Shown: positions 1-64,000 of the stretch, one piece after another
How positions within the stretch are numbered: the stretch's first letter is position 1
Layout of the letters: every line of letters starts with the position of its first letter
Assembly (NCBI RefSeq): GCF_022059845.1
Contig: NZ_CP091851.1
Span: 2,604,001 to 2,668,000, forward strand
Length of the DNA stretch: 64,000 bases
Source of the DNA: Terrirubrum flagellatum
Lineage (GTDB): Bacteria > Pseudomonadota > Alphaproteobacteria > Rhizobiales > Beijerinckiaceae
Direction: 5' to 3'
Notes under the pieces: model-generated
Told to the model about the DNA's origin: nothing
Database searches by the model: none
Seen by the model: only the letters and a program-made list of their open reading frames with translations
Position numbers and translations under genes: made by a program

Positions 1-1
1 G

Positions 2-742
2 ACGCGCGATCAGGAGCCTCTGCCTGAGAACGGACCGTCGGAACTTGGCGCGCTCGCCGCTGCGCTCAACGGCATGCGCGACCGCATCAAGACGATGCTC
101 GATCAGCGCACGCATATGCTCGCCGCGGTCGGCCATGATCTGCGCACGCCGATCACGCGCATGCGGCTGCGCGCCGAAGAGATCGAGGACGAGCAGATTC
201 GCGACGCGGTTATTCGCGACCTCGCCCATATGGGCGGGATGGTCAATTCCGCCCTCTCCTTCCTGCGCGACGGCAAGGCGAAGGAGGAAATCGCCGCGCT
301 CGATCTCGCGAGTCTGCTCAGCACGCTCGCCTATGAGCAGGCCGATCTCGGCCAGAAGGTCGAATATGAAGGGCCAGTTCATTTCACCGCGAGAGGCGAC
401 CCCGACAGGCTGCAGCGTGCGTTCATGAACATCATCGACAATGCGGTGAAATATGGCGGCAGCGCCGTCGTCCGTCTGAAACTCGCGGGCGACCAGGCTA
501 TCGTCGAAATTCAGGACGAGGGGCCGGGAATTCCCGGCGAGCAGCAGGCGGAAATGCTGCAGCCTTTCGTGCGCGGCGACGCGGCGCGCGCGGTCTCGAA
601 AAATTCAGGCTTCGGCCTCGGCCTCGCCATCGCGCAGTCGATCATCGACAATCACGGCGGATCGCTGGCGCTCGCCAATCTCGCGCCGCGCGGGCTTTGC
701 GTGCGCGTCTCGCTGCCGGTGCTGGGCTCGCCGAACCGCTGA
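2..742 (+). CDS. Sensor histidine kinase, C-terminal part
   Basis: The reading frame is open from the window edge, so the N-terminal sensor and membrane part is missing. What remains is the end of a HAMP linker, then a HisKA dimerisation domain with the phospho-acceptor H-box (AAVGHDLRTPITRMR). A HATPase_c domain follows, with N box (NIIDNAVKYG), G1 box (DEGPGIP) and G2 box (GFGLGLAIA). It should autophosphorylate on the H-box His and pass the phosphate to a response regulator, presumably encoded upstream outside the window. The arrangement resembles EnvZ/OmpR-type kinases. The signal it senses cannot be told from this fragment. Confidence 0.9.
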   Translation, partial: TRDQEPLPENGPSELGALAAALNGMRDRIKTMLDQRTHMLAAVGHDLRTPITRMRLRAEEIEDEQIRDAVIRDLAHMGGMVNSALSFLRDGKAKEEIAALDLASLLSTLAYEQADLGQKVEYEGPVHFTARGDPDRLQRAFMNIIDNAVKYGGSAVVRLKLAGDQAIVEIQDEGPGIPGEQQAEMLQPFVRGDAARAVSKNSGFGLGLAIAQSIIDNHGGSLALANLAPRGLCVRVSLPVLGSPNR

Positions 743-857
743 CGATCTTTCGTCGCGACGCGCGTCAGGAAGAAGGCTCTCCGCGCCGCCAATTCGTCAG
801 CAGGCGCGGGCCTTTCCCCGTGCAGAATGCATCGACGCGCCAGCATGGCGCGCCGCT

Positions 858-1406
858 TCAGGCGCTGACGCTCATGAACAACGAGGTCGTCGTCGCGGTC
901 GTCTTGGACGACGCGTCCGAGCTGTAGGAGTTCGACGACAGAGTCTGCTGAAGCTGCTTCAGGAAGTCCTGCAACAACTGGCTGATGTCGGTCGAACTCG
1001 ATGTCGAGCTCGATGAATCATCGCTGCCGTCGGAATCGCTCGGCGGCGGAGGCGGAGGACCGCCGGCGCCTCCGGGGCCTCCCGGACCGCCCTGGGCGAA
1101 CGTGTTCTTGAAGACGTTCTTCAATTCATCGGCCTGATCGCTGGTCAGCGCGCCGGAAGAGACCTGATCTTCGATCAGGCTGTCGACCTTGCTTTGCAGT
1201 TCGTCTGGCGACGGCGGCTTCGAACCTGAACTCGCCGATGTGCGACCGGCGCTGAGCGAGGAATCGATGCTTTCGAGGGCCGATGTGAGCGCGGAACTGT
1301 CGCTCGAGGATATTGTCCCCGCTGAAATCTCCGAGCTCAATTCGGATTTGAGCCGGTCCAGCGGCGACGCGTGCTGATACGCTGACGCTGAAGATATGGA
1401 GGTCAC
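858..1406 (-). CDS. Ser-rich low-complexity protein with a Gly/Pro tract
   Basis: About 183 residues, very rich in Ser, with a central GGPGGPGGAGG run followed by six prolines, then an Asp/Ser run. Both ends contain short amphipathic helical stretches (DRLKSELSSEI near the N-terminus, LLQDFLKQLQQTL near the C-terminus). I chose the GTG at 1404-1406 because AGGAG sits seven bases upstream; an in-frame ATG ten codons earlier lacks such a site. There is no signal peptide or membrane segment. Similar Gly/Pro-rich Ser proteins occur in rhizobia-related bacteria without known function. The composition could suit an exported or surface protein, but nothing proves it. Confidence 0.6.
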   Translation of the reverse strand: MTSISSASAYQHASPLDRLKSELSSEISAGTISSSDSSALTSALESIDSSLSAGRTSASSGSKPPSPDELQSKVDSLIEDQVSSGALTSDQADELKNVFKNTFAQGGPGGPGGAGGPPPPPPSDSDGSDDSSSSTSSSTDISQLLQDFLKQLQQTLSSNSYSSDASSKTTATTTSLFMSVSA

Positions 1407-1573
1407 GTTGGTCTCCTGATCCCAGGCGAAACACAACGCCTCGCCTGTGCGAGCAAGCGATCAACGGGGTTAACGGCCCGTCTCCGCGCGGAGAAACCTT
1501 GTTTCGAGAGGTGTCCTGTTTGCCATCGGAAACATCAGGAAACAATTTTCCCGCGCGCGTCCGCGCCTGATCC

Positions 1574-2185
1574 TCAGCCGACATGGGAGCGGAACAAGCC
1601 TTTCGCCTCGGCGTAGAGCAGAAGCATGATCGTCTTGGCGTCGACGATCTCGCCTTGCCCGATCATCGCCAGCGCATCCTCGAACGCAAATTCCGCGACC
1701 TCGATATCCTCGCCTTCGCCGGCATGGCCGCCGCCCGCCTCGACCCTGTCGCCGTCCGCATATTCGGCGACGAAGAAATGCAGCCGCTCCGTCATCGCGC
1801 CCGCGCTCGTATAGGCCGCGAACAACGGCCGCGCGTCGCCGACGCGAAACCCTGTCTCCTCCATCGCCTCGCGCCGCATGGCGTCGGCCGGGCTGTCGTC
1901 GTCGAGCAGGCCGGCGGGAACCTCCCACAGCATGCCATCGGGATGGCCGTTGATCAGCGCCGGCAGGCGAAGCTGCCGGATGAGAACCACCGTTCCTTTC
2001 CCGACATTCGCCAGCAGCAGCGCCGCGCCCTCCGGCCGCTCATAGATTTCGCGAACAAGCGTCTGCTCCCTGCCGTCGCGGCGGCGATAGCGGAAAGTGT
2101 AGGAACGCAGCGGCCGCCACCTGTCGCTCAGCGTTTCGACCTTTTCGATCGTCACCCGGTCCGATAGCGCGCCTGTGCTATTCAT
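1574..2185 (-). CDS. nudK: NudK-like Nudix hydrolase (GDP-mannose pyrophosphatase family)
   Basis: 203 residues. A Nudix box of the short NudK type is present (GLLDDDSPADAMRREAMEET), keeping the metal-binding REAMEE core. The downstream region (FAAYTSAGAMTERLHFFVAEY and the AGGG...GEDIEV segment) resembles E. coli NudK closely. NudK hydrolyses GDP-mannose and related NDP-sugars to NMP plus sugar phosphate. The Glu found seven residues into the box in NudK is Ser here. The start at 2185 is set by AAAGGAG ten bases upstream; the open frame extends further but is not needed. It is divergent from the cyclase gene, with 273 bp between them in which I see no other gene. Confidence 0.82.
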   Translation of the reverse strand: MNSTGALSDRVTIEKVETLSDRWRPLRSYTFRYRRRDGREQTLVREIYERPEGAALLLANVGKGTVVLIRQLRLPALINGHPDGMLWEVPAGLLDDDSPADAMRREAMEETGFRVGDARPLFAAYTSAGAMTERLHFFVAEYADGDRVEAGGGHAGEGEDIEVAEFAFEDALAMIGQGEIVDAKTIMLLLYAEAKGLFRSHVG

Positions 2186-2458
2186 GTCGGCTCTCCTTTG
2201 CCGAGGGCCATAGCGGCGCGGCGCGCCCAAGGCCACCGTCGGCTGGACAGGGCCGGCTTCGGCTGCCCCCGGCCCGGCCCGCTCATCGCGAGGGTGAAGC
2301 GCCGGTGCGGCCGTTAGCCATTCTCCCGGCGCGGGACGGGAGGGGCGCGATCTGATATAGGGGCGCCGGAGCTGGCGGATTCGGAGGCGAAAAGCGCCGG
2401 CGCCCGAAGCAGTTGCGAACATTTTCAGATTCTGAATTTCAGTCCTTCAAGGCAGCGC

Positions 2459-4072
2459 ATGTCGGAGTTGGCGGATAAGAGTTCGAGGCTGCAGCGGCTG
2501 ATCGGCCCCTTGCTGGGCTGTGCGCTTGCGCTTGGGCTCTTTGGACTGCCGGTCGCGGTCTGGCTCGACCTGCGCGGCCTTTCCGAACAGCTTCTGGAGC
2601 AGCAGGCGCGCGAAACCGGCCGCATCATCGACAATATGCGCGCCTTCTACGCGACCGAGGTGGTCGACCGGGTGCTCAAGGCCAACGGCACCATCTTCAC
2701 CACCCACCAGTTCCGGACCACGCCGAACTCGATCCCGATCCCGGCGACGCTTTCGATCGAGCTTGGCAAGGCGGTGAGCTCGCAGGATGGCGGCGTCATC
2801 TACCGCTTCATCTCGGACCTGCCTTTCGCCGGCCGGCCGCCGGCCAATCTCGATGATTTCGAAAAGGACGCCCTCGCAGCGCTCCGCAAGGATTCCTCGC
2901 AGCCGATCGTGAAGACCTCGGGCTCGATCCTCGACCGCGAAGTCCGCATCGCCTCGCCGATCATCATGGGGCAGGTCTGCGTCACCTGCCACAATCGCCA
3001 TCCTGAAAGCCCGAAACGCGACTGGAAGGTCGGCGACGTGCGCGGCATCCAGGAGATCGCGGTCAAACAGTCGATCGCCAGCAACATCTTCTCCTTCAAA
3101 TATCTCCTGAGTTATCTCGCGCTCGCCGGCTGCGTCGGCGTCAGCGTGCTGGCGCTGCAGCGCAAGCAGGCGGGGCTGATCGGCTCGATGAACAAGGAGC
3201 TTTCGGAGAGCAACAATTTCCTGGCGTCGATCTCGGGCAAGATCGCGCGCTATCTGCCGCCGCAGGTCTACAAGAGCATCTTCAGCGGCGAGCGCGAGGC
3301 GGAACTCATCGCCGAACGCAAGAAGCTGACGATCTTCTTCTCCGACATCAAGAACTTCACCGCGACCGCCGAGCGCCTGCAGCCGGAGGATCTGACCGCG
3401 CTGCTCAACGAATATCTGACCGAGATGTCAGCGATCGCGCTCGAACATGGCGCGACCGTCGACAAGTTCATCGGCGACGCGATCCTCGTCTTCTTCGGCG
3501 ACCCTGAAACCAAAGGCGTCAAGGAAGACGCGCTCGCCTGCGTGCGCATGGCGATCGCGATGCAGCGCCGGCTCGCCCAGCTCAACATCGAATGGCGCCG
3601 CCGCGGCATCGAACAGCCCTTCCAGGCGCGCATGGGCATCAACACCGGCTTCTGCAATGTCGGCAATTTCGGCAGCAAGGACCGGATGGACTACACGATC
3701 ATCGGCGCCGAGGCGAACCTCTCGGCGCGGCTGCAATCCATCGCCGAACCCGGCGAGGTGATGCTGTCCTACGAAACCTATCTCTTGGTGCGCGAGATCG
3801 TGCGCGCCCAGCCGCGCCCGCCGATCCACATGAAGGGCATCGGCCGCGAGATCGTGCCCTATGCGGTCGAGGGCTATCTCGGCGACCTCGCGGAAAAGCA
3901 GCGCGTCTTCTCCGAGCGCTCCACGGGCCTCGACCTCTATGTCGACGTCGACGCGATCGATGTGGCGACGACGGAGAAGGCGAAGCAGCGCCTGCGCGAC
4001 GCGCTCCTCGCGCTCGACCGCAAGAGCGCGCCCGTGCAGGAGAAGACGGTGATTTCGAGATTGAGGAATTAG
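2459..4072 (+). CDS. Membrane class III adenylate/guanylate cyclase with haem c Tll0287-like sensor
   Basis: 537 residues. A transmembrane helix lies near residues 13-36. A periplasmic DUF3365/Tll0287-like domain follows (about 50-195) with a CVTCH haem c attachment motif at residues 174-178. A second helix is near 205-228, then a coiled linker. The catalytic domain (about 285-470) carries the metal-binding Asp in FFSDIKNFT and in GDAILVFFGD, and the ANLSAR segment supplies the transition-state Asn and Arg. The Lys in VDKFIGD and Asp in RMDYTII fit ATP as substrate. It probably makes cAMP in response to a redox or gas signal read by the haem; that last step is inference. An AAGG ribosome site precedes the ATG. 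Confidence 0.85.
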   Translation: MSELADKSSRLQRLIGPLLGCALALGLFGLPVAVWLDLRGLSEQLLEQQARETGRIIDNMRAFYATEVVDRVLKANGTIFTTHQFRTTPNSIPIPATLSIELGKAVSSQDGGVIYRFISDLPFAGRPPANLDDFEKDALAALRKDSSQPIVKTSGSILDREVRIASPIIMGQVCVTCHNRHPESPKRDWKVGDVRGIQEIAVKQSIASNIFSFKYLLSYLALAGCVGVSVLALQRKQAGLIGSMNKELSESNNFLASISGKIARYLPPQVYKSIFSGEREAELIAERKKLTIFFSDIKNFTATAERLQPEDLTALLNEYLTEMSAIALEHGATVDKFIGDAILVFFGDPETKGVKEDALACVRMAIAMQRRLAQLNIEWRRRGIEQPFQARMGINTGFCNVGNFGSKDRMDYTIIGAEANLSARLQSIAEPGEVMLSYETYLLVREIVRAQPRPPIHMKGIGREIVPYAVEGYLGDLAEKQRVFSERSTGLDLYVDVDAIDVATTEKAKQRLRDALLALDRKSAPVQEKTVISRLRN

Positions 4073-4208
4073 GCAAGAGGCGGGTTGAGAGAGAAACTAT
4101 TCATGTCTTGATGCGAAAGCGCCAATGTTTTCTTGGTTTCTGCTGCCGACTGTCATCGCTGCAGATTCCTTTCCGTGCATCCTGGCGTCCAGCTGAACTA
4201 CAGCTACA

Positions 4209-6350
4209 ATGACCAATCCACTTTGGACTCAACGCATGAGCGACAGCAAAGAGAATGAAGTGCAGAAAAGCCCGCCTGTGTTGGAGTTTGATCACAATGT
4301 TATCGAGCATCTGGGGATTCGGCTGTACCAGAACAAACCTGGAAATGTTCTCGCGGAGATTGTCGCAAATTCTTGGGATGCTGATGCCAAGCAGGTGTTT
4401 ATTAGTACCTCAGCGCGCGACGCACCTTCAGAAACGCGATTTCTCTCTGTCGCCGACAACGGTAGTGGAATGGATTTTGAAACCATTCGAAGCCGCTATC
4501 TTGTTATAGGGAAACCGAAGCGCAATAGCGCCAAGATGAAATCGCCCGGCGGCCGAGGGCCTATGGGGCGGAAAGGGATCGGCAAACTTGCACCGTTTGG
4601 AATCGCTAGGTCCGTGGACGTAGTTACGTGCGCCAACAATAAGATAAGCTGGTTTACATTGGACCTCGACGATCTAATTGCAGCGGCCACCAAGCGAGGA
4701 AGTTATCCGCCATCGTTTACACTTGAGGACCAAGACTTACTTACGCCTCTGCCTTCGTCAGCCACAGCCGATATCGTTGCGTTTGTCGACCGCGTCCGCG
4801 CATCTACGGAGAAGACTGGCACTCTCGTGCGGATGCGACGTTTAACATCCAACGACGACCTCGACCGCAACGCAATTCAAACATCTCTGGCTAATAAATT
4901 CACGGTTGTGCTTAACCGTCCGGATTTTTCGGTATCTATCAACGATCAACCGATCGATAAGGCTAGCGCCATCCCAAAATTCGAGCTCCGTATTCCAGCC
5001 GAAGGATATGTCGCGGAAACGCTGGCTGCCGGCGAAGTCAGATATTGGGTTGGCTTTGTCGGCTCGGCAGAATGGGCGGCCGATGAGGCCGGTGTGGGTG
5101 TCTTCGCCCATGGCAAAAGCGCGCAGGATAGACCGTTCTTCTTCGGCGCTAAGGGAAAAGAGGTTTTTCAACGGTATATGTACGGTTCGGTGGAAGCAGA
5201 TTGGATCGACGAGTTCGAGCGTGATCTTATATCGACGGACCGGTCAAGCTTGGACTGGAGTAGCCACGAGCTTTCGGAGTTCCGTGAATGGGGGCGTCAG
5301 AAGGTAGTTGCGTGGCTTGGACAGTATGCAACCCACAGAGCTGGAAAACACGTTGGCGAGATCAAAACAAGAGCTGCGGAGCGTCGTGCTGCGCGAGAAA
5401 TTCCCGTTTATTCACCATACGAGAATGAGCAAATCGATCTACTCGTAGCAGAGGCAACAAGGGACCTCGGGAAAAATCAATCAACGGTCGCAGACGAGCT
5501 ACTTTCGGCGGTATCGCAGGCCTGGGTGAATCTGCCCAGTCGCAATCTTTTGAAGGACCTTTGGAATGGTCTTGAAAAGGCTCCATCAGGTTCGGCCACC
5601 TTTCTTGAAGTAACATCGAAACTTCAAGATCACACGGTTCCAGAAGCTATGGGTCTTGCGATGACTTTCGCTCAGCGCGCCTATGCGCTGAGCGTTCTTC
5701 ATCGACTAGTTCACCAAAAAAGCGAAGAAAACCTTCAGGAGCTCATCGAGACGTTTCCATGGATTCTTCAACCTCGTGGAGACCTATTGACCGCCGATCA
5801 GCATCTTAAGACCACAATCGAGCATGCTGCTTTAGATGACGGTACAAAGGATCGCGCTGGTCGTGAGATTAAAGGCATGACGGATCGAGAGAGAGCGGAC
5901 TTCGTGTTCCTGACCGATGCCTCAAAAAAGACTATACAAATTGTCGAACTGAAAGCGCCCGCGCGAGAACTAACGGCGGAGCATGATAGACAATTGCGAG
6001 ATTATTTGGATTTTACTCAGGCATTTCACCCGTCTGCCACGTTGACGGGTTTGTTGGTCGGCCACCCAGGAAGTCCGGCAATTAGGACCAATGATACGCG
6101 TATCACTATCCGCGGCTGGGATGATATTTTGCTCGAATGTAGAGCTACTTATGTAGATCTACTGGCTTCAATGATCGAGCGAGCGGATCCCCCAGCGGGA
6201 GATACACGTATGAAGCTCGTTATGGACTTTGGGGGCGGGCCCGTTTGGGAACTATTGAACAAAATCGCGCAAAAGGATGAAAACCTTTCTGCTCTAATGG
6301 CTCGGTTCGAGCATCTGGGAAGCCCGGGAACAAATGGCTCAGAGGCATGA
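4209..6350 (+). CDS. GHKL (MORC/Hsp90-like) ATPase fused to a Shedu-like PD-(D/E)xK nuclease
   Basis: 713 residues. The N-terminal half is a GHKL ATPase with N box (E50, N54, D57 in EIVANSWDADA), G1 box (D83-NGSG) and G2 box (GRKGIGK, residues 120-126). A long middle region is rich in helices. The C-terminal region (about 510-650) looks like a DUF4263/Shedu-type nuclease: D564 in RADFVF, then E580-L-K582 in IVELKAP, then a downstream Gln/helix segment. Shedu proteins are anti-phage nucleases, and MORC-type ATPases occur in defence islands. The DNA is visibly A/T-richer and uses rarer codons than its neighbours, suggesting transfer. ATG at 4236 is an alternative start; neither has a clear ribosome site. 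It stands alone with no methylase or partner gene. Confidence 0.7.
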   Translation: MTNPLWTQRMSDSKENEVQKSPPVLEFDHNVIEHLGIRLYQNKPGNVLAEIVANSWDADAKQVFISTSARDAPSETRFLSVADNGSGMDFETIRSRYLVIGKPKRNSAKMKSPGGRGPMGRKGIGKLAPFGIARSVDVVTCANNKISWFTLDLDDLIAAATKRGSYPPSFTLEDQDLLTPLPSSATADIVAFVDRVRASTEKTGTLVRMRRLTSNDDLDRNAIQTSLANKFTVVLNRPDFSVSINDQPIDKASAIPKFELRIPAEGYVAETLAAGEVRYWVGFVGSAEWAADEAGVGVFAHGKSAQDRPFFFGAKGKEVFQRYMYGSVEADWIDEFERDLISTDRSSLDWSSHELSEFREWGRQKVVAWLGQYATHRAGKHVGEIKTRAAERRAAREIPVYSPYENEQIDLLVAEATRDLGKNQSTVADELLSAVSQAWVNLPSRNLLKDLWNGLEKAPSGSATFLEVTSKLQDHTVPEAMGLAMTFAQRAYALSVLHRLVHQKSEENLQELIETFPWILQPRGDLLTADQHLKTTIEHAALDDGTKDRAGREIKGMTDRERADFVFLTDASKKTIQIVELKAPARELTAEHDRQLRDYLDFTQAFHPSATLTGLLVGHPGSPAIRTNDTRITIRGWDDILLECRATYVDLLASMIERADPPAGDTRMKLVMDFGGGPVWELLNKIAQKDENLSALMARFEHLGSPGTNGSEA

Positions 6351-6661
6351 TACGCTGCGCCGTGCGCGCGGGCCGACCGTCTCCGCAACGATCATATTAA
6401 AGATTGCCCGTCGCGTCAGCGATCCATCTGGCGCATCTCCCTTCAACTCAATTCGTTTGTAATCTTCCGATACATTAGAAATTCGGCAGAATCGAAATGA
6501 GGCTGCCAAGCACTCACGACCTTATCGCTTTACGTTACCGATCTTACGATCGCACCGCCCCCACAGCTTTCCTATATCTCTCCCCTCGCCTCCCGCTGGA
6601 AAGCTTATGCGGCGGTCGCCATCCTGAGACCAGCGCCACACGCGCGCAGGGTCGAACGGAT
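6351..6661. other. Gene-free stretch after the ATPase-nuclease gene
   Basis: About 310 bases with no convincing coding frame, tRNA or hairpin terminator. It remains A/T-richer than the chromosome until about 6560 and then returns to the usual composition. It may mark the right edge of the transferred segment. No direct repeats matching the left flank (4073-4208) were spotted by eye. Confidence 0.4.
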
Positions 6662-6823
6662 ATGTCACTCCTCATCCACTCCGCGGCGTTTCACAGGCGG
6701 CCGCGCCCGGTCTCCCCCTCGCGTCGGCGGCGCCTGCGGGCCGAAGGGCTCAACGCCACCGCAGGCGTGATCCTGCTCATCGCGATGCTTGCAATCGCGC
6801 TGGAATGGCTCGCGCGCGCCTGA
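6662..6823 (+). CDS. Possible small single-pass membrane protein
   Basis: 53 residues: a basic N-terminal half (SPSRRRRLRAEG) followed by one hydrophobic helix (AGVILLIAMLAIALEWLA). It ends 34 bases before the next gene and reads the same way, so the two could be co-transcribed. The ribosome site is weak. I do not recognise a family. The open frame extends further upstream, but that extension has no protein-like features. Whether it is translated is uncertain. Confidence 0.35.
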   Translation: MSLLIHSAAFHRRPRPVSPSRRRRLRAEGLNATAGVILLIAMLAIALEWLARA

Positions 6824-6857
6824 TCGGGCGCGTTCGGCTTCATCTCAGGAGTTTCAA

Positions 6858-7106
6858 ATGACTCAATCGCTTTATGCGAGCCGCACGACCGTCAAGAACG
6901 TTCTGTTCTTCATCGGGCTCGACTGCGATCGCCGCTGGATCGCGCGCGACAGCCGCGGCCTTCTCGGCGGCGTGTTCGTCGACAAGGCGTCGGCGCTGAA
7001 ATTCGCGATGTCGGAATGCGACCCGCACGCCAGGGCGGTTCTGATGGTCCCCGACCATGTCACGCTCAGCCTCACCGGCGCGCTGCCGCCCTTCGGGCTG
7101 ACATGA
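6858..7106 (+). CDS. Conserved hypothetical protein, 82 residues
   Basis: A small, probably cytoplasmic protein with a motif-like stretch (FIGLDCDRRWIARDSRGLLG) and a helix around ASALKFAMSE. AGGAG lies eight bases before the ATG at 6858, so this start is better than the longer open frame. The stop overlaps an ATG of the following SET-domain frame (ATGA at 7103-7106), which hints at translational coupling. Similar short proteins occur in Bradyrhizobium-like genomes; no function is known to me. Confidence 0.7.
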   Translation: MTQSLYASRTTVKNVLFFIGLDCDRRWIARDSRGLLGGVFVDKASALKFAMSECDPHARAVLMVPDHVTLSLTGALPPFGLT

Positions 7107-7219
7107 GCGATGGTCTTCGCGCCCGCGCCATTCCTGTCGACAGGGACAATTCGCCGCTGGACGGCAGCGGCCTGATCCTCAAGATAGCAAAATCCCCTTC
7201 CACAACGATTTCGATTCGC

Positions 7220-7654
7220 ATGGCGACTTCTTCGCGCGCAGCAACTGGCCCTTTCCGCGTCGCCCGCTCCGCGGCGGGCCTTGGCCTCTTCGCCACCGAC
7301 ATCATCGAGAAGGGCAAATTCATCATCGAATATGACGGGCCGCGCCTCTCGAACAAGGAGCTCGAGGAGCATACCGGCGCGCGCTATTTCTTCGAGGTGA
7401 ACAGCCGCTGGACCATCGACGGCTCGCCGCGCTGGAACACAGCCCGCTACATCAATCATTCCTGCCGGCCGAACGCCGAGCCGCACGAGATTCGCGGCCG
7501 CATCAAGATCAAGGCGAAGCGTCGCATCCAGCCCGGCGAAGAGATCACCTACGATTACGGCAAGACCTATTTCGACGAGTTCATCGGCCCGCATGGCTGC
7601 CGCTGCCCGAAATGCGCGGAGAAGAAGTCCGGGCGCAAGGCGGCGCGCGCCTAG
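7220..7654 (+). CDS. SET-domain protein (putative protein lysine methyltransferase)
   Basis: 144 residues, nearly all SET domain. It has the N-terminal GLGLFATDIIEKG strand-turn, the cofactor/substrate knot RYINHSCRPNAE, the catalytic ITYDYG with its Tyr, and a small post-SET Cys cluster (GCRCPKC) able to bind zinc. SET proteins transfer methyl groups from S-adenosylmethionine to protein lysines; the bacterial target is unknown. The ATG at 7220 begins just before the conserved fold. An in-frame ATG at 7103 overlaps the previous stop and would add 39 residues of unremarkable sequence, so the start is not settled. Confidence 0.82.
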   Translation: MATSSRAATGPFRVARSAAGLGLFATDIIEKGKFIIEYDGPRLSNKELEEHTGARYFFEVNSRWTIDGSPRWNTARYINHSCRPNAEPHEIRGRIKIKAKRRIQPGEEITYDYGKTYFDEFIGPHGCRCPKCAEKKSGRKAARA

Positions 7655-7687
7655 ACTGTTTTCGCGCGGCGAACGGAGGTCTGAACG

Positions 7688-8377
7688 ATGCATTGCCTGT
7701 TCGTGATCTTCGATGCGCCCGACGTCGCCCTCGATGCGAAGGCGATCAAAGAGATCAGCTCCGCGATCGCCCGCCTGCCCGGCCTCGCCCATGGCCGCGT
7801 GATGACGCCGGACCGCACGGCCGCGGACCAGCCTTTCGCGCAGGACGGCGCGGGGCCGGCGCTGGCGTTGCAGCTCTATTTCCGATCGCTTGAAACCGCC
7901 GAAGCCTCCGCCGCTGCGGGCGGCGGGCTCGACGCGTTTTCCCGCAGCGCGGCGCTCCAGCCTCTCGGAAAGGCCGCCGTCTCGCATGAGATCATGGAGG
8001 TTCGCGCCTTCGATCCCGGCGCCGGCGCGCCTTCGCAGCCCTGCTGCACTTTTCTCGTCACCTATCCCGGAACGACGGCGGATCGCGCGGGCTGGCTCGA
8101 CCATTACGACGCCCATCACCCCCCGATCATGAAGCGCTTCCCCGGCATTCGCGAGGTCGAGACCTATCGACCGGTCGCGTGGCGCAGCGGACTTGCATGG
8201 GCGCGCAGCGCGGTTCTCCAGCGCAACAAGGTGGTGTTCAACTCCTTCGCCGAGCTGATCGCGGCGTTGGCCTCCCCGGTGATGGTCGAAATGCGCGCTG
8301 ACGGGCGGGCCTTTCCGCCTTTCACCGGCAAGGCCACCCATTTTCCCATGGCGACCTGGCGCATCGAGCCGGCCTGA
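7688..8377 (+). CDS. EthD-like / dimeric alpha-beta barrel protein
   Basis: 229 residues with two ferredoxin-like halves. The C-terminal half contains WLDHYDAHHPPIMKRFPG, the DxHxP-type segment typical of EthD-domain proteins. Such proteins are small dimeric alpha-beta barrels that often accompany degradative monooxygenases, but their biochemistry is poorly defined. GGAGGTC stands six bases before the ATG, a strong ribosome site. No degradative enzyme is next to it here, so no pathway can be assigned. Confidence 0.65.
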   Translation: MHCLFVIFDAPDVALDAKAIKEISSAIARLPGLAHGRVMTPDRTAADQPFAQDGAGPALALQLYFRSLETAEASAAAGGGLDAFSRSAALQPLGKAAVSHEIMEVRAFDPGAGAPSQPCCTFLVTYPGTTADRAGWLDHYDAHHPPIMKRFPGIREVETYRPVAWRSGLAWARSAVLQRNKVVFNSFAELIAALASPVMVEMRADGRAFPPFTGKATHFPMATWRIEPA

Positions 8378-8434
8378 ACAAATCGCCCCGCTGCGGCGTT
8401 AAATGGTCGCCTGAACCAGCGACGAGGGCGAGAG

Positions 8435-8671
8435 ATGGCCAACGCGACGAGATCGGCTCCGGGACATCAGCCTGACGAAGAGCTGAGGCTCCAACTATCC
8501 CCGCCCATGGCGGCGGCTCTCGACGAGGCGCTGGCGGACGACGGATCGCCCTGGCGCGGCCGGCAGGAGCTGGCGGCGGCCATCCTCAGGGGCTGGCTGG
8601 TGGAGCATGGGCATCTGCAGACTGACGACGGGCTGAGCGTCGAGGAGCTGACCGCGGAAAATGATGGCTGA
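8435..8671 (+). CDS. Small protein, possibly ribbon-helix-helix-like
   Basis: 78 residues. The segment LRLQLSPPMAAALDEAL followed by a basic helix (WRGRQELAAAILRGWLVE) resembles the strand-helix-helix plan of CopG/ParD-type DNA-binding proteins. The match is weak and the tail is acidic. A GAGGGCGAG sequence precedes the ATG. The end overlaps the next gene by 11 bases, so the two are probably translated together. The partner does not look like a toxin. Confidence 0.55.
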   Translation: MANATRSAPGHQPDEELRLQLSPPMAAALDEALADDGSPWRGRQELAAAILRGWLVEHGHLQTDDGLSVEELTAENDG

Positions 8672-8957
8672 GACCGATCAACTGACGGCGCTGCGCGCCC
8701 GCCTGACCGCCGCCGGCCTTGGCGGCCGTGATCTCGCCTGGCTCGAAGACCGAAGCTGGAGCGACCGGAACATCCCCGCGATCTCCAGCGCGACGGAGAG
8801 GACGGAGTATGCGCGGCGCGAAGCCGCGCTCAACGCGGCCATCGCCTCGCTCTCCTCTTCCGAGCGCGGCGCCTCGATCGAAGGCAAGCTTGCGGCGGCG
8901 CTCGGCGCGCGCATTGCTGACTTCGACGACCGCGGCGAAGAGGAAGAGGAGCGCTGA
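8661..8957 (+). CDS. Hypothetical helical protein, 98 residues
   Basis: An Ala-rich helical protein ending in an acidic Glu run (GEEEEER). It begins within the end of the preceding gene; ATG at 8661 and ATG at 8664 are both possible. No membrane segment, signal or known motif is visible. It ends three bases before the convergent gene at 8961. Confidence 0.55.
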   Translation: MMAETDQLTALRARLTAAGLGGRDLAWLEDRSWSDRNIPAISSATERTEYARREAALNAAIASLSSSERGASIEGKLAAALGARIADFDDRGEEEEER

Positions 8958-8960
8958 CGG

Positions 8961-9251
8961 CTATTCCGCGGCGATCAAGCGCGCGGCCAGCTTCGCGCGC
9001 AGCCCGCGCATGATGATCGTCGAGGCGGTGACGTCGAGCTGCGGCTCGGGACAGCCGATTTTGCGCAATTCGGCGCGCAATGCCGCCCTCATGTCGGCGC
9101 GCATGGCTGCAAGACGCTCGGCGGCCGAGGAGCGCGCCGCGCCGCCGCCACAGGCCTGCCGCGTCGCGATTTCGTTGGCGCGCCGATAGACCATCGCCAT
9201 CGCCTCGAGGCGTCGCGAATCCAGGCCATCCCAACTCACAATGGCAGCCAT
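8961..9251 (-). CDS. Hypothetical protein, 96 residues
   Basis: A basic, Ala/Arg-rich helical protein beginning MAAIVSWDGLDSRRLEAMAM. It contains a single CGGGAARSSAAERL patch and ends with AARLIAAE. No domain is recognised. It is convergent with the preceding gene pair. Codon bias in this frame matches the neighbours better than the opposite frames do. Confidence 0.5.
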   Translation of the reverse strand: MAAIVSWDGLDSRRLEAMAMVYRRANEIATRQACGGGAARSSAAERLAAMRADMRAALRAELRKIGCPEPQLDVTASTIIMRGLRAKLAARLIAAE

Positions 9252-9536
9252 TTTCGACGCTCCGGCGGGGCCACATCAAATGCTGCGCGCCCGGCTCGCG
9301 CAATGATTCTGAGCCAACGAATTGTGGATATTAATCTTTACGCGATGAAACCATTTTTTCGGCTTCGGCCCAGACGAAGCCATCAATGTGAAGCTGAAGT
9401 GACAGACGTTTAAAATACGCCGGGTTGCGCGCAATCCGGCGCTTCGATTTTACCTCACATCAACGGTTCGCCAGCCATAGGCCCGCGTCTCCGAACCGAG
9501 CGAGCCGCTCCCCTGTCCTTCCTCGTCAGCGCTCTG
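9252..9536. other. Intergenic region with two strong hairpins
   Basis: No gene is seen. Two inverted repeats stand out. GGCTTCG and CGAAGCC at 9361-9381 flank a 7-base loop just after a run of six T residues. At 9419-9440 GCCGGGTTGC pairs with GCAATCCGGC almost perfectly. Neither is followed by a T-tract on the plus strand, so neither is a standard intrinsic terminator. The region is A/T-richer around 9305-9360 and may hold the promoter of the following GGDEF-EAL gene. Confidence 0.4.
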
Positions 9537-11345
9537 TTGATTGTGCTTGTGGCGCTGGCGGCGACCGGCTGCGCGCTGATGGCGCGACGACGCTCAGCCG
9601 CGCGGAACGCCAAGGCTGACGAAGTCTTTCTCAACGAGACCGAACACAGGTTCAAGGAGGTGTTTGATCTCTCATGCGTCGCCATGGCCTGGGGCGACAT
9701 GCGCACGCGCCGGCTGGTGCGTGTGAACGGGCCTTACTGCGCCTTCACCGGCTATTCCGAGCGCGAACTCCTCGACATGCCGCATGAAGAATTGTCTTCA
9801 TCCGAAGACGGCGTCGCACAGACCGTTTTGTTCGCGCCGCCGGTCAAGCGCGGCGAAGACTCTTTCAGCGACGAGAAGCGCTACGTGCGCAAGGATGGCG
9901 CCATCGCCTGGGGCCATCGCACCATCACCGTCATTCGCGAGAATGGCGAGCCGCGCTATGTCTTCGCGATCGTCGAGGATATCACCGAGAGCAAGCGGGC
10001 GCGCGAGCAGATCGATCACATGGCGCAATATGACGCGCTGACCGGGCTTTTCAATCGCGCCATCTTCCAGATGCGGCTCATGCAGGCCGCAGGAGAGGCG
10101 AAAGAAAAACCTGCCGCAGTCCTCTATGTCGATCTCGATCATTTCAAGGAGATCAACGATACGCTGGGCCATGCCGCGGGCGACGCGCTGCTGGTTCAGA
10201 TCGCGGCGCGCCTGCGCTCCTCGGTCTCGCCGGGCGATATCGTGTCGCGGTTCGGCGGCGACGAGTTCGCCATCCTGCAATTCGCGCGCTCGCAGCCAGA
10301 GGAGTCGGCCGATCTCGCCGACCGCATCCTGCGGCGTCTGAGCAAGCCGTTCGAGCTTGAAGGCCAGACTGTCACTGTCGGCGCGAGCATCGGAATCGCG
10401 CTGTCGGGCGAAGCATGCGGCCAGCCGGACGAGATGCTGAAGAAGGCCGACATCGCACTCTACGCGGCGAAGGCTTCCGGCCGCGGCGTCCATCGCCATT
10501 TCGAATGCGAGATGGAGGAGCGCCTGCGCGCGCGTCAGCAGCTCAAGGCGGATCTGCGCGTCGCGCTCGCGCAGAAGCAATTCGAGATCGAATTCCAGCC
10601 GATCGTCAGCCTGCGCGATGACAGCGTCAGCAGCTTCGAGGCGCTGCTGCGCTGGCGCCATCCGACGAAAGGCCGTATCTCGCCGGCGGAATTCATCCCG
10701 GTGGCGGAAGAGACGCGCGACATCATCGCGATCGGCGCCTGGGTGGTCGAGCAGGCCTGCCTCGCCGCCGCGAGTTGGCCGCCGCACGTCACGGTCGCCG
10801 TCAATATCTCGCCGCGCCAGTTCGGCGATCGCACGCTGCCGCTGCGCGTCGCTGCGGCGCTTGGCAAGGCGGCGCTCAATCCGGCGCGACTGACGCTCGA
10901 GATCACGGAATCCGTGCTGCTGCACGACACGCAGGCGAATCTCGCGCTGCTTCGCGACCTGCGCGCGCTCGGCGTCCGCATCGCGCTCGACGATTTCGGC
11001 TCGGGCTATTCCTCGCTCGCCTACATCAGGCAGTTTGATTTCGACAAGATCAAGATCGACCGCTCCTTTATCAGCGATCTCGTGGAATCGCCGCACTCAT
11101 TGTCGATCGTGCGGGCCGTCATGGGGATCGGCCGCTCGCTCAATCTCGCCATCACGGCCGAGGGTGTCGAGACGGCGTTGCAGCTCGATGCGATCCGCGC
11201 CGAAGGCTGCGACGAAGCGCAAGGGTTTCTCATCAGCTCCTCGCTCGCGGCGCGTGACGTCGCGCCGTTTCTCAACCGCTTTGCGGCCGGCGCCGCCGCG
11301 GAAATCCGCATTCCGCCGGCGCTCGCGGAGGCCGCGGGAGGCTGA
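9537..11345 (+). CDS. PAS-GGDEF-EAL cyclic-di-GMP protein
   Basis: About 602 residues. One hydrophobic N-terminal helix is followed by a PAS domain (about 38-150). A GGDEF domain (about 160-325) has an intact active site (SRFGGDEFAIL), and an EAL domain (about 340-590) has FEALLRWRHP, DDFGSGYSSL and EGVET, so both diguanylate cyclase and phosphodiesterase active sites look intact. I give the TTG at 9537. No ATG or GTG exists upstream before the stop at 9411, though CTG at 9513 would lengthen the membrane helix. The short N-terminus means any extracellular sensor is absent. It probably tunes cyclic-di-GMP in response to a PAS ligand. Confidence 0.85.
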   Translation: MIVLVALAATGCALMARRRSAARNAKADEVFLNETEHRFKEVFDLSCVAMAWGDMRTRRLVRVNGPYCAFTGYSERELLDMPHEELSSSEDGVAQTVLFAPPVKRGEDSFSDEKRYVRKDGAIAWGHRTITVIRENGEPRYVFAIVEDITESKRAREQIDHMAQYDALTGLFNRAIFQMRLMQAAGEAKEKPAAVLYVDLDHFKEINDTLGHAAGDALLVQIAARLRSSVSPGDIVSRFGGDEFAILQFARSQPEESADLADRILRRLSKPFELEGQTVTVGASIGIALSGEACGQPDEMLKKADIALYAAKASGRGVHRHFECEMEERLRARQQLKADLRVALAQKQFEIEFQPIVSLRDDSVSSFEALLRWRHPTKGRISPAEFIPVAEETRDIIAIGAWVVEQACLAAASWPPHVTVAVNISPRQFGDRTLPLRVAAALGKAALNPARLTLEITESVLLHDTQANLALLRDLRALGVRIALDDFGSGYSSLAYIRQFDFDKIKIDRSFISDLVESPHSLSIVRAVMGIGRSLNLAITAEGVETALQLDAIRAEGCDEAQGFLISSSLAARDVAPFLNRFAAGAAAEIRIPPALAEAAGG

Positions 11346-11406
11346 GCGCTCCACCTGTTGCGTGGCCGCGCATGACGCGGCATGAGCAGCGTGTGGGGAC
11401 CCTCCA

Positions 11407-12108
11407 ATGATTTTCATCCGCAAGCTCGGCGCAGCCGTCGCCCTCTTCACGGCTTTATCAACGATCGTCATCGCGCCGGCCGCCGCCAAGGACAACGCCT
11501 ATGCCGCTGCCGTCGACATCTCGAAGATCGTCCCGCCGCCGCCGGACGCCGCCGCAACGCGCGCCGAACTCGACCTGATGGTGAAGCGACAGGCCGAGCG
11601 CACGCCGGAACAGGAGGCGCGCGCCATCGCCGACGAGAAGCGCAATGCGCGGCAGTTTCTCACCGGCGCCGGCATCGACGTGCGCAAGCGCGATGTCGAG
11701 TTGCTGGAAGCGCTGGTGAAGCGCATGCGCGCCAGCGAAAGCCTTGTCATGAAGCCCGCGAAGAGGCTCTTTCATCGCGAGCGGCCGTTCGTCGGGGACA
11801 AGCGCATCCTCGTCCTGTCGAAGACGCCGACGTCTGAGTCCTATCCTTCGAGCCACGCCGCCTTCGGCGGCATGGTCGGAACCGTCCTCGCGCGCATGCT
11901 GCCGGAAGAGCGCAAGGCGATCGAGGCGCGCATCCAGGATTTCGCCGACAGCCGCGTGATCGCCGGCGCGCATCATCCGTCCGATGTCGCGGCCGGCGTG
12001 AAAGTGGGCGTCGCCATCGCCGACGCGCTGTTCGAGGACCCGTCTTTCCGAAAAGACTATAGCGCGGCGCGCTCGCAACTCCGGCTGGCGCTGAAACTGC
12101 CGCTCTGA
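11407..12108 (+). CDS. PAP2-family (class A type) acid phosphatase, exported
   Basis: 233 residues with a Sec signal peptide ending near AAAK. The three PAP2 phosphatase motifs are present: KRLFHRERP (K-x6-RP), YPSSHAAFG (a PSSH form of the usual PSGH), and SRVIAGAHHPSD (SR-x5-H-x3-D). The two His residues form the phosphoenzyme and proton relay. It should act in the periplasm on phosphomonoesters. It precedes the catabolic island by 83 bp but lies upstream of the first operator, so it is probably not part of that regulon. Confidence 0.85.
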   Translation: MIFIRKLGAAVALFTALSTIVIAPAAAKDNAYAAAVDISKIVPPPPDAAATRAELDLMVKRQAERTPEQEARAIADEKRNARQFLTGAGIDVRKRDVELLEALVKRMRASESLVMKPAKRLFHRERPFVGDKRILVLSKTPTSESYPSSHAAFGGMVGTVLARMLPEERKAIEARIQDFADSRVIAGAHHPSDVAAGVKVGVAIADALFEDPSFRKDYSAARSQLRLALKLPL

Positions 12109-12113
12109 TCCGG

Positions 12114-12129
12114 TCGTCTGGACGGACGA
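12114..12129. promoter_or_regulatory. Operator copy 1, before fadD3
   Basis: TCGTC-TGGACG-GACGA, perfect inverted half-sites. It lies 62 bases before the ATG of the FadD3-like gene. It belongs to the 16-bp repeat found before nearly every unit of the catabolic island. Confidence 0.75.
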
Positions 12130-12191
12130 TGCTCCAGCAGGGGCGCCGCTTCTAGCTCGGCCTGCGCCCATGGCGACGGCCGAAGGCAGGC

Positions 12192-13772
12192 ATGATCGAA
12201 GATTCAAACTGGCGGTTCTCCACGATCCCCGCTCTGTGCGAGCGCGCGGCGTCGATCTATGGCGACGCGATCGCAATTGAAGACGGCGTCTCCCTCACCT
12301 TCCACGACGTCGACGCGCTGCGAAGGCGGGCCGCGAAAGCGCTGATCGCTGCCGGCGTCTTAAAGGGCGATCGCGTGATGATCTGGGCGCCGAACAGCTA
12401 TCGCTGGTTCATCGCGGCGCTGGGATTGGTCACCATCGGCGCTGTGCTCATCCCCGCCAGTACGCGTTACAAATCGGCGGAGATCGAGGAACTCGCGGCG
12501 CGCAGCGGCGCGAGCTTTCTGTTTTCCGCCGGCGATTTCCTCGGCCAGTATTATCCCGATCAATTGACCGACGCCGCGCGCAGGCGGGTTCGGCTCGTCG
12601 TCGTGATCGAGCATGCGCGCACAGGCGATACGGACTGGGACGCGTTTCTCGCGAGCGGCGACGCGATCACGGATGAAGCCGTCGCCAAACGACAGCGCGC
12701 CGTCGGGCCCGATGATCTCTGCGACATGCTGTTCACGTCGGGCACGACAGGATTTCCGAAGGGCGTGATGTATGGCCACCGGCAGGCGCTGCAGGCCATC
12801 TCGGACTGGGCTGATCGCGTTGGCATTCGCCGCGGCGACAGGTTGCTCGTGATCCCGCCGTTCTTCCACGCTTTCGGCTATCGCTCCGGCGCGATCGTTT
12901 CGCTGATGCGCGGCGCGACGCTGATCCCGCAACGAACCTATGACGCCGACGACGTGCTGCGCCGGATCGCAAGAGACAGAATCAGCGTCATCCCCGGGCC
13001 GCCGACGATCTTCCAGGGCATGTTGCAGCACCCCGAGATGAAATCGTTCGACCGATCGAGTCTCAGGCTGGGCATCACTGGCGGCGCCGTCATTCCCGCC
13101 GTGCTCGTACGCCGCATGCGCGAGGAGCTGGGCTTCGAAGGCGTCGTCAACGGCTATGGCCTCACCGAATGCGGCGGCTATGGCGCGATGTGCAGCGCCG
13201 CCGACGACGATGAGACCATCGCCAACACCGCCGGCAAGCCATTTCCCGGCGTCGAGCTCGGCGTGATGGATGCGGATGGGCGCCTGCTCGAAAAGAACAA
13301 GCCGGGCGAGATCGTTCTGCGTGGTTATTTCGTCATGAAAGGCTATTTCAATGACGAAGAAGCGACGCGAAAGACAATCGATCCCGAGGGATGGCTACAC
13401 ACCGGCGACATTGGCTATGTCGACGACAAAGGAAATCTCCACATCGAGGATCGCCTGAAGGAGATGTATATTTCCGGCGGCTTCAACTGCTATCCCGCCG
13501 AGATCGAACGGTTGATGAGCGCGCATCCCGCCGTCGGCCAGATCGCGGTGATCGGCGTGCCGGACGAGCGGCTTGGCGAAGTCGGCAAAGCCTTTGTCGT
13601 GCTGCGCCCCGGCGCCGCGGCGACAGAACAGGAGCTGATCGCCTGGGCGCGCGAGACGATCGCGAACTTCAAGGCGCCGCGCAGCATCGAGTTCCGCGGC
13701 GCGCTGCCGACCAGCGCGCAAGGCAAGGTGCTCAAGAATAAATTGCGCGAGGAAACCCTCGCAGCGGGTTAA
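12192..13772 (+). CDS. fadD3: FadD3-like acyl-CoA ligase (HIP-CoA ligase candidate)
   Basis: 526 residues, class I adenylate-forming enzyme. The AMP-binding loop is FTSGTTGFPKG (Thr182 onward). Other motifs are YGLTECGGYG, the hinge GDIGYVDDKGNLHIEDR, ISGGFNCYPAEIE, and the C-terminal catalytic Lys in AQGKVLK. Overall it resembles FadD3, which activates the steroid C/D-ring propionate HIP with CoA in actinobacteria; the Comamonas counterpart is ScdA. It is a single-gene unit preceded by its own operator. Its end overlaps the end of the convergent SDR by four bases. Assignment to HIP rests mainly on the neighbouring Ipd genes; a different alicyclic acid is possible. Confidence 0.78.
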   Translation: MIEDSNWRFSTIPALCERAASIYGDAIAIEDGVSLTFHDVDALRRRAAKALIAAGVLKGDRVMIWAPNSYRWFIAALGLVTIGAVLIPASTRYKSAEIEELAARSGASFLFSAGDFLGQYYPDQLTDAARRRVRLVVVIEHARTGDTDWDAFLASGDAITDEAVAKRQRAVGPDDLCDMLFTSGTTGFPKGVMYGHRQALQAISDWADRVGIRRGDRLLVIPPFFHAFGYRSGAIVSLMRGATLIPQRTYDADDVLRRIARDRISVIPGPPTIFQGMLQHPEMKSFDRSSLRLGITGGAVIPAVLVRRMREELGFEGVVNGYGLTECGGYGAMCSAADDDETIANTAGKPFPGVELGVMDADGRLLEKNKPGEIVLRGYFVMKGYFNDEEATRKTIDPEGWLHTGDIGYVDDKGNLHIEDRLKEMYISGGFNCYPAEIERLMSAHPAVGQIAVIGVPDERLGEVGKAFVVLRPGAAATEQELIAWARETIANFKAPRSIEFRGALPTSAQGKVLKNKLREETLAAG

Positions 13773-14680
13773 CCGCCGCCATAGACGGGTTTCGGCGCCG
13801 GGCGCGCAGCCACAAGATCCCTCACTGCTGCTCCGATTTCGGACGCCTGCCAGCGCGCGCCCTTGTCGATCGTCGGCCCGTCGATCCAGCCGAGCGCAAC
13901 AGAAATTCGGCCGCCCCGCAGATCGAAAATCTGGCCGGTGATATCGCGCGAGGCTTCGCTGCAGAGGAAGGCGACAAGCGGCGCCATATTCTCCGGCGCG
14001 AAAATATCGAATTCGTTCTCCTTCGGCTTCATCTGTTCGGCGAAGGCGGTTTCGGTCATGCGCGTGCGCGCGTTCGGCGCAAGGCCGTTGACAGTGATCC
14101 CGTAGCGCGCCAACTCCGTCGCCTGCACCAGCGTCAGCGTCGCAATACCTGCCTTGGCGGCGGAATAGGCGCTCTGCCCGACGCTGCCCTGCAGGCCGGC
14201 GCCGGACGAGGTGTTGATGATGCGCGCATCGATGGGCTTTCCCGCCTTCTGCTGCGCGCGCCAATAATCGACGGCGTGACGGCTGGTGCAGAAATGGCCG
14301 CGCAGATGCACGCGCAGCACCGCGTCCCACTCCTCCGGCGTGCATGACACGAACATGCGATCACGGACAAAGCCGGCATTGTTGACGAGCGCATGCAGCG
14401 CGCCGAAGTGATCGAGCGCCGTCTGCACGATCCCTTTGCAGGCCTCGAAATCGGCGACGTCGGCATAACTTGCAACGGCTTCGCCGCCCTTCGCCCTGAT
14501 CTCGTCGACGACTTGCTGCGCCGCGCTCGCGCCGACGCCCGCCTCGCCATAAGTTCCAACGCCGAGATCATTGACGACGACTTTGGCGCCTTCGGCCGCG
14601 AGCCCCAACGCATAGGCCTTGCCGAGGCCATGACCGGCGCCGGTGACGATGACGATGCGCCCTTCGCAGATTCCGCCCAT
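13769..14680 (-). CDS. SDR dehydrogenase of the Hsd4/Rv3548c type
   Basis: 303 residues, longer than a classical SDR. Features are the NAD(P) glycine motif (TGAGHGLG), the VVVNDLGVGTYG segment typical of peroxisomal multifunctional enzyme-like hydroxyacyl-CoA dehydrogenases, NNAGF, and the YSAAK active site. Relatives act on 3-hydroxyacyl-CoA or hydroxysteroid intermediates. It probably oxidises a hydroxyacyl-CoA produced by one of the hydratases in the island. AAGGAG lies eight bases before the ATG. It is transcribed alone from its own operator copy, 46 bases upstream. Confidence 0.75.
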   Translation of the reverse strand: MGGICEGRIVIVTGAGHGLGKAYALGLAAEGAKVVVNDLGVGTYGEAGVGASAAQQVVDEIRAKGGEAVASYADVADFEACKGIVQTALDHFGALHALVNNAGFVRDRMFVSCTPEEWDAVLRVHLRGHFCTSRHAVDYWRAQQKAGKPIDARIINTSSGAGLQGSVGQSAYSAAKAGIATLTLVQATELARYGITVNGLAPNARTRMTETAFAEQMKPKENEFDIFAPENMAPLVAFLCSEASRDITGQIFDLRGGRISVALGWIDGPTIDKGARWQASEIGAAVRDLVAARPAPKPVYGGG

Positions 14681-14726
14681 GTCAGCTCCTTGTTGCGCGA
14701 TTTCACGCCCGTGCGGCTTTGCGCCA

Positions 14727-14742
14727 TCGTCCGAAGGGACGA
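14727..14742. promoter_or_regulatory. Operator copy 2, before the Hsd4-like SDR
   Basis: TCGTC-CGAAGG-GACGA, perfect half-sites. It lies 46 bases upstream of the SDR start and ends one base before the stop codon of the previous gene in the same direction. Confidence 0.78.
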
Positions 14743-14743
14743 G

Positions 14744-15571
14744 TCAGCCAAGCGCGCGCCGCGCGGTCTCGAACGTCATTTGCGCCGATATTTCCAGCCC
14801 CATCGCCGCATTCTCAGGCGAGATGATCTCGACGCTGAACGGAATGATCACGCCCATGCCTTCGAGCGTCGCCGCGAAACCACGGAGATCGAAATCCCCT
14901 TCGCCGCAAAGTTTCCGGCGCATCGTATCCTCCGCAAGCGGGCCGGCTGGAGCGGCCGCGGCGTCGTTGACCTGCACGCAGAGAATGCGATCCGCAGGGA
15001 TGCGTTTCAGCTCCTGCAACGAAATTCCGGCGCGGAAGATATGCCAGCAGTCGATCGCGAGGCCGGCGTTATCAGGCGCGCCATCGAGCAGGTCGAGCAC
15101 GGCGTCGATGTCCCTGACGTTGCCCCAGGCGACGATCTCCATGGCGACGGCGACGCCCTGATCCGCAGCGCGGCGGCAGAGCGCGCGAAAACGTTCGCGC
15201 ATCAGCTTGAACGGAATTCCTCGCCTCGCGAGATCGCCGCCGACATTGAAAGAGGTTGCAGCGAAACCGCGACACGCGGCGAGCAGGCCGGCCTGCGCCT
15301 CTTCGCCCGTCACGCCATCCACGAACCAGTCGGCGCTGAATTCGACGCTGCGATGAACGACGCCATGGCGATCGAGAATCTCGCGCAGGTTTTCATCCGA
15401 GCGCCCGGCCGCGCGCTGCGCGAGATAATCGCGATAATGCAGGCAAAGCCCGACATAGCCGGCCTTAGTCGCCGCGCGAACGCGATCCTCGAAGGAATGA
15501 CGTGAGATCGTCGCGCCGCCCGGCATGACGCCGGAGATCGTGTGCGAGCTTGAGATCAGCGGCCGCGCCAT
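14744..15571 (-). CDS. TIM-barrel sugar-phosphate isomerase/epimerase-like protein
   Basis: 275 residues of the AP-endonuclease-2/xylose isomerase-like TIM-barrel family. Metal-ligand-like positions are seen in VAMEIVAWGNV, AIDCWHIFRAG and the VEIISPE strand. Members isomerise or epimerise sugars and related polyols, and some act as hydrolases or decarboxylases. It is the last gene of the six-gene operon that begins with the enoyl-CoA hydratase at 20684. Its place in a CoA-thioester pathway is unexplained. Confidence 0.65.
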   Translation of the reverse strand: MARPLISSSHTISGVMPGGATISRHSFEDRVRAATKAGYVGLCLHYRDYLAQRAAGRSDENLREILDRHGVVHRSVEFSADWFVDGVTGEEAQAGLLAACRGFAATSFNVGGDLARRGIPFKLMRERFRALCRRAADQGVAVAMEIVAWGNVRDIDAVLDLLDGAPDNAGLAIDCWHIFRAGISLQELKRIPADRILCVQVNDAAAAPAGPLAEDTMRRKLCGEGDFDLRGFAATLEGMGVIIPFSVEIISPENAAMGLEISAQMTFETARRALG

Positions 15572-15579
15572 CGCGCGGC

Positions 15580-16386
15580 TCAGGATTTCGGCGCGTGGCG
15601 CGCGAGAATATCGAGGAACAAAGGCGGCTCATCGCCGCCATGGGCCTCCAGGCTCGCGCCTGTCACGAAGCTTGCGAGCGGACTCGCAAGAAAGAGCGCC
15701 GCCGCAGCGATATCTTCGCCCGTTCCGAGGCGCTTCATCGGCAATGACTGTTCGATCGCCTGTCGCGCTTCGCCCGAGCCATAGTAGAGATCAGCCTTCT
15801 CGGTCGCGATCATGCCAGCGATGACGCAGTTGACGCGGATCTTCGGTCCCCACTCCTGCGCGAGACTGCGCGTCAGGCTGAGAAGCCCCGCCTTCGCCGC
15901 GCCATAGACCGCAGTTCCCGGCGATGGCCGCACCGAAGCGATGCTGGCGATATTCACGATCGCGCCGCCCTCTTCCTGAGCCGCCATCCATCGATGCGCC
16001 GCCTGCGAGAGATGGATCGGCGCGAGAAGATTGAGCGCGATGATCGCTTCTGAGAACCGCGCCGAAGCCGTGGCAGCGTCGGCGGCGGGGGAGCCACCGG
16101 CGTTGTTGACGAGCACGTCGATCCGGCCATGCTCGGCCGCGAGGCGATCGATAAATTCTTTCGCCTGATCGGCCTTGCGCACGTCGCAGGCGTGGAAGCC
16201 TGCTTTTCGTCCTCCGCCTTCGGGCAATTCATCCGGCGCATTGCGCCCGCAGATCGCGACCGTCGCGCCGGCGCGGAGAAACGCCTCGGAGATCGCGCGC
16301 CCGATGCCGCGCCCGCCGCCAGTGACGACGACGACGCGTCCGGGAAGCGCGATTGTCGCCGTGGCGGAAGGAAGCCTGTCGCTCAC
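15580..16386 (-). CDS. SDR family oxidoreductase
   Basis: 268 residues with the NAD(P) motif TGGGRGIG, NNAGG, the catalytic Ser region (NIASIAS) and YGAAK. The start is a GTG preceded by GATGAGGG, ten bases after the FadA6 stop. It belongs to the operon 20684-14744 with FadE31, FadE32 and FadA6, so it probably dehydrogenates a hydroxyacyl-CoA in one beta-oxidation turn. Substrate is not readable from sequence. Confidence 0.75.
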   Translation of the reverse strand: MSDRLPSATATIALPGRVVVVTGGGRGIGRAISEAFLRAGATVAICGRNAPDELPEGGGRKAGFHACDVRKADQAKEFIDRLAAEHGRIDVLVNNAGGSPAADAATASARFSEAIIALNLLAPIHLSQAAHRWMAAQEEGGAIVNIASIASVRPSPGTAVYGAAKAGLLSLTRSLAQEWGPKIRVNCVIAGMIATEKADLYYGSGEARQAIEQSLPMKRLGTGEDIAAAALFLASPLASFVTGASLEAHGGDEPPLFLDILARHAPKS

Positions 16387-16396
16387 AGCGCCCTCA

Positions 16397-17548
16397 TCAC
16401 AGCCGCTCGATGATGGTGACGTTCGCCTGACCGCCGCCCTCGCACATGGTCTGCAAGGCGTAGCGACCCTTGCGACGCTCCAGCTCCGCCAGCATCGTCG
16501 TCATGATGCGCGCGCCGGTCGCGCCAAGGGGATGACCCAGCGCGATCGCGCCGCCATTCACATTGACCTTCTCGCGCGGAATCTTCAGCTCCTTCATCCA
16601 AGCGAGCACCACGGAGGCGAAGGCCTCGTTGCATTCGAAGAGATCGATGTCTTCAATCTTGAGGCCGGCCTTCTCAAGCGCGTGACGCGTCGCGGGAATT
16701 GGCGCCGTCAGCATCCAGACGGGATCGGCGGCGCGCACTGACATATGATGGATGCGCGCGCGGGGCTTGAGCTTGTGATCCCTGACGGCGCGTTCGGACG
16801 CGACCAGCAGGGCAGCCGACGCATCCGCATTCTGGCTGGCGACGCCAGCCGTGACGCGCCCGCCCTCGACCAGCGGCTTCAAAGCGGCCATGCGTTCGAG
16901 CGTCGTATCGCGACGCGGCGTCTCGTCGATCGCGATATCGCCAACTGGTGCAATCTGACTTTTGAACCAACCTTCGTCGATTGCGGCAATCGCCCGCTGA
17001 TGGCTCGCAAGCGCGAAAGATTCCATCTCCTCGCGCGAGCAATCCCATTTCTCCGCGATCATCTCGGCGGAACGAAACTGGCTGACCTCCTGATCGCCAT
17101 AGCGCGCGCGCCAGCCGGGCGATGTCGAGAAGGGATCGGGAAATCCGTAAGCCTGCCCCGCCAGCATGGCGCCGGAAATCGGGATCGCATTCATCTGCTG
17201 CACGCCGCCGGCGACGACGAGATCTTGCGAGCCGCTCATCACGCCCTGCGCGGCGAAATGCACCGCCTGCTGGCCGGAGCCGCACTGGCGATCAACCGTC
17301 GTTCCCGGCACGTGCTCGGGCAATCCCGCGACGAGCCAGCAGGTGCGCGCGATGTCGCCAGCGAGCGGGCCGATCGTGTCGCAGGCGCCGAACACAACGT
17401 CCTCGACGGCGTTGGGATCAACACCCGTGCGATCCATCAGCGCCTTCAGCGCGACGCCGCCGAGATCAGCGGGATGCACGTCCGCGAGCGAGCCCTTCTT
17501 GCGGCCAACCGGCGTGCGCACGGCGTCGATGATGTAGGCTTCAGCCAT
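16397..17548 (-). CDS. fadA6: FadA6-like thiolase
   Basis: 383 residues. The nucleophile is Cys89 in VDRQCGSGQQA. The His region (GGAIALGHPLGATGAR) and second Cys (MCEGGGQANV) are intact. Long stretches resemble mycobacterial FadA6 (RYGDQEVSQFR, RARIHHMSVRAADPV), the thiolase of the KstR2 regulon. It should cleave a 3-ketoacyl-CoA made by FadE31/32, a hydratase and an SDR from the same operon. The ATG at 17548 lies inside the end of fadE32, an 8-base overlap showing coupling. Confidence 0.85.
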   Translation of the reverse strand: MAEAYIIDAVRTPVGRKKGSLADVHPADLGGVALKALMDRTGVDPNAVEDVVFGACDTIGPLAGDIARTCWLVAGLPEHVPGTTVDRQCGSGQQAVHFAAQGVMSGSQDLVVAGGVQQMNAIPISGAMLAGQAYGFPDPFSTSPGWRARYGDQEVSQFRSAEMIAEKWDCSREEMESFALASHQRAIAAIDEGWFKSQIAPVGDIAIDETPRRDTTLERMAALKPLVEGGRVTAGVASQNADASAALLVASERAVRDHKLKPRARIHHMSVRAADPVWMLTAPIPATRHALEKAGLKIEDIDLFECNEAFASVVLAWMKELKIPREKVNVNGGAIALGHPLGATGARIMTTMLAELERRKGRYALQTMCEGGGQANVTIIERL

Positions 17549-18605
17549 GCGCCGCATCCTTGCAGAAGGTGAGATCGGGACCAAGGGGATGCGCGAAGAC
17601 GCGCTCGGCGACGCGCGCGCGATGAAGCTTCGGCTCGCCCCAGGCGAAGTCCAGGGCCAGCGCGCGCTTTAGAAAGATATGCACGTCGACTTCCCAGGAA
17701 TAGCCCATGGCGCCGTGGACCTGCACCGCCGTGCGCGCCGCGACATCGGCGGCATCCGACGCCGCGAGTTTCGCGTGAGATACGCGGGCGCGCGATGCGA
17801 CGCTCTCAAGATGCATCTCTGCCGCCGCAGCATAGAGCACGGGACGCGCGAATTCGATCTTCACCTGCGCGGTGGCGAGGTGATGCTTGATCGCCTGATA
17901 GGAGCCGATCGGCTTGCCGAACTGCTGACGCTCCCTGGCGTAGGCGACGGCGAGATCGACGCAGCGCTGCGCGATTCCAAGCAGCTGAGCGGCGGTGAAG
18001 AGTGCGCCGCGATCGAACGCGCGCGCAAGCGCGAGCGTAGCTTCGGCGCTGCCCGCGAGGCGGGTCGCGTCCGCCGCCGAAAAATCAACAGTGAACAGTC
18101 GCCGAAAAGGATCGATGCTTGGCTGAACTGTCAGCTTCGCCGTCTTCGCATCAATGAGAAACAACGCGCCATCGCGCGCCATCAGAAGCGCGCCCGCCGT
18201 GCCCGCGTCGGCGACGAACGGATTTACGGGATGGCCAACAGCGACCGTGATATCGCCGGCGAGAGCCTTCTTCAGCCCAGCCACCGCTTTCGCGTCGCTG
18301 GCGAATTCCGCAAGCAGAGGCAGCGCGACGCCTGTGTTTTCGACGAACGGTTCGGGCAAGGCGAAATAGCCGCAGGCTTCCGCCGCCAGCACGAAATCCT
18401 GCGCCTCAAGCCCAAGTCCGCCGGCGTTCTCGGGAACGAGCAATCCCTGAAAGCCGAGTTCGGCGATGCGGCGCCAGCGCGCCTCATCGCGCGCCGCGCC
18501 CGATTGCATCAGCTTGCGTAACGCTGACGGCTCGCAAGTTTCCCGCAGCAGATCGCGCAGCGTGTCCGCCGCCATCTTCTGCTCGTCGGAGAAAGTGAAA
18601 TCCAT
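17541..18605 (-). CDS. fadE32: FadE32-like acyl-CoA dehydrogenase subunit
   Basis: 354 residues, acyl-CoA dehydrogenase fold. It has the QFGKPIGSYQAIKHHLA segment and the QVHGAMGYSWEVDVHIFLKR FAD-contacting end. It resembles FadE32, which pairs with FadE31 as an alpha2beta2 enzyme in steroid side-ring degradation; in such pairs only one subunit carries the catalytic base. GAGGC precedes the ATG at 18605. It lies ten bases after fadE31 and overlaps fadA6. ScdC1/C2 of Comamonas are the likely proteobacterial counterparts. Confidence 0.8.
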   Translation of the reverse strand: MDFTFSDEQKMAADTLRDLLRETCEPSALRKLMQSGAARDEARWRRIAELGFQGLLVPENAGGLGLEAQDFVLAAEACGYFALPEPFVENTGVALPLLAEFASDAKAVAGLKKALAGDITVAVGHPVNPFVADAGTAGALLMARDGALFLIDAKTAKLTVQPSIDPFRRLFTVDFSAADATRLAGSAEATLALARAFDRGALFTAAQLLGIAQRCVDLAVAYARERQQFGKPIGSYQAIKHHLATAQVKIEFARPVLYAAAAEMHLESVASRARVSHAKLAASDAADVAARTAVQVHGAMGYSWEVDVHIFLKRALALDFAWGEPKLHRARVAERVFAHPLGPDLTFCKDAAHG

Positions 18606-18615
18606 CGCCGATGCC

Positions 18616-19779
18616 TCACGCGCGCGGCAGGCCGAGCATGCGCTCGGCGATAATGTTGCGCTGGATTTCGTTGGAGCCGGCATAGATCGGCCCCGCGAGC
18701 GAGAAGAAATAGCCATCGAGCCAGCGGCCGACATCGCCGGCGGCCGGCGCCGCGCGCAGGAGTTCGGCGCGCGCGCCAAGGATCGACAGGGCGGTGCGAT
18801 GCAGCGCGATGTCGAGTTCGGACCAGAATATCTTGTTGACGCTTGCTTCGGCCCCGATCTGTCCGCCCGCCATCAGGCGCGACGCGGTTGCATAGATCGA
18901 GAGCGCATAAGCGTCCGCATCCATGACGCTTTGCATCACGGCGTCGCGCGTCGAATATTCCACCTCGTCTTGATGCGCCTGATAGAGTTCAATCAGCCGC
19001 TTCGCCGCCATCTGGAATCGCGCCGGGCTGCGCAGCATCAGGCCGCGCTCGAAGCCGGCCGTCGCCATGCAGATCGACCACCCCTCGCCTTCGGCGCCGA
19101 GCCGGTTGAAGGCGGGAACGCGCACGTCTTCCAGAAAGATTTCCGCAAATCCTGTCTCGCCATCGATCTGCGGAATCGGCTGCACGCGCACGCCCGCTGT
19201 GTCGAGCTTGAAGAAGATCAGCGACAGTCCCTTGTGGCGCTGCGATTGTGGATCGCTGCGAAACAGGCCAAATGCCCAGTCCGCGAAGACAGCACGCGAC
19301 GACCAGATCTTGTGGCCGCTGAGCACATACTCGTCTCCGTCGCGTCGCGCGGTCGAGCGCACGGCGGCGAGATCGCTGCCCGCTTGCGGCTCGGACCAGG
19401 CCTGCGCCCAGATTTCATCGCCCGAGGCCATCGCCGACAAAAAGCGCGCCTTCTGTTCCGGCGTTCCGTATTCCATCAATGTCGGGCCGAGCAGAAAGAT
19501 GCCGTTCTGGTTGACGCGCAGCGGCGCGCCGGCGCGATAATATTCTTCCTCGAAAATCAGCCACTGGATGAGATCAAGCCCGCGCCCGCCATAATCCCTC
19601 GGCCAGGTGACCATGCCCCAGCGGCCTTCATTCAGCGTGCGCTCCCACCGGCGATGCGCCTCGAATCCTTCGCGCGACGCGTCGAAGGACGGCAGTGGAT
19701 CGCGCGGAACATGCGCCTCCATCCAGGCGCGCGCTTCGGCGCGAAAAGCCTTTTGCTCAGGCGTATAGGCGAGGTTCAC
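18616..19779 (-). CDS. fadE31: FadE31-like acyl-CoA dehydrogenase subunit
   Basis: 387 residues. Typical acyl-CoA dehydrogenase landmarks are WAQAWSEPQAGSDLA (FAD/substrate loop), KIWSSRA and the C-terminal GPIYAGSNEIQRNIIAERML. It aligns along its length with mycobacterial FadE31, partner of FadE32/FadE33. The start is a GTG at 19779, fifteen bases after the hydratase stop. The pair probably introduces the double bond into the propionyl side chain of HIP-CoA or an analogue. Confidence 0.82.
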   Translation of the reverse strand: MNLAYTPEQKAFRAEARAWMEAHVPRDPLPSFDASREGFEAHRRWERTLNEGRWGMVTWPRDYGGRGLDLIQWLIFEEEYYRAGAPLRVNQNGIFLLGPTLMEYGTPEQKARFLSAMASGDEIWAQAWSEPQAGSDLAAVRSTARRDGDEYVLSGHKIWSSRAVFADWAFGLFRSDPQSQRHKGLSLIFFKLDTAGVRVQPIPQIDGETGFAEIFLEDVRVPAFNRLGAEGEGWSICMATAGFERGLMLRSPARFQMAAKRLIELYQAHQDEVEYSTRDAVMQSVMDADAYALSIYATASRLMAGGQIGAEASVNKIFWSELDIALHRTALSILGARAELLRAAPAAGDVGRWLDGYFFSLAGPIYAGSNEIQRNIIAERMLGLPRA

Positions 19780-19793
19780 GCGCGAGATCCGGG

Positions 19794-20684
19794 TCAGGCC
19801 TCGCCGGCCTGTTTCTTGTTCGCGGCCGCCATGCTCTTCGCATCCTGGCCGCCGAGCTTGTCGCCGGTTGAAAGATCGTTCTGCGCATGGGCGAAATGGT
19901 GCATGTGATAGACTGCATCCATCGCCGCGCGCTTGCCGCGCAATTCCTCGACATGATTGATCGCCTGCTTGGACAGCCAGAGGCCAAGGCGCGGCTGCTC
20001 CGCCAGCTTCGTCGCCATGGCGCGCGCCTCCGCCTCCAGCGCGTCACGCGCGACAAGCCGGTTGACCATCCCGAAATGATGCGCGCGCGCCGCAGGCAGG
20101 CGCTCGCCGAGCATCAGAAAATCCTTGGCGACGCGCGGCGGCAGCTCGAAGGGATGGGCAAAATATTCGACGCCGGGAATGCCCATACGCACGACCGGGT
20201 CCTGGAAGAACGCGTCCTCAGACGCCACAATGAAATCGCAGACCCAGGCGAGCATCAGGCCGCCGGCGATGCAGGCGCCCTGCACCATGGCGATGGTCGG
20301 CTTCGGAATATCGCGCCAGCGCCGGCACATGCCGAGATAGACTTCGTGCTCGCGCGTATAGAGCATTTCGGCCGCGGGCTTGTTGACATGATCGGCCCAC
20401 ATCAACCGGCGATCGAACGATTTCGCGACGTCGCGCCCCGGCGTGCCGATGTCGTGGCCAGCGGAGAAATGCTTGCCTTCGCCCCGCAGCACGATGACCT
20501 TGATCGCGTCATCGTCGACGGCGCGCTTGAACGCATCGTCGAGCGCATAGGTCATCTGCGAGTTCTGGGCGTTGTTGTATTTGGGACGATTCATCGTCAC
20601 CCAGGCGATCGCGCCTTCGACATCATAGCGCACCGGCTCATCGGTCTCGTAAGCGATCGACGTCGGTTGAGTGGGATCGGCCAT
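19794..20684 (-). CDS. Enoyl-CoA hydratase/isomerase family protein
   Basis: 296 residues, crotonase fold. The oxyanion-hole segments are HFSAGHDIG and QGACIAGGLMLA; the acidic catalytic region is DPVVRMGIPGVEYFAHP. It most resembles EchA13-type hydratases. It is first in the six-gene operon that continues with fadE31-fadE32-fadA6, consistent with hydrating their enoyl-CoA product. The operator copy at 20751-20766 lies 66 bases upstream, inside the end of the livF gene. Confidence 0.78.
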   Translation of the reverse strand: MADPTQPTSIAYETDEPVRYDVEGAIAWVTMNRPKYNNAQNSQMTYALDDAFKRAVDDDAIKVIVLRGEGKHFSAGHDIGTPGRDVAKSFDRRLMWADHVNKPAAEMLYTREHEVYLGMCRRWRDIPKPTIAMVQGACIAGGLMLAWVCDFIVASEDAFFQDPVVRMGIPGVEYFAHPFELPPRVAKDFLMLGERLPAARAHHFGMVNRLVARDALEAEARAMATKLAEQPRLGLWLSKQAINHVEELRGKRAAMDAVYHMHHFAHAQNDLSTGDKLGGQDAKSMAAANKKQAGEA

Positions 20685-20726
20685 GGATCAGCGTCCGGAT
20701 GTTGTGCGCTGCGGCATCAGCCAGAC

Positions 20727-21473
20727 TTAGGTTTGGCCCGGCGCCGCCAAATCGTCTGAAGAGACTAACGCATTTTCGCGCGCCGCCGCAGCCTCGAGGG
20801 CCTGCGGCAGCTCATTCGCTGCGCAGGCGAGCTTCACGGCGCCGCGCTCGATGATCAAGGCGCGATCTGCGTAAGGCGCGGTCACGTCGAGGTGCTGCTC
20901 GACGATGACGACGGCGGTTCCCGATTCGGCCCAGCGCCTGAGAAAAGCCAGGATCGGCGGCAGCAGCGCCTGCGCGAGGCCCATCGAAGGCTCGTCGCAC
21001 AACAGCACCTTGGGCTGCGCGATGAAGGCCTGCCCGAGCGCCAGAATCTGCTGCTGGCCGCCGGAAAGATCGCGCGCGTAGGCGCGGCTCTTCTCCTTCA
21101 GAATGGGAAAGACTTCGTAGATCTGTTCAACAGCGCGCGAGAAGCCGGCGCGATCTCGCGGCCGGGCAGCTGCGCCCATGCGCAGATTGTCGAAGACGCT
21201 GAGCTCGGGAAACACGCGATGGCCGTCGAGCACAAGCCGCAAGCCTTGCCCCGCGATGCGTTCGGGCGCGAGGCCGGCGATGCTCCGGCCCTCCAGCTTC
21301 ACGTCGCCGCTCGTCGGCTTGTTGAAGCCGGCGATGGCGCGCAGAAGCGTCGATTTGCCGGCGCCATTCTCGCCGCCGATCAGCAGGATTTCCCCCGATC
21401 GCGCAGCAAGCGACACCTCGCGCAGCACGGGCATGTCGCCATAGCCGGCGACAAGGTTCTCGACCTCAAGCAC
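20727..21473 (-). CDS. Liv-type ABC transporter ATPase (LivF-like)
   Basis: 248 residues starting at a GTG (21473). Walker A GGENGAGKST, signature LSGGQQQ and Walker B VLLCDEPSMGL are intact. It overlaps the LivM-LivG fusion gene by eight bases and completes the importer 24149-20727. An unusual C-terminal extension after the ABC domain includes the operator copy for the next operon within its codons. Liv-type importers carry branched-chain amino acids but also aromatic and alicyclic acids; the operator links this one to the catabolic island. Confidence 0.85.
   Translation of the reverse strand: MLEVENLVAGYGDMPVLREVSLAARSGEILLIGGENGAGKSTLLRAIAGFNKPTSGDVKLEGRSIAGLAPERIAGQGLRLVLDGHRVFPELSVFDNLRMGAAARPRDRAGFSRAVEQIYEVFPILKEKSRAYARDLSGGQQQILALGQAFIAQPKVLLCDEPSMGLAQALLPPILAFLRRWAESGTAVVIVEQHLDVTAPYADRALIIERGAVKLACAANELPQALEAAAARENALVSSDDLAAPGQT
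20751..20766. promoter_or_regulatory. Operator copy 3, inside the end of livF
   Basis: TCGTC-TGAAGA-GACTA. It lies within the last codons of the livF-like gene and 66 bases before the start of the enoyl-CoA hydratase, so the hydratase operon may have its own promoter inside livF. Confidence 0.78.
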
Positions 21474-23268
21474 GCCGCGCTCCCACGAACATGTGCTGCA
21501 CGGCCGGATCGCGCGCCACGGCGGCGGGCTCGCCGGAAGCGACGACGCGGCCGGCTTCGAGCACGGTGATCGTGTCGGCGAGACCCCAGACCAGATCGAG
21601 ATCATGCTCGACGAGCACAATCGTCTTGCCCATGCGCTTGCTGAGGAAAGTCACCAGCGCCGAGAACTGCTTGCGCTCGGCCGGCGACAGGCCGGCGGCG
21701 GGCTCGTCGAACAGCAGGATTGGCGCTTCCTTCAAGACGGTACGCGTCACTTCAAGCAGGCGCCGCTGTCCATGCGAGAGAAGCGAAGCGCTGTCCTGAC
21801 CAAATCGCCGTTCGAGATCGGCGGCGAGTTGATCGAGATGGCCACGGCTCGGTTGCGCGCGCCCGTCGACGCCAATGCGAAGATTGTCCCACAGCGACAG
21901 TTCCGCGAACACGCGCGGCGCCTGGAAGGTGCGGCCGACGCCGCTGTTAGCGATGGCGTCGGCGGGCATGCGCGTCGCCTCGGCGCCGGAGATCGACATC
22001 GTTCCCGCGTCAAGGCGGCTGAGCCCTGTGAGCACGTTGAGTAGGCTGGTCTTGCCGGAGCCGTTGGCGCCGACGAGGCCGTGCACTTCACCCTGCCTGA
22101 CCGTGAGATCGACCTTGTCGAGCGCGATCACCTGACCGAAACGCTTGCCGCCGCCGCGCACCTCGATCACCGGGCGTTCGGCGCGCGTCTGTTCGGGAAC
22201 GACGGGCAAATGGCCGATAAAGGACTCCAGACGGAACGCCTGATCGCCGCCGCCCTTATGCGCGCGCTTGCGCCGCCAATGCTCGATCGAGCCGACAATG
22301 CCGTCGGGAAAAAGCATCACAGCGAGCAGCGTGAGGCAGCCATAGATCAGCAGGCGATATTCGATGAGTTGCGCGAGCAGGATGTTCGGCAGGATGTAGA
22401 TGATCCAGACGCCGACGATCGGGCCGAGCAGTTGCCCACGACCGCCGACCACGACGGCGAAGAAGAAGACGAAGGAGAGTTCGAGTGGAAACGCCGTCGC
22501 GCTGACAAAGCCGACGGTCGGCAGATACAGCACGCCGCAGATGCCGGTTCCGATCGAGGCGATGACGAAGCCAATGCAGCGCATGACGCCGGGCTTCACA
22601 CCAAGAGAACGGGCCGCTTCCGGACTTGCGGCCGCAACGCGCATCATGCGGCCGAGCCGCGACTGGCGCAGCGCGTAATGCACGCCAAGCGCCAGCATTG
22701 GAAATATCGCAAGGATGACGCTGAGCGGCGACTGGTGAAGGAGCCAGGTCTCGGTCAGTGCCGGCACGGCGACGCGGATGCCGTTGATGCCGTTGGTCCA
22801 TTTGTCGAGCGTGACGATGAGCTGGGGAAAGACGATGCCCGCGCTCATCGTGACGAAGCCGAGATGGAAACCCTGCACCCGCAGAGCCGGCAGGGCGAAA
22901 AGCAATCCGCCAAGCAACGCTGCAAGCACGCCAATCACAGCAGCGAGAATGAACGGAACGCCTTGCAGGCCATAAGCGATCGCCGCGCCATAGGCGCCGA
23001 GGCCAAGGATCGCGCCCTGGCCGAACGACTTCTGGCCGGCGTCGACGAACAGCAGATTCTGGAACACCGACGCCGCGATATAGATGTTCACGACATGGAA
23101 GGTGTGCGCCCAATAGTCGTTGCCAAGCAGCGATGGCCCGAACCCTGTCGCAGCGATCAGCGCGACGCCGATCCAGAGCTGCGCCCAGTCGGAATTGAAA
23201 CGGCCGCGCGCAACCGGCGCGTCCGCAGATGTCGCCTCGACTCCCCGCGCATTCATCGCCGCGCTCAT
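21466..23268 (-). CDS. Fused Liv-type permease-ATPase (LivM-LivG)
   Basis: 600 residues. The first part (about 25-335) is a LivM permease with eight or more membrane helices and the QKSFGQGAILGLGAYGAA motif. It runs directly into a LivG ATPase (about 355-600) with Walker A VGANGSGKTS, signature LSHGQRR and Walker B ILLFDEPAAGL. The ATG at 23268 follows the livH stop by two bases; a longer open frame upstream merely shadows livH. Permease-ATPase fusions of this type are known but uncommon. The transporter likely imports the pathway substrate. Confidence 0.85.
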   Translation of the reverse strand: MSAAMNARGVEATSADAPVARGRFNSDWAQLWIGVALIAATGFGPSLLGNDYWAHTFHVVNIYIAASVFQNLLFVDAGQKSFGQGAILGLGAYGAAIAYGLQGVPFILAAVIGVLAALLGGLLFALPALRVQGFHLGFVTMSAGIVFPQLIVTLDKWTNGINGIRVAVPALTETWLLHQSPLSVILAIFPMLALGVHYALRQSRLGRMMRVAAASPEAARSLGVKPGVMRCIGFVIASIGTGICGVLYLPTVGFVSATAFPLELSFVFFFAVVVGGRGQLLGPIVGVWIIYILPNILLAQLIEYRLLIYGCLTLLAVMLFPDGIVGSIEHWRRKRAHKGGGDQAFRLESFIGHLPVVPEQTRAERPVIEVRGGGKRFGQVIALDKVDLTVRQGEVHGLVGANGSGKTSLLNVLTGLSRLDAGTMSISGAEATRMPADAIANSGVGRTFQAPRVFAELSLWDNLRIGVDGRAQPSRGHLDQLAADLERRFGQDSASLLSHGQRRLLEVTRTVLKEAPILLFDEPAAGLSPAERKQFSALVTFLSKRMGKTIVLVEHDLDLVWGLADTITVLEAGRVVASGEPAAVARDPAVQHMFVGARRA

Positions 23269-23270
23269 GG

Positions 23271-24149
23271 TCAGACCCGGCGCGCGGCGGCGCGGCCGAA
23301 GAGCCCTTGCGGCCACAGCATCAGGATCGCGACCAGCACCAGCAGCGATGCGAGGTCCTGATAGGCGCCGCCGATCTTGTAGGCGGTCAGCATGGCGACG
23401 ACGCCGACAAGCGGGCCGCCGATCAGCGTTCCCGCATTGCTGCCGATGCCGCCGACGACGGCCGCGACAAATCCGTTGAGCACATATCGCAATCCGGAAT
23501 CCGCAGTCACCGACACGACGGGAGCGACGAGAAAGCCGACGGAGCCGACGATCAACCCGCTGATCGCGAAGGCGATGAGTTGCAGCCTTCTCACGGGAAG
23601 GCCGGCGGCGCGCGCGGCGTCGAAATCCTGCGACAGCGCGCTGATCGCAAGACCGGTATAGGTGCGGCGCAAAAACAGGCGCAGCGCGACGAACCAGAAG
23701 ACCATCGCGCCGATGGCGAGCGCATAGGCGCCCGGCGTGCGCACGCCAAGGATGCGGAAACTCGGCGCGATATTCGGAACATTGTAAGCGAAAGGCCCAA
23801 GCGTGATCATCAGAATCGCGCCGATGATGACCGACGCCGCCACCGTCGAGATCAGCCAGGAATCCTGCTCGACCGACGAGCGCAGCGGCAGCAACGTGAT
23901 GTAGCCCTGAAACGTCACGATCGCCGCAACGCCGAGGCCGCCGACGATCAGCATGACGATCCACAATGCGACATCAGCCTCGCTCGCGAGGAGATAGGCC
24001 GCGAAGGCGCCGAGGATGAACATGTTGCCCTGCGCGAAATTGAAGATGCCCGTCGCGCCATGAACGATGTTGAAGCTCATGGCGACCGTCGCGAAGATCG
24101 ATCCGATCGCGATGCCGCGAATGACGATGATCAGAACCTCGTTGAGCAA
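23271..24149 (-). CDS. Liv-type ABC permease (LivH-like)
   Basis: 292 residues, about eight membrane helices, with the LivH hallmark MSFNIVHGATGIFNFAQGNM. I start it at TTG 24149, preceded by GGGAGAACGG, because this reproduces the usual LivH beginning (LNEVLIIVIRG). The open frame extends to 24275 but that part is not LivH-like and would overlap an operator. It is the first gene of the livH-livMG-livF unit. Confidence 0.83.
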   Translation of the reverse strand: MLNEVLIIVIRGIAIGSIFATVAMSFNIVHGATGIFNFAQGNMFILGAFAAYLLASEADVALWIVMLIVGGLGVAAIVTFQGYITLLPLRSSVEQDSWLISTVAASVIIGAILMITLGPFAYNVPNIAPSFRILGVRTPGAYALAIGAMVFWFVALRLFLRRTYTGLAISALSQDFDAARAAGLPVRRLQLIAFAISGLIVGSVGFLVAPVVSVTADSGLRYVLNGFVAAVVGGIGSNAGTLIGGPLVGVVAMLTAYKIGGAYQDLASLLVLVAILMLWPQGLFGRAAARRV

Positions 24150-24274
24150 ACCGTTCTCCCCCGGCGCTCCGCCGGCTTCCTGCCCTTGGGCTTTCCGCCA
24201 ACGCGCGGCGACCGCCAGCGTAGCGAAACAGCCCTCCCCTGCCCGAGTGATGTTCGGCAGGGCCTGATTCAACA

Positions 24275-24316
24275 TCGTTAGAACGGACTACCGGGGCGCC
24301 TCGTCTGTCCAGACGA
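24275..24316. promoter_or_regulatory. Tandem operator copies 4 and 5, between livH and the binding-protein gene
   Basis: Two copies ten bases apart: TCGTT-AGAACG-GACTA at 24275-24290 and TCGTC-TGTCCA-GACGA at 24301-24316. They sit in the divergent intergenic region, 125 bases from the livH start and 46 bases from the binding-protein start. This is the only tandem arrangement and may control each direction separately. Confidence 0.78.
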
Positions 24317-24362
24317 TGCCCGACGACAGCCTCCTGAGCAGCTTTCGCGGGGAGGAAACAAC

Positions 24363-25592
24363 ATGCTGAAATCATCGACAAAGCGCGCCGTCGAGACCCG
24401 TGGATTGCGCCTGATCACCGCCGCTCTTCTCTCCGCCGCCGCAACCTTGTCAGCCTCCCATGCGACGGCCCAGGAGCAGCCGATCAAGATCGGCGGCATT
24501 GTCTCCGTCACCGGCGGCGGCGCCTCCATCGGCAAGGTGGCGGAAATCGCCTGGAAGCTTGCGGTTGAGGACATCAACGCCGCCGGCGGCGTGCTTGGCC
24601 GCAAGGTGCAACTCGTGATGGCGGATACGCAGACCGATCCGACGCACGCGGTCGCCGAGATGCGCCGCCTCGCCGTCAACGAGAAGGTCGATCTCGTGGT
24701 CGGGCCGGCGACGAGTCAGGAAACAATCCCGGTGGTGGCGATCGCCAATGAATACAAGCTGGCGCAAGTGTCGAGCGCGGCGTCGACCGATCTCACGCCG
24801 AAATTCGCGCCCTATCACTTCTCGACCTCGGCGACCGGCGCAAACCAGCTGCTGCCGAGCATCAACTATGCGCTCGACAAGAAGAAATATTCCAAGATCG
24901 CCCTGCTCTCGGACAATGGCGGCATGTCGAAGGCCGCGATCTCCGATGTGGTCGCGCTCTTGAAGACCAAGAACATCCAGCCCGTCGGCGTGCAGGAATT
25001 CGCCTTCCGCACCGAAGATATGACGCCGCAGCTCTTCTCGCTGCGCAACGCCAAGCCCGACGTCATTCTGATGACGAACTCGCTCGGCGACGACACACGC
25101 AAGATGCTCAGCAATCGCGGCGACATCGGCTGGGATGTGCCCGTGATGACCAACCAGACCACCGCGAATTTCGCGGTCGGAATCGCAACCGCGATCGGCA
25201 AGGAGTCGTTCGAGGGCGTCTACAGCGTGCAGTATGTCGGCATGACCTATTGCAAGGGCGATGCAGTCGGCGCCTCACCCTTCGCAAAATTCGTCAAGCG
25301 GGCGCAGGCGGCGGTGCCTGATCTGCAACGGCTTGGCGGCGCGGCTGCGCTGACGCCCTACTACATCCAGCCGATCATTCTGGCGGCTGCGATCAAGGGT
25401 TCGGGCAAAACCGACGGCGCATCGATTGCCGCCTGGATCGAGCAGAACTCCGACAAGATCGAAAATATGGTCGGGCCGCTCGCGGCCAGCAAGGAAACGC
25501 ACTTCCTGCCCGGACCGGAGACGCTGAAGGTTGTGACGCGTCCCTATGACGTCCGCTCGGATGGTCTGCTGGAGCGCGGCGACTGTCCGTGA
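24363..25592 (+). CDS. Liv-type periplasmic substrate-binding protein 1
   Basis: 409 residues with a long basic N-region and a signal peptide ending near SHATAQE. Then comes a type I periplasmic binding fold of the LivJ/LivK family (IKIGGIVSVTGGGASIGK, DINAAGGVLGRKVQL, VVGPATSQETIP). GGGGAGG precedes the ATG. It is divergent from livH-livMG-livF, sharing the tandem operators, so it is the likely receptor for that importer. The ligand is unknown; given the island, a steroid-derived or alicyclic acid is plausible. An intrinsic terminator follows the gene. Confidence 0.85.
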   Translation: MLKSSTKRAVETRGLRLITAALLSAAATLSASHATAQEQPIKIGGIVSVTGGGASIGKVAEIAWKLAVEDINAAGGVLGRKVQLVMADTQTDPTHAVAEMRRLAVNEKVDLVVGPATSQETIPVVAIANEYKLAQVSSAASTDLTPKFAPYHFSTSATGANQLLPSINYALDKKKYSKIALLSDNGGMSKAAISDVVALLKTKNIQPVGVQEFAFRTEDMTPQLFSLRNAKPDVILMTNSLGDDTRKMLSNRGDIGWDVPVMTNQTTANFAVGIATAIGKESFEGVYSVQYVGMTYCKGDAVGASPFAKFVKRAQAAVPDLQRLGGAAALTPYYIQPIILAAAIKGSGKTDGASIAAWIEQNSDKIENMVGPLAASKETHFLPGPETLKVVTRPYDVRSDGLLERGDCP

Positions 25593-25610
25593 AAATTCGA
25601 TCTTTCACGG

Positions 25611-25645
25611 AAAAGCCGAGCCCTCGCGCCCGGCTTTTATTTTGC
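25611..25645. terminator. Intrinsic terminator after binding protein 1
   Basis: AAAAGCCG and CGGCTTTT form an 8-bp stem with a 12-base loop, followed by TATTTTG. It lies 19 bases after the binding-protein stop and could also stop transcription of the converging VOC gene unit. Confidence 0.8.
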
Positions 25646-25670
25646 GGACTGGAAAGTGAGCTTCCCGCGA

Positions 25671-26279
25671 TCAGCCTGAATTGGCGAGGGCCTGCGCGAG
25701 AAATGACGCGTAGGTGTCGAAGCGAATGATGGGATCGCCGCCCTTCCACGCCTCAACCGCATTGCGCACCGCCTGACGCGAACGACGCATCTCAGGCGGC
25801 GTCAATTCCAGCATCGGCCCGAACATGGCAGGCGAGTCATAATAGATGATCGGCCGCGGCTGGCCGGCCATCGGGATCACATAGGCAGGGTGATAGCCCG
25901 CGGCTTCGATCTTGCGGCACGCTTCCTCGTGATCGTGAACCCAGAAGCCGAGATGCTGCAGCCCCTCGCCGCCGCGCGCGAGGAACTCGCGATAGGGCGA
26001 TGGCGCATCGTTGGTCTGCTCGATCAACTCGATCTGGACGTCGCCGTGATAGGCGAAGGCGAGCCGCATCTCGATCACGGTGTCTTCGCCGCGAAAGCGC
26101 GTTATCGGCGCCGGCTGCGCAACGCCCCGCTCAAGAAAGAGGAAGGGACCGAGGCCGAACACCTCGATCCAATGCTTCATCGCGACTTCGACATCGCGCA
26201 CGACATAGCCAAGCTGCGTCGCGGGGCCGAGGATCGGCGAAAGCCCGTTCGCCGCGGAGGCTGCTGGCGCCGATATCAT
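25671..26279 (-). CDS. VOC/glyoxalase-fold protein
   Basis: 202 residues of the vicinal oxygen chelate superfamily. The first module is LGYVVRDVEVAMKHW and the second LQHLGFWVHDHEEA. Metal-ligand candidates include His in HLGFWV and Glu in MLELTPPE. Members include dioxygenases, epimerases and glyoxalases. It follows the thiolase gene by eight bases and shares its operator, so it likely acts on an intermediate or CoA ester (methylmalonyl-CoA epimerase-like roles are possible). The substrate cannot be fixed. Confidence 0.65.
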   Translation of the reverse strand: MISAPAASAANGLSPILGPATQLGYVVRDVEVAMKHWIEVFGLGPFLFLERGVAQPAPITRFRGEDTVIEMRLAFAYHGDVQIELIEQTNDAPSPYREFLARGGEGLQHLGFWVHDHEEACRKIEAAGYHPAYVIPMAGQPRPIIYYDSPAMFGPMLELTPPEMRRSRQAVRNAVEAWKGGDPIIRFDTYASFLAQALANSG

Positions 26280-26287
26280 CGCCGCGT

Positions 26288-27496
26288 TCAGGCCGGATAG
26301 ATTTCAAACAGCCCGGCCGCGCCCATGCCGCCGCCGACGCACATGGTGACGACGCCATATTTCACGCCGCGGCGGCGACCCTCGATGAGAAGATGCCCGG
26401 CCATGCGCGCGCCGGTCATACCGAAGGGGTGGCCGATCGCGATCGCGCCGCCATCGACATTGCAGCGCGCGGGATCGATGCCAAGCTTGTCGCGGCAATA
26501 AAGCGCCTGACAGGCGAAAGCCTCGTTCAGCTCCCAGAGATCGATATCGTCGATCCTGAGCCCGTGTCGCTCAAGCAGCTTCGGCACAGCGAAGACCGGA
26601 CCAATGCCCATTTCCTCCGGCGGCACGCCCGCGACCGCCATGCCGCGATAGGCGCCGAGCGGATTCAAATTCTCCCGCGCTGCCGCCTTCGCATCCATTA
26701 GCACCAGAGCCGCGGCGCCGTCGGACAATTGCGAGGCGTTGCCAGCGGTCACATGCTCGCCCGCCTTGATGATTTCGCCATCGGCGAACACCGGCTCGAG
26801 CTTTGTCAATCCATCCAGCGTGGTGTCGGGACGGAAGCCCTCATCCTGCGAGAGCATCACATCTTCGGCGCGCGTCTCGTTCGTCGCCTTGTCGATGGTG
26901 AGCTTGCGGGTCGGCATCGGCGCCAGTTCATCGGCGAAGCGTCGCGCCTGATAGGCCGCAGCGGTGCGCTGCTGGCTTTCGAGCGAGAACTGGTCCTGCG
27001 CCTCGCGCGAGACGCCGTATTTCCGCGCCACGATCTCGGCCGTCTCGATCATCGTCATATACATATGCGGCCAATGCGACAGCACGGCCTCCGAACGGGC
27101 GCGGTGTGAATTCTTGTGCTTGGTCTGGGTCAGGCTGATTGACTCGATGCCGCCCGCGACCAGCGCCTCCATGCCGTCGACCATGATCTGCTTTGCGCCC
27201 GTCGCGATCGCCATCAATCCAGACGAACACATGCGATCGATCGTCATGCCCGACACGGAATCGGGAAGGCCGGCGGACGCGGCTGTGAGACGGCCGATAT
27301 TGTAGCCCTGCGTGCCTTGCTGCGCGGCGCAGCCGAGAATCACATCCTCGATGCGATCAGGCGCGATGCCGGCGCGGCGCACCGCCTCCGCCGTGACATG
27401 GCCTGACAGCGCCGGCGCCTCCGTGTCATTGAACGCGCCGCGAAACGCCTTGCCGATCGGCGTCCTGGCGACCGAGACGATGACGGCTTCGCGCAT
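26288..27496 (-). CDS. Acetyl-CoA acetyltransferase-type thiolase
   Basis: 402 residues. The nucleophile is Cys90 in [13 protein letters not shown]; the His region ([16 protein letters not shown]) and second Cys ([11 protein letters not shown]) are intact. It is less similar to FadA5/FadA6 than the thiolase at 16397 and looks like a general beta-ketothiolase. GAGGAG lies before the ATG. It starts a two-gene unit with the VOC protein, preceded by an operator copy 69 bases upstream. It may finish the pathway by releasing acetyl-CoA or succinyl/propionyl-CoA. Confidence 0.83.
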
Positions 27497-27565
27497 GGCT
27501 CACTCCTCACGGCTTCGCGCGCAGGCGCAGACGGCTTTGCATGCTTTCGCCGGGAGGCCGCAACA

Positions 27566-27581
27566 TCGTCTGATGGGACTA
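27566..27581. promoter_or_regulatory. Operator copy 6, before the thiolase-VOC unit
   Basis: TCGTC-TGATGG-GACTA, 69 bases upstream of the thiolase start and 15 bases beyond the stop of the preceding SDR gene. Confidence 0.78.
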
Positions 27582-27595
27582 ACGGCCTTGAGGCC

Positions 27596-28366
27596 TCAGA
27601 TGGAGTAGCCGCCGTCGACCGCGATCACCTGGCCGGTCACAAATCCCGCCCGCGCAGAGGCGAGATAGATCACCGCTTCCGCCACGTCGGCGGCGGAGCC
27701 GTTGCGCCGCAGCGGCGTGTTGCGCGCCGCGGCCTCCATATACTTATCGTCGATATAGCCGAGTTTTGTCAGCTCGGGATGCTGGCCGGCCTCGATAATC
27801 CCCAGCGCCACGCCGTTGGCGCGCACGCCATAGCGCCCCTCTTCTTTCGCCACGCCTTTCATGATCGCGTTCACGGCCGCCTTCGGCACGACGGAAAGAC
27901 CGTCGGCGGGCGCGTAGCGAAAATGCGCGGCGGTCTGGCAGGCGACGATGGAGCCGCGGGTGCGGCGCAGATGCGGAATCGCCGCATGAACCACGTTGAA
28001 GAAGCCGAAGGCGTCCTGCAGCAGATGCTTGCGCATCAACTCCGGCTCGATCTTGCTGAGATGGATCAGCGGCACCAGCGGCCCCGCGGCGTAAACCACG
28101 GTATGCACGCCGCCGGGGCGATGCGAAGCCTGCTCGAACAGGGCACGCGTCGCTTCGGCGTCCGCAACGTTGAGACGATGCGTCGAGGCTTCGCGGCCCT
28201 CGCCGCGCACGGCCGTCGCGGCTTCCTCGGAGCGCGCTTCATTGTTGAAGAAAGTCAGCGCGACGTCGCAGCCGTTCGCCGCCAGGGAACGGCTAATTTC
28301 AGCGCCCACGCCTCCGCTGCCGCCAATGACGACGGCGACCCCATCGGGAAACAGCGTCTTTGACAT
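27596..28366 (-). CDS. SDR-like protein with an atypical active site
   Basis: 256 residues with an SDR Rossmann start (VIGGSGGVGAEI), YAAG instead of NNAG, and the usual C-terminal GQVIAVDGGYS. At the catalytic position the expected Tyr-x3-Lys reads SVVPK, so Tyr is Ser while Lys is kept. The protein may use another residue, as in enoyl reductase-like SDRs, or may be inactive as a dehydrogenase. GAGGGACGC precedes the ATG. It is the last gene of the unit fadB-ipdA-ipdB-SDR. Confidence 0.7.
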   Translation of the reverse strand: MSKTLFPDGVAVVIGGSGGVGAEISRSLAANGCDVALTFFNNEARSEEAATAVRGEGREASTHRLNVADAEATRALFEQASHRPGGVHTVVYAAGPLVPLIHLSKIEPELMRKHLLQDAFGFFNVVHAAIPHLRRTRGSIVACQTAAHFRYAPADGLSVVPKAAVNAIMKGVAKEEGRYGVRANGVALGIIEAGQHPELTKLGYIDDKYMEAAARNTPLRRNGSAADVAEAVIYLASARAGFVTGQVIAVDGGYSI

Positions 28367-28398
28367 GCGTCCCTCAGTCTCCCGCGGCTATGCCGCGC

Positions 28399-29193
28399 TC
28401 ACGGGCGCGCGCCCGGCGGATTTCCCTTGATCACGCCAGCGCGCAGATCATGCGGATCGAGCTTGCGGATGACAGTGATCTGCTCCTCGGTCGGCGCGGC
28501 CGTGATGTGCTTGCTTGCTGGGGCAAGAAGCGGAAATCCCGTCGCCGCCTGCGCCTGATCGAACGTGACGCCTGGATGCAGCGACAGCACGCGCGCCGCA
28601 TGATCGGGGCCTTTGAAATCCATCACGCAGAGATCGGTGACGATAATGCCAAGATCGCCGCCGGCGCGGCGCGCGCCTTCAGGGAACCTTTTGTCGGAAT
28701 AGCCGACGCTCGCGACCACATCGACCTCGCCTTCAATAAAGGCCCGCTTGCTGTGCGCCGGCAGGAACATCGAGTTGCGATGATTGACGCTGTTGCCGGG
28801 AAATCCGCGCATGCCGAGCATCTGCACCTTCGGCTTCCTGAAATCGCCAAGGCAGGAGATATTCGCTTGCCCCCAGCGATCGACCTGCACCGGCGTCACC
28901 ATGGCGTGACGACGGCCTGACCAGACATTGTCGAACACGCGGCCATAGGGCATCCAGCCCGCGAATTTCGGCTTATAGTCGCCGCGCGGCCCAAGCGGCA
29001 CGGGCTCCTCGACGAGATAGGCTTCGCCATCCGTCATCATCAGTTGCGGCGCGAAGGTAAGTTTTGCGAGGCTCGCCGCGATGCGCGGCAGGACGCCGAT
29101 GCCGGTCGCCAGCACCTCGCCTTCGCCGCGCCACGCTTCCGCGGCGGCTGCGATGATGAGTTCGGCGAGCGTGAATTCCTTTGCTGTGGTCAT
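28399..29193 (-). CDS. ipdB: IpdB-like subunit of the steroid ring-cleaving hydrolase
   Basis: 264 residues, CoA-transferase family I fold. It closely follows mycobacterial IpdB: KLTFAPQLMMTDGEA, GWMPYGRVFDNVWSGRRH, VQVDRWGQANIS, MRGFPGNSVNHRNS, FKGPDHAARVLSLHPGVT. IpdAB is not a transferase but a hydrolase that opens the last (C) ring of the steroid remnant COCHEA-CoA. The gene lies 12 bases after ipdA. The Comamonas counterpart is ScdL2 or ScdL1. Confidence 0.85.
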   Translation of the reverse strand: MTTAKEFTLAELIIAAAAEAWRGEGEVLATGIGVLPRIAASLAKLTFAPQLMMTDGEAYLVEEPVPLGPRGDYKPKFAGWMPYGRVFDNVWSGRRHAMVTPVQVDRWGQANISCLGDFRKPKVQMLGMRGFPGNSVNHRNSMFLPAHSKRAFIEGEVDVVASVGYSDKRFPEGARRAGGDLGIIVTDLCVMDFKGPDHAARVLSLHPGVTFDQAQAATGFPLLAPASKHITAAPTEEQITVIRKLDPHDLRAGVIKGNPPGARP

Positions 29194-29205
29194 GACGAAT
29201 TCCGC

Positions 29206-30084
29206 TCAGAAGACCGGCAGCGGCAGGCTGCGGATATGCGACGCGCCGCCGATGCGATCGAGATAGCCCGCCTCTCCCGGCGCGACGTAATCCTGATAAT
29301 AGCGGGACCAGCCGTCAGGTTCGGCCGCGGACGCGGCGTAAGCTCTGAGGTGCGCGGAGTCCCAGCCATAAGCGTCATGCGCAGCGGTGGGATGAGCGCC
29401 GCCAGGCGCCAGCGTCACGCCGCTGACGAAACAACGCTCGAACAGATTCGTTTTCGCGGTGTCGGAATGCGCGAGATCGAGCCGGTCCACCAGCATTTCA
29501 GTCGTGACGAAACTGCGCTCCGCGGCGCGCGCGAACAGCCCGTCGAAATAGGGATCTGGACCGTCCGTTTGCGTGTTGCCGAGACGATCGGCGCGGCTGA
29601 CATGGATCAGCGCCACATCAAGCCTGATCGCCGGCATGGCGAGAAGCGTCTCGCCATCATCATAGGGCGAGCGCACCGTCCTGAATTCGGGATTGTAGGT
29701 CAGAACGTCGGAGCCGAGGCCGACGCGCGTCGGCAGGAACGGCAGACGATGCGCCGCCGCCTGCAAACCAATGAGCAGCAGGCCCTCATCAAGCTCATTG
29801 ACCTCGACCGTTCCCGCTTCGCGCGCCTTGCGGAAATAGGGTTCGATCGGAATCGCATCGAGCGACACGAAACCGTACATGAGCTTCTTCACCTTGCCGG
29901 CGGCGCAGAGCATGCCGATCTCCGGCCCGCCATAGGCGACGACGGTCAGATCCTTCAGATCGGATCGCAGGATTTCGCGGATCAGCGCCATGGGCTTGCG
30001 ACGCGGCCCCCACCCGCCAACGCCGATCGTCATGCCGTCGCGCAATTGCCCGACAACCGACGAGAGAGACATTTCCTTGTTCAT
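29206..30084 (-). CDS. ipdA: IpdA-like subunit of the steroid ring-cleaving hydrolase
   Basis: 292 residues. Landmarks shared with IpdA are TIGVGGWGPRRKPMA, AYGGPEIGMLCAAGKVKK, YGFVSLD, VEVNELDEGLL and RLPFLPTRVGLGSDV. The family's catalytic Glu is reported in IpdA, and the conserved acidic ELDEG segment fits that position. I use ATG 30084 with GTGAGG just upstream; a GTG three codons earlier is possible. It works as a heteromer with the adjacent IpdB. This pair is the strongest evidence that the island degrades a steroid-type bicyclic remnant. Confidence 0.87.
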   Translation of the reverse strand: MNKEMSLSSVVGQLRDGMTIGVGGWGPRRKPMALIREILRSDLKDLTVVAYGGPEIGMLCAAGKVKKLMYGFVSLDAIPIEPYFRKAREAGTVEVNELDEGLLLIGLQAAAHRLPFLPTRVGLGSDVLTYNPEFRTVRSPYDDGETLLAMPAIRLDVALIHVSRADRLGNTQTDGPDPYFDGLFARAAERSFVTTEMLVDRLDLAHSDTAKTNLFERCFVSGVTLAPGGAHPTAAHDAYGWDSAHLRAYAASAAEPDGWSRYYQDYVAPGEAGYLDRIGGASHIRSLPLPVF

Positions 30085-30123
30085 CGGCCTCACTATTCAG
30101 CAGACAGAAAATTCGTGCGGCGC

Positions 30124-32217
30124 TCAGCCATGAAAGCCGCGCCCTTCGGCCGCGAGCCGTTCGATGAGAGGCGCGGGCCGGAAATGATCTTCGCCAGTCG
30201 AGGCGCCATAGCCGCGAAGCGCCTTTGCGATTTCCGGCAGGCCAACCTGATCGGCGTAGAACATCGGGCCGCCGAGATAACGCGGGAAACCGAAACCGCT
30301 GGTCCAGATCACATCGACGTCGCCGGCGCGCGCCGCGCCGCCTTCCTCAAGGATCAGCGCCGCTTCATTGATCATGGCGTAGAGGCAGCGCTCGACGATT
30401 TCCTGATCAGAGATGGCGCGCGCCGTCAGCCCGCGCTCCGCGCGATAGGCGCCAAGCAAATCCTCGGTCGCCTTGTCGGGCGATGATTTCCGCTTCTCGT
30501 CATAGGCGTAGTAGCCCGCGCCCGATTTCTGACCGAGCCGTCCCGCGGCGATCAGCCGGTCGACGATGTCGCAACTCCGTTCCCGCGCCGTCATCCGCGA
30601 GAAGCGTGCGCGGCGCGTTGCGGCGATCACATCGAGGCCGGCCATGTCAGCGAGCGCGAGGGGGCCGACGGGAAAGCCGAAACGCACCAGCGCCGCATCA
30701 ATCTGCCAGGGCGTCGCGCCCTCCTCCAGCAGGAAAAGCGCCTCGCGCGTGCGCTTCGACAGCATGCGGTTGGCGACAAAACCTTCGGAACGGCCGACCA
30801 TGACGGGAATTTTCCCCAACGCCTTGCCGAATTGCATGATCGTCGCAAGCACGTCGGGCGCGGTCTTTGTCGCGCGGACATTCTCAAGAAGCTTCATGGC
30901 GTAGGCGGGATTGAAGAAATGCATCCCGCAGATATTTTCGGGATGTGCGCTCGCTGTCGCGAGATCGTCGATATCGAGAAATGAGGTGTTCGTCGCGATG
31001 ATCGCATCGTCGCGCAGCGCGCGGCTCAAACGGGCGATCATCTCGCGCTTCGGCCCGACCTCCTCGGCGATCGTCTCGATCGCGAGGTCAACGCTCTTCA
31101 GATCATCAAGCGACGTCGTCGCCGACAGGCGCGCCAGCCGTGAATCCGTCTCTTCCTGCGAGAGGCTGCCGCGGCTTTTCTGGCCCTCATAGATGTTCGC
31201 GACCGCTCCGCGCGCCTTGGCGAGAGACGCTTCCGACCGGCCAAGCAGAATAACGGGGAGGCCTACATCGAGACAGCAGACGGCGATCCCGCGCGCCATC
31301 AATCCCGTTCCGGCAATGACGACGCTTTTAATCGGGCGCGGCTGTGCGTCAGCCGTCGCGCCGTCGAGCTTCTGCGCCGCGCGTTCGGCGACGAAGAGAT
31401 GACGCAACGCCTTCGATTGTGGCGACGTGACAAGGCCGCGAATGACTGTCCGTTCCTTCACGGCCGCTTCCGCAAACGGCGTCTCAGCCGCCATCTCGAA
31501 CAAATCGACCGCCACCTGCGGCGCGTTGAAGCCGCGATATTTCCGCGCCAGCGCAGTACGTGCGGCCTCCGCGGCCGCCTTGTCGAAAGCGGGAAACGGC
31601 CTTTCGCTGACGCGTCGCGGCGGAGAGTCCTCAGCGATGAGTCGCTGCGCATAGACCGTCGCGCCCGCCTGCAGATCGCCATCCGTAATTTCGTCAATCA
31701 GGCCGCATTCAAACGCCTGCGCCGCCGTCAGCTCGACGCCCCCACTGATCATCTTAAGCGCCGTCTCGACGCCAACGAGTCGCGGCAATCGCACCACGCC
31801 GCCGGCGCCCGGCAGAATGCCAAGTTTCACCTCGGGAACGCCAAGCCGCGCGTCGCGCGCAGCGATGCGATAGTTGCAGGCGAGCGCAAGTTCGAGGCCG
31901 CCGCCCAACGCCGTTCCATGAATCGCGGCGATCACGGGCTTCGCGCAGGCGTCGAGACGCGCGATCACCTCGGCCAATTGCGGATCGAGCATCGGCCGCC
32001 CGAGTTCGCGAATGTCGGCGCCCACGACGAAAGTGCGCCCCTTGCAGATCAGCACGAGCGTCTTTGCGCTCGCATTCGCCTCGAATGCGTCGAGCGCGCC
32101 AACAAGCCCGGCGCGCACGCCATGCGACAGCGCATTGACGGGCGGATTGTCGATGAAAGCGAGCATCATCTCGCCTGATTGCGAGGTCGAAACCGGATTG
32201 CGAAACGCGTCGTTCAT
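30124..32217 (-). CDS. Bifunctional enoyl-CoA hydratase/3-hydroxyacyl-CoA dehydrogenase (FadB/FadJ type)
   Basis: 697 residues. The N-terminal crotonase domain (about 1-190) has FVVGADIREL and GTALGGGLELALAC oxyanion segments. A linker leads to an NAD-binding domain beginning VVIAGTGLMARGIA near residue 300. The 3-hydroxyacyl-CoA dehydrogenase catalytic region is HFFNPAYAMKLLE, and two C-terminal 3HCDH domains follow. It carries out two successive beta-oxidation steps. It heads the unit with ipdA, ipdB and an SDR. The operator is 161 bases upstream, the largest distance of the set; no better start was seen. Confidence 0.85.
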   Translation of the reverse strand: MNDAFRNPVSTSQSGEMMLAFIDNPPVNALSHGVRAGLVGALDAFEANASAKTLVLICKGRTFVVGADIRELGRPMLDPQLAEVIARLDACAKPVIAAIHGTALGGGLELALACNYRIAARDARLGVPEVKLGILPGAGGVVRLPRLVGVETALKMISGGVELTAAQAFECGLIDEITDGDLQAGATVYAQRLIAEDSPPRRVSERPFPAFDKAAAEAARTALARKYRGFNAPQVAVDLFEMAAETPFAEAAVKERTVIRGLVTSPQSKALRHLFVAERAAQKLDGATADAQPRPIKSVVIAGTGLMARGIAVCCLDVGLPVILLGRSEASLAKARGAVANIYEGQKSRGSLSQEETDSRLARLSATTSLDDLKSVDLAIETIAEEVGPKREMIARLSRALRDDAIIATNTSFLDIDDLATASAHPENICGMHFFNPAYAMKLLENVRATKTAPDVLATIMQFGKALGKIPVMVGRSEGFVANRMLSKRTREALFLLEEGATPWQIDAALVRFGFPVGPLALADMAGLDVIAATRRARFSRMTARERSCDIVDRLIAAGRLGQKSGAGYYAYDEKRKSSPDKATEDLLGAYRAERGLTARAISDQEIVERCLYAMINEAALILEEGGAARAGDVDVIWTSGFGFPRYLGGPMFYADQVGLPEIAKALRGYGASTGEDHFRPAPLIERLAAEGRGFHG

Positions 32218-32378
32218 GCCGGGTCGGCGCTCGCGCGCACGCGACGCTTCAACGAGCCTTGCAGGTCTTTTCTCTCAACGACCGCAGCGCCCATCGCCTC
32301 CGCCCGCTTTCTCTGGAATCTGTCGCGAAGCCAAGGAGTTCGCAGCTTCGATCGAACCGTCGCAAGGGAGCTGCTGCA

Positions 32379-32394
32379 TCGTCTGAAGGGACTA
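32379..32394. promoter_or_regulatory. Operator copy 7, before the fadB-ipdA-ipdB unit
   Basis: TCGTC-TGAAGG-GACTA, 14 bases beyond the stop of the Old Yellow Enzyme gene and 161 bases before the start of the FadB-like gene. The 161 bases between hold no other recognisable gene. Confidence 0.78.
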
Positions 32395-32407
32395 AAATCG
32401 CCGGCTC

Positions 32408-33538
32408 TCACCAGAGTGTCGGCAAGAGGTCTTTTGTATAGGCGGCGCACTCGGAAAACCGGCCGTCGCGCGCCTTGCGGACCCATTCGGGATCAGCGAG
32501 CAGGGCGCGGCCGACGGCGAGCAGATCGAATTCTCCGCGCGCGAAAGCTTCCGCGACCGGCGCGACCGAAGCCGGCTCCGCGGCTCTGAGGCCCGGGCGA
32601 TCAAGACCCACGCTGCCAACCGCGATGACGGGCGCGCCGGTGAGAAGTTTCGTCCAACCCGCGAGTGTGCGCGCGCCTTCATCAGGGAATCCCGGCTCCC
32701 AGGCGCGACGGGTCGAACAATGAAAGAGCGAGACGCCGGCGTCGCGCAGAGGCTCCAGCACATCGGCAAGTTCTCGCGGCGTGTCGGCGAGCTTCGCCGC
32801 ATAGTCCTGCTGCTTCCATTGCGAGAAGCGAAAGGAAATCGGGAAATAGGCGCCGACGCGCGCCCGCATCGCGCTGACGATCTCGACCGCGAAGCGCGTC
32901 CGCGCGCGGCGGTCGCCGCCATAGCGATCCGTCCTGCGGTTTGTCACAGCCCAGAAAAATTCGTCGATGAGATAGCCGTGCGCGCCGTGAATTTCGACGC
33001 CGTCACAACCCATGTGTTTTGCGTCAGCGGCGGCTTGGGCGTAAGATCCGATGACCTCGGCGATCTCTTTCTCCGTCATCGCATGGGTGACATCGGGAAG
33101 GCCTGTGAACGCATTCGCATTCTCGGATGGACCAAATCCGGGAACATCGGGATCCGGCGCCATGCCGCGGCGGCGGAAACTGCCGGTGTGCCAGAGCTGC
33201 GGAAAGAAGAGTCCGCCCGCGGCGTGCACGGCTCTCACCACATCGCTCCAGCCGGAGAGAGTGGTCTCGCCCGCAAAATAGGGAACGCCTTCGTAGCTCG
33301 GCGCAGAGGGATGGCTGATATAGGTCCCCTCGCTGATGATGAGGCCGACGCCATTCGCCGCGCGCCGCGCGTAATAATCCGCGACGGTGGCGTGCGGCGC
33401 GCCATCCGGACAGAGATAGCGCGACATCGGCGCCATCGCGATGCGGCTTTGCAGCGACAGACCGGCGATTTCCGCGGGCTCGAACAGCGCGTCGAGCGCT
33501 GAAGGCGCCTCAGCGGACGCGATTTCCTGTGATTTCAT
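32408..33538 (-). CDS. Old Yellow Enzyme family NADH:flavin oxidoreductase
   Basis: 376 residues, a single FMN-binding TIM barrel without the FAD/4Fe-4S C-terminal half of 2,4-dienoyl-CoA reductase. Landmarks are IAMAPMSRYLCPDG, FFPQLWHTGS, and the substrate-binding VEIHGAHGYLIDEFFW. Such enzymes reduce activated C=C bonds of enones or enoyl thioesters. The ATG at 33538 lies inside the end of the SnoaL-like gene (29-base overlap). It is the last gene of the ipdC operon, so it may reduce an unsaturated ketone of the ring remnant. Confidence 0.8.
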   Translation of the reverse strand: MKSQEIASAEAPSALDALFEPAEIAGLSLQSRIAMAPMSRYLCPDGAPHATVADYYARRAANGVGLIISEGTYISHPSAPSYEGVPYFAGETTLSGWSDVVRAVHAAGGLFFPQLWHTGSFRRRGMAPDPDVPGFGPSENANAFTGLPDVTHAMTEKEIAEVIGSYAQAAADAKHMGCDGVEIHGAHGYLIDEFFWAVTNRRTDRYGGDRRARTRFAVEIVSAMRARVGAYFPISFRFSQWKQQDYAAKLADTPRELADVLEPLRDAGVSLFHCSTRRAWEPGFPDEGARTLAGWTKLLTGAPVIAVGSVGLDRPGLRAAEPASVAPVAEAFARGEFDLLAVGRALLADPEWVRKARDGRFSECAAYTKDLLPTLW

Positions 33539-34139
33539 GTCCGGCCCGCATAGTCTCAATGAAGCGCTCCAGCGGCGCAGGCGCCGCGAGCGCCGCATCA
33601 CCAAGGCCGCCCGCCTCCCAGAATTTCTTCCAGGACGGAAACAGATCGTGGAACGAACCATGATAAGGCTCGCGGCCCGGCCAGCGCATCTTGCGCGATC
33701 CGATCGGCGGTTTGTTAAGATCGGTCGCGTACCAGTAAAGCGGCTGGCGGCGGCGGAAATACCAGCGGCCGGCGATGCGCTCATAACGATCGAAATACAT
33801 CATCTGCATGATGACCCATTCGCCGCCGGTCTCATGCTCGTTCTTGGAATAGACGATGCCAACGGCGCTGTCTGGCGTCTCAAACTCAATGATCTGGGTG
33901 CCGACATGATGCGAGGTGCCGTCGAACTGGCTGCGCATCGTCTCGTCGAGCCAGTCGCGTAACGCCCGACGCCCGCTCTTTCCCTTCCCGACCGCGACGT
34001 CCTCCGGAAACAGGTTCGCCATCGCATCCATGTCGCGCATGTCAAGCGCGAGCGAATATTTGGAGATGAGCTGGCGGATCTCGTCGCGGGATTCGATTCG
34101 ATCGAGTCGCGCGAGGATTTCGGCGCTGCGGTCCTCCAT
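33510..34139 (-). CDS. SnoaL/NTF2-like protein 1
   Basis: 209 residues. The first 150 are a SnoaL-like alpha-beta cone (IESRDEIRQLISKYSLALDMRDMDAMANLF start), the fold also used by ketosteroid isomerase, bile-acid dehydratases and scytalone dehydratase. A ring-type TSHHVG motif and an acidic patch could form a small-molecule pocket. ACGGAGG lies before the ATG. It is in the ipdC operon. It may isomerise or dehydrate a ring intermediate; the exact reaction is unknown. Confidence 0.7.
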   Translation of the reverse strand: MEDRSAEILARLDRIESRDEIRQLISKYSLALDMRDMDAMANLFPEDVAVGKGKSGRRALRDWLDETMRSQFDGTSHHVGTQIIEFETPDSAVGIVYSKNEHETGGEWVIMQMMYFDRYERIAGRWYFRRRQPLYWYATDLNKPPIGSRKMRWPGREPYHGSFHDLFPSWKKFWEAGGLGDAALAAPAPLERFIETMRAGHEITGNRVR

Positions 34140-34158
34140 GGCGGCCTCCGTCAGCGGC

Positions 34159-34617
34159 TCAGAAATAATAGCGGCCGATCGCGTCGGCGACGCAGGCCGG
34201 CTTCTGTCCGCCCTCGATCTCGATCGTGACGCGGACGATAGTCTGGACCGCCTTCTCCGTCAGCAACTCCGCCTTGACGAGCTCACCGACGCCGCGCACG
34301 CGCGAATTCACCTTGACAGGCGCGGGAAAGCGCACGCGGTCGCAGCCATAATTCACGCCCATGGTCATGCCTTCGGCGCGAAACAGCTCCGGCAGGAACA
34401 TGTTGACCAGCGACAGCGTGAGATAGCCATGCGCCACCGTCGCGCCGAACGGGCCTGACTTCGCGCGCTCAGGGTCGACATGGATCCATTGATGATCGCC
34501 CGTCGCCTCGGCGAAGAGATCGATGCGCTCCTGATCGATCAGCAGCCACTCGCTGGCGCCGAGCGCACTGCCGACATTCGTGACCGCCTCATCAGCCGAT
34601 CTGAAGACGAGACCCAT
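34159..34617 (-). CDS. MaoC-like (R)-specific enoyl-CoA hydratase
   Basis: 152 residues with the hydratase-2 motif FAEATGDHQWIHVDPERAK, giving the catalytic Asp/His pair, and the following GATVAHGYLTLSL. It should hydrate a 2-enoyl-CoA to the (R)-3-hydroxyacyl-CoA. It shares one base with the ipdF stop (TGATG) and is part of the ipdC operon. It would provide the R-hydroxy substrate for the Hsd4-like SDR at 13769. Confidence 0.8.
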   Translation of the reverse strand: MGLVFRSADEAVTNVGSALGASEWLLIDQERIDLFAEATGDHQWIHVDPERAKSGPFGATVAHGYLTLSLVNMFLPELFRAEGMTMGVNYGCDRVRFPAPVKVNSRVRGVGELVKAELLTEKAVQTIVRVTIEIEGGQKPACVADAIGRYYF

Positions 34618-35411
34618 CAGGCGCGCTGGCTCGACACGGATACGACTTCGCCGACCATGTATCCGGCGTAGTCGCTCGCAAGAAACATGATGACGTTCGC
34701 GATCTCCCAGACCTCCGCCGGGCGCCCGAACGCCTCCTGGCGCGACAGCGAATCGAGAAATTCCTGCGGCGCCGATCGCTTGAGGAATTCATGCATGGCG
34801 ATCGAGGGCGAGACCGCGTTGATGCGCACGCCATGTTCGGCCGCCTCGACAGCGCTGCAACGGGTCAGCGCCATGACGCCGGCCTTCGCCGCGGCGTAAT
34901 GCGCCTGCCCCTTCTGCGCGCGCCATCCCAGCACCGACGCATTGTTGATGATCGCGCCCGCGCGACGCGGAATCATCTTCTTCAGCATGGCGCGCGTCAT
35001 GCGGAACGTGCCGGTGAGCGTCACGTCGAGAACCAGGCTCCATTCCGCGTCAGTCATTTCAACAACAGGCTTGAGCCCGCCAAGGCCAGCGTTGTTGACG
35101 AGCACATCGACGCCGCCAAGCTCCGCTTCCGCCGCATCGACCAGCGCCTGCACCTGCGCCTCGTCGGAGACGTTGCACATCAGGCGCGAGATTGGCGTAT
35201 CCGGCGCGACGGCAGCCAGCTTCTCCACCGCTTCATCAAGCCGACGCTCATGAATGTCGGAGATCATCAGTGCGCGGCAGCCCTCCTCCAGCGCGCGCTT
35301 CGCCGTTGCAAAGCCGATGCCGACGCCGGCCGCCGCGGTGATGAGAACGGACTTTCCCTTGAGCAGCCCGTGACCTGGCACGTAGGCCGGAATCGGCGGC
35401 GCTTCGCTCAT
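34617..35411 (-). CDS. ipdF: IpdF-like SDR dehydrogenase
   Basis: 264 residues. It matches mycobacterial IpdF closely: PGHGLLKGKSVLITAAAGVG, ISDIHERRLDEA, NNAGLGGLKPV, NNASVLGWRAQ, YAAAKAGVMALTRCS, VSPSIA. IpdF acts on 5-hydroxy-HIC-CoA-type intermediates of the C/D-ring pathway. The ATG at 35411 overlaps the echA20 stop by four bases (ATGA). A longer open frame upstream only shadows echA20. Confidence 0.87.
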   Translation of the reverse strand: MSEAPPIPAYVPGHGLLKGKSVLITAAAGVGIGFATAKRALEEGCRALMISDIHERRLDEAVEKLAAVAPDTPISRLMCNVSDEAQVQALVDAAEAELGGVDVLVNNAGLGGLKPVVEMTDAEWSLVLDVTLTGTFRMTRAMLKKMIPRRAGAIINNASVLGWRAQKGQAHYAAAKAGVMALTRCSAVEAAEHGVRINAVSPSIAMHEFLKRSAPQEFLDSLSRQEAFGRPAEVWEIANVIMFLASDYAGYMVGEVVSVSSQRA

Positions 35412-36184
35412 GCCTTGTTCGCCTTCGCGCGATCGAAATCCGCGTCCCGCTTCGCAACGAACGCGTCGCGCGCCTCCTGCGATTCCGCCGTCATATAGGC
35501 CTGCGCTGTGAAGCCCTGCTCCCAGCGATACTTTTGTTCGAGATCGCCATCCTCGACGCCGTTCAGCGCTTCCTTCGCCAGTCGGATCATGGTCGGGCTC
35601 TTGGCCGCGATCTTGCGCGCCAGCTCTATCGCCGCTTCGCGCAAGTTTTCGCGCGGCACGATCTTCTCCACGGCCCCAAGACGGTGGGCTTCGGCCGCAT
35701 CGATCATCTCGCCGGTGAAATACATCTGGCGGACCTTCTGCACCGGGAACATGCGCTGGAGGTGCGCACCGGCGCCGAGCGCGCCGCGATCGACTTCCGG
35801 GACGCCAAAATGCGCGCAAGGCGACGCGATGATGATGTCCACTGCGCCGCAGATGCCGATGCCGCCGCCGAGCACGAAACCATGCACAGCCGCGATCGCC
35901 GGCTTCAGCCCGCGATGAAGCGCGCGGAAGGTCTCATAGTTGCCGGCATTGACTTCGGGGATCAGGCCCGGATTGGCCTGCAGCTCCTTGATGTCGACGC
36001 CGGCGCAGAAGCCGCGCCCCTCGGCGCGGATCACGATCACGCGGACATCGGCGTTGGCGTTAAGGGCGTCGATCTCCTGCGACAGGCTGCGCCATCCCGC
36101 GCTGTTCAAGGCGTTCACCGGCGGCGCATCGATGATGATTTCACCGACGCCGTCTTCAATCACAATCCGAAATGGCCCGCTCAT
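35408..36184 (-). CDS. echA20: EchA20-like crotonase-family hydrolase
   Basis: 258 residues, crotonase fold, similar to mycobacterial EchA20: DAPPVNALNSAGW, AEGRGFCAGVDIKELQ, NGF-type VHGFVLGGGIGICG, FGVPEVDRGALGAGAHL, YRWEQGFT. EchA20 opens ring D of the HIEC-CoA-type intermediate by hydrolysing a C-C bond, rather than hydrating an enoyl-CoA. It overlaps the ipdC stop by four bases (ATGA). The Comamonas counterpart is ScdY. Its position between ipdC and ipdF supports the assignment. Confidence 0.86.
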   Translation of the reverse strand: MSGPFRIVIEDGVGEIIIDAPPVNALNSAGWRSLSQEIDALNANADVRVIVIRAEGRGFCAGVDIKELQANPGLIPEVNAGNYETFRALHRGLKPAIAAVHGFVLGGGIGICGAVDIIIASPCAHFGVPEVDRGALGAGAHLQRMFPVQKVRQMYFTGEMIDAAEAHRLGAVEKIVPRENLREAAIELARKIAAKSPTMIRLAKEALNGVEDGDLEQKYRWEQGFTAQAYMTAESQEARDAFVAKRDADFDRAKANKA

Positions 36185-37275
36185 GCCGCTCCCTTCCTCG
36201 CGACATCAGGCGCCGCAAGCGCCGTCAATCGATCGATGCTCACCTGAGCTTCACGCATGATGCGCGCGATGAGCTCGACGCAGCTCTCAAGTTTCTCGAT
36301 CGCCGCAGCAGCCTGCCCGCTCGGCAGCAATCCGTTGTCGGGATCGCCATCGCGCACGCCGCGCTGCACGAGCGTCGGCAAGTTCGGCGCCATCACGGTC
36401 TGCGCGAAACTTGAATCCGCAGCCGACGTCGCCTTGAGACCCAGCTTGATCATGTCGATCATTCCAAGGCCCGCCTCCGCGCCCCATCGGCGCGCATGCG
36501 CGATCGACATCGCGAGCCGCGCGGGCAGACCCATGCCCTCGAGGCGGCGAATCTCGTCATTCTCGATGAAGCGCTGCGGCAGACCGTCGACCGCGAGCGT
36601 CACGCGAATATGCGCGGGATCCTTCGTCGCGAGATAGCGATCGAGCGCGCTTTTCGGCACCGGCGAGTCAGTCGTCATGAGAAAGCGCGTCCCCATGGCG
36701 ATTCCCGCTGCGCCATAAGCGAGAGCCGCCGCGAGCCCGCGCCCATCGAAGAAGCCGCCGGCCGCGACAACGGGGACTTTGACGGCGTCGAGCACTTGCG
36801 GCAGCAGCACTGTCGTCGGCGATGCGCCGGTGTGGCCGCCGCCCTCGCCGCCCTGCACCGTGATCACATCGGCGCCGAGTTCCACCGCTTTCACCGCGTG
36901 TTTCAAGGCGCCAACTGTCGGCATGCAGATGACGCCGGCGTCCTTCAGCCGCTTGATCGTCTTCGCATCAGGTCCGCGGCCGTAGCTCACGGCGCGCACC
37001 TTATGCCTGATCACCATCTCAAGCACTTCCTCCGCGTTCGGCTGGAACATGTGGAAGTTCACGCCGAACGACGCCGAAGTCAGCGACTTCACCTTGAGAA
37101 TTTCGGCTTCGACTTCGCCAGCCGGAATCGTCGCGCCGGCGAGAAAGCCGAAACCTCCGGCGTTTCCGGTCGCGGCCGTCAGCTTCGCGTCGGCGACCCA
37201 TCCCATCGCCGTCTGAACGACAGGATATCGGCAGCCGAGGCGATCACACAGCTCGGTTCGCAATCCTTCAACCAT
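36181..37275 (-). CDS. ipdC: IpdC-like flavin-dependent reductase (nitronate monooxygenase family)
   Basis: 364 residues, FMN TIM barrel of the 2-nitropropane dioxygenase family. Shared with IpdC are PVVQTAMGWVADAKL, ITVQGGEGGGHTG (FMN site and His), AAGGFFDGRGLAAAL, and AIAMGTRF-type AGIAMGTRFL. IpdC performs the double-bond/reduction step needed between EchA20 ring opening and IpdAB; ScdK is the Comamonas equivalent. It heads the six-gene unit ipdC-echA20-ipdF-maoC-SnoaL-OYE, and an operator copy lies 69 bases upstream. A TTG four codons downstream is a possible alternative start. Confidence 0.86.
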   Translation of the reverse strand: MVEGLRTELCDRLGCRYPVVQTAMGWVADAKLTAATGNAGGFGFLAGATIPAGEVEAEILKVKSLTSASFGVNFHMFQPNAEEVLEMVIRHKVRAVSYGRGPDAKTIKRLKDAGVICMPTVGALKHAVKAVELGADVITVQGGEGGGHTGASPTTVLLPQVLDAVKVPVVAAGGFFDGRGLAAALAYGAAGIAMGTRFLMTTDSPVPKSALDRYLATKDPAHIRVTLAVDGLPQRFIENDEIRRLEGMGLPARLAMSIAHARRWGAEAGLGMIDMIKLGLKATSAADSSFAQTVMAPNLPTLVQRGVRDGDPDNGLLPSGQAAAAIEKLESCVELIARIMREAQVSIDRLTALAAPDVARKGAA

Positions 37276-37344
37276 TCCTCATCCAGTCAGCGAGACATCC
37301 TGCCGCGCTGCGCCGCAACAGGCTCCGGCGGCGCGCTGGCGCCA

Positions 37345-37360
37345 TCGTCTGAATTGATTA
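37345..37360. promoter_or_regulatory. Operator copy 8, before ipdC
   Basis: TCGTC-TGAATT-GATTA; the right half has T for C at one position. It lies 69 bases upstream of ipdC and 21 bases beyond the stop of the preceding SDR gene. Confidence 0.74.
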
Positions 37361-37381
37361 ACCGGCGGCGTCAGCGCCTCG

Positions 37382-38140
37382 TCAATAGAAGACGCGTCCG
37401 CCATTCACCAACAGGGTCTGGCCGGTGATGAAGCGCGCCTTCTCGCTCGACAGGAAGACCACCGCATTGGCGATATCCTCGGGCTCGCACAATTCGCCCA
37501 GCGGGATCATGTTCTTTGCGCGTTCATAGGCGTCCTGTGGAATGCGCTTCATGGCGCGCGTCTTGGTCGGGCCAGGGCAGATCGCATTCACATTGATCTT
37601 GAAAGGGCCGAGCTCGCGCGCGAGCGTGCGCGTGAAGCCGAGCACGCCGGCCTTCGCTGCGGCGTAGTCGGCGGTGCCGATATCGCCATTGACGGCGGAA
37701 TCCGAAGAGATGCTGACGATCTTGCCTGATTTGCGTTCGCGCATGGATTCGACGACCTGGCGCGTGCATATCAAGGTCGTCATCAGCGACACGTCGATCA
37801 CGAATTCCAGCGTCGAGGGCTTGGCGAGCCAGAATTCCGAATAATTCTCGCGCGCGGTCTGGCCGATATTGTTGAGCAGCATGTCGACCGGGCCGAAATC
37901 CTTGACGATGCGGCCGAACGCCCCTTCCACCTCGGGCAGTTTCGTCATGTCGCCCACGATTAGCAGAGCGCGCACGCCTTGCCCGCGCGCCATGTCGGCG
38001 GTCTCCATCAGCGCGTCGGCCTCGCGATCGAGAATCGCGATATCGGCGCCTTCCGCCGCATAAGCGAGCGCAGCGGCGCGGCCGATGCCGTTGCCGGCGC
38101 CGGTGATGACGGCGATCTTTCCAGCGAATTGCTTGCTCAT
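37382..38140 (-). CDS. SDR family oxidoreductase
   Basis: 252 residues with TGAGNGIG, NNIGQ, the Ser region SISSDSAVNG and YAAAK. Motifs are complete. It overlaps the SnoaL-like gene stop by four bases and has GAGGAG upstream. It is the last gene of the unit SDR-fadE-fadE30-SnoaL-SDR. It probably oxidises a hydroxyl of a ring-derived acyl-CoA or a hydroxylated remnant such as those from bile acids; this is inference. Confidence 0.75.
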   Translation of the reverse strand: MSKQFAGKIAVITGAGNGIGRAAALAYAAEGADIAILDREADALMETADMARGQGVRALLIVGDMTKLPEVEGAFGRIVKDFGPVDMLLNNIGQTARENYSEFWLAKPSTLEFVIDVSLMTTLICTRQVVESMRERKSGKIVSISSDSAVNGDIGTADYAAAKAGVLGFTRTLARELGPFKINVNAICPGPTKTRAMKRIPQDAYERAKNMIPLGELCEPEDIANAVVFLSSEKARFITGQTLLVNGGRVFY

Positions 38141-38715
38141 GACGTCTCCTCGATTTTTGCATCGGCGCCGTCGCGCCGTTGAAACAGGCTCAGCAATCGA
38201 TAGGACAGGTCGCTCGCACCCGGCTGGCCATGCGGACTGCCGGCGGCGAAATCGCTATAGGCGCCGAGATCGGCCGGCCTGCGCGTCGCCCAATCGAGCG
38301 TGATGCTTCGCCGCGTGAAACCCCATCGGCCAGCGCGCTTTTCATAGCGGTCGAGGCTGCGGCTGCCGGTAATCACCTCCGTCGCATCGGGCCGGTGCGT
38401 GCGGTGATAATTGAGCTTGTAGACCTCGCCCTCGGCGCGATCGCCGTCGATCACGAAGAGCGCGTTGACGACATAGTGCGCCGTCGCTTCGTAGCGCGCG
38501 AGCGCAGACTGCACCCAGACCGCATATTCCGCCGGCGAGCCCCTGAACATGTCGCCATGTTCTTCGATCGCGCCGGGGTGATAGAGACTTTCGAGCAGCA
38601 CGAAGTCGCGCCGGTCGACGGCGCGCGAATAGGATTCGACCAGCCGACGCAAGGCATCTCGCGCCGCGACATCGCGCAGATCGCTCTCGGCCAATCCGAA
38701 GAGAGGCTCGCTCAT
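38137..38715 (-). CDS. SnoaL/NTF2-like protein 2
   Basis: 192 residues with the SnoaL-type start (DLRDVAARDALRRLVESYSRAVDRRDFVLL) and a following HPGAIEEHGDMF segment with potential catalytic Asp/His. It overlaps both neighbours by ATGA junctions, so it is tightly coupled to FadE30. It belongs to the same fold family as the protein at 33510 but is clearly diverged. A dehydratase or isomerase role on a hydroxylated intermediate is possible. Confidence 0.7.
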   Translation of the reverse strand: MSEPLFGLAESDLRDVAARDALRRLVESYSRAVDRRDFVLLESLYHPGAIEEHGDMFRGSPAEYAVWVQSALARYEATAHYVVNALFVIDGDRAEGEVYKLNYHRTHRPDATEVITGSRSLDRYEKRAGRWGFTRRSITLDWATRRPADLGAYSDFAAGSPHGQPGASDLSYRLLSLFQRRDGADAKIEETS

Positions 38716-39908
38716 GTCAGCGATCCCCGCGGCTCGCGCGGCATGCCGAGACCCTGCTCAGCGATAATGTTGAGCTGAATCTCGTTGGTTCCGCCATAGA
38801 TCGTATCCGCGCGGCTGAAGAGGAAAAGCTGCTGCAACCGGGCGCGACGCGGATCGTCGCTTATGATGTTTGCGTCGCCGCCGAGCACGTCCATCGCGAG
38901 CCGGCCGAGATCGCGATGCCAGTTCGACCATTGATACTTGTACCCCAGCGCCTCGCGCCCGAGCGGCGCGGAGCCATCTGCGCCGAGCACGCGCAAGGCG
39001 CTGAAGCGAAGGGCGCGCAGACCAATCCAGGCGCGCGCGATGCGTTGGCGAATGACCGGCGCGTGCGCGGCGCCATTCTCGCGCGCGATGTCGATGATGA
39101 GTTGCAGCTCCTCAGCGAAGACCATCTGCTGACCGAGCGTCGAGACGCCGCGTTCGAAGCCGAGCAGCGCCATGGCGATGCTCCAGCCTTCGCCGGGTTC
39201 GCCGACGACATCCTCCGCCGACGCGCGCGCATTGTCGAAAAAGACCGAATTGAATTCCTCGCCGCCGCCCATCTGCCTGATAGGATGAATCGTCACGCCC
39301 GGCTGGCGCAGCGGCAGCATCAGGAAGATGAGCCCCTTGCGGCCGACAGAACCTTCCTCGCAGCGCGCGAGCGCGAAAATCCAGTCGGAGACATGGGCGA
39401 GCGAGGTCCATATCTTCTGGCCTGACACGAGCCAGTCGCCGGTCGCAGGATCGCGCGTCGCGCGCGTGCGCAGCGCTGCGAGATCGGAGCCTGCGCCTGG
39501 CTCCGAATAGCCCTGGCACCAGAAGTCTTCCCCGCCGAGAATGCGCGGGAGAAAGCGCGCCTTCTGCGACTCTGTTCCGTAGGCGATCAATGTGGGGCCG
39601 ATCAGCCCTTCGCCGATGTGGCCCATGCGGCCGGGGCCGCCGGCGCGCGCATATTCCTCCTGAAACGCGACCTGCTCTGTGATCGAAAGCCCGCGTCCGC
39701 CATGCTCCCTTGGCCAACCGACGCATGTCCAGCCGCCGGAAGCCAGTTCGCGCTCCCAGCGCTTGCGCAATTCGGGCAACGCATCGCCGTCGCCGGCGTG
39801 TCCGCGATGGCGCAGCGGCGCGAAGTCTCCTACGAGATGCGCGCGCATCCAATTGACGACTTCGGCGCGCAGCGCCGTCGTCTCGTCCGGAACCGCACGC
39901 TCAGGCAT
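38712..39908 (-). CDS. fadE30: FadE30-like acyl-CoA dehydrogenase
   Basis: 398 residues. It follows FadE30 throughout: TCVGWPREHGGRGLS, EEYARAGGPGRMGHIGE, WCQGYSEPGAGSDLA, QKIWTSLAHVSDW, FERGVSTLGQQMV, DTIYGGTNEIQLNIIAEQ. FadE30 dehydrogenates HIP-CoA or 5-OH-HIP-CoA in actinobacteria. The ATG at 39908 lies eight bases inside the upstream FadE gene, indicating a heteromeric partner; ScdM1/ScdM2 of Comamonas form such a pair. Confidence 0.84.
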   Translation of the reverse strand: MPERAVPDETTALRAEVVNWMRAHLVGDFAPLRHRGHAGDGDALPELRKRWERELASGGWTCVGWPREHGGRGLSITEQVAFQEEYARAGGPGRMGHIGEGLIGPTLIAYGTESQKARFLPRILGGEDFWCQGYSEPGAGSDLAALRTRATRDPATGDWLVSGQKIWTSLAHVSDWIFALARCEEGSVGRKGLIFLMLPLRQPGVTIHPIRQMGGGEEFNSVFFDNARASAEDVVGEPGEGWSIAMALLGFERGVSTLGQQMVFAEELQLIIDIARENGAAHAPVIRQRIARAWIGLRALRFSALRVLGADGSAPLGREALGYKYQWSNWHRDLGRLAMDVLGGDANIISDDPRRARLQQLFLFSRADTIYGGTNEIQLNIIAEQGLGMPREPRGSLT

Positions 39909-41028
39909 GTTCGTGCTCGTCAAAGAGATGCTGCGCGACGCGCTCGAGATGCGTTTCCGGCGCGCCGAACCAGGCGGCGCTCGCCTGGGCGCGCTTAAAA
40001 TAGAGGTGCGGATCATACTCCCAGGTGAAGCCGACGCCGCCATGAAGCTGGATCGCCTCCTCGGCCGCGAGATTGTAGATTTCCGTAGCGGCGACGAGCG
40101 CGCCAGCGACGTCGAGCGACGCCTCCCAGTCATCAGCGCCCTGATCGACGCCTGACGCCGCGCCCCACACGAGCGAGCGCGCCGTTTCGATCTCGATCGC
40201 AAGTTTCGCGCAGCGATGCTTAACCGCCTGAAAGGAGGCGATCGCGCGGCCGAACTGCACGCGTTCGGCGATATAGGCGAGAGTCAGATCTAGGCAGGCC
40301 TGGGCGCCGCCGACCTGCTCCGCCGCCAGCAACAGCTTCGACCAATCAGCGGCGCGCGTCGCGCCATGCGCGAGCCGCGCGGGATCATCGACGCGCGACG
40401 CCGGCGCACGGTCGGCATGGAGGCGGCCAATGTTGCGCGTCGCATCGAGCGTGCGATGCGACTGGAGATGCAGGCCAGCGCTCCGCTCAAGCGTGAACAG
40501 GCCGATCTCGCCGTCGAACCGAGCGGGCGCGAGAATGATGTCCGCATTCCTGACATCAAGGACCTGATCGACGACGCCGGAGATGACATATTCTCCCCCG
40601 GCGCGTTCCGCCGTCAGCAAGATGTCGTTGACCAGAGAACCACTCGCCGGCCATGCGACTGTCGCTGCACATTCGCCCGCTGCAATGCGCGGCAGCCAGC
40701 GCGCCTGCGCCTCGTCGCTCGCGGCGTGAGCGAGCAGAGGCGCGGCGCAGCCCGCCGTCGCGAAGAAAGGCGCACACAGGAGTCGCCGCCCCGTCTCCTC
40801 CAACAGCAAGGCGAGATCGAACAGGCCAAGCCCCAGACCGCCATGGCGCTCGGGGATCGCGACGCCGCACCAGCCCAGCTCGCGCGACAGCGCGTTCCAG
40901 ATTGCGTCATCGCGCGATGCGCCGGCATCGATCACACGCCTGACCGCCGAGGATGACGATCTTTCCGCGAGGATGCGCGCGGCCTCCTCGCGCATCATTT
41001 CCTGGTCAGGCGAAAGGGCGAGCCTCAT
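39901..41028 (-). CDS. Acyl-CoA dehydrogenase, probable partner subunit of FadE30
   Basis: 375 residues, acyl-CoA dehydrogenase fold with GLGLGLFDLALLLEETGR near the N-terminus, RVQFGRAIASFQAVKHRCA and LHGGVGFTWEYDPHLYFKR. The N-terminal substrate loop is degenerate compared with FadE30, as in non-catalytic partner subunits. GGAGG lies before the ATG. The overlap with fadE30 suggests an equimolar complex. Confidence 0.8.
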   Translation of the reverse strand: MRLALSPDQEMMREEAARILAERSSSSAVRRVIDAGASRDDAIWNALSRELGWCGVAIPERHGGLGLGLFDLALLLEETGRRLLCAPFFATAGCAAPLLAHAASDEAQARWLPRIAAGECAATVAWPASGSLVNDILLTAERAGGEYVISGVVDQVLDVRNADIILAPARFDGEIGLFTLERSAGLHLQSHRTLDATRNIGRLHADRAPASRVDDPARLAHGATRAADWSKLLLAAEQVGGAQACLDLTLAYIAERVQFGRAIASFQAVKHRCAKLAIEIETARSLVWGAASGVDQGADDWEASLDVAGALVAATEIYNLAAEEAIQLHGGVGFTWEYDPHLYFKRAQASAAWFGAPETHLERVAQHLFDEHEHA

Positions 41029-41062
41029 GCGGCCTCCGCCGCGCGCCGTTTGCGCGCCACGC

Positions 41063-41818
41063 TCATGAGATCAGGATGCCGCCATCAACGGTCAGAACCT
41101 GTCCCGTCGTCTTCCGGGACTCGTCAGAGGCCAGAAACAACGCCGCCTGCGCGACATCGATAGGATCGCTGATGCCGAGGAGATAGGCGTCCCACTGCTT
41201 CTTCAAATGCGGCTCGGTCTCATAGAATTTCATCACGCGTTCAGTCGCGACGGCGCCGGGCACGACCGTATTCACGCGAATCCTGTGCGACGCATATTCC
41301 ACCGCCATCGAACGGCCGAGCGCGATCACACCGCCCTTCGAAGCAGTATAGGCGTCGCGGCGCGGGATGCCCATCATGGCGACGATCGAGGCGGAATTCA
41401 CGATCGAGCCGCCGCCGGCCTTGATCATCTCCGGGATGGCGGCGCGGCAACACAGCCAGGTGCCGAAAAGATCGAGTTTGATCGCGCGCCAGAATTCGTC
41501 GAGCGGCGCTTCGGTCACCGGCCCGTCGCGGCTCGTCGATCCACCGGCGTTATTGTAGATCACGTCGAGCTTGCCGAACGCCTCGATCGTCCGCGCTATC
41601 ATCTCAGCAACGCTGTCGGGCTCGGTCACATCGGTCGAGACGAAGATTCCCTCGCCGCCGGCCGCCTTCAGCAGCGACAGAGTCTCCTCGCCTTCGGAAA
41701 TCCGGCGCCCCGCAACGACCACCCTGGCGCCCTCGCGCGCAAAGAGAATCGCCGCTTCGCGTCCGATGCCGCCGGTCGCGCCGGTGACGATCGCAACCTT
41801 GCCTGCGAGGCGATTCAT
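41063..41818 (-). CDS. SDR family oxidoreductase
   Basis: 251 residues with TGATGGIG, NNAGG, catalytic Ser (NSASIVAMMG) and YTASK. GGAGCG precedes the ATG. It heads the five-gene unit containing FadE30 and is divergent from the second Liv importer, sharing the operator at 41904-41919 between them. It is likely a hydroxyacyl-CoA or alicyclic alcohol dehydrogenase; the substrate is not assignable. Confidence 0.76.
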   Translation of the reverse strand: MNRLAGKVAIVTGATGGIGREAAILFAREGARVVVAGRRISEGEETLSLLKAAGGEGIFVSTDVTEPDSVAEMIARTIEAFGKLDVIYNNAGGSTSRDGPVTEAPLDEFWRAIKLDLFGTWLCCRAAIPEMIKAGGGSIVNSASIVAMMGIPRRDAYTASKGGVIALGRSMAVEYASHRIRVNTVVPGAVATERVMKFYETEPHLKKQWDAYLLGISDPIDVAQAALFLASDESRKTTGQVLTVDGGILIS

Positions 41819-41903
41819 GCTGTCGCTCCATGAAGCGATCGGAGGCGTCGACGCGGACCCCCGCTCATGCTCTCATGGCCTATCGGGCGAGCCTATAGCG
41901 GCA

Positions 41904-41919
41904 TCGTCCGAAAAGACGA
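41904..41919. promoter_or_regulatory. Operator copy 9, divergent SDR / livG
   Basis: TCGTC-CGAAAA-GACGA, perfect half-sites. It lies 85 bases from the SDR start (minus strand) and 59 bases from the ATPase start (plus strand), so one site could control both directions. Confidence 0.8.
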
Positions 41920-41978
41920 AGCTGCATGACGGACCGACCGCCATAGCCAGCGGGAAGACCGGGGGAGATCGAGAAAGC

Positions 41979-42749
41979 ATGGGCGAGGCGGCCGGCCCCG
42001 GCGATTTCATCCTGCAGACGAAGGGGCTGAGCAAGGATTTCCTCGGCTTCAGCGCGGTGCGCAATGTCGATCTCAATGTCAGGCGCGGAACCGTGCATGC
42101 GCTCATCGGTCCGAACGGCGCCGGCAAGACGACCGTCTTCAATCTCCTGACCAAGTTTCTGAAACCGAGCGCCGGCCGCATCTATCATCGCGGCGATGAT
42201 ATCACCACGCTCGCTCCCGCCGATGTGGCGCTGCGCGGCCTTGTGCGCTCGTTCCAGATTTCGGCCGTCTTTCCGCATCTGACCGCGTTCGAGAATGTGC
42301 GGCTCGCGCTGCAGCGGCCGCTCGGCGTCTCCTATCGCTTCTGGATGGCGGAGGAGAAACTGTCTTCGTTGCGCTCTCGCGCCGAGGAGCTGTTGCAGTC
42401 GGTCGGGCTCATCGACTTCGCCGATCTCACTGCGGCGGAGCTCTCCTACGGCCGTCGCCGCGCGCTCGAAATCGCGACCACTCTGGCGCTTGATCCCGAA
42501 GTGCTGCTGCTCGACGAGCCAACGTCCGGCCTTGGCCTCGAGGATGTCGACCGCATCGCGCAACTGATCAAGACGGTCGCAGCGACGCGCACCGTTCTCA
42601 TGGTCGAGCACAATCTCTCGGTGGTGTCGCGGTTGTCGCACACGATCACGGTTCTGGCCCGCGGCCAGATTCTCGCCGAAGGACCCTACGAGACCGTGTC
42701 GCGCCACCCTGATGTGATCCAGGCTTATCTCGGCGGCGGTCATGCTTGA
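41979..42749 (+). CDS. Liv-type ABC transporter ATPase (LivG-like), importer 2
   Basis: 256 residues with Walker A IGPNGAGKTT, the LivG-type LSYGRRRALEIA signature, Walker B VLLLDEPTSGL and the C-terminal IQAYLGG. GGGGGAG lies twelve bases before the ATG at 41979; the frame is open further upstream but without protein-like sequence. It overlaps the permease gene by eight bases. No LivF partner is encoded beside it, so it may form a homodimer or share LivF from the other importer. Confidence 0.86.
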   Translation: MGEAAGPGDFILQTKGLSKDFLGFSAVRNVDLNVRRGTVHALIGPNGAGKTTVFNLLTKFLKPSAGRIYHRGDDITTLAPADVALRGLVRSFQISAVFPHLTAFENVRLALQRPLGVSYRFWMAEEKLSSLRSRAEELLQSVGLIDFADLTAAELSYGRRRALEIATTLALDPEVLLLDEPTSGLGLEDVDRIAQLIKTVAATRTVLMVEHNLSVVSRLSHTITVLARGQILAEGPYETVSRHPDVIQAYLGGGHA

Positions 42750-44676
42750 TATTTTCGACCTGCCGCCGGCGATGATCTTCGGCCAGTTGCTGATCGGGCT
42801 CATCAACGGATCGTTCTACGCCATGATGAGTCTCGGCGTCGCCATCATCTTCGGCATGCTGCGCATCGGCAATTTCGTGCATGGCGCGCAATATATGCTG
42901 GGCGGATTCTGCGCCTGGCTGCTCATCAACCTGCCAACGCTCCTCCCCGGTCTTGGCCTGCCGGCGATCAATTACTGGTGGGCGCTCATCATCACGCCAA
43001 TCCTCGTCGGCTTTATCGGCGTCGTGATGGAGAAGCTGTTCATCTCGCGCGTCTACAATCTTGAGCACGCCTACGGCCTTCTGCTCACCGTCGGCCTCGC
43101 CATGGTGATCGAAGGCCTGTTCCACCTGCGCTTCGGCTCCGCCGGCCAGCCCTATTCAGTGCCCGATATTCTCGATGACGGCGTCGATCTCGGCTTCATG
43201 TATCTGCCCTATTATCGCGCCTGGGTGATCCTGTCGTCTGTGGTGATCTGCCTTGGCGCGTGGCTGCTGATCGAGCGCACCAAGCTCGGCGCCTATCTCC
43301 GCGCCGCCACAGAGAATCCTTCGCTGGTGCGTGCTTTCGGCGTCAACGTTCCACGCATGCTGACATTGACTTACGGATTTGGCGTCGGGCTTGCCGGACT
43401 GGCAGGCGTGATGGCGGCGCCGATCTATCAGGTCAGCCCGCAGATGGGGCAGAACATCATTATCGTCATTTTCGCCGTGGTGGTGATCGGCGGGATGGGT
43501 TCGATCTTCGGCGCGATCATCTCGGGCTTCATGCTCGGCGTGATCGAAGGCCTCACGAAAGTCTTCTATCCCCAGGCGTCATCGACCGTGATCTTCGTCG
43601 TCATGGCGATCGTGCTGATCCTGAGGCCCATGGGCCTGTTCGGGCGCGACACCTCCGCGGGCCACGCGCATGAGGCGAGCGGCGGCGCGACGCGCAACGG
43701 GCTCGCTGATCGTCTCGGCCCGTGGCTCGCGCTTTTCGCCGCAATCGGCGCGATCGGGCCGCTCTTCGTTTATCCCGTCCTGCTGATGAAGATCTATTGC
43801 TTCGCGCTCTTCGCCTGCGCCTACAATCTGATCTTCGGTTATGTCGGCCTGCTCGCCTTCGGCCACGCCGCCTTCTTCGGCGCATCGGCTTACGTCACGG
43901 CGCATGTCGCGAAATTCTGGGGCGTCACTCCGGAGATCGCGCTTCTCATCGGAACTTTGTGCGCCACCGCGCTTGGCGCGTTGTTCGGCTGGCTCGCGAT
44001 CCGCCGGCAGGGCCTCTATTTCGCGATGATCACGCTGGCGCTGGCGCAGATCGTCTATTTCTACGCCTTACAGGCGTCATGGACCCATGGCGAGGACGGC
44101 ATCCAGGCCGTGCCGCGCGGCAGGCTGTTCGGCTTGATCGACCTGTCGAATCCAACCGCGCTCTACGCCTTCGTGCTCGTCGTGTTCCTGCTCGGTTTCG
44201 CTTTCATCCATCGCATCATCCATTCGCCTTTCGGGCAGGTGCTGAAGTCGATCCGCGAGAATGAGCCGCGCGCGATCTCGCTCGGCTACAAGACGGAGCG
44301 CTTCAAATTGATCGCCTTCACGCTGTCGGCTGCGCTCTCTGGCGTCGCCGGCGGCCTGAAGGCGATCGTGTTCCAGATCGCCTCGCTCGCGGATGTGTTC
44401 TTCATGACGTCGGCCGACGCGCTGCTCATGGTCCTCATCGGCGGCGTCGGCACGATCCTCGGGCCCGTCGTCGGCGCCGCGGTGCTCGCGACGCTGCAGA
44501 ACGAGCTCGCCCAGCTCGGCGCCTGGGTGCTGGTGGTTCAGGGCGCGATCTTCGTGCTCTGCGTGCTCACGCTCCGCAAGGGTATTGTCGGCACGCTGCT
44601 GGAATGGCTTGGCGCGCGCGAGCGAAGATCAGCGAAGTCTCTGTCCGCGCGCCCGGCGGCGAGCGGCGCTCACTGA
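42742..44676 (+). CDS. Fused Liv-type permease (LivH-LivM), importer 2
   Basis: 644 residues. The first half (about 1-310) is LivH-like (GSFYAMMSLGVAIIFGMLRI, GNFVHGAQYM). A short polar linker follows, then a LivM-like half (about 330-620) with YNLIFGYVGLLAFGHAAFFG and IRENEPRAISLGY. There are about sixteen membrane helices in all. Both permease halves in one chain mean the importer needs only an ATPase and a binding protein, which is what this locus encodes. Its end lies ten bases from the convergent SDR gene. Confidence 0.85.
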   Translation: MLDIFDLPPAMIFGQLLIGLINGSFYAMMSLGVAIIFGMLRIGNFVHGAQYMLGGFCAWLLINLPTLLPGLGLPAINYWWALIITPILVGFIGVVMEKLFISRVYNLEHAYGLLLTVGLAMVIEGLFHLRFGSAGQPYSVPDILDDGVDLGFMYLPYYRAWVILSSVVICLGAWLLIERTKLGAYLRAATENPSLVRAFGVNVPRMLTLTYGFGVGLAGLAGVMAAPIYQVSPQMGQNIIIVIFAVVVIGGMGSIFGAIISGFMLGVIEGLTKVFYPQASSTVIFVVMAIVLILRPMGLFGRDTSAGHAHEASGGATRNGLADRLGPWLALFAAIGAIGPLFVYPVLLMKIYCFALFACAYNLIFGYVGLLAFGHAAFFGASAYVTAHVAKFWGVTPEIALLIGTLCATALGALFGWLAIRRQGLYFAMITLALAQIVYFYALQASWTHGEDGIQAVPRGRLFGLIDLSNPTALYAFVLVVFLLGFAFIHRIIHSPFGQVLKSIRENEPRAISLGYKTERFKLIAFTLSAALSGVAGGLKAIVFQIASLADVFFMTSADALLMVLIGGVGTILGPVVGAAVLATLQNELAQLGAWVLVVQGAIFVLCVLTLRKGIVGTLLEWLGARERRSAKSLSARPAASGAH

Positions 44677-44686
44677 CACGGCGATC

Positions 44687-45463
44687 TCATTGCGCGGTGT
44701 AGCCGCCGTCGATCACGAGTTCTGTCCCGGTGACGAAGCGCGACTCATTGGAGGCGAGATAGAGCACGCCATAAGCGACATCATCCGCCTCGCCGCAATG
44801 ACCAAGCGGCGTCTTGCCCTCGACGATGCGCTTGTGCTCCTCGAAATCACCGCGCCGACGCAAAGTCTCCTCGAGCATCGGCGTCCAGATATAGCCGGGA
44901 TGGATCGAATTGACGCGGATGCGATAGCCCGCCTGCGCGCAATGCAGCGCGGCTGACTTGGTGAGCAGCCGAACGCCGCCCTTGCTCGCGCCATAAGCCG
45001 CCTGCGCGGGATTGGCGACAAGTCCAAGGATCGAGGAGAAATTGATGATCGATCCGCCATCGCCGGTTTCGCGCATCAGTTCGATGCCGTATTTCACGCC
45101 GAGGAAGACGCTCTCCAGATTGATGCTCAGCATCTGGCGCCACTCGTCGAGCGACAGCGCCTCCACGCTGCCCGCGGGAAAGGCGACGCCGGCATTGTTG
45201 ACGACGACATGCAATCCGCCGAAGGCGCGCTTCGTCTCGCCGATCACATGGCGCCAGCCATTCTCGTCGACGACGTCGAGACGCGCAAAGATCGCGTCGC
45301 CGCCTGACTCGCGAATGGAAGCCGCGACTTTCTCGCCCGTCGCCTCATTGAGATCAGCGACGACAACGCGGGCGCCTTCTCGCGCCAGCAGGCGCGCGGA
45401 GGCTTCGCCCATGCCCTGCCCGGCTCCCGTGACGATCGCCGCCTTGCCTGCAACGCGTCCCAT
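44687..45463 (-). CDS. SDR family oxidoreductase
   Basis: 258 residues with TGAGQGMG, VNNAGVAFPAG, NFSSILG and YGASK, and a C-terminal TELVIDGGYTAQ. I start it at ATG 45463 because GGAGGCG lies seven bases upstream; the longer frame begins seven codons earlier. It follows the binding-protein gene but a hairpin terminator lies between them, so its expression may depend on read-through. Confidence 0.75.
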   Translation of the reverse strand: MGRVAGKAAIVTGAGQGMGEASARLLAREGARVVVADLNEATGEKVAASIRESGGDAIFARLDVVDENGWRHVIGETKRAFGGLHVVVNNAGVAFPAGSVEALSLDEWRQMLSINLESVFLGVKYGIELMRETGDGGSIINFSSILGLVANPAQAAYGASKGGVRLLTKSAALHCAQAGYRIRVNSIHPGYIWTPMLEETLRRRGDFEEHKRIVEGKTPLGHCGEADDVAYGVLYLASNESRFVTGTELVIDGGYTAQ

Positions 45464-45477
45464 CTTCGCCTCCGCAG

Positions 45478-45513
45478 CAAACAAAACGCCGCAGCTTGCT
45501 TAAGCCGCGGCGT
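45478..45513 (-). terminator. Intrinsic terminator/attenuator after binding protein 2
   Basis: Read on the minus strand, ACGCCGC pairs with GCGGCGT (45507-45513 and 45486-45492) around a 14-base loop and is followed by TTTTGTTT. It lies just beyond the stop of the binding-protein gene and before the downstream SDR start. Confidence 0.6.
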
Positions 45514-45535
45514 CTCAACCTCCCGTTTAAAGCGC

Positions 45536-46753
45536 TCAGCTCTTCTTGACGAGCGCGCACTTCGACGCCGACAGCGGCCGGAACGCCTGATCTGCGGGCA
45601 CCGTCTTCAGCGGTTCGAAGAAATCCCAGTCGCCCTTCACTTCGGCCTGCGTCTTCACGCGCATGAGATAGGTGTCGTGAATCATGCGGCCGTTCGGCAT
45701 CAGCTTGCCGTTCTTCAGGAAGAGGTCGTTGAACGACGTCTTCATGAGCTGTTCCTTGACCTTCTCAGGGTCCTTGCTGCCCGCCGCCTCGACAGCCTTG
45801 AGGTAGTTGGTCGTCGCGGAATAGCAGCCGGCGTGAATCCAGGAAGAAATGCGGCCCGTCTTTTCGAGGATGCGCTTGCCGAAAGCGCGATTCTCGTCCG
45901 ACGAGTCCCAATACCAGGGCGCCGCAAATTCGATGCCCTGGAGCGGCGCAAGTCCCGTCGCCTTGACCTCGACCTCGTAGAGGCCAGTCACCGCCACGCG
46001 CTGGCCGCGCTGCGCGAGGCCGAATTCGCGAATCTGCTTCAGCGCATTGACGAGATCGGGGCCGTTCAACGTCAGGCCCACCATCTTCGCCTTCGAGGCC
46101 TGCGCCTGAATGAGATAGGAGGAGAAATCGGTCGAGCCGAGCGGCGCACGCACGGCGCCGAGCAGCTTGCCGCCCGTCTGCTCGATGACGTCCTTGACCG
46201 TCTGCTCCAGCACATAGCCCGCCTGATAATCCGGCGAGATCAGGAACCAGGAATCGACGCCGCGCTGCGCCTGCGCCACCGCCGAGGTGCGCGAGATGGA
46301 ATAGGCGTCATAGGCCCACGCAATGCCGTAGCCGTTGCAATCCTCTTCCGTCATGCGATCGGTGATCGGCGAAACGAAGAGGCCGAGCTTCTTTGAATCC
46401 TTGAGCAGGTTGTTGACGCCAAGCGCAATCGCCGAATTTGCGATATCGACGAGAACGTCGACGCCATCGCGATCCACCCATTGCCGCGCGATCGACAGGC
46501 CGACGTCTGGCTTGTTCTGGTGGTCGGCGGAGACGATCTCGATCGGTTGTCCCAACGCCTTGCCGCCGAAATCCGCAATCGCGAGCTTGGCCGCTTCGAC
46601 GCTGCCGACGCCGCTGAATGTGGAAAACGAGCTGCTCTGGTCGTTGAGCACGCCGATCTTCACGCCGCCCGGCGACTGCGCGATCGCAGGCCGCGCGATC
46701 GTCATACTGCCCGCCGCCAGCGCGGCCATCGATACGAAATCCCTGCGCCTCAT
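45536..46753 (-). CDS. Liv-type periplasmic substrate-binding protein 2
   Basis: 405 residues. The N-terminus MRRRDFVSMAALAAGS is a twin-arginine-like or Sec signal ending ARPAIAQ. The type I binding fold follows (VKIGVLNDQSSSFSTFSGVG, ADHQNKPDVG, TDRMTEEDCNGYG). GGAGG precedes the ATG at 46753; the open frame runs to 46801 but lacks a ribosome site. It is the likely receptor of importer 2 (41979-44676), whose genes lie nearby on the other strand. The sequence is of the class annotated for aromatic or short organic acid uptake. Ligand unknown. Confidence 0.84.
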   Translation of the reverse strand: MRRRDFVSMAALAAGSMTIARPAIAQSPGGVKIGVLNDQSSSFSTFSGVGSVEAAKLAIADFGGKALGQPIEIVSADHQNKPDVGLSIARQWVDRDGVDVLVDIANSAIALGVNNLLKDSKKLGLFVSPITDRMTEEDCNGYGIAWAYDAYSISRTSAVAQAQRGVDSWFLISPDYQAGYVLEQTVKDVIEQTGGKLLGAVRAPLGSTDFSSYLIQAQASKAKMVGLTLNGPDLVNALKQIREFGLAQRGQRVAVTGLYEVEVKATGLAPLQGIEFAAPWYWDSSDENRAFGKRILEKTGRISSWIHAGCYSATTNYLKAVEAAGSKDPEKVKEQLMKTSFNDLFLKNGKLMPNGRMIHDTYLMRVKTQAEVKGDWDFFEPLKTVPADQAFRPLSASKCALVKKS

Positions 46754-46843
46754 GCGTTCCTCCCCACTTTCGTTGAGGGCGCGCGTCGAGGCGACGCCCA
46801 CTCATGGACGCTGCGATGCTCAGCTTCGCGAGTCCAGCAGTCG

Positions 46844-46859
46844 TCGTCCCTTCGGACTA
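46844..46859. promoter_or_regulatory. Operator copy 10, before binding protein 2
   Basis: TCGTC-CCTTCG-GACTA (on the other strand TAGTC-CGAAGG-GACGA). It lies 90 bases upstream of the binding-protein start and seven bases beyond the stop of the TetR gene. Confidence 0.78.
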
Positions 46860-46866
46860 GAGTCGG

Positions 46867-47634
46867 TCAGCGCGCCAGCTTCTCGAGCGCGTCGAGCCCG
46901 CCGCGCAATTGCTGGATCGCGTCGCCCAGCGCTTCGCTTGCGATCCGCGCGTCACGCCGCTCGGCGCCGTCGCTGAGCAGGCCGCGGATCGCGATCTCGG
47001 CGATGAAATCGGCGATCTCCTTCGGCGACTTGCTGCCGGTCGGGTGAAACCAGCGCGAGGCGGAATTCGCCATGCCGATCACCGCGAAGGCGGCGAGCTT
47101 GGGATCGACGTCGCGGAATTCCCCCGACCTGACGCCGTCCTGAATGAAGCCTGTGTAGAGATCGAGAATCTTGCGCTTGCTCGAGTTGTAGACCGGGGCG
47201 ATTTCCGGCGGGATCTCCGACTCCATGCTGCTGACGACGAGAAAACGCGCGCCTGCGGACAGGCGGCGCACGATGCCGTCAACCACAGCCCGGCGCAGCC
47301 GCTGCGTCGCGGAGAGACCCTTTTCTTCCGCCAGCTTGAGCAACGCATTGTAGGGGATCAGCGCCTCCTCCTCCATGAGGGTGCCGAAGATCTCCTCCTT
47401 GTTGCGGAAATAGTGATAGAGAGCCGAGCGACCAAGGCCGAGCGCGTTGGCGATGTCGCTCATGCTGGTCTGCGCATAACCCTTGGTGTTGAAGATTTCC
47501 GCGGCGATCGAAATGAGCTGCTCGCGCACCAGCTCCTTGCGCGGATTGGGCGCAAGCCGGCCATTCGCCGGCGATTTCTCAGCGGCGCTCACAGCCTGTT
47601 TGGGGAGCTCCGCATCCGCCATGCTGGCCTTCAT
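46867..47634 (-). CDS. TetR-family transcriptional regulator (candidate regulator of the island)
   Basis: 255 residues. The N-terminal helix-turn-helix (about 50-95) reads GYAQTSMSDIANALGLGRSALYHYFRNKEEIF, typical of AcrR/KstR-type TetR proteins. The C-terminal ligand domain is hydrophobic. I start at ATG 47634 (AGGACG upstream). It follows the CoA ligase gene, whose unit carries an operator copy, so it would be autoregulated. KstR2, the actinobacterial regulator of the same pathway, is a TetR protein released by HIP-CoA; an equivalent role here is inference from position and operator distribution. Sequence similarity to KstR2 itself is not obvious by eye. Confidence 0.8.
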   Translation of the reverse strand: MKASMADAELPKQAVSAAEKSPANGRLAPNPRKELVREQLISIAAEIFNTKGYAQTSMSDIANALGLGRSALYHYFRNKEEIFGTLMEEEALIPYNALLKLAEEKGLSATQRLRRAVVDGIVRRLSAGARFLVVSSMESEIPPEIAPVYNSSKRKILDLYTGFIQDGVRSGEFRDVDPKLAAFAVIGMANSASRWFHPTGSKSPKEIADFIAEIAIRGLLSDGAERRDARIASEALGDAIQQLRGGLDALEKLAR

Positions 47635-47705
47635 TGCTCGTCCTGCTCTATAGGGGCTGCGAGCGGCGGTATCACTTTTTGGAGCGCGCATCTACATCTC
47701 GCCTT

Positions 47706-49244
47706 TTAGGTCGCTGGCGCGAGCCGGCCTTCATTGATCATCCGGGTCAGGTCGCGCTTGCGGATCTTGCCCGCCTGAACCGGCAGCTCATCGACGAAAT
47801 AGACGCGACGCGGCGCCTTATAGGCCGAGAGGTTCTCACGACACCATGCGATCACGGCTGGCCCGTCGAGGTTCGCGTCCTTCTTGCGCACCACCACGGC
47901 GACGGGAATCTCGCCCTTGCTCTCATCCGCCGCGCCGACCACGGCGCAGACCGCGACATCGGGATGCTTGTAGAGAACGGACTCGACCTCCAGCGGATAG
48001 ATGTTGAAACCGCCGGCGATGATCACATCCTTCTTGCGATCGACGATGAAGAGATAACCGTCCTCGTCGAGATAGCCGAGATCGCCGCTTAACCAGCCGG
48101 CGGGCGTGAAGCTCTTCGCCGTCGCCTCGGGATCGCGCCAGTAGCCGAGCGACACGCAATCGCCGCTGATCACGACTTCGCCGACCTCCCCTTGTGGAAC
48201 CGGCTTGCCCTCGTCGTTAACGATCGCGATGCGCGAGCTGCCAACAGGCAAACCAGCCGCGCCATGTTTTCTCACGCCAACCGACGGCTCCATCACATTC
48301 TGGCCGAGCGTTTCCGTTGCGCCATAGACCTGGATGACGCGCGCGCCGGACGCGTCCTCGAACTTGCGCATGATGATCTGCGGCACCGGCGATCCGCCCG
48401 TGGTGCAAAGGCGCAATGATGAGAGATCATGTCGCTTCGGATCGAGCGCTCCGACGAGATAGACGAACATGGTGGGCGTGCCGGCGAAATAGGTGGCGCG
48501 ATGCTCCTTGATCGCGGCAAGCACCTTCTCCGTATCCCAGCGACCATGCAGCACGATGGTGCCGCCAGCGAACAGGCAGAGATTGAGATTGACCGTGCAG
48601 CCGAAATTCGTGAACAGCGGCACCGCGCACATATAAATTTCGCGACCGAACTGCGTGCGATGCGCGCACATCATGTCGCGCAGCGTCGAATACTGATTGA
48701 ACTGCGACTGCGCGATGCCTTTCGGCATTCCCGTCGTGCCCGACGTGAAGAACAAGGCGGCGACATCACCAGGCGCGCAACGCGCGCGGGGATAGTCGGC
48801 GCTCGCTTTCTCGATCAGCGGCGCGAGCCGCTCGCAGCCCGCATGCTCGCCGCCGCCCGCCAGCAGCAGCGCGCGAAGCGTTGGAAGCTCGCCCCTGACA
48901 GGAGCTACGATCGGCGCCGTCGTCTCATCAACGATCATCGCCGCCATGTCGCTTTGCGCGACGATCGCCCTCACCTCGCCTTCCCTGAACATCGAAGTCA
49001 TCGGCACGGGCACGGCGCCGATCTGCTGCGCGGCCCAGAAGCCCAGCGCCATGTCGAGCCCGCTCGGGAGATAGAGACCGACGCAGTCGCCCTGCCTTAC
49101 GCCTTTCGACGCCAGCACAGCGCCAATGCGCGCCGTGCGGTTATCGAACTGGGTATAGGTGAGCGTCTCGGATTCCGCGATGATGAAGGGTCGATCGCCG
49201 AGCATGCGCACATTGCGTGCGAGCATCTCGTTCAGGCACTCCAT
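47706..49244 (-). CDS. Acyl-CoA synthetase (AMP-forming), second of the island
   Basis: 512 residues, class I adenylate-forming enzyme: AMP loop FFTSGTTGMPKG, YGATETLGQN, hinge GDLGYLDEDGYLFIVDRKKD, IIAGGFNIYPLEVE, and C-terminal catalytic Lys in QAGKIRKRDL. ATG 49244 has GGGGAG six bases upstream; ATG 49250 has no spacing. It differs clearly from the FadD3-like enzyme and may activate the incoming acid (for example a side-chain-bearing substrate). It is co-transcribed with tetR. Confidence 0.8.
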   Translation of the reverse strand: MECLNEMLARNVRMLGDRPFIIAESETLTYTQFDNRTARIGAVLASKGVRQGDCVGLYLPSGLDMALGFWAAQQIGAVPVPMTSMFREGEVRAIVAQSDMAAMIVDETTAPIVAPVRGELPTLRALLLAGGGEHAGCERLAPLIEKASADYPRARCAPGDVAALFFTSGTTGMPKGIAQSQFNQYSTLRDMMCAHRTQFGREIYMCAVPLFTNFGCTVNLNLCLFAGGTIVLHGRWDTEKVLAAIKEHRATYFAGTPTMFVYLVGALDPKRHDLSSLRLCTTGGSPVPQIIMRKFEDASGARVIQVYGATETLGQNVMEPSVGVRKHGAAGLPVGSSRIAIVNDEGKPVPQGEVGEVVISGDCVSLGYWRDPEATAKSFTPAGWLSGDLGYLDEDGYLFIVDRKKDVIIAGGFNIYPLEVESVLYKHPDVAVCAVVGAADESKGEIPVAVVVRKKDANLDGPAVIAWCRENLSAYKAPRRVYFVDELPVQAGKIRKRDLTRMINEGRLAPAT

Positions 49245-49323
49245 CCCCATCTCCCCGGCGCGCGGATTTAGCCACGCGCTATGACTGCAATTGCAAGATT
49301 AGGAAAGCGCTTCCAGCGCAGGC

Positions 49324-49339
49324 ACGTCCGAACGGACTA
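49324..49339. promoter_or_regulatory. Operator copy 11, before the CoA ligase-tetR unit
   Basis: ACGTC-CGAACG-GACTA; the first base departs from consensus. It lies 79 bases upstream of the ligase start and eight bases beyond the stop of the preceding gene. It would allow autoregulation of tetR. Confidence 0.72.
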
Positions 49340-49346
49340 ATGGATT

Positions 49347-50240
49347 TCAGGCGGGAGGAAGCCTGCCCGACAGCAATGTGAAGACGCCGGTGCAGTCGAT
49401 GTCGCCGCCGCCGGCCGCGCTGAAGCGACGATAGAGATCGGCTGCAGCCGCGTTGATGGCCGCGTCGACGCCGGCGTCGCGCGCAGCCTGCGCGGCAAGG
49501 TCGAGGTCTTTCAGAAGAATCGTCGTCTTGCCTCCGGGCCTGTAGCCGTTGCTCGACGGCGCGCCCGGCACGGGCCCCGGCGCCGGACAGACATTTTCCA
49601 GCGCCCAGGAGCGTCCGGTCGAGGCCATCATGATCTCAAAGAGCGTGTCGGCGGCAACGCCCAGCCTTTCGCCAAGCGCAAAAGCCTCCGACAGCGCGCC
49701 GATGGTCGCGCCGACAACGAGATTGTTGCACAGCTTCGCCGCGAGGCCCGCGCCTGCTCCGCCGACATGGACGATCTTCTGTCCGATGCCGGCGAGCAGC
49801 GGGCGCGCGCGAGCGAACGCCTGTTCCGTTCCCCCGATCATGATGCTGAGCGAACCTGCAGCGGCCGCGGCGACGCCGCCTGACACCGGCGCGTCGATCA
49901 TATCGTGGCCCGCTTGCGTTGCCGCCGCCTGCAAATCGCGCGCGGTCGCGATGTCGATCGTGGAGCAATCGACCAGCAGCGACCCTTGACGCATATTCGT
50001 GATCAATCCCCGGTCGCCCTCATAGACGGCGCGAACCTGTGCGCCCGATGCGAGGATCGTCAGCGCCGCGTCGGCGTCGGATTGCCGCGGGATCGCGTCC
50101 TGCGCCTCACCGCCCGCCGACTCAAATTCTGCGCGTCGCTCAGGCGAAACATCGATTCCGATGACCTGGTGGCCGGCCTTTCTCAGATTGAGCGCGATGG
50201 GAAGCCCCATCTGGCCAAGGCCAATTACCAGAACTTTCAT
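49347..50240 (-). CDS. 3-hydroxyisobutyrate dehydrogenase-family oxidoreductase
   Basis: 297 residues of the beta-hydroxyacid dehydrogenase family. It has the NAD motif VIGLGQMGLPIA, the substrate motif DAPVSGGVAAAAAGS, and the catalytic Lys in GLAAKLCNN. Members oxidise 3-hydroxyisobutyrate, tartronate semialdehyde or related acids. It ends the SDR-SDR-HIBADH unit under the operator at 51967. A role in handling a branched hydroxy acid released late in the pathway fits but is unproven. Confidence 0.8.
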   Translation of the reverse strand: MKVLVIGLGQMGLPIALNLRKAGHQVIGIDVSPERRAEFESAGGEAQDAIPRQSDADAALTILASGAQVRAVYEGDRGLITNMRQGSLLVDCSTIDIATARDLQAAATQAGHDMIDAPVSGGVAAAAAGSLSIMIGGTEQAFARARPLLAGIGQKIVHVGGAGAGLAAKLCNNLVVGATIGALSEAFALGERLGVAADTLFEIMMASTGRSWALENVCPAPGPVPGAPSSNGYRPGGKTTILLKDLDLAAQAARDAGVDAAINAAAADLYRRFSAAGGGDIDCTGVFTLLSGRLPPA

Positions 50241-50253
50241 TCGCCAATTCCGA

Positions 50254-51132
50254 TCACGCCGGAGCGAATGAAAGCCCGAGCGGCTGCGCGCGGGCCGCCA
50301 GCGTTTCGTCGAAGGCGCGACGGATGGCGTCGAACGTCCATTCGCCTTTCAGCACCGGCGCCGCGATCATGGGGTGAGTGATCAGCGACAACGCATCGCC
50401 GGTGATGCGGAGAATCTGTCCATTCACCGCCGCGGAACGATCGGAAAGGAGGTAACTGACAGCCGGGGCGCTGACATCGGGGTGAGGCATCACGACGTGC
50501 GGCTGCGCGCGATTTTCGTTCTGGCGCGTCATGAAGGCGACATTCGCTTGCGCCATCGCGGTCTGCGCCAGCGGAGAGATGGCGTTCACGCGCACGCCCG
50601 AGCCCCGTAATTCCAGAGCCCAGCCATAGGTCAGCGACGCGATCGCGCCCTTGCTGGCGCCATAGCCGCTCAAGCCGACATCGCCGGCGTGAGAGCCCGA
50701 TGTGACGTTGACGATAGAACCCTTGCCGCGCTCCTTCATGCGGCGCGCCGCATGAACGCCGCAGGCGACCGAGCCGCCGATATTGACGTCGAGCATGAGG
50801 CGGAGATCGGCCTCGCTCATGTCGAGGATTTCGGCCGGTCGCAGCACGCCCGCATTGTTCACGAGCCCATCGATCGCGCCGAAGGAATCGACGCAGCATT
50901 CGATCAGTTCGCGCGCGACATTCCAGGACGAGATGTCGCCGGCTTTCGCGACGGCCCGACAGCTCGCCTTTTCGATCGAAGCCGCGACGCGAGACGCTGC
51001 TTCGGAATCGATATCGTTTACTACGACGCTTGCGCCGAGGCCGGCGGCATGGCGCGCATAGGCTTCGCCGAGACCGGCGCCGGCTCCGGTGATGACAATC
51101 GCCTTGCCCTCGAGCGCGCCCATGGCGGTCAT
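50254..51132 (-). CDS. SDR of the hydroxyacyl-CoA dehydrogenase type
   Basis: 292 residues with TGAGAGLG, the VVVNDIDSE strand, NNAGVLRP and YGASK, and a long C-terminal extension as in Hsd4-type SDRs (compare 13769). The ATG at 51132 overlaps the stop of the preceding SDR (ATGA); ATG at 51123 is also possible. The resemblance to the SDR at 13769 suggests that the island has two such dehydrogenases for different chain or ring intermediates. Confidence 0.76.
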   Translation of the reverse strand: MTAMGALEGKAIVITGAGAGLGEAYARHAAGLGASVVVNDIDSEAASRVAASIEKASCRAVAKAGDISSWNVARELIECCVDSFGAIDGLVNNAGVLRPAEILDMSEADLRLMLDVNIGGSVACGVHAARRMKERGKGSIVNVTSGSHAGDVGLSGYGASKGAIASLTYGWALELRGSGVRVNAISPLAQTAMAQANVAFMTRQNENRAQPHVVMPHPDVSAPAVSYLLSDRSAAVNGQILRITGDALSLITHPMIAAPVLKGEWTFDAIRRAFDETLAARAQPLGLSFAPA

Positions 51133-51902
51133 CCCGATATCTGCGCGCCATCGACATTGATGGCGGCGCCGGAAACGAAGCAGGCGTCGTCCGATGCAAG
51201 AAACGCATAGACCCCAGCGAGATCCTGCGGCTCGGCGCGCTCGCGCTTGCCGCGCAGTTTTGGTTTTGGGAATGCGATCGAGGGATCGGGGTCGCGCACC
51301 GGCGCCATGTTGGCGGTCATTGGCGTATTCACGCCGCCCGGACAGACGACATTCACACGCACGCCGAGCGGACCGAACTCGCCGGCGAGCGATTGCGAGA
51401 GCCCGATCACGCCGGCCTTCGCCGCCGCGTAATGCGAGGCGTAGGCGATGCCGCGCACGCCGGCGAGCGAAGAAGTGTTCACTATATTACCGCCGCTTTT
51501 GATCAGATGCGGCAGCGCCGCCTGAATGATCGGCATCAGGCTGTTGAGATTGACGTCCATCACGCGCGCCCAGTCCGCGGCGGAAATATCCTCGAAGCGG
51601 CAGCGGCCATAAACGCCGGCGATATTCAGCACCACATCAAGCGCGCCGAGCTTCGTCGCGGCCTCGTCCACCATGCGGCGGCAAGAGTCGTGATCGGCGG
51701 CTTCAAACAGAATCGCGTGCGGCGCGCGGCCGTAACGCGCCGCGATCTCGTCGCACGTCGCGCGCAAGGCTTTCTCATCGCGATCGGCGAGCGCAAGCTG
51801 CGCGCCTTCGCGCGCCAGCCGATCCGCGACCGCGCGCGCGATGCCCGACGCTGCGCCTGTGACAAGCGCCTTCCTGTTCACGAAACGCTCGACGCCCGCC
51901 AT
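51129..51902 (-). CDS. SDR family oxidoreductase
   Basis: 257 residues with TGAASGIA, NIAGVYGR (Ile for the usual second Asn position), catalytic Ser in NTSSLAG, and YAAAK. GAGGATT lies before the ATG. It is first in the SDR-SDR-HIBADH unit, with a degenerate operator copy 64 bases upstream. Substrate unknown. Confidence 0.75.
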   Translation of the reverse strand: MAGVERFVNRKALVTGAASGIARAVADRLAREGAQLALADRDEKALRATCDEIAARYGRAPHAILFEAADHDSCRRMVDEAATKLGALDVVLNIAGVYGRCRFEDISAADWARVMDVNLNSLMPIIQAALPHLIKSGGNIVNTSSLAGVRGIAYASHYAAAKAGVIGLSQSLAGEFGPLGVRVNVVCPGGVNTPMTANMAPVRDPDPSIAFPKPKLRGKRERAEPQDLAGVYAFLASDDACFVSGAAINVDGAQISG

Positions 51903-51966
51903 GGCAAATCCTCGGTGTCAGGAGGTGAGAGCGTCATGCGCGGCGGCCGGCATCCTCCGGACGGCC

Positions 51967-51982
51967 TAGTCCGATGCGGCAA
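51967..51982. promoter_or_regulatory. Operator copy 12 (degenerate), before the SDR-SDR-HIBADH unit
   Basis: TAGTC-CGATGC-GGCAA. The left half and part of the core fit; the right half is poor. It lies 64 bases upstream of the SDR start, the same spacing as the better copies. The 335-base gap 51903-52237 holds no gene that I can support; it separates this unit from the LuxR-type gene. Confidence 0.5.
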
Positions 51983-52237
51983 AAGCCTCGCGCCGCCTGC
52001 GCTTTTTGACGCGGCGTCGGCGATTTGACACGCAGTCGAATTACTGACATCCGTGTTTGCGTTGCAGCCGGGCGAAGACTCGGCGCTCAGGGAGGCCAGC
52101 ATGAATTCGCATCCTTCTCGCGGCTTCGCAGGGAGCTGAGCGGAAGGCGCAATCATCGCGCCGCCGCTTCGTCATCGCCTTCGCCGGCCGCCTTCCAAGG
52201 CGACCAGGATCGTCACTCGGGTCAGGGTCCAGCGAAC

Positions 52238-53317
52238 ATGTCGCAACATGCTTTTTCCGTCGCCGAAATCGGATCGCTCGTCGATCGCATTTATGACGAT
52301 CTGCTCGGCGGCGCGCCGCTGCAGCGCTCGGTCGACCTCATCCGCTCGAAATTGTCCGCGGCCTATGCGGTGCTCACGATCGAACGGCGCGCGCAGACGC
52401 CTGATCGCATGACCGTTGTGTCAGGCGATGATCTGCCGGCGGAAGCGCGGGAGCTCGCCTCGCATGACGGACGCATGCGCGCCGGCGATAGCCGCTTTGG
52501 CGCGACTCCCCTCTTCCTCGAACATGCGCATCACATCGCGGCCGCTGAAGCAGGGCAGAAGGAAGAATATCATCTGCGCATGTTCCGGCCGCGCGGGGAA
52601 AGCCCTTTCGTCGAGGACGACACGTCGCTCTGCTCGATGCTGCTGTCGCATGTGCGGCGCGCGCTCGAATTCTCCGCGCGCATCGGCAAGACCGAGACCG
52701 AGAACAAGCTTTATTCCGGCGTCATGGACAAGTTGCTGATCGGCGCCGTGCTGTTGGATCGCAAGGGCTATGTGTTGCAGACCACATCCGCGGCCTCGAC
52801 AGCACTGCAATCGCGCAATGGATTGCAACTTGTCGGCCAAAGGCTTGCGGCCACGTCCGCAAAAGATGACCGAGCTCTGCAGGCGGCCGTGAAGGACATG
52901 ATCGCGCCAGGCGACGCGTCGCCCGCTTCGCGCGCGCTGTCGCTGACGCGGCCGTCAGGCGCGCGCAAGCTTGGCGTCATCATCCAGCGCATCGGCGCGG
53001 ACGAGAACTGGCATGGCGTCAGCGGCGCCGTCGCGGCCGTCTTCATCCGCGATCCCGAATGCAACACGGAGGTCGAGATCAGCCTGCTGTGCGAGCTGTT
53101 CGATCTCACGCCGGCGGAAGCCGCTGTCGCGCATCGTCTCGCGAATGGCCTGTCGCTTGAAGAAACCGCGGAAGCGCTGTCGATCAGCCGCAACACGGTG
53201 CGCGCGCATCTGCGCTCGATCTTCTCGAAGAGCGGCATCACGCGCCAGACCGAACTCGTGCGGCTGATGCTCAACAGCGCCGCGGTGCTCGGCCCGCCGC
53301 GCAACCGCATGAACTAA
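52238..53317 (+). CDS. LuxR-type transcriptional regulator
   Basis: 359 residues. The first 270 residues have no motif that I recognise but look like two sensor-type modules (a GAF/PAS-like part around 165-260). The C-terminal LuxR helix-turn-helix (about 295-350) reads LTPAEAAVAHRLANGLSLEE followed by ISRNTVRAHLRSIFSKSG. ATG 52238 is used; an upstream extension lacks features. It adjoins the catabolic island and could regulate it or be independent. There is no phospho-acceptor receiver domain and no clear autoinducer-binding domain. Confidence 0.78.
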   Translation: MSQHAFSVAEIGSLVDRIYDDLLGGAPLQRSVDLIRSKLSAAYAVLTIERRAQTPDRMTVVSGDDLPAEARELASHDGRMRAGDSRFGATPLFLEHAHHIAAAEAGQKEEYHLRMFRPRGESPFVEDDTSLCSMLLSHVRRALEFSARIGKTETENKLYSGVMDKLLIGAVLLDRKGYVLQTTSAASTALQSRNGLQLVGQRLAATSAKDDRALQAAVKDMIAPGDASPASRALSLTRPSGARKLGVIIQRIGADENWHGVSGAVAAVFIRDPECNTEVEISLLCELFDLTPAEAAVAHRLANGLSLEETAEALSISRNTVRAHLRSIFSKSGITRQTELVRLMLNSAAVLGPPRNRMN

Positions 53318-53340
53318 CCGGCGCCGGCGACTCCAGTCGC

Positions 53341-53874
53341 ATGGCGAGTCCCACGATCCTTCCCTTCCGCGGAAAGCGTCCGCGCATCGCCGCGAACGCC
53401 TTTATTGCGCCGACGGCGACGATCATCGGCGATGTCAAGATCGAAGACGGCGCGTCGATCTGGTTCGGCGTCGTCATTCGCGCCGATGTCGGTCCGATCC
53501 GCATCGGCAAGGGATCGAACGTCCAGGACAATTCGGTGCTGCATGTGGGCGACGATCCCGGAGGCACGCACATCGGCGATGATGTGCTGATCGGCCATCT
53601 CGCCATGATCCATGGTTGCGAGATTCAGTCAGGCTCCTTCATCGGCATGAGCGCGACGGTGCTTGACGGCGCCGTGATCGAAACCGGCGCGCTCGTCGCC
53701 GCGGGAAGTCTGGTGACGCCGGGCAAACGCATCGGCGCGGGATGGCTGTGGGCCGGACGACCCGCGAAGCCAATGCGCAAGCTCGGCGCGACCGAGCTTC
53801 GCATGATCGAGAACGGCCCGCGGCATTATCGCGCCATCGCCGATGCCTATGCGGCGGAAGCCGCCGCCGTCTGA
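53341..53874 (+). CDS. Gamma-class carbonic anhydrase-like hexapeptide protein
   Basis: 177 residues, left-handed beta-helix built from hexapeptide repeats (IGDVKIEDGASIWFGVVIRA). Three putative metal-binding His residues lie in LHVGDD and LIGHLAMIHGC. It is the YrdA/PaaY/CaiE type: carbonic anhydrase activity or, for PaaY, thioesterase activity. It starts 23 bases after the LuxR gene. Confidence 0.83.
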   Translation: MASPTILPFRGKRPRIAANAFIAPTATIIGDVKIEDGASIWFGVVIRADVGPIRIGKGSNVQDNSVLHVGDDPGGTHIGDDVLIGHLAMIHGCEIQSGSFIGMSATVLDGAVIETGALVAAGSLVTPGKRIGAGWLWAGRPAKPMRKLGATELRMIENGPRHYRAIADAYAAEAAAV

Positions 53875-53880
53875 TCAGCG

Positions 53881-54327
53881 TTATTTCGCCAGCACCATCG
53901 TCCAGAATGGCGCGTCGCTGTCGGCGCGGGCGACGCCGATGCGCGTCATCGTCGGCGACAGAAGATTCGCGTTATGCGCCGGCGACGCCTTCCACAATGC
54001 GATCGCGCCTTCGAGCGTCGTCGGCCCCATGCCGAGATTCTCCGCCGCGGCGTCGACGCGATAGGCGGAAATGCGGCCGGAGAAATCGCCATGGGAGAGT
54101 TCGCCGTCGCGCGCGACGACGCGGGCCTGCGTTGCGGCCGCGGCCGTTATCTGTGGATCAGGTTTGACGGGACCAAGGCCGCGTGACGCGCGATAGAGGC
54201 TGACCAGCTTGGCCGCCTGGGCGACGTTCACCGGTTTATCGATGACCGTGACGGACCGGCGCGGCGAGGCGCAGCCGGCGAGCAGAGCGGCGCAGAGGAT
54301 GACGAGGGCTGGCTTGATCAGTCGCAT
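53881..54327 (-). CDS. CAP/SCP-domain lipoprotein
   Basis: 148 residues. The signal peptide ends in a lipobox (ALLAGC), so it is probably lipid-anchored in the envelope. A compact CAP domain follows, with LVSLYRASRGLGP, AENLGMG and the C-terminal WKASPAHNANLLSPTMTRIG motif. CAP proteins in bacteria have no single known function. It is convergent with the carbonic anhydrase gene, with six bases between stops. Confidence 0.8.
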   Translation of the reverse strand: MRLIKPALVILCAALLAGCASPRRSVTVIDKPVNVAQAAKLVSLYRASRGLGPVKPDPQITAAAATQARVVARDGELSHGDFSGRISAYRVDAAAENLGMGPTTLEGAIALWKASPAHNANLLSPTMTRIGVARADSDAPFWTMVLAK

Positions 54328-54512
54328 TGGCGGACGAGTCCGGCTCCTTCAATCTGGAGCCGAAAGTGCCCCCTGCCCCTTAATTCCTCGTCAAATCCGC
54401 GTGAAGTTCGTCGGGTCCGTGCGCCCGCCTGCGGCTTTCGATTGCGGACTTGCTGATCCCGCCGGCGCGTTCGACAGTGCCCCAACAAGCAGGCGATGTT
54501 GCAACGCAGCAA

Positions 54513-55439
54513 ATGAGTGACAGATTCGAGTTCCTTCTCGCCCTCGCAAGGGAGCAGCATTTCAGCCGCGCCGCAGAATCCTGCGGCGTGAGCCAGCAGA
54601 CTTTCTCGGCCGCCATCAAACAGCTCGAGGAGCGGTTCGGCGTTCTGCTGGTGCAGCGCGGCTCGCGCTTTCAGGGGTTTACGCCGGAAGGCGAGCGGGT
54701 GCTGCAATGGGCGCGCCGCATCGTCGGCGACATGCGGGCGATGCATGAGGATGTCGCCAATTTCCGCAAAGGCGTTTCCGGCCATCTGCGCATCGCCGCG
54801 ATCCCGACGGCGCTGCCCATGGTCGCCGGCCTGACAACCCCCTATCGCGACGCGCACCCCAATGTGCGCTTCACCATTGAATCAACAACCTCGACCGACA
54901 TCCTTGATCTGCTTGAGAATCTGAAGATCGACGCCGGCCTGACCTATCTCGAGAACGAACCAGTCGGGCGGGTCACGACAATCCCGCTCTATCGCGAGCG
55001 CTATCGACTCCTGACCGCGGCGGAAGGCGTTTTCGGCGACCGCGCCGAGGTCGCCTGGGAGGAGCTTGGACGCGCGCCGCTCTGTCTTCTCACGCCCAAC
55101 ATGCAGAACCGACGCATCATCGATCACCAGCTCCGGATGAGCGGCCATGAGCCGGCGCCGACGCTCGAATCCAACTCGATGATCGTGCTGATGAGCCATG
55201 TCCGGACCGGCAAATGGGCCAGCATCATGCCGGCAGTGCTGGCGGAGACACTGGGCCTCACCTCGCTGGTTCGCTCTATCCCGATCGTCGACCCTGACAT
55301 CGCTCACACGGTCGGGCTGGTTATCCCGCACCGCGATATCATGAGCGCCACGGTGTCGGCCCTGGTGGGCATCGCGAAACAGGCGGCGGCGGTCTGGGCG
55401 GTCGGCGAACATCCCGTTCCATCACAGGAGACGACTTAA
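54513..55439 (+). CDS. LysR-family regulator of the formate dehydrogenase operon
   Basis: 308 residues. The N-terminal winged helix-turn-helix (about 1-60) is FLLALAREQHFSRAAESCGV followed by SQQTFSAAIKQLEERFG. A LysR substrate-binding domain follows. ATG 54513 gives the usual LysR start; an in-frame ATG at 54450 would add 21 residues. It reads toward fdsG, 96 bases downstream, with a LysR-type box between them. By comparison with other fds loci it probably controls formate dehydrogenase. Confidence 0.83.
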   Translation: MSDRFEFLLALAREQHFSRAAESCGVSQQTFSAAIKQLEERFGVLLVQRGSRFQGFTPEGERVLQWARRIVGDMRAMHEDVANFRKGVSGHLRIAAIPTALPMVAGLTTPYRDAHPNVRFTIESTTSTDILDLLENLKIDAGLTYLENEPVGRVTTIPLYRERYRLLTAAEGVFGDRAEVAWEELGRAPLCLLTPNMQNRRIIDHQLRMSGHEPAPTLESNSMIVLMSHVRTGKWASIMPAVLAETLGLTSLVRSIPIVDPDIAHTVGLVIPHRDIMSATVSALVGIAKQAAAVWAVGEHPVPSQETT

Positions 55440-55472
55440 CAAAAAATTTTTGTCGCCCGACGGATATGCTTG

Positions 55473-55487
55473 ATTGATTTGAACAAT
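55473..55487. promoter_or_regulatory. Candidate LysR-type box before fdsG
   Basis: ATTG-ATTTGAA-CAAT, an inverted repeat containing the T-N11-A pattern of LysR sites, 48 bases before the fdsG start in an A/T-rich 96-base gap. An A/T palindrome (ACAAAAAATTTTTGT) just after the lysR stop may be a weak terminator. Confidence 0.5.
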
Positions 55488-55535
55488 TCGATAGCCCACC
55501 CTACCTTAGAATAAAAACAAGTTGGGCGGAACTCG

Positions 55536-56006
55536 ATGACGGCGTACGAACCGTGGAACGCTGAGCGGGCGTCCCAGATCATCGCTGAACATGCGGCGCT
55601 TGAGGGAGCCACGCTCCCGATCATGCACGCGATGCAGGAAGCGTTTGGCCATGTGCCCGATGCCGCCGTGCCGATGATCGCTGATGCGTTGAACCTCTCC
55701 CGCGCCGAAATCCATGGCTGCCTGACTTTCTATCACGATTTCCGTCGCCAGCCCGCCGGCCGCCATGTGGTCAAGCTCTGCCGCGCCGAAGCCTGTCAGT
55801 CCGTCGGCGCCGACGCGCTCCATGCTGACATCAAGCGCGAACTGAATGTCGACTGGCATGAGACGACCGCCGATGGCGAAGTGACCATCGAGCCTGTGTT
55901 CTGTCTCGGCCTCTGCACATGCGGTCCTGCCGCTCTGATCGACGGCAAGCCTGTTGGCGCGCTTGATGTCGGCAAACTGCGCGCCGCGCTCGGCCGGAGT
56001 CACTGA
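55536..56006 (+). CDS. fdsG: NAD-dependent formate dehydrogenase gamma subunit
   Basis: 156 residues, NuoE-like thioredoxin-fold protein binding a [2Fe-2S] cluster. Ligand Cys residues are seen in LCRAEACQ and in FCLGLCTCG. It is part of the soluble diaphorase module that passes electrons from formate to NAD. It begins the fdsGBA-fdhD-fdsD operon and is followed one base later by fdsB. Confidence 0.9.
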   Translation: MTAYEPWNAERASQIIAEHAALEGATLPIMHAMQEAFGHVPDAAVPMIADALNLSRAEIHGCLTFYHDFRRQPAGRHVVKLCRAEACQSVGADALHADIKRELNVDWHETTADGEVTIEPVFCLGLCTCGPAALIDGKPVGALDVGKLRAALGRSH

Positions 56007-56007
56007 C

Positions 56008-57579
56008 ATGGCCGACGTCACGAAAATCTACGTCCCGCGCGACATGGCTGCGCTCGCCATGGGCGCCGATGACGTCGCAGCGAAAATCGAGACGGTTGCG
56101 GAAAAGAGCGGCGCTGCGATCGAGATCGTGCGCAACGGATCGCGCGGACTTCTCTGGCTCGAGCCGATGGTTGAGGTCGAAACCGGCGAAGGCCGTATCG
56201 CCTATGGTCCCGTCGCGGCGAGCGACGTTGAAAGTTTGTTCGCGAGCGACTTCCTCAAGGGCGGCGCGCACAAGCTGCGCCTCGGCAAGCCCGAAGAGAT
56301 TCCGTGGCTCGCGAAGCAGCAGCGGCTGACCTTCGCGCGCTGCGGAATCATCGATCCCTTCTCTCTCGATGATTATCGCGCCTATGGCGGCATGGCCGGC
56401 CTCGACAAGGCGTTGACGCTCGATGCGCCAGGGATTGTCGATGAAGTGAAAGCGTCGGGGCTGCGCGGGCGCGGCGGCGCCGGTTTCCCCGCCTGGATCA
56501 AGTGGGACACGGTGCGCAAGGCCGAGGCCGATCGCAAATATGTCGTGTGCAATGCCGACGAAGGCGATTCCGGCACCTTCGCCGATCGCATGCTGATGGA
56601 AGGCGATCCCTTCACGCTGATCGAAGGCATGACGATCGCCGGGCTCGCGACCGGCGCGACCAAGGGCTACATCTATCTCCGCTCGGAATATCCGCAGGCT
56701 TTCGAGGCGCTCAACCGCGCGCTTGTCGTGGCGCGACGCAGAGGCGTGCTCGGCGCCTCGGTGATGAATTCCGGCAAGCCGTTCGACATCGAAGTCAGGC
56801 TCGGCGCCGGCGCCTATATCTGCGGCGAAGAGACGTCGCTGCTGGAAAGCCTCGAAGGCAAGCGCGGCGTGGTGCGCGCGAAGCCGCCGATCCCCGCGCT
56901 CAAAGGACTCTTCGGCAAGCCGACGCTCGTCAACAATGTGATGTCGTTCGCGGCGATCCCGTGGATTCTCAGCCATGGCGGCAAGGCCTATGCCGATTAC
57001 GGCATGGGCCGCTCGCTCGGCACGCTGCCGATCCAGCTCGCCGGCAACGTCAAGCGCGGCGGGCTGATCGAGCTCGCGTTCGGGATCTCGCTCCGCGAGG
57101 TGATCGAAGAATTCGGCGGTGGAACATGGAGCGGCCGTCCCGTGCGCGCGGCGCAGGTTGGCGGGCCGCTTGGCGCCTACTTCCCCGACAAGCTGTTCGA
57201 CACGCCGCTGGATTACGAAGCCTTCGCCGCGAAGAAGGGCCTGCTCGGCCATGGCGGAATCGTCGTGTTCGACGACACGGTCGATCTGGCGAAGCAGGCG
57301 CGTTTCGCCTTTGAATTCTGCGCCGCCGAATCCTGCGGCAAATGCACGCCCTGTCGCATCGGCGCGACGCGCGGCGTCGAGACGATGGATCGCGTTATCT
57401 CCGGTGTTCAGCCCGAAAAGAATCTCGGCCTCGTGCGCGACCTCTGCGAGATCATGACCGACGGCTCGCTCTGCGCCATGGGCGGGCTGACGCCCGTGCC
57501 CGTAATGAGCGCGATCGACAATTTCCCCGAAGATTTCAATACGCGCGCGCGGCCGTCCGTCGCGATCGCGGCGGAATGA
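56008..57579 (+). CDS. fdsB: NAD-dependent formate dehydrogenase beta subunit
   Basis: 523 residues, NuoF-like. An N-terminal thioredoxin-like region is followed by the FMN/NADH-binding glycine motif (LRGRGGAGFPAWIKW), NADEGDSGTF, GAGAYICGEETSLLES, and the [4Fe-4S] motif ESCGKCTPCRIGATR. It reduces NAD with electrons from FdsA. ATG 56008 lies one base after the fdsG stop; the open frame upstream overlaps fdsG and is not needed. Confidence 0.92.
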   Translation: MADVTKIYVPRDMAALAMGADDVAAKIETVAEKSGAAIEIVRNGSRGLLWLEPMVEVETGEGRIAYGPVAASDVESLFASDFLKGGAHKLRLGKPEEIPWLAKQQRLTFARCGIIDPFSLDDYRAYGGMAGLDKALTLDAPGIVDEVKASGLRGRGGAGFPAWIKWDTVRKAEADRKYVVCNADEGDSGTFADRMLMEGDPFTLIEGMTIAGLATGATKGYIYLRSEYPQAFEALNRALVVARRRGVLGASVMNSGKPFDIEVRLGAGAYICGEETSLLESLEGKRGVVRAKPPIPALKGLFGKPTLVNNVMSFAAIPWILSHGGKAYADYGMGRSLGTLPIQLAGNVKRGGLIELAFGISLREVIEEFGGGTWSGRPVRAAQVGGPLGAYFPDKLFDTPLDYEAFAAKKGLLGHGGIVVFDDTVDLAKQARFAFEFCAAESCGKCTPCRIGATRGVETMDRVISGVQPEKNLGLVRDLCEIMTDGSLCAMGGLTPVPVMSAIDNFPEDFNTRARPSVAIAAE

Positions 57580-57589
57580 GGAGGACATC

Positions 57590-60442
57590 GTGAGCCTCAT
57601 TAGGGAACTCGACTACGGCACGCCGATCCGCGTCTCCGAGCAGACGGTGACGCTGAGCATCGACGGCGTCGCCGTCACGGTGCCGGCAGGAACCTCCGTC
57701 ATGGCCGCCGCCATGACTATGGGCACGAAAATCCCGAAGCTCTGCGCGACCGACATGCTGGAGCCGTTCGGCTCGTGCCGCATGTGCCTTGTCGAGATCG
57801 AGGGACGGCGCGGAACGCCCGCTTCCTGCACGACGCCCGCCGAGAACGGGATGGTCGTTCACACGCAGACCGACAAGCTGGCGCGCATGCGCAAGGGCGT
57901 GATGGAGCTCTATATCTCCGATCATCCGCTCGACTGCCTCACCTGCGCCGCCAACGGTGATTGCGAGTTGCAGGACATGGCGGGCGCCGTCGGCCTGCGC
58001 GATGTGCGCTATGGCGATGAGGTCGCGAACCATTTCGAAAAGGATTCGCCGCTCGCGCTGCCAGTCGACGAGAGCAATCCCTATTTCACCTATGATCCCG
58101 CGAAGTGCATCGTCTGCAATCGCTGCGTGCGCGCCTGCGAAGAGGTGCAAGGCACCTTCGCATTGACGATCGCCGGCCGCGGCTTCGACTCGCGCGTCTC
58201 GGCCGCTGGCGTCGATTTCCTCGAATCCGATTGCGTGTCCTGCGGCGCCTGCGTGCAGGCCTGCCCGACAGCGACCCTGACGGAAAAGACCATCATTGAT
58301 CACGGCCAGCCCGATCATTCCAAGGTCACCACCTGCGCCTATTGCGGCGTCGGCTGCTCGTTCAAGGCTGAGATGCAGGGCGATCGCATCGTCCGCATGG
58401 TTCCTTACAAGGACGGCAAGGCGAATGAGGGCCACTCCTGCGTGAAGGGTCGCTTCGCCTGGGGCTACGCCACGCACAAGGATCGCATCACCAAGCCGAT
58501 GATCCGCGAGAAAATCACCGACCCCTGGCGCGAAGTGTCATGGGACGAGGCGATTAATCACGCTGCGAACGAGTTCAAGCGCATCCAGGCGAAATATGGC
58601 CGCGAGTCGATCGGCGGCATCACCTCGTCGCGCTGCACCAACGAAGAAGTCTTCCTCGTGCAGAAGATGGTGCGCGCCGCCTTCGGCAACAACAATGTCG
58701 ACACATGCGCCCGCGTGTGCCATTCGCCGACCGGCTATGGCCTCAGCAAGACGTTCGGCACCTCGGCCGGCACGCAGGATTTCCGCTCCGTCGCCAAGGC
58801 CGATGTGATCCTCGTCATCGGCGCCAATCCGACCGATGGCCATCCCGTGTTCGCCTCGCGCATGAAGAAGCGCCTGCGCGAAGGCGCGAAGCTGATCGTC
58901 GCCGATCCCCGCCGCATCGACATGGTGAAGTCGCCGCACATCAAGGCGGAGCATCATCTGGCGCTGACGCCCGGCACGAACGTGGCGCTGATGAATTCGC
59001 TCGCCCATGTCGTCGTGACCGAAGGGCTCATCAACGAATCTTTCGTGCGCGAGCGCTGCGATCTCGTCGATTTCGAGATGTGGGCGCGCTTCGTCGCGGA
59101 GGAGCGCAACTCACCCGAAGCGATGGAGCAGTATACTGGCGTTCCCGCGACCGAAGTCCGCAAAGCGGCGCGGCTCTACGCGACCGGCGGCAATGGCGCG
59201 ATCTATTATGGCCTTGGCGTCACCGAACACAGCCAGGGCTCGACCATGGTGATGGCGATGGCCAATCTCGCCATGGCGACCGGCAATATCGGCCGCGACG
59301 GCGTCGGCGTGAATCCGTTGCGCGGACAGAACAATGTGCAGGGCTCCTGCGACATGGGTTCGTTCCCGCACGAATTCTCCGGCTATCGCCATGTCAGCGA
59401 CGATGCGACGCGGCAGATGTTCGAGACGATGTGGGGCGTGCCGCTCTCGAACGAGCAGGGCCTGCGCATTCCGAACATGCTCGATGAGGCGGTCGGCGGC
59501 GGCTTCAAGGGCCTCTATGTCCAGGGCGAAGACATCGCCCAGTCCGATCCCGACACCAAGCATGTTACGGCCGGCCTCAAGGCGATGGAATGCATCGTCA
59601 TTCAGGACATCTTCCTGAACGAGACCGCGAAATACGCGCATGTCTTCCTGCCCGGCTCCTCCTTCCTCGAGAAGGACGGCACTTTCACCAACGCCGAGCG
59701 TCGGATCAGCCGCGTGCGCAAGGTGATGGAGCCGATGTCGGGCAAGGAGGAATGGGCGGCGACCGCCGAACTCTCGCGCGCGCTCGGCTATCCCATGGAA
59801 TACAATCATCCCAGCGAGATCATGGATGAGATCGCGCGGCTGACGCCGACCTTCACCGGCGTGAGCTACGACAGGATCGATGAGCTCGGCTCGATCCAGT
59901 GGCCGTGCAACGACAAGGCGCCGACGGGCACGCCGATCATGCATATCGATCGCTTCGTGCGCGGCCTCGGCAAGTTCATGCTGACCGAATACGTGCCGAC
60001 CGAAGAGCGCACTGGCGCGCGCTTCCCGCTGATCCTGACGACGGGCCGCATCCTGTCGCAGTACAATGTCGGCGCGCAGACGCGGCGCACCGCGAACTCC
60101 GTCTGGCACGAGGAGGACATCCTCGAGCTCCATCCGTTCGACGCCGAAAATCGCGGCATCAAGACGGGCGATCTCGTCGCGCTGCAAAGCCGCTCCGGCG
60201 AAATCTCGCTGCGCGCCGAGGTGTCGGACCGGATGCAGCCGGGCATCGTCTATACGACGTTCCATCACGCCAAGACCGGCGCGAACGTCGTGACGACGGA
60301 TTATTCGGATTGGGCGACCAACTGTCCGGAATACAAGGTGACCGCGGTGCAGGTGCGCCGGACGAACACCTATTCCGGCTGGCAGGAGCAGAACGACCGC
60401 GAAGATGTCGAGTTGCGCCGGATCGCCATCGCGGCGGAGTGA
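57590..60442 (+). CDS. fdsA: NAD-dependent formate dehydrogenase alpha (molybdenum catalytic) subunit
   Basis: 950 residues, starting at a GTG with AGGAGG upstream. The NuoG-like N-terminus binds a [2Fe-2S] cluster (SCRMCLVEIEG) and a His/Cys [4Fe-4S] cluster (CLTCAANGDCELQ). Two ferredoxin-type clusters follow (CIVCNRCVRACEE, CVSCGACVQACP), then the cluster CAYCGVGCSF next to the Mo-bis-MGD domain. The molybdenum ligand is cysteine in DTCARVCHSPTG, not selenocysteine. It oxidises formate to CO2 in the cytoplasm. Confidence 0.93.
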   Translation: MSLIRELDYGTPIRVSEQTVTLSIDGVAVTVPAGTSVMAAAMTMGTKIPKLCATDMLEPFGSCRMCLVEIEGRRGTPASCTTPAENGMVVHTQTDKLARMRKGVMELYISDHPLDCLTCAANGDCELQDMAGAVGLRDVRYGDEVANHFEKDSPLALPVDESNPYFTYDPAKCIVCNRCVRACEEVQGTFALTIAGRGFDSRVSAAGVDFLESDCVSCGACVQACPTATLTEKTIIDHGQPDHSKVTTCAYCGVGCSFKAEMQGDRIVRMVPYKDGKANEGHSCVKGRFAWGYATHKDRITKPMIREKITDPWREVSWDEAINHAANEFKRIQAKYGRESIGGITSSRCTNEEVFLVQKMVRAAFGNNNVDTCARVCHSPTGYGLSKTFGTSAGTQDFRSVAKADVILVIGANPTDGHPVFASRMKKRLREGAKLIVADPRRIDMVKSPHIKAEHHLALTPGTNVALMNSLAHVVVTEGLINESFVRERCDLVDFEMWARFVAEERNSPEAMEQYTGVPATEVRKAARLYATGGNGAIYYGLGVTEHSQGSTMVMAMANLAMATGNIGRDGVGVNPLRGQNNVQGSCDMGSFPHEFSGYRHVSDDATRQMFETMWGVPLSNEQGLRIPNMLDEAVGGGFKGLYVQGEDIAQSDPDTKHVTAGLKAMECIVIQDIFLNETAKYAHVFLPGSSFLEKDGTFTNAERRISRVRKVMEPMSGKEEWAATAELSRALGYPMEYNHPSEIMDEIARLTPTFTGVSYDRIDELGSIQWPCNDKAPTGTPIMHIDRFVRGLGKFMLTEYVPTEERTGARFPLILTTGRILSQYNVGAQTRRTANSVWHEEDILELHPFDAENRGIKTGDLVALQSRSGEISLRAEVSDRMQPGIVYTTFHHAKTGANVVTTDYSDWATNCPEYKVTAVQVRRTNTYSGWQEQNDREDVELRRIAIAAE

Positions 60443-60449
60443 TCATGCG

Positions 60450-61265
60450 ATGATCGAGCCGGTCGAAACGGCCCCTGCCCGCTACGTCTCCTTCTCCTCG
60501 GGAGAGACGCGAGCAGGCGCGCGCGCCGTTCCGGTCGAGCATCCCGTCAACATCATCTATGGCGGCGTACCCTACGCCGTGATGATGGCGACGCCGCAGA
60601 ATCTTGAGGACTTCGTCGTCGGCTTCAGCCTGACAGAGGGAATCATCACGGCCGCGTCTGACGTTCGCGACGTCGCGTTCGAGGAGCATCCGCGCGGGTT
60701 GAAGGCGATGGTCACGCTCGCGCCCGGCGTCTTCAGCCAGCATCTCTCACGGCAGCGCAGCCTCAGCGGGCGCACGGGATGCGGCGTCTGCGGCGTCCAG
60801 GATCTCGACTCCATTCCCGAGGCGAAGCCGGTGGCGAGCGCGGTCGCCGTGGAGACCGGAGCGATCGCGCGCGCCGTTGCAACGATCGAGGCCCATCAGC
60901 CGCTCAACGACGCGACGCGGGCCGTGCATGCGGCCGGCTGGTTCGACCTGCAGGGACGCCATGTCGCAACGCGCGAGGATGTCGGCCGCCACAATGCGCT
61001 CGACAAGCTGATTGGCGCGTTGATGCGCGGCGGCCATTCGCCGGAAGACGGATTTATCCTCATCACCAGCCGATGCTCATTCGAGATGGTAGAGAAAACG
61101 GCGGCATTCGGCGCTTCGCTTCTCGTCGCCGTCTCGGCTCCCACGTCTCTCGCCATTCACCGCGCGAAGGAGCTCGGGGTCGATCTCATCGCCATCGCCC
61201 GCAAGGACGGGGCGACCGAATTCCTCCGCTCGCCCGAGCGCGCCATGGAGCCTGCGCATGACTGA
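60450..61265 (+). CDS. fdhD: Formate dehydrogenase sulfurtransferase FdhD
   Basis: 271 residues with the FdhD loop TGCGVCGVQDLD carrying the Cys pair that transfers sulfur from a cysteine desulfurase to the molybdenum cofactor. Other conserved parts are VGFSLTEGII, REDVGRHNALDK and TSRCSFEMVEK. It is required to activate FdsA. The ATG at 60450 lies eight bases after fdsA, and its end overlaps fdsD by eight bases. Confidence 0.92.
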   Translation: MIEPVETAPARYVSFSSGETRAGARAVPVEHPVNIIYGGVPYAVMMATPQNLEDFVVGFSLTEGIITAASDVRDVAFEEHPRGLKAMVTLAPGVFSQHLSRQRSLSGRTGCGVCGVQDLDSIPEAKPVASAVAVETGAIARAVATIEAHQPLNDATRAVHAAGWFDLQGRHVATREDVGRHNALDKLIGALMRGGHSPEDGFILITSRCSFEMVEKTAAFGASLLVAVSAPTSLAIHRAKELGVDLIAIARKDGATEFLRSPERAMEPAHD

Positions 61266-61485
61266 AACCGGCGGCGAAAACATCGAGAAGCTGGTGCGCA
61301 TGGGGAATCAGATCGGCGCATTCTTCAAATCTTATCCGGAACAGACCGCCGTCGAAGGCGTGCGCGAGCATATCGCGAGGTTCTGGACGACGAAGATGCG
61401 CGCCGCATTCCTGAATCACCTCGCGGCGGGCGGCGATGGCGTCGACGCGCTTGTCGCCAAGGCGGCGACCGGTTTGAAGAAGTAA
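61258..61485 (+). CDS. fdsD: Formate dehydrogenase delta subunit
   Basis: 75 residues matching FdsD: NIEKLVRMGNQIGAFFKSYP, AVEGVREHIARFW and MRAAFLNHLAAGG. FdsD is a small accessory subunit found with FdsGBA and needed for activity or assembly. It overlaps fdhD and is the last gene of the operon. Confidence 0.9.
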   Translation: MTETGGENIEKLVRMGNQIGAFFKSYPEQTAVEGVREHIARFWTTKMRAAFLNHLAAGGDGVDALVAKAATGLKK

Positions 61486-61498
61486 GCGGCGGCTCCGT

Positions 61499-61717
61499 TT
61501 ACGGCGAACGCTCGATCTCGCTCCTCGTCTCCGCCTCGGGGCTGACGCTCTTTCGTCGGTCGAGGCCGGCGTTACGCATGGAGACCGCAAGCGCGATCGA
61601 AATCGCGAGGCCGACGAGCAGCAGCACGATGGCCGCCAGAATGCTCGTGTTCCCGGCGTAGAAGATATTGCCGGCCGCGACCGCGACGGAAATCACAAAT
61701 GGCAGCGCCGGCGCCAT
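61499..61717 (-). CDS. Small two-helix membrane protein
   Basis: 72 residues with two hydrophobic segments (ALPFVISVAVAAGNIF; ILAAIVLLLVGLAISIALAV) and a charged C-tail (RNAGLDRRKSVSPEAETR). The ATG at 61717 has GAGGAATGC upstream; the open frame reaches back 18 codons. It is convergent with fdsD with 13 bases between stops. No family recognised. Confidence 0.6.
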   Translation of the reverse strand: MAPALPFVISVAVAAGNIFYAGNTSILAAIVLLLVGLAISIALAVSMRNAGLDRRKSVSPEAETRSEIERSP

Positions 61718-61861
61718 GGCGCATTCCTCATCCCGGCGCGAAAAGACCGTTCGCCCGGTCAATCTGGACAAACCGCTGCGCGCACGCGTCGCGCCTTTTC
61801 TTCGGAACGCATGAAGCGCCCGATCGTTGCGTCTCTGTTCATCGGAATCCAGGAGGCGCCG

Positions 61862-62074
61862 TTGCCGCGCAAACCATACAAGCCGGCGGAAACCTATTCA
61901 CCTGTCAGCGAAATTCCCGACGACGAGGTGGAAACGCGCAATCGTCTGCGGGAAGCGCGCGGATCAAGCTTCCGTCATATTCGCGCCGCCGAGACTTCGG
62001 CCGTCGAGCATCGAGGCCGCAGCGGATTGTCGCTCGCAGCGAACGAGCGGTCTGCGGCAGGCGGAAACCGCTAA
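61862..62074 (+). CDS. Hypothetical small protein, 70 residues
   Basis: A polar, basic protein (PRKPYKPAETYSPVSEIPDD followed by EVETRNRLREA). I place the start at TTG 61862 because a full AGGAGG ends five bases upstream; an in-frame ATG at 61811 lacks such a site. No motif or membrane segment. Between its end and the next gene (62075-62286) there is no gene that I can support; two TTTTTTGAGC runs near 62127-62160 form a short direct repeat. Confidence 0.5.
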   Translation: MPRKPYKPAETYSPVSEIPDDEVETRNRLREARGSSFRHIRAAETSAVEHRGRSGLSLAANERSAAGGNR

Positions 62075-62286
62075 CGAAAAACCGGGTGAAAGCGGCGTCG
62101 CTGTCTGCGAGGCCATTTCGCCCGCATCTTTTTTGAGCAGGGTTGGCGCTTTTTTGAGCGCGCCACTCTCGGCTTCCCTTTGAAAACAAAGCAAAATTTA
62201 ACGGCCCCGGCCTAATTTTCGACGCGCCGTTCGAATTGCGCGGGCAGCGCTCCGTCGGCGCCAACACCGCGCAGCCGGAGAAGCAA

Positions 62287-64000
62287 GTGACGTCGCATAA
62301 GGGCATCGAGATCGACGCCGCCCTCGCGGGGCTCGTTCGCCACATGCACAGCATCGAAGGATATCGCGAAGTCCTCGCCGGCCTCAGAATCGGCTGGGAT
62401 ACGCTCACGCTGCTCGGGCAACTCTCCAGCGGCGCTGCCGAGATGTCGAAGACGCGGGAAGCGTTCGAGCGGCTGACCGGCGATCTGCTCAATCAGCTCG
62501 GCATTGAAACTCGCAAGAAGGCGTTCGCAGCGCTCAGAACCAAAGCGCAGAACGGAATCGACGTTCTCACGCGCAACCTGTTCGAGCGCACCGCCGATAT
62601 CGGCTTTCTCGCCGCCGACACCGAAGTGCGCGAGTTTCTGGAAGCTGCGGAAGAGGACGCGAATCGCACAGCGCTCGAAGCCCGCTTCCGCGAATATGTG
62701 GCGAAATATTCGGTCTATTCCGACATCGTGCTGATGGACAAGGCCAGCCGTATTCGCGCGCGGCTTCGTCCTCACAACGCCGAAGAGACCAGGCATCCGC
62801 TTGTGAATGAAGCGCTGACGACATCGGCGGCCTATGTCGAATATTTCGGCGAGGCGGACTTTCTCGCCGCAGGAAATCATCTGCTCTACGCTTTCAGGGT
62901 GGCGTCGCGCAGCGGACGCCCGCTTGGGGCGCTCGCGCTTGTCTTCCGCCTCGATGACGAAATGGATGGCGTCTTCAGCAAGCTGATCCCGGCCGATGAC
63001 TGGACCGTTCTCGCATGCGTCGGATCCGACAGCCGCGTGATCGCGAGCTCTTGCCCGATTCAGCTTCCTGTCGGATTTGCGCTTCCGCCCGCGATCTGTC
63101 GCGCGAATGGCGAGTTGGCGCGCTTTGGCGGCCGCCAATATCTCGCCGTCGCTTGCCGCAGCGTCGGCTATCAGGGCTATATGGGACCCGGCTGGACGGG
63201 GCTCGCTCTCGCGCCGATCGAGCACGCTTTCAATGAGGATGCGGGCGCCGCCGCGACCCTTGACGCTGAACTCCTCGGCGACATCCTGCGTCATTCGAAA
63301 CTGTTTCCTGACGCTCTGCGCGCAGTGCCGCAGCAGGCGGCGCAGATCCAGCGCAATCTCAGCCGATCCGTCTGGAACGGGTCGGTGCGGCTCGCGGAGA
63401 CGACCGAAGCCAACGCCGATTTCTCGAAAGCGCTGCTGTGGGAGACGTCGAGCGCCGGCGCCAGAACGCAGGCGATCTTCGATCAGGCCATCGCCGATCT
63501 TCAGCAAACCGTCATCGCTGCGCTGCTGCAGAACGTGCGCGCACGCGCCGCTTTCGCGATCGACGTCATGGATCGCAATCTCTACGAGCGCGCCAATGAC
63601 TGTCGCTGGTGGGCGCTCGACGCCACATTCCGCCGCGCGCTCGCCGACCCTGCGCGCGAAAGAAGCGCGGCGAGCGCCGAGGTGCTCTCGACCATCAACG
63701 GCCTCTACACCGTCTACACCAATCTCCTGCTGTTCGACGCGACGGGCAAAATCACCGCGGTATCGCAGCCGTCGGAGACCCATCATGTCGGCCGGATCAT
63801 CGATGCGGGATGGGCGTCGCGCACGCTCGCGCTGCACTCGACGCAAGACTATGTCGTTTCCGATTTCGAGCCCTCCGATCTCTACGGCGGCGGCGCGACC
63901 TATATCTACGCCGCCGCCGTGCAGCATCCGGCGAAAGCGCAACGCGTCGGCGGCATCGCAATCGTCTTCGACTCAACGCCGCAATTTTCCGCCATGCTCG
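62287..64000 (+). CDS. Cache-type sensory protein, truncated by the window edge
   Basis: The frame opens at GTG 62287 (GGAGAAG five bases upstream) and is still open at the window end, giving 571 residues so far. The N-terminus (ALAGLVRHMHSIEGYREVL; WDTLTLLGQLSSGAAEMSKT) is helical. Then come a helix-rich signalling-like segment (LFERTADIGFLAADTEVREF) and extracellular-type cache modules (AYVEYFGEADFLAAG; LLLFDATGKITAVSQPSE). Similar proteins in other proteobacteria end in a CheW-like domain and are annotated as chemotaxis-associated. I see no membrane helix. A long opposite-strand frame over the same bases is a codon-bias shadow. Confidence 0.65.
   Translation, partial: MTSHKGIEIDAALAGLVRHMHSIEGYREVLAGLRIGWDTLTLLGQLSSGAAEMSKTREAFERLTGDLLNQLGIETRKKAFAALRTKAQNGIDVLTRNLFERTADIGFLAADTEVREFLEAAEEDANRTALEARFREYVAKYSVYSDIVLMDKASRIRARLRPHNAEETRHPLVNEALTTSAAYVEYFGEADFLAAGNHLLYAFRVASRSGRPLGALALVFRLDDEMDGVFSKLIPADDWTVLACVGSDSRVIASSCPIQLPVGFALPPAICRANGELARFGGRQYLAVACRSVGYQGYMGPGWTGLALAPIEHAFNEDAGAAATLDAELLGDILRHSKLFPDALRAVPQQAAQIQRNLSRSVWNGSVRLAETTEANADFSKALLWETSSAGARTQAIFDQAIADLQQTVIAALLQNVRARAAFAIDVMDRNLYERANDCRWWALDATFRRALADPARERSAASAEVLSTINGLYTVYTNLLLFDATGKITAVSQPSETHHVGRIIDAGWASRTLALHSTQDYVVSDFEPSDLYGGGATYIYAAAVQHPAKAQRVGGIAIVFDSTPQFSAML

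Follow-up and report, generated by a model that had tools for sequence, protein, structure and literature searches.

A near-complete putative steroid C/D-ring degradation island with two ABC importers in Terrirubrum flagellatum and three relatives

The window analysed here (64,000 nucleotides of Terrirubrum flagellatum, contig NZ_CP091851.1, positions 2,604,001 to 2,668,000) carries, from position 12192 to approximately 53317, counterparts of FadD3/ScdA and of the scd genes in the steA-tesR cluster of Comamonas. The mapping took in ScdC-G, ScdJ-N and ScdY; IpdA, IpdB, IpdC, IpdF and EchA20 are among the counterparts found. In C. testosteroni TA441, ScdB and ScdH (C9 hydrogenase and 7alpha-dehydratase) are reported to be needed besides those mapped here (PMC13101464). 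A SteC/Hsh1 counterpart is also part of the island, and two LIV-type ABC importers lie inside it. The genes are listed below, with identities to the corresponding island genes of three relatives or to those of Comamonas, and scores in bits against family cut-offs.

12192..13772, +: FadD3/ScdA-type HIP-CoA ligase (NF005801 equivalog, 682 against 657; relatives 68-69%)
13769..14680, -: SDR, presumed ScdE counterpart (NF005861, 458 against 373; gene order; Comamonas 59%)
14744..15571, -: xylose-isomerase-like TIM barrel protein (PF01261; relatives 45-57%)
15580..16386, -: SDR (NF005893, 354 against 255)
16397..17548, -: thiolase FadA6/ScdF (NF005865, 675 against 591)
17541..18605, -: acyl-CoA dehydrogenase partner, ScdM pair (NF050027 IpdE2, 145, below the cut-off of 450; Comamonas 43%)
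18616..19779, -: acyl-CoA dehydrogenase, ScdM pair (relatives 84-86%; Comamonas 61%)
19794..20684, -: crotonase, ScdN counterpart (NF006140, 434 against 280; Comamonas 67%)
20727..21479, -: LivF ATPase, LIV-type ABC importer 1 (relatives 78-80%)
21466..23271, -: fused LivM permease and LivG ATPase, importer 1 (PF02653, PF00005)
23271..24275, -: LivH permease, importer 1
24363..25592, +: LIV-type substrate-binding protein 1 (PF13458)
25671..26279, -: Glyoxalase_4 (VOC) protein (PF13669; relatives 61-66%; one 37% match in six full-pathway clusters)
26288..27496, -: thiolase, presumed ScdJ counterpart (gene order; Comamonas 62%)
27596..28366, -: SDR (relatives 70-73%)
28399..29193, -: IpdB/ScdL2, COCHEA-CoA hydrolase beta subunit
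29206..30093, -: IpdA/ScdL1, COCHEA-CoA hydrolase alpha subunit
30124..32217, -: FadJ-like hydratase/3-hydroxyacyl-CoA dehydrogenase
32408..33538, -: OYE-family reductase, possible SteD/Sor1 analogue
33510..34139, -: SteC/Hsh1-type SnoaL dehydratase, predicted to remove the 12beta-hydroxyl from HIP derivatives (PF13577)
34159..34617, -: MaoC hydratase, ScdD counterpart (Comamonas 59%)
34617..35411, -: IpdF/ScdG dehydrogenase (NF005880, 438 against 336)
35408..36184, -: EchA20/ScdY ring-D hydrolase (NF005925, 371 against 260; tree)
36181..37275, -: IpdC/ScdK NPD-family flavoprotein (tree)
37382..38140, -: SDR (relatives 77-81%; other clusters 30-40%)
38137..38715, -: second SnoaL-like protein (relatives 61-69%; one 34% match elsewhere)
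38712..39890, -: acyl-CoA dehydrogenase, ScdC pair (Comamonas 59%)
39901..41028, -: acyl-CoA dehydrogenase of the IpdE2 family, ScdC pair (NF050027, 193, below the cut-off of 450; Comamonas 38%)
41063..41818, -: SDR (relatives 63-69%; other clusters 26-36%)
42000..42749, +: LivG ATPase, LIV-type ABC importer 2 (PF00005, PF12399)
42742..44676, +: two fused permease domains, importer 2 (PF02653 twice; relatives 71-73%)
44687..45484, -: SDR, probably no specific part of the island since relatives reach only 33-41%
45536..46801, -: LIV-type substrate-binding protein 2 (PF13458; 2.7e-107 to 3n0w_A)
46867..47691, -: TetR regulator (PF00440, PF17932)
47706..49250, -: second acyl-CoA ligase (relatives 59-62%; elsewhere 27-33%)
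49347..50240, -: 3-hydroxyisobutyrate dehydrogenase (TIGR01692, 305 against 292; absent from the relatives' islands as searched)
50254..51132, -: SDR (relatives 55-59%)
51129..51902, -: SDR (relatives 45-50%)
52025..53317, +: LuxR-type regulator (PF00196; relatives' islands 40-46%; 34-42% in four of six full-pathway clusters)

The enzymes that define the lower pathway are placed by several kinds of comparison. The families NF005865, NF005880, NF005925, NF005861 and NF005893 are those which we take to correspond to the M. tuberculosis gene names, while the FadD3 link does not depend on this assumption. IpdA matches the solved IpdA structure (6co6_A) at 4.1e-89, the next family, glutaconate CoA-transferase, following at 1.8e-25; IpdB matches 6co6_B at 7.7e-56, with the next family at 1e-12. 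These matches assign the pair to IpdAB rather than to another CoA-transferase family, and the glutamate altered in structure 6coj is kept as E103 of IpdA. The FadA6/ScdF thiolase carries what we take to be the active-site Cys motif. IpdC shares 61% identity with its Comamonas counterpart and 77-79% with those of the relatives. In trees of IpdA, IpdC and EchA20, the window sequence groups with those of Aminobacter and of two MAGs, one from Rhizobiaceae and one from Oricola, in a single clade that lies within the steroid clade (support 100/99, 100/100 and 99/99, respectively). Placement outside the steroid clades was the sequence-based half of what the first-pass annotation had named as evidence against its own reading; the three proteins nest within. 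The named counterparts are located where that annotation had put them, and its identification of a steroid C/D-ring (HIP) set, near-complete in gene content, is supported by these family scores, structures and trees. Its FadE30, FadE31 and FadE32 labels would fall, in whichever order, on the acyl-CoA dehydrogenases, which occur as two paired sets, the ScdM and ScdC pairs.

The island extends beyond the end at 41028 first proposed, as counterparts of its genes up to approximately 53317 are found in the islands of the three relatives. Nine genes tested outside the unit have no counterparts in the stretches fetched from these genomes. The islands of Aminobacter sp. AP02, the Rhizobiaceae MAG and the Oricola MAG, which span three families, match all 38 compared genes, stop-free. 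With dN/dS values of approximately 0.12-0.29 (11 genes, window versus Aminobacter), the genes are under purifying selection across the four island genomes.

Among the closest described systems is the steA-tesR cluster of C. testosteroni TA441, with which the island shares the mapped scd genes and SteC. Compared with a C. testosteroni record, most of these are 56-68% identical, and although the order is rearranged, a number of neighbouring genes remain paired. The SteC/Hsh1 protein is 61-66% identical to the SnoaL gene product preceding the OYE gene in Comamonas and Pseudomonas loci, the OYE-family protein reaches only 30-37% with SteD/Sor1, and the matches for SteA and SteB, at about 28-42%, are no more than generic SDR ones, so that neither was recognised. 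The two importers, the FadJ-like gene and further genes are additions relative to TA441. Conversely, TA441 has tesB, which is present neither in the island nor in the genome as tested; the FadJ-like gene occupies the slot held by tesB/hsaC in 56 of 80 loci.

With the KstR2 regulon of Mycobacterium tuberculosis and Rhodococcus the island shares FadD3, IpdA, IpdB, IpdC, IpdF, EchA20, FadA6 and the paired FadE counterparts. The description "KstR2-type" is not supported for its regulation. The island TetR is not a KstR2 orthologue, scoring only 35 bits against KstR2 structures, which rank 40th, after other TetR proteins. Within the cluster, to which the regulator and operator test was confined, a scan with what we take to be the KstR2 box motif gave one match against 0.84 expected, no more than chance would give. 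Moreover, the island sequences nest with those of Proteobacteria; by these comparisons, gene order and closest relatives are of the proteobacterial, Comamonas scd type and not mycobacterial. The SD cluster of Novosphingobium (Caenibius) tardaugens and the HIP genes of Sphingobium Chol11 are likewise alphaproteobacterial (PMC6895838, PMC12882949, PMC8399759). C. tardaugens is described as having kshA and kstD homologues elsewhere in its genome (PMC6895838), and the sphingomonad loci fetched lack, unlike the island, close LIV importer genes.

The first-pass annotation had found the upper pathway absent from the window; this can now be extended for KshA, HsaC and HsaD to the whole genome (99.97% complete), in which no convincing match to any of the three was found. 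The best KshA_C score, 23.6 bits, belongs to a vanillate-demethylase (VanA) type protein, whereas all seven other genomes of the same class with a close IpdA score 188-284 bits. Among 46 IpdA-positive genomes with named loci, 39 score 188-315 bits and four 71-115; the remaining three (0, 0 and 24.6), the only ones without a convincing KshA, are exactly the three island relatives. HsaC/TesB has no match at 1e-5 in the window genome, Aminobacter or the Rhizobiaceae MAG (308-523 bits in 10/10 positives). HsaD/TesD reaches 78.6 bits in the window genome and 69-81 across the four island genomes, compared with 280-461 in nine of ten positives and 60-65 in three genomes without a close IpdA; one genome scores only 76 despite having KshA and HsaC. 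For KstD, a partial match of 284 bits is the sole one at 1e-40 in the window genome (704-922 bits in 10/10 positives), and there is none at this threshold in Aminobacter and the Rhizobiaceae MAG. In Oricola, a single extradiol enzyme scores 229 bits, and three proteins resemble KstD (415-465 bits). These absences weigh less for two of the three relatives, which are MAGs. Of the three explanations originally offered, canonical upper genes elsewhere in the genome are therefore disfavoured by the homology searches, scavenging is favoured, and use for another alicyclic compound remains in contention.

Scavenging is favoured because of the two conserved importers. Importer 1 is complete (binding protein, two permease domains, two ATPases); importer 2 likewise has its binding protein and both permease domains but a single ATPase, no LivF of its own being found within the window. 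LIV importer genes at at least 50% identity lie near ipdAB in three of 80 loci, those of Aminobacter, the Rhizobiaceae MAG and Oricola, and close ones in none of the fetched stretches of six full-pathway clusters. Binding protein 1 has weak generic matches only (59 bits), and the structures matched by binding protein 2 are named as binding branched-chain amino acids. Uptake in bile-acid degraders has been called largely unknown (PMC8399759). Dedicated transport of steroid intermediates, as proposed for the island, is reported for Rhodococcus jostii RHA1, in which the MFS protein CamM takes perhydroindane cholate metabolites and the ABC system CamABCD aromatic A-ring metabolites (PMC8399759); an ABC precedent for HIP is therefore missing. 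This gap slightly lowers confidence in the import-and-degrade reading. RHA1 is also a complete degrader, whereas the island has LIV-type importers and no recognised upper pathway.

A HIP set with two importers and no recognised first-ring genes suggests that the organism probably consumes half-digested steroids shed by other microbes. With moderate confidence, the locus can be read as a conserved island that imports and degrades HIP-type hydrindane acids, remnants of steroid rings C and D made by other bacteria. HIP and its 12beta-hydroxy derivative, shed by bacteria able to open the A and B rings, would reach the periplasm and be taken up by one or both LIV-type importers. FadD3/ScdA would form the CoA ester, and SteC/Hsh1, perhaps with the OYE protein, would strip the former 12-hydroxyl from bile-acid-derived HIP; the reported substrates of SteC are HIP derivatives with a 12beta-hydroxyl (PMC13101464). 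ScdC, ScdD, ScdE and ScdF could then shorten the propionyl chain, IpdF/ScdG and IpdC/ScdK prepare the ring system, EchA20/ScdY open ring D and IpdAB/ScdL subsequently ring C, leaving ScdM, ScdN, FadJ and the thiolases to finish to central CoA esters. Substrate, transport and growth on HIP are inferred here, and the order of reactions is carried over from other organisms. HIP compounds are reported in the culture medium of mutants (PMC12175502, PMC6678751) and released steroid intermediates in soil slurries (PMC8540908); the literature consulted gave no report of HIP release by wild-type degraders in nature.

An unlikely alternative is that recruited HIP enzymes degrade another hydrindane or alicyclic acid, for example a plant or microbial terpenoid fragment. 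All four islands share the three SDRs at 27596, 50254 and 51129, the TIM-barrel protein and the importers, none of which was found in the six full-pathway clusters. The second CoA ligase, the second SnoaL and the VOC protein have far less similar counterparts there; these shared extra enzymes suggest a substrate differing from plain HIP. Against this stand the conserved IpdA glutamate, the reported substrates of SteC and the identity of 56-68% to Comamonas that SteC and the scd genes keep (the two dehydrogenase partners reach 38% and 43%; FadD3 outside the comparison).

It is also rather improbable that the organism degrades whole steroids by a non-canonical upper route, with ring A/B enzymes too divergent from, or unrelated to, the KshA, HsaC and HsaD models. 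A candidate would be the region at approximately 174-206 kb of contig C2, which encodes a KstD-like flavoprotein, Rieske oxygenases, a ferredoxin reductase, a ChsH2-type OB protein and a thiolase-like protein; the KstD-like and extradiol proteins of Oricola point the same way. The C2 flavoprotein is 37.5% identical to an actinobacterial KstD over 562 aa and scores 424 bits with PRK12844, below the cut-off of 789, but it scores just as high (430 bits) against 4-oxocyclohexanecarboxylate dehydrogenase as against KstD. Moreover, the C2 cluster has no close counterpart in the relatives' fetched stretches, as distinct from their whole genomes, and the window genome has no HsaC-like extradiol enzyme at E 1e-5.

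KshA and HsaC would be unneeded if an estrogen 4,5-seco or anaerobic 2,3-seco route yielded HIP inside the cell. Estrogen degraders arrive at HIP without KshA. The 2,3-seco route, too, is described as ending at HIP (PMC5790920). This explanation is very improbable, as the HsaC model, which recovers three extradiol enzymes from Sphingobium estronivorans (234-360 bits), one of them possibly OecC, finds none in the window genome. A decaying relic of an earlier steroid pathway, for which the missing upper genes could speak, is hardly credible given the stop-free matches and dN/dS values described above.

Taken further, the import-and-degrade reading raises a tentative idea, with a little under an even chance of being correct: that the window organism, Aminobacter and the Rhizobiaceae and Oricola MAGs form an alphaproteobacterial guild which kept only the lower half of the pathway, tied to two dedicated importers, and lives partly on HIP-type remnants, 12-hydroxylated bile-acid ones included, shed by steroid degraders. 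This would amount to a division of labour that has evolved in the mineralisation of steroids. Release of intermediates by steroid degraders is already known, and no specialists on the C/D-ring remnant were found in the open-access literature searched. If true, leaked HIP would have a consumer, HIP-type acids would have candidate importers, and ipdAB and other lower-pathway genes alone would not mark whole-steroid degraders, so that steroid-degradation matches assigned to Rhizobiales in metagenomes (PMC5790920) could deserve re-examination. Aminobacter sp. AP02, a named strain as opposed to a MAG, would allow the idea to be tested.

The genes for steroid C/D-ring (HIP) degradation named in the first-pass annotation were found where it had placed them. 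The proposed span (12192-41028) keeps its start, and its end has to be moved: the stretches fetched for three relatives (Aminobacter sp. AP02, a Rhizobiaceae MAG and an Oricola MAG; fetched stretches, not whole genomes, were compared) share with the window an island running from fadD3 (12192) to the gene of a LuxR-type regulator (53317). All 38 window genes compared have a stop-free match in each relative, two of them poor: the SDR gene at 44687 (33-41%) and, in Oricola, the OYE gene (39%, 61% covered). The single TAA counted for IpdC in Aminobacter, at codon 355 of the match, is the terminal stop codon. A 39th gene (49347-50240) and nine genes beyond the island had no counterpart in the relatives' fetched stretches, where the gamma-carbonic-anhydrase-like gene at 53341 gave matches of 33-38%. 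Against Aminobacter, 11 genes gave a dN of 0.136-0.360 and a dS of 0.83-1.34, and the ratio of about 0.12-0.29 indicates purifying selection. A recent foreign origin was rejected by base composition, since the island, with a G+C content of 0.637-0.652 per 4-kb step, resembles the rest of the window. A dip to 0.567 lies a few kilobases outside the island, at 4001-8000, the other 4-kb steps of the window ranging from 0.637 to 0.659; a tRNA scan was empty. Past the island, 55954-60442 encodes Nuo51-type and molybdopterin oxidoreductase proteins, which on visual inspection belong to an operon for an NAD-dependent formate dehydrogenase.

The curated family cut-offs are passed by the FadD3, FadA6, IpdF and EchA20 families. 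Among the CoA-transferases in the PDB, the solved IpdAB structures are by a wide margin the best matches of IpdA and IpdB, which, together with the IpdA tree, rules out ordinary CoA-transferases. The residue changed in entry 6coj, a glutamate that we take to be catalytic, corresponds to E103 of the window IpdA and is invariant across 8 aligned IpdA proteins. In line with the first-pass annotation, IpdA, IpdC and EchA20 of the window all fall inside the steroid clade, where the window and the three relatives form a single group (100/99, 100/100 and 99/99, respectively). Six other IpdA-like matches (34-42% identity, four of them from the same order) lie outside it, and none of the six genomes has a KshA match. 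Counterparts of ScdC1C2, ScdD, ScdE, ScdF, ScdG, ScdJ, ScdK, ScdL1L2, ScdM1M2, ScdN and ScdY of Comamonas testosteroni TA441 are present in the island, according to gene order in a C. testosteroni record (L166, L212) and the TA441 gene lists in the accessible parts of PMC13101464 and PMC6895838; the letters of ScdE, ScdJ and ScdM are putative, assigned by gene order. Identity is mostly 56-68%, with two dehydrogenase partners at 38% and 43%. The ScdA counterpart was assigned by family, a FadD3 counterpart being absent from the Comamonas stretches fetched, and the mapping leaves out ScdB and ScdH.

The absence of the ring A/B genes of the upper pathway, previously reported for the window (bases 2604001-2668000 of contig 1), appears to extend to the genome (6.38 Mb, four contigs, estimated completeness 99.97%), in which a search for KshA, HsaC, HsaD and KstD gave nothing convincing. 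The single KshA match (PF19298, at C1:5416255) scores 23.6 bits against a cut-off of 23.3 and was rejected as a vanillate-demethylase-type oxygenase (VanA_C 157 bits) adjoining a reductase, in contrast to 188-284 bits in all seven other genomes of the class with IpdA at 52-70% identity; the score is nil in six genomes with distant CoA-transferases only. The HsaC model has no match at E 1e-5. It gives 308-523 bits in ten of ten genomes positive for IpdA and KshA, partly by construction as its alignment includes rows from two of them (G710, G719). For HsaC and HsaD, the negatives were three genomes without a close IpdA, besides the four island genomes; in those three the HsaC model found nothing in two and 94 bits in G255. 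The 34 PF00903 places include three candidates with two domains, of which one proved to be a catechol 2,3-dioxygenase (over the cut-off) and another had no family at 1e-30; the third, C1:680893, was left out of the scan. HsaD reaches 78.6 bits. The three negatives give 60-65 and nine of the ten positives 280-461 (again partly by construction, with rows from G691, G540 and G719), the exception being G348, a 2.0-Mb genome of 92% completeness, with 76. For KstD, a partial match of 284 bits to a C2 protein, the sole one at 1e-40, compares with 704-922 bits in all ten positives (one alignment row, from G719, making these scores partly circular). Five proteins from the 47 PF00890 places were scanned and rejected as clear KstD: besides the C2 protein, which is ambiguous, these are an L-aspartate oxidase, an NF009472 dehydrogenase, a flavocytochrome-like and a tricarballylate-dehydrogenase-like protein. 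The scan left out C1:1439012 and also C1:4880953, the strongest place.

The IpdA alignment was scanned over genomes of 84,980 species and the best 80 loci were kept, so that the relatives number at least three. Among these loci the nearest IpdA proteins are those of Aminobacter sp. AP02 (78%), the Rhizobiaceae MAG (74%) and the Oricola MAG (68%). The three organisms belong to Phyllobacteriaceae, Rhizobiaceae and Ahrensiaceae, respectively, all families of the Hyphomicrobiales, Alphaproteobacteria. KshA scored 188-315 bits in 39 of the 46 genomes tested, which cover 46 of the best 80 loci, 71-115 in four, and 0, 0 and 24.6 in the remaining three, which are exactly the island relatives. The matches of 71-115 bits, in four of the 43 genomes scored as KshA-positive, may be other Rieske oxygenases. 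Neither HsaC nor, at 1e-40, KstD was found in Aminobacter or the Rhizobiaceae MAG, and HsaD gives 69-81 bits in all three relatives. Oricola has one HsaC-related enzyme (229 bits) and three KstD matches (415-465 bits); with these KstD-like and extradiol proteins, and KshA and HsaD not convincing, it counts against a clean rule. Its contigs C11 and C34 bear the three KstD-like proteins, which lie within about 15 kb, and the one extradiol dioxygenase (229 bits).

LIV-type importer genes (at least 50% identity, within 10 kb of ipdAB) occur at three of the best 80 loci, those of the island relatives, with a single ATPase match (37%) at one further locus; at least 9 kb was available on both sides of ipdA in 52 of the 80, and the absence is weaker in the rest. 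A comparison of seven importer genes with the clusters fetched from six full-pathway genomes gave no match. The second importer of the window (42000-44676) lacks a second ATPase, LivF, whose gene follows livG and precedes that of the fused permease in the relatives; the best window match of Aminobacter LivF2 is LivF1 (32%). The gene tesB/hsaC directly precedes ipdA in 56 of the best 80 loci and was not seen in 24, the three relatives included (in two of the 24 the flank is too short). A fadJ-like gene occupies this position in the window, and likewise in G619 and G540, whose HsaC genes are on other contigs. These two genomes neighbour the window clade in the IpdA tree, at a poorly supported node (80/62), and lie elsewhere in the tree of IpdC. 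Both have a full pathway, with 10 and 7 KshA_C matches, respectively, and several KstD and HsaC copies.

We infer that the ligands of the window importers are HIP-type acids. In Rhodococcus jostii RHA1, perhydroindane cholate metabolites enter via CamM, an MFS protein, and the ABC system CamABCD takes up aromatic-A-ring cholate metabolites (PMC8399759, in the portion available). Such acids thus have a known uptake precedent, which does not cover HIP import by an ABC system; the same text, assigning the perhydroindane metabolites to CamM, makes CamABCD the wrong model.

Upstream of ipdA, the Comamonas record has the order SDR, SDR, SnoaL, OYE, tesB, the first four being SteA, SteB, ORF7 (Hsh1) and ORF6 (Sor1) in a table within the accessible part of PMC8399759. 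The SnoaL protein of the window (33510-34139) is 66% identical to the Comamonas one and 61-66% across six loci, two of which, from Pseudomonas, have an SDR-SnoaL-OYE run some kilobases before tesB-ipdA. SteC, equated with Hsh1 through that table, removes the 12beta-hydroxyl of HIP derivatives according to the sections available of PMC13101464, so that the island probably acts on HIP that stems from bile acids and carries a 12-hydroxyl. The OYE protein of the window is of the right family, with only 30-37% identity to SteD. That the island serves another hydrindane substrate appears unlikely. A second CoA ligase (47706-49250), a second SnoaL protein (38137-38715) and three SDRs (27596-28366; two in 50254-51902) are common to the four islands and missing or weak in the six full-pathway clusters, a hint of a modified HIP substrate.

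A separate catabolic cluster on C2 of the genome, at about 174-206 kb (L066-L067), encodes a KstD-like/4-oxocyclohexanecarboxylate-dehydrogenase-like flavoprotein, Rieske oxygenases, a ferredoxin reductase, a CoA-transferase III, a ChsH2-type OB protein and a thiolase-like protein. Its KstD-like protein, Rieske oxygenases and ChsH2-type protein speak for a non-canonical upper route by which whole steroids would be degraded, a reading that we consider quite unlikely. Most likely, the importers would bring in HIP-type acids. The imported acid would then be activated with CoA, relieved of its 12-hydroxyl where present and shortened in its side chain; ring D would be opened first and ring C next, with beta-oxidation ending in central metabolites. 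This putative chemistry is borrowed from Mycobacterium, Rhodococcus and Comamonas (accessible parts of PMC8399759, PMC13101464, PMC6678751 and PMC5380842). A genome survey with 25 HMMs lists steroid degraders (PMC4810484) and steroid-degradation metagenome matches occur in Rhizobiales (PMC5790920), as far as the excerpts of both papers go; in the open-access papers searched, neither this island nor organisms limited to the C/D rings were found to be described.

Two regulators recur across the four islands, a TetR protein (46867-47691 in the window) at 47-57% and a LuxR-type protein (52025-53317) at 40-46%. The label KstR2-type, initially given to the set, does not hold for its regulation: the TetR protein was rejected as a KstR2 orthologue on structure-match ranking, and KstR2 boxes are no more frequent than expected by chance. 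As far as tested, the set is thus HIP-type, yet not KstR2-type in regulation.

In the IpdC tree the island proteins lie within a supported beta- and gammaproteobacterial group (100/99), and in the EchA20 tree within a less supported one also holding G619 and G540 (85/99), in both cases apart from the sphingomonads. An IpdA-like protein occurs in four of 296 other sampled genomes of the order, always at 39% identity or less. This tree placement and the rarity of IpdA-like proteins point to the set, or parts of it, having been transferred horizontally, the upper half of the pathway having presumably been lost or never received.
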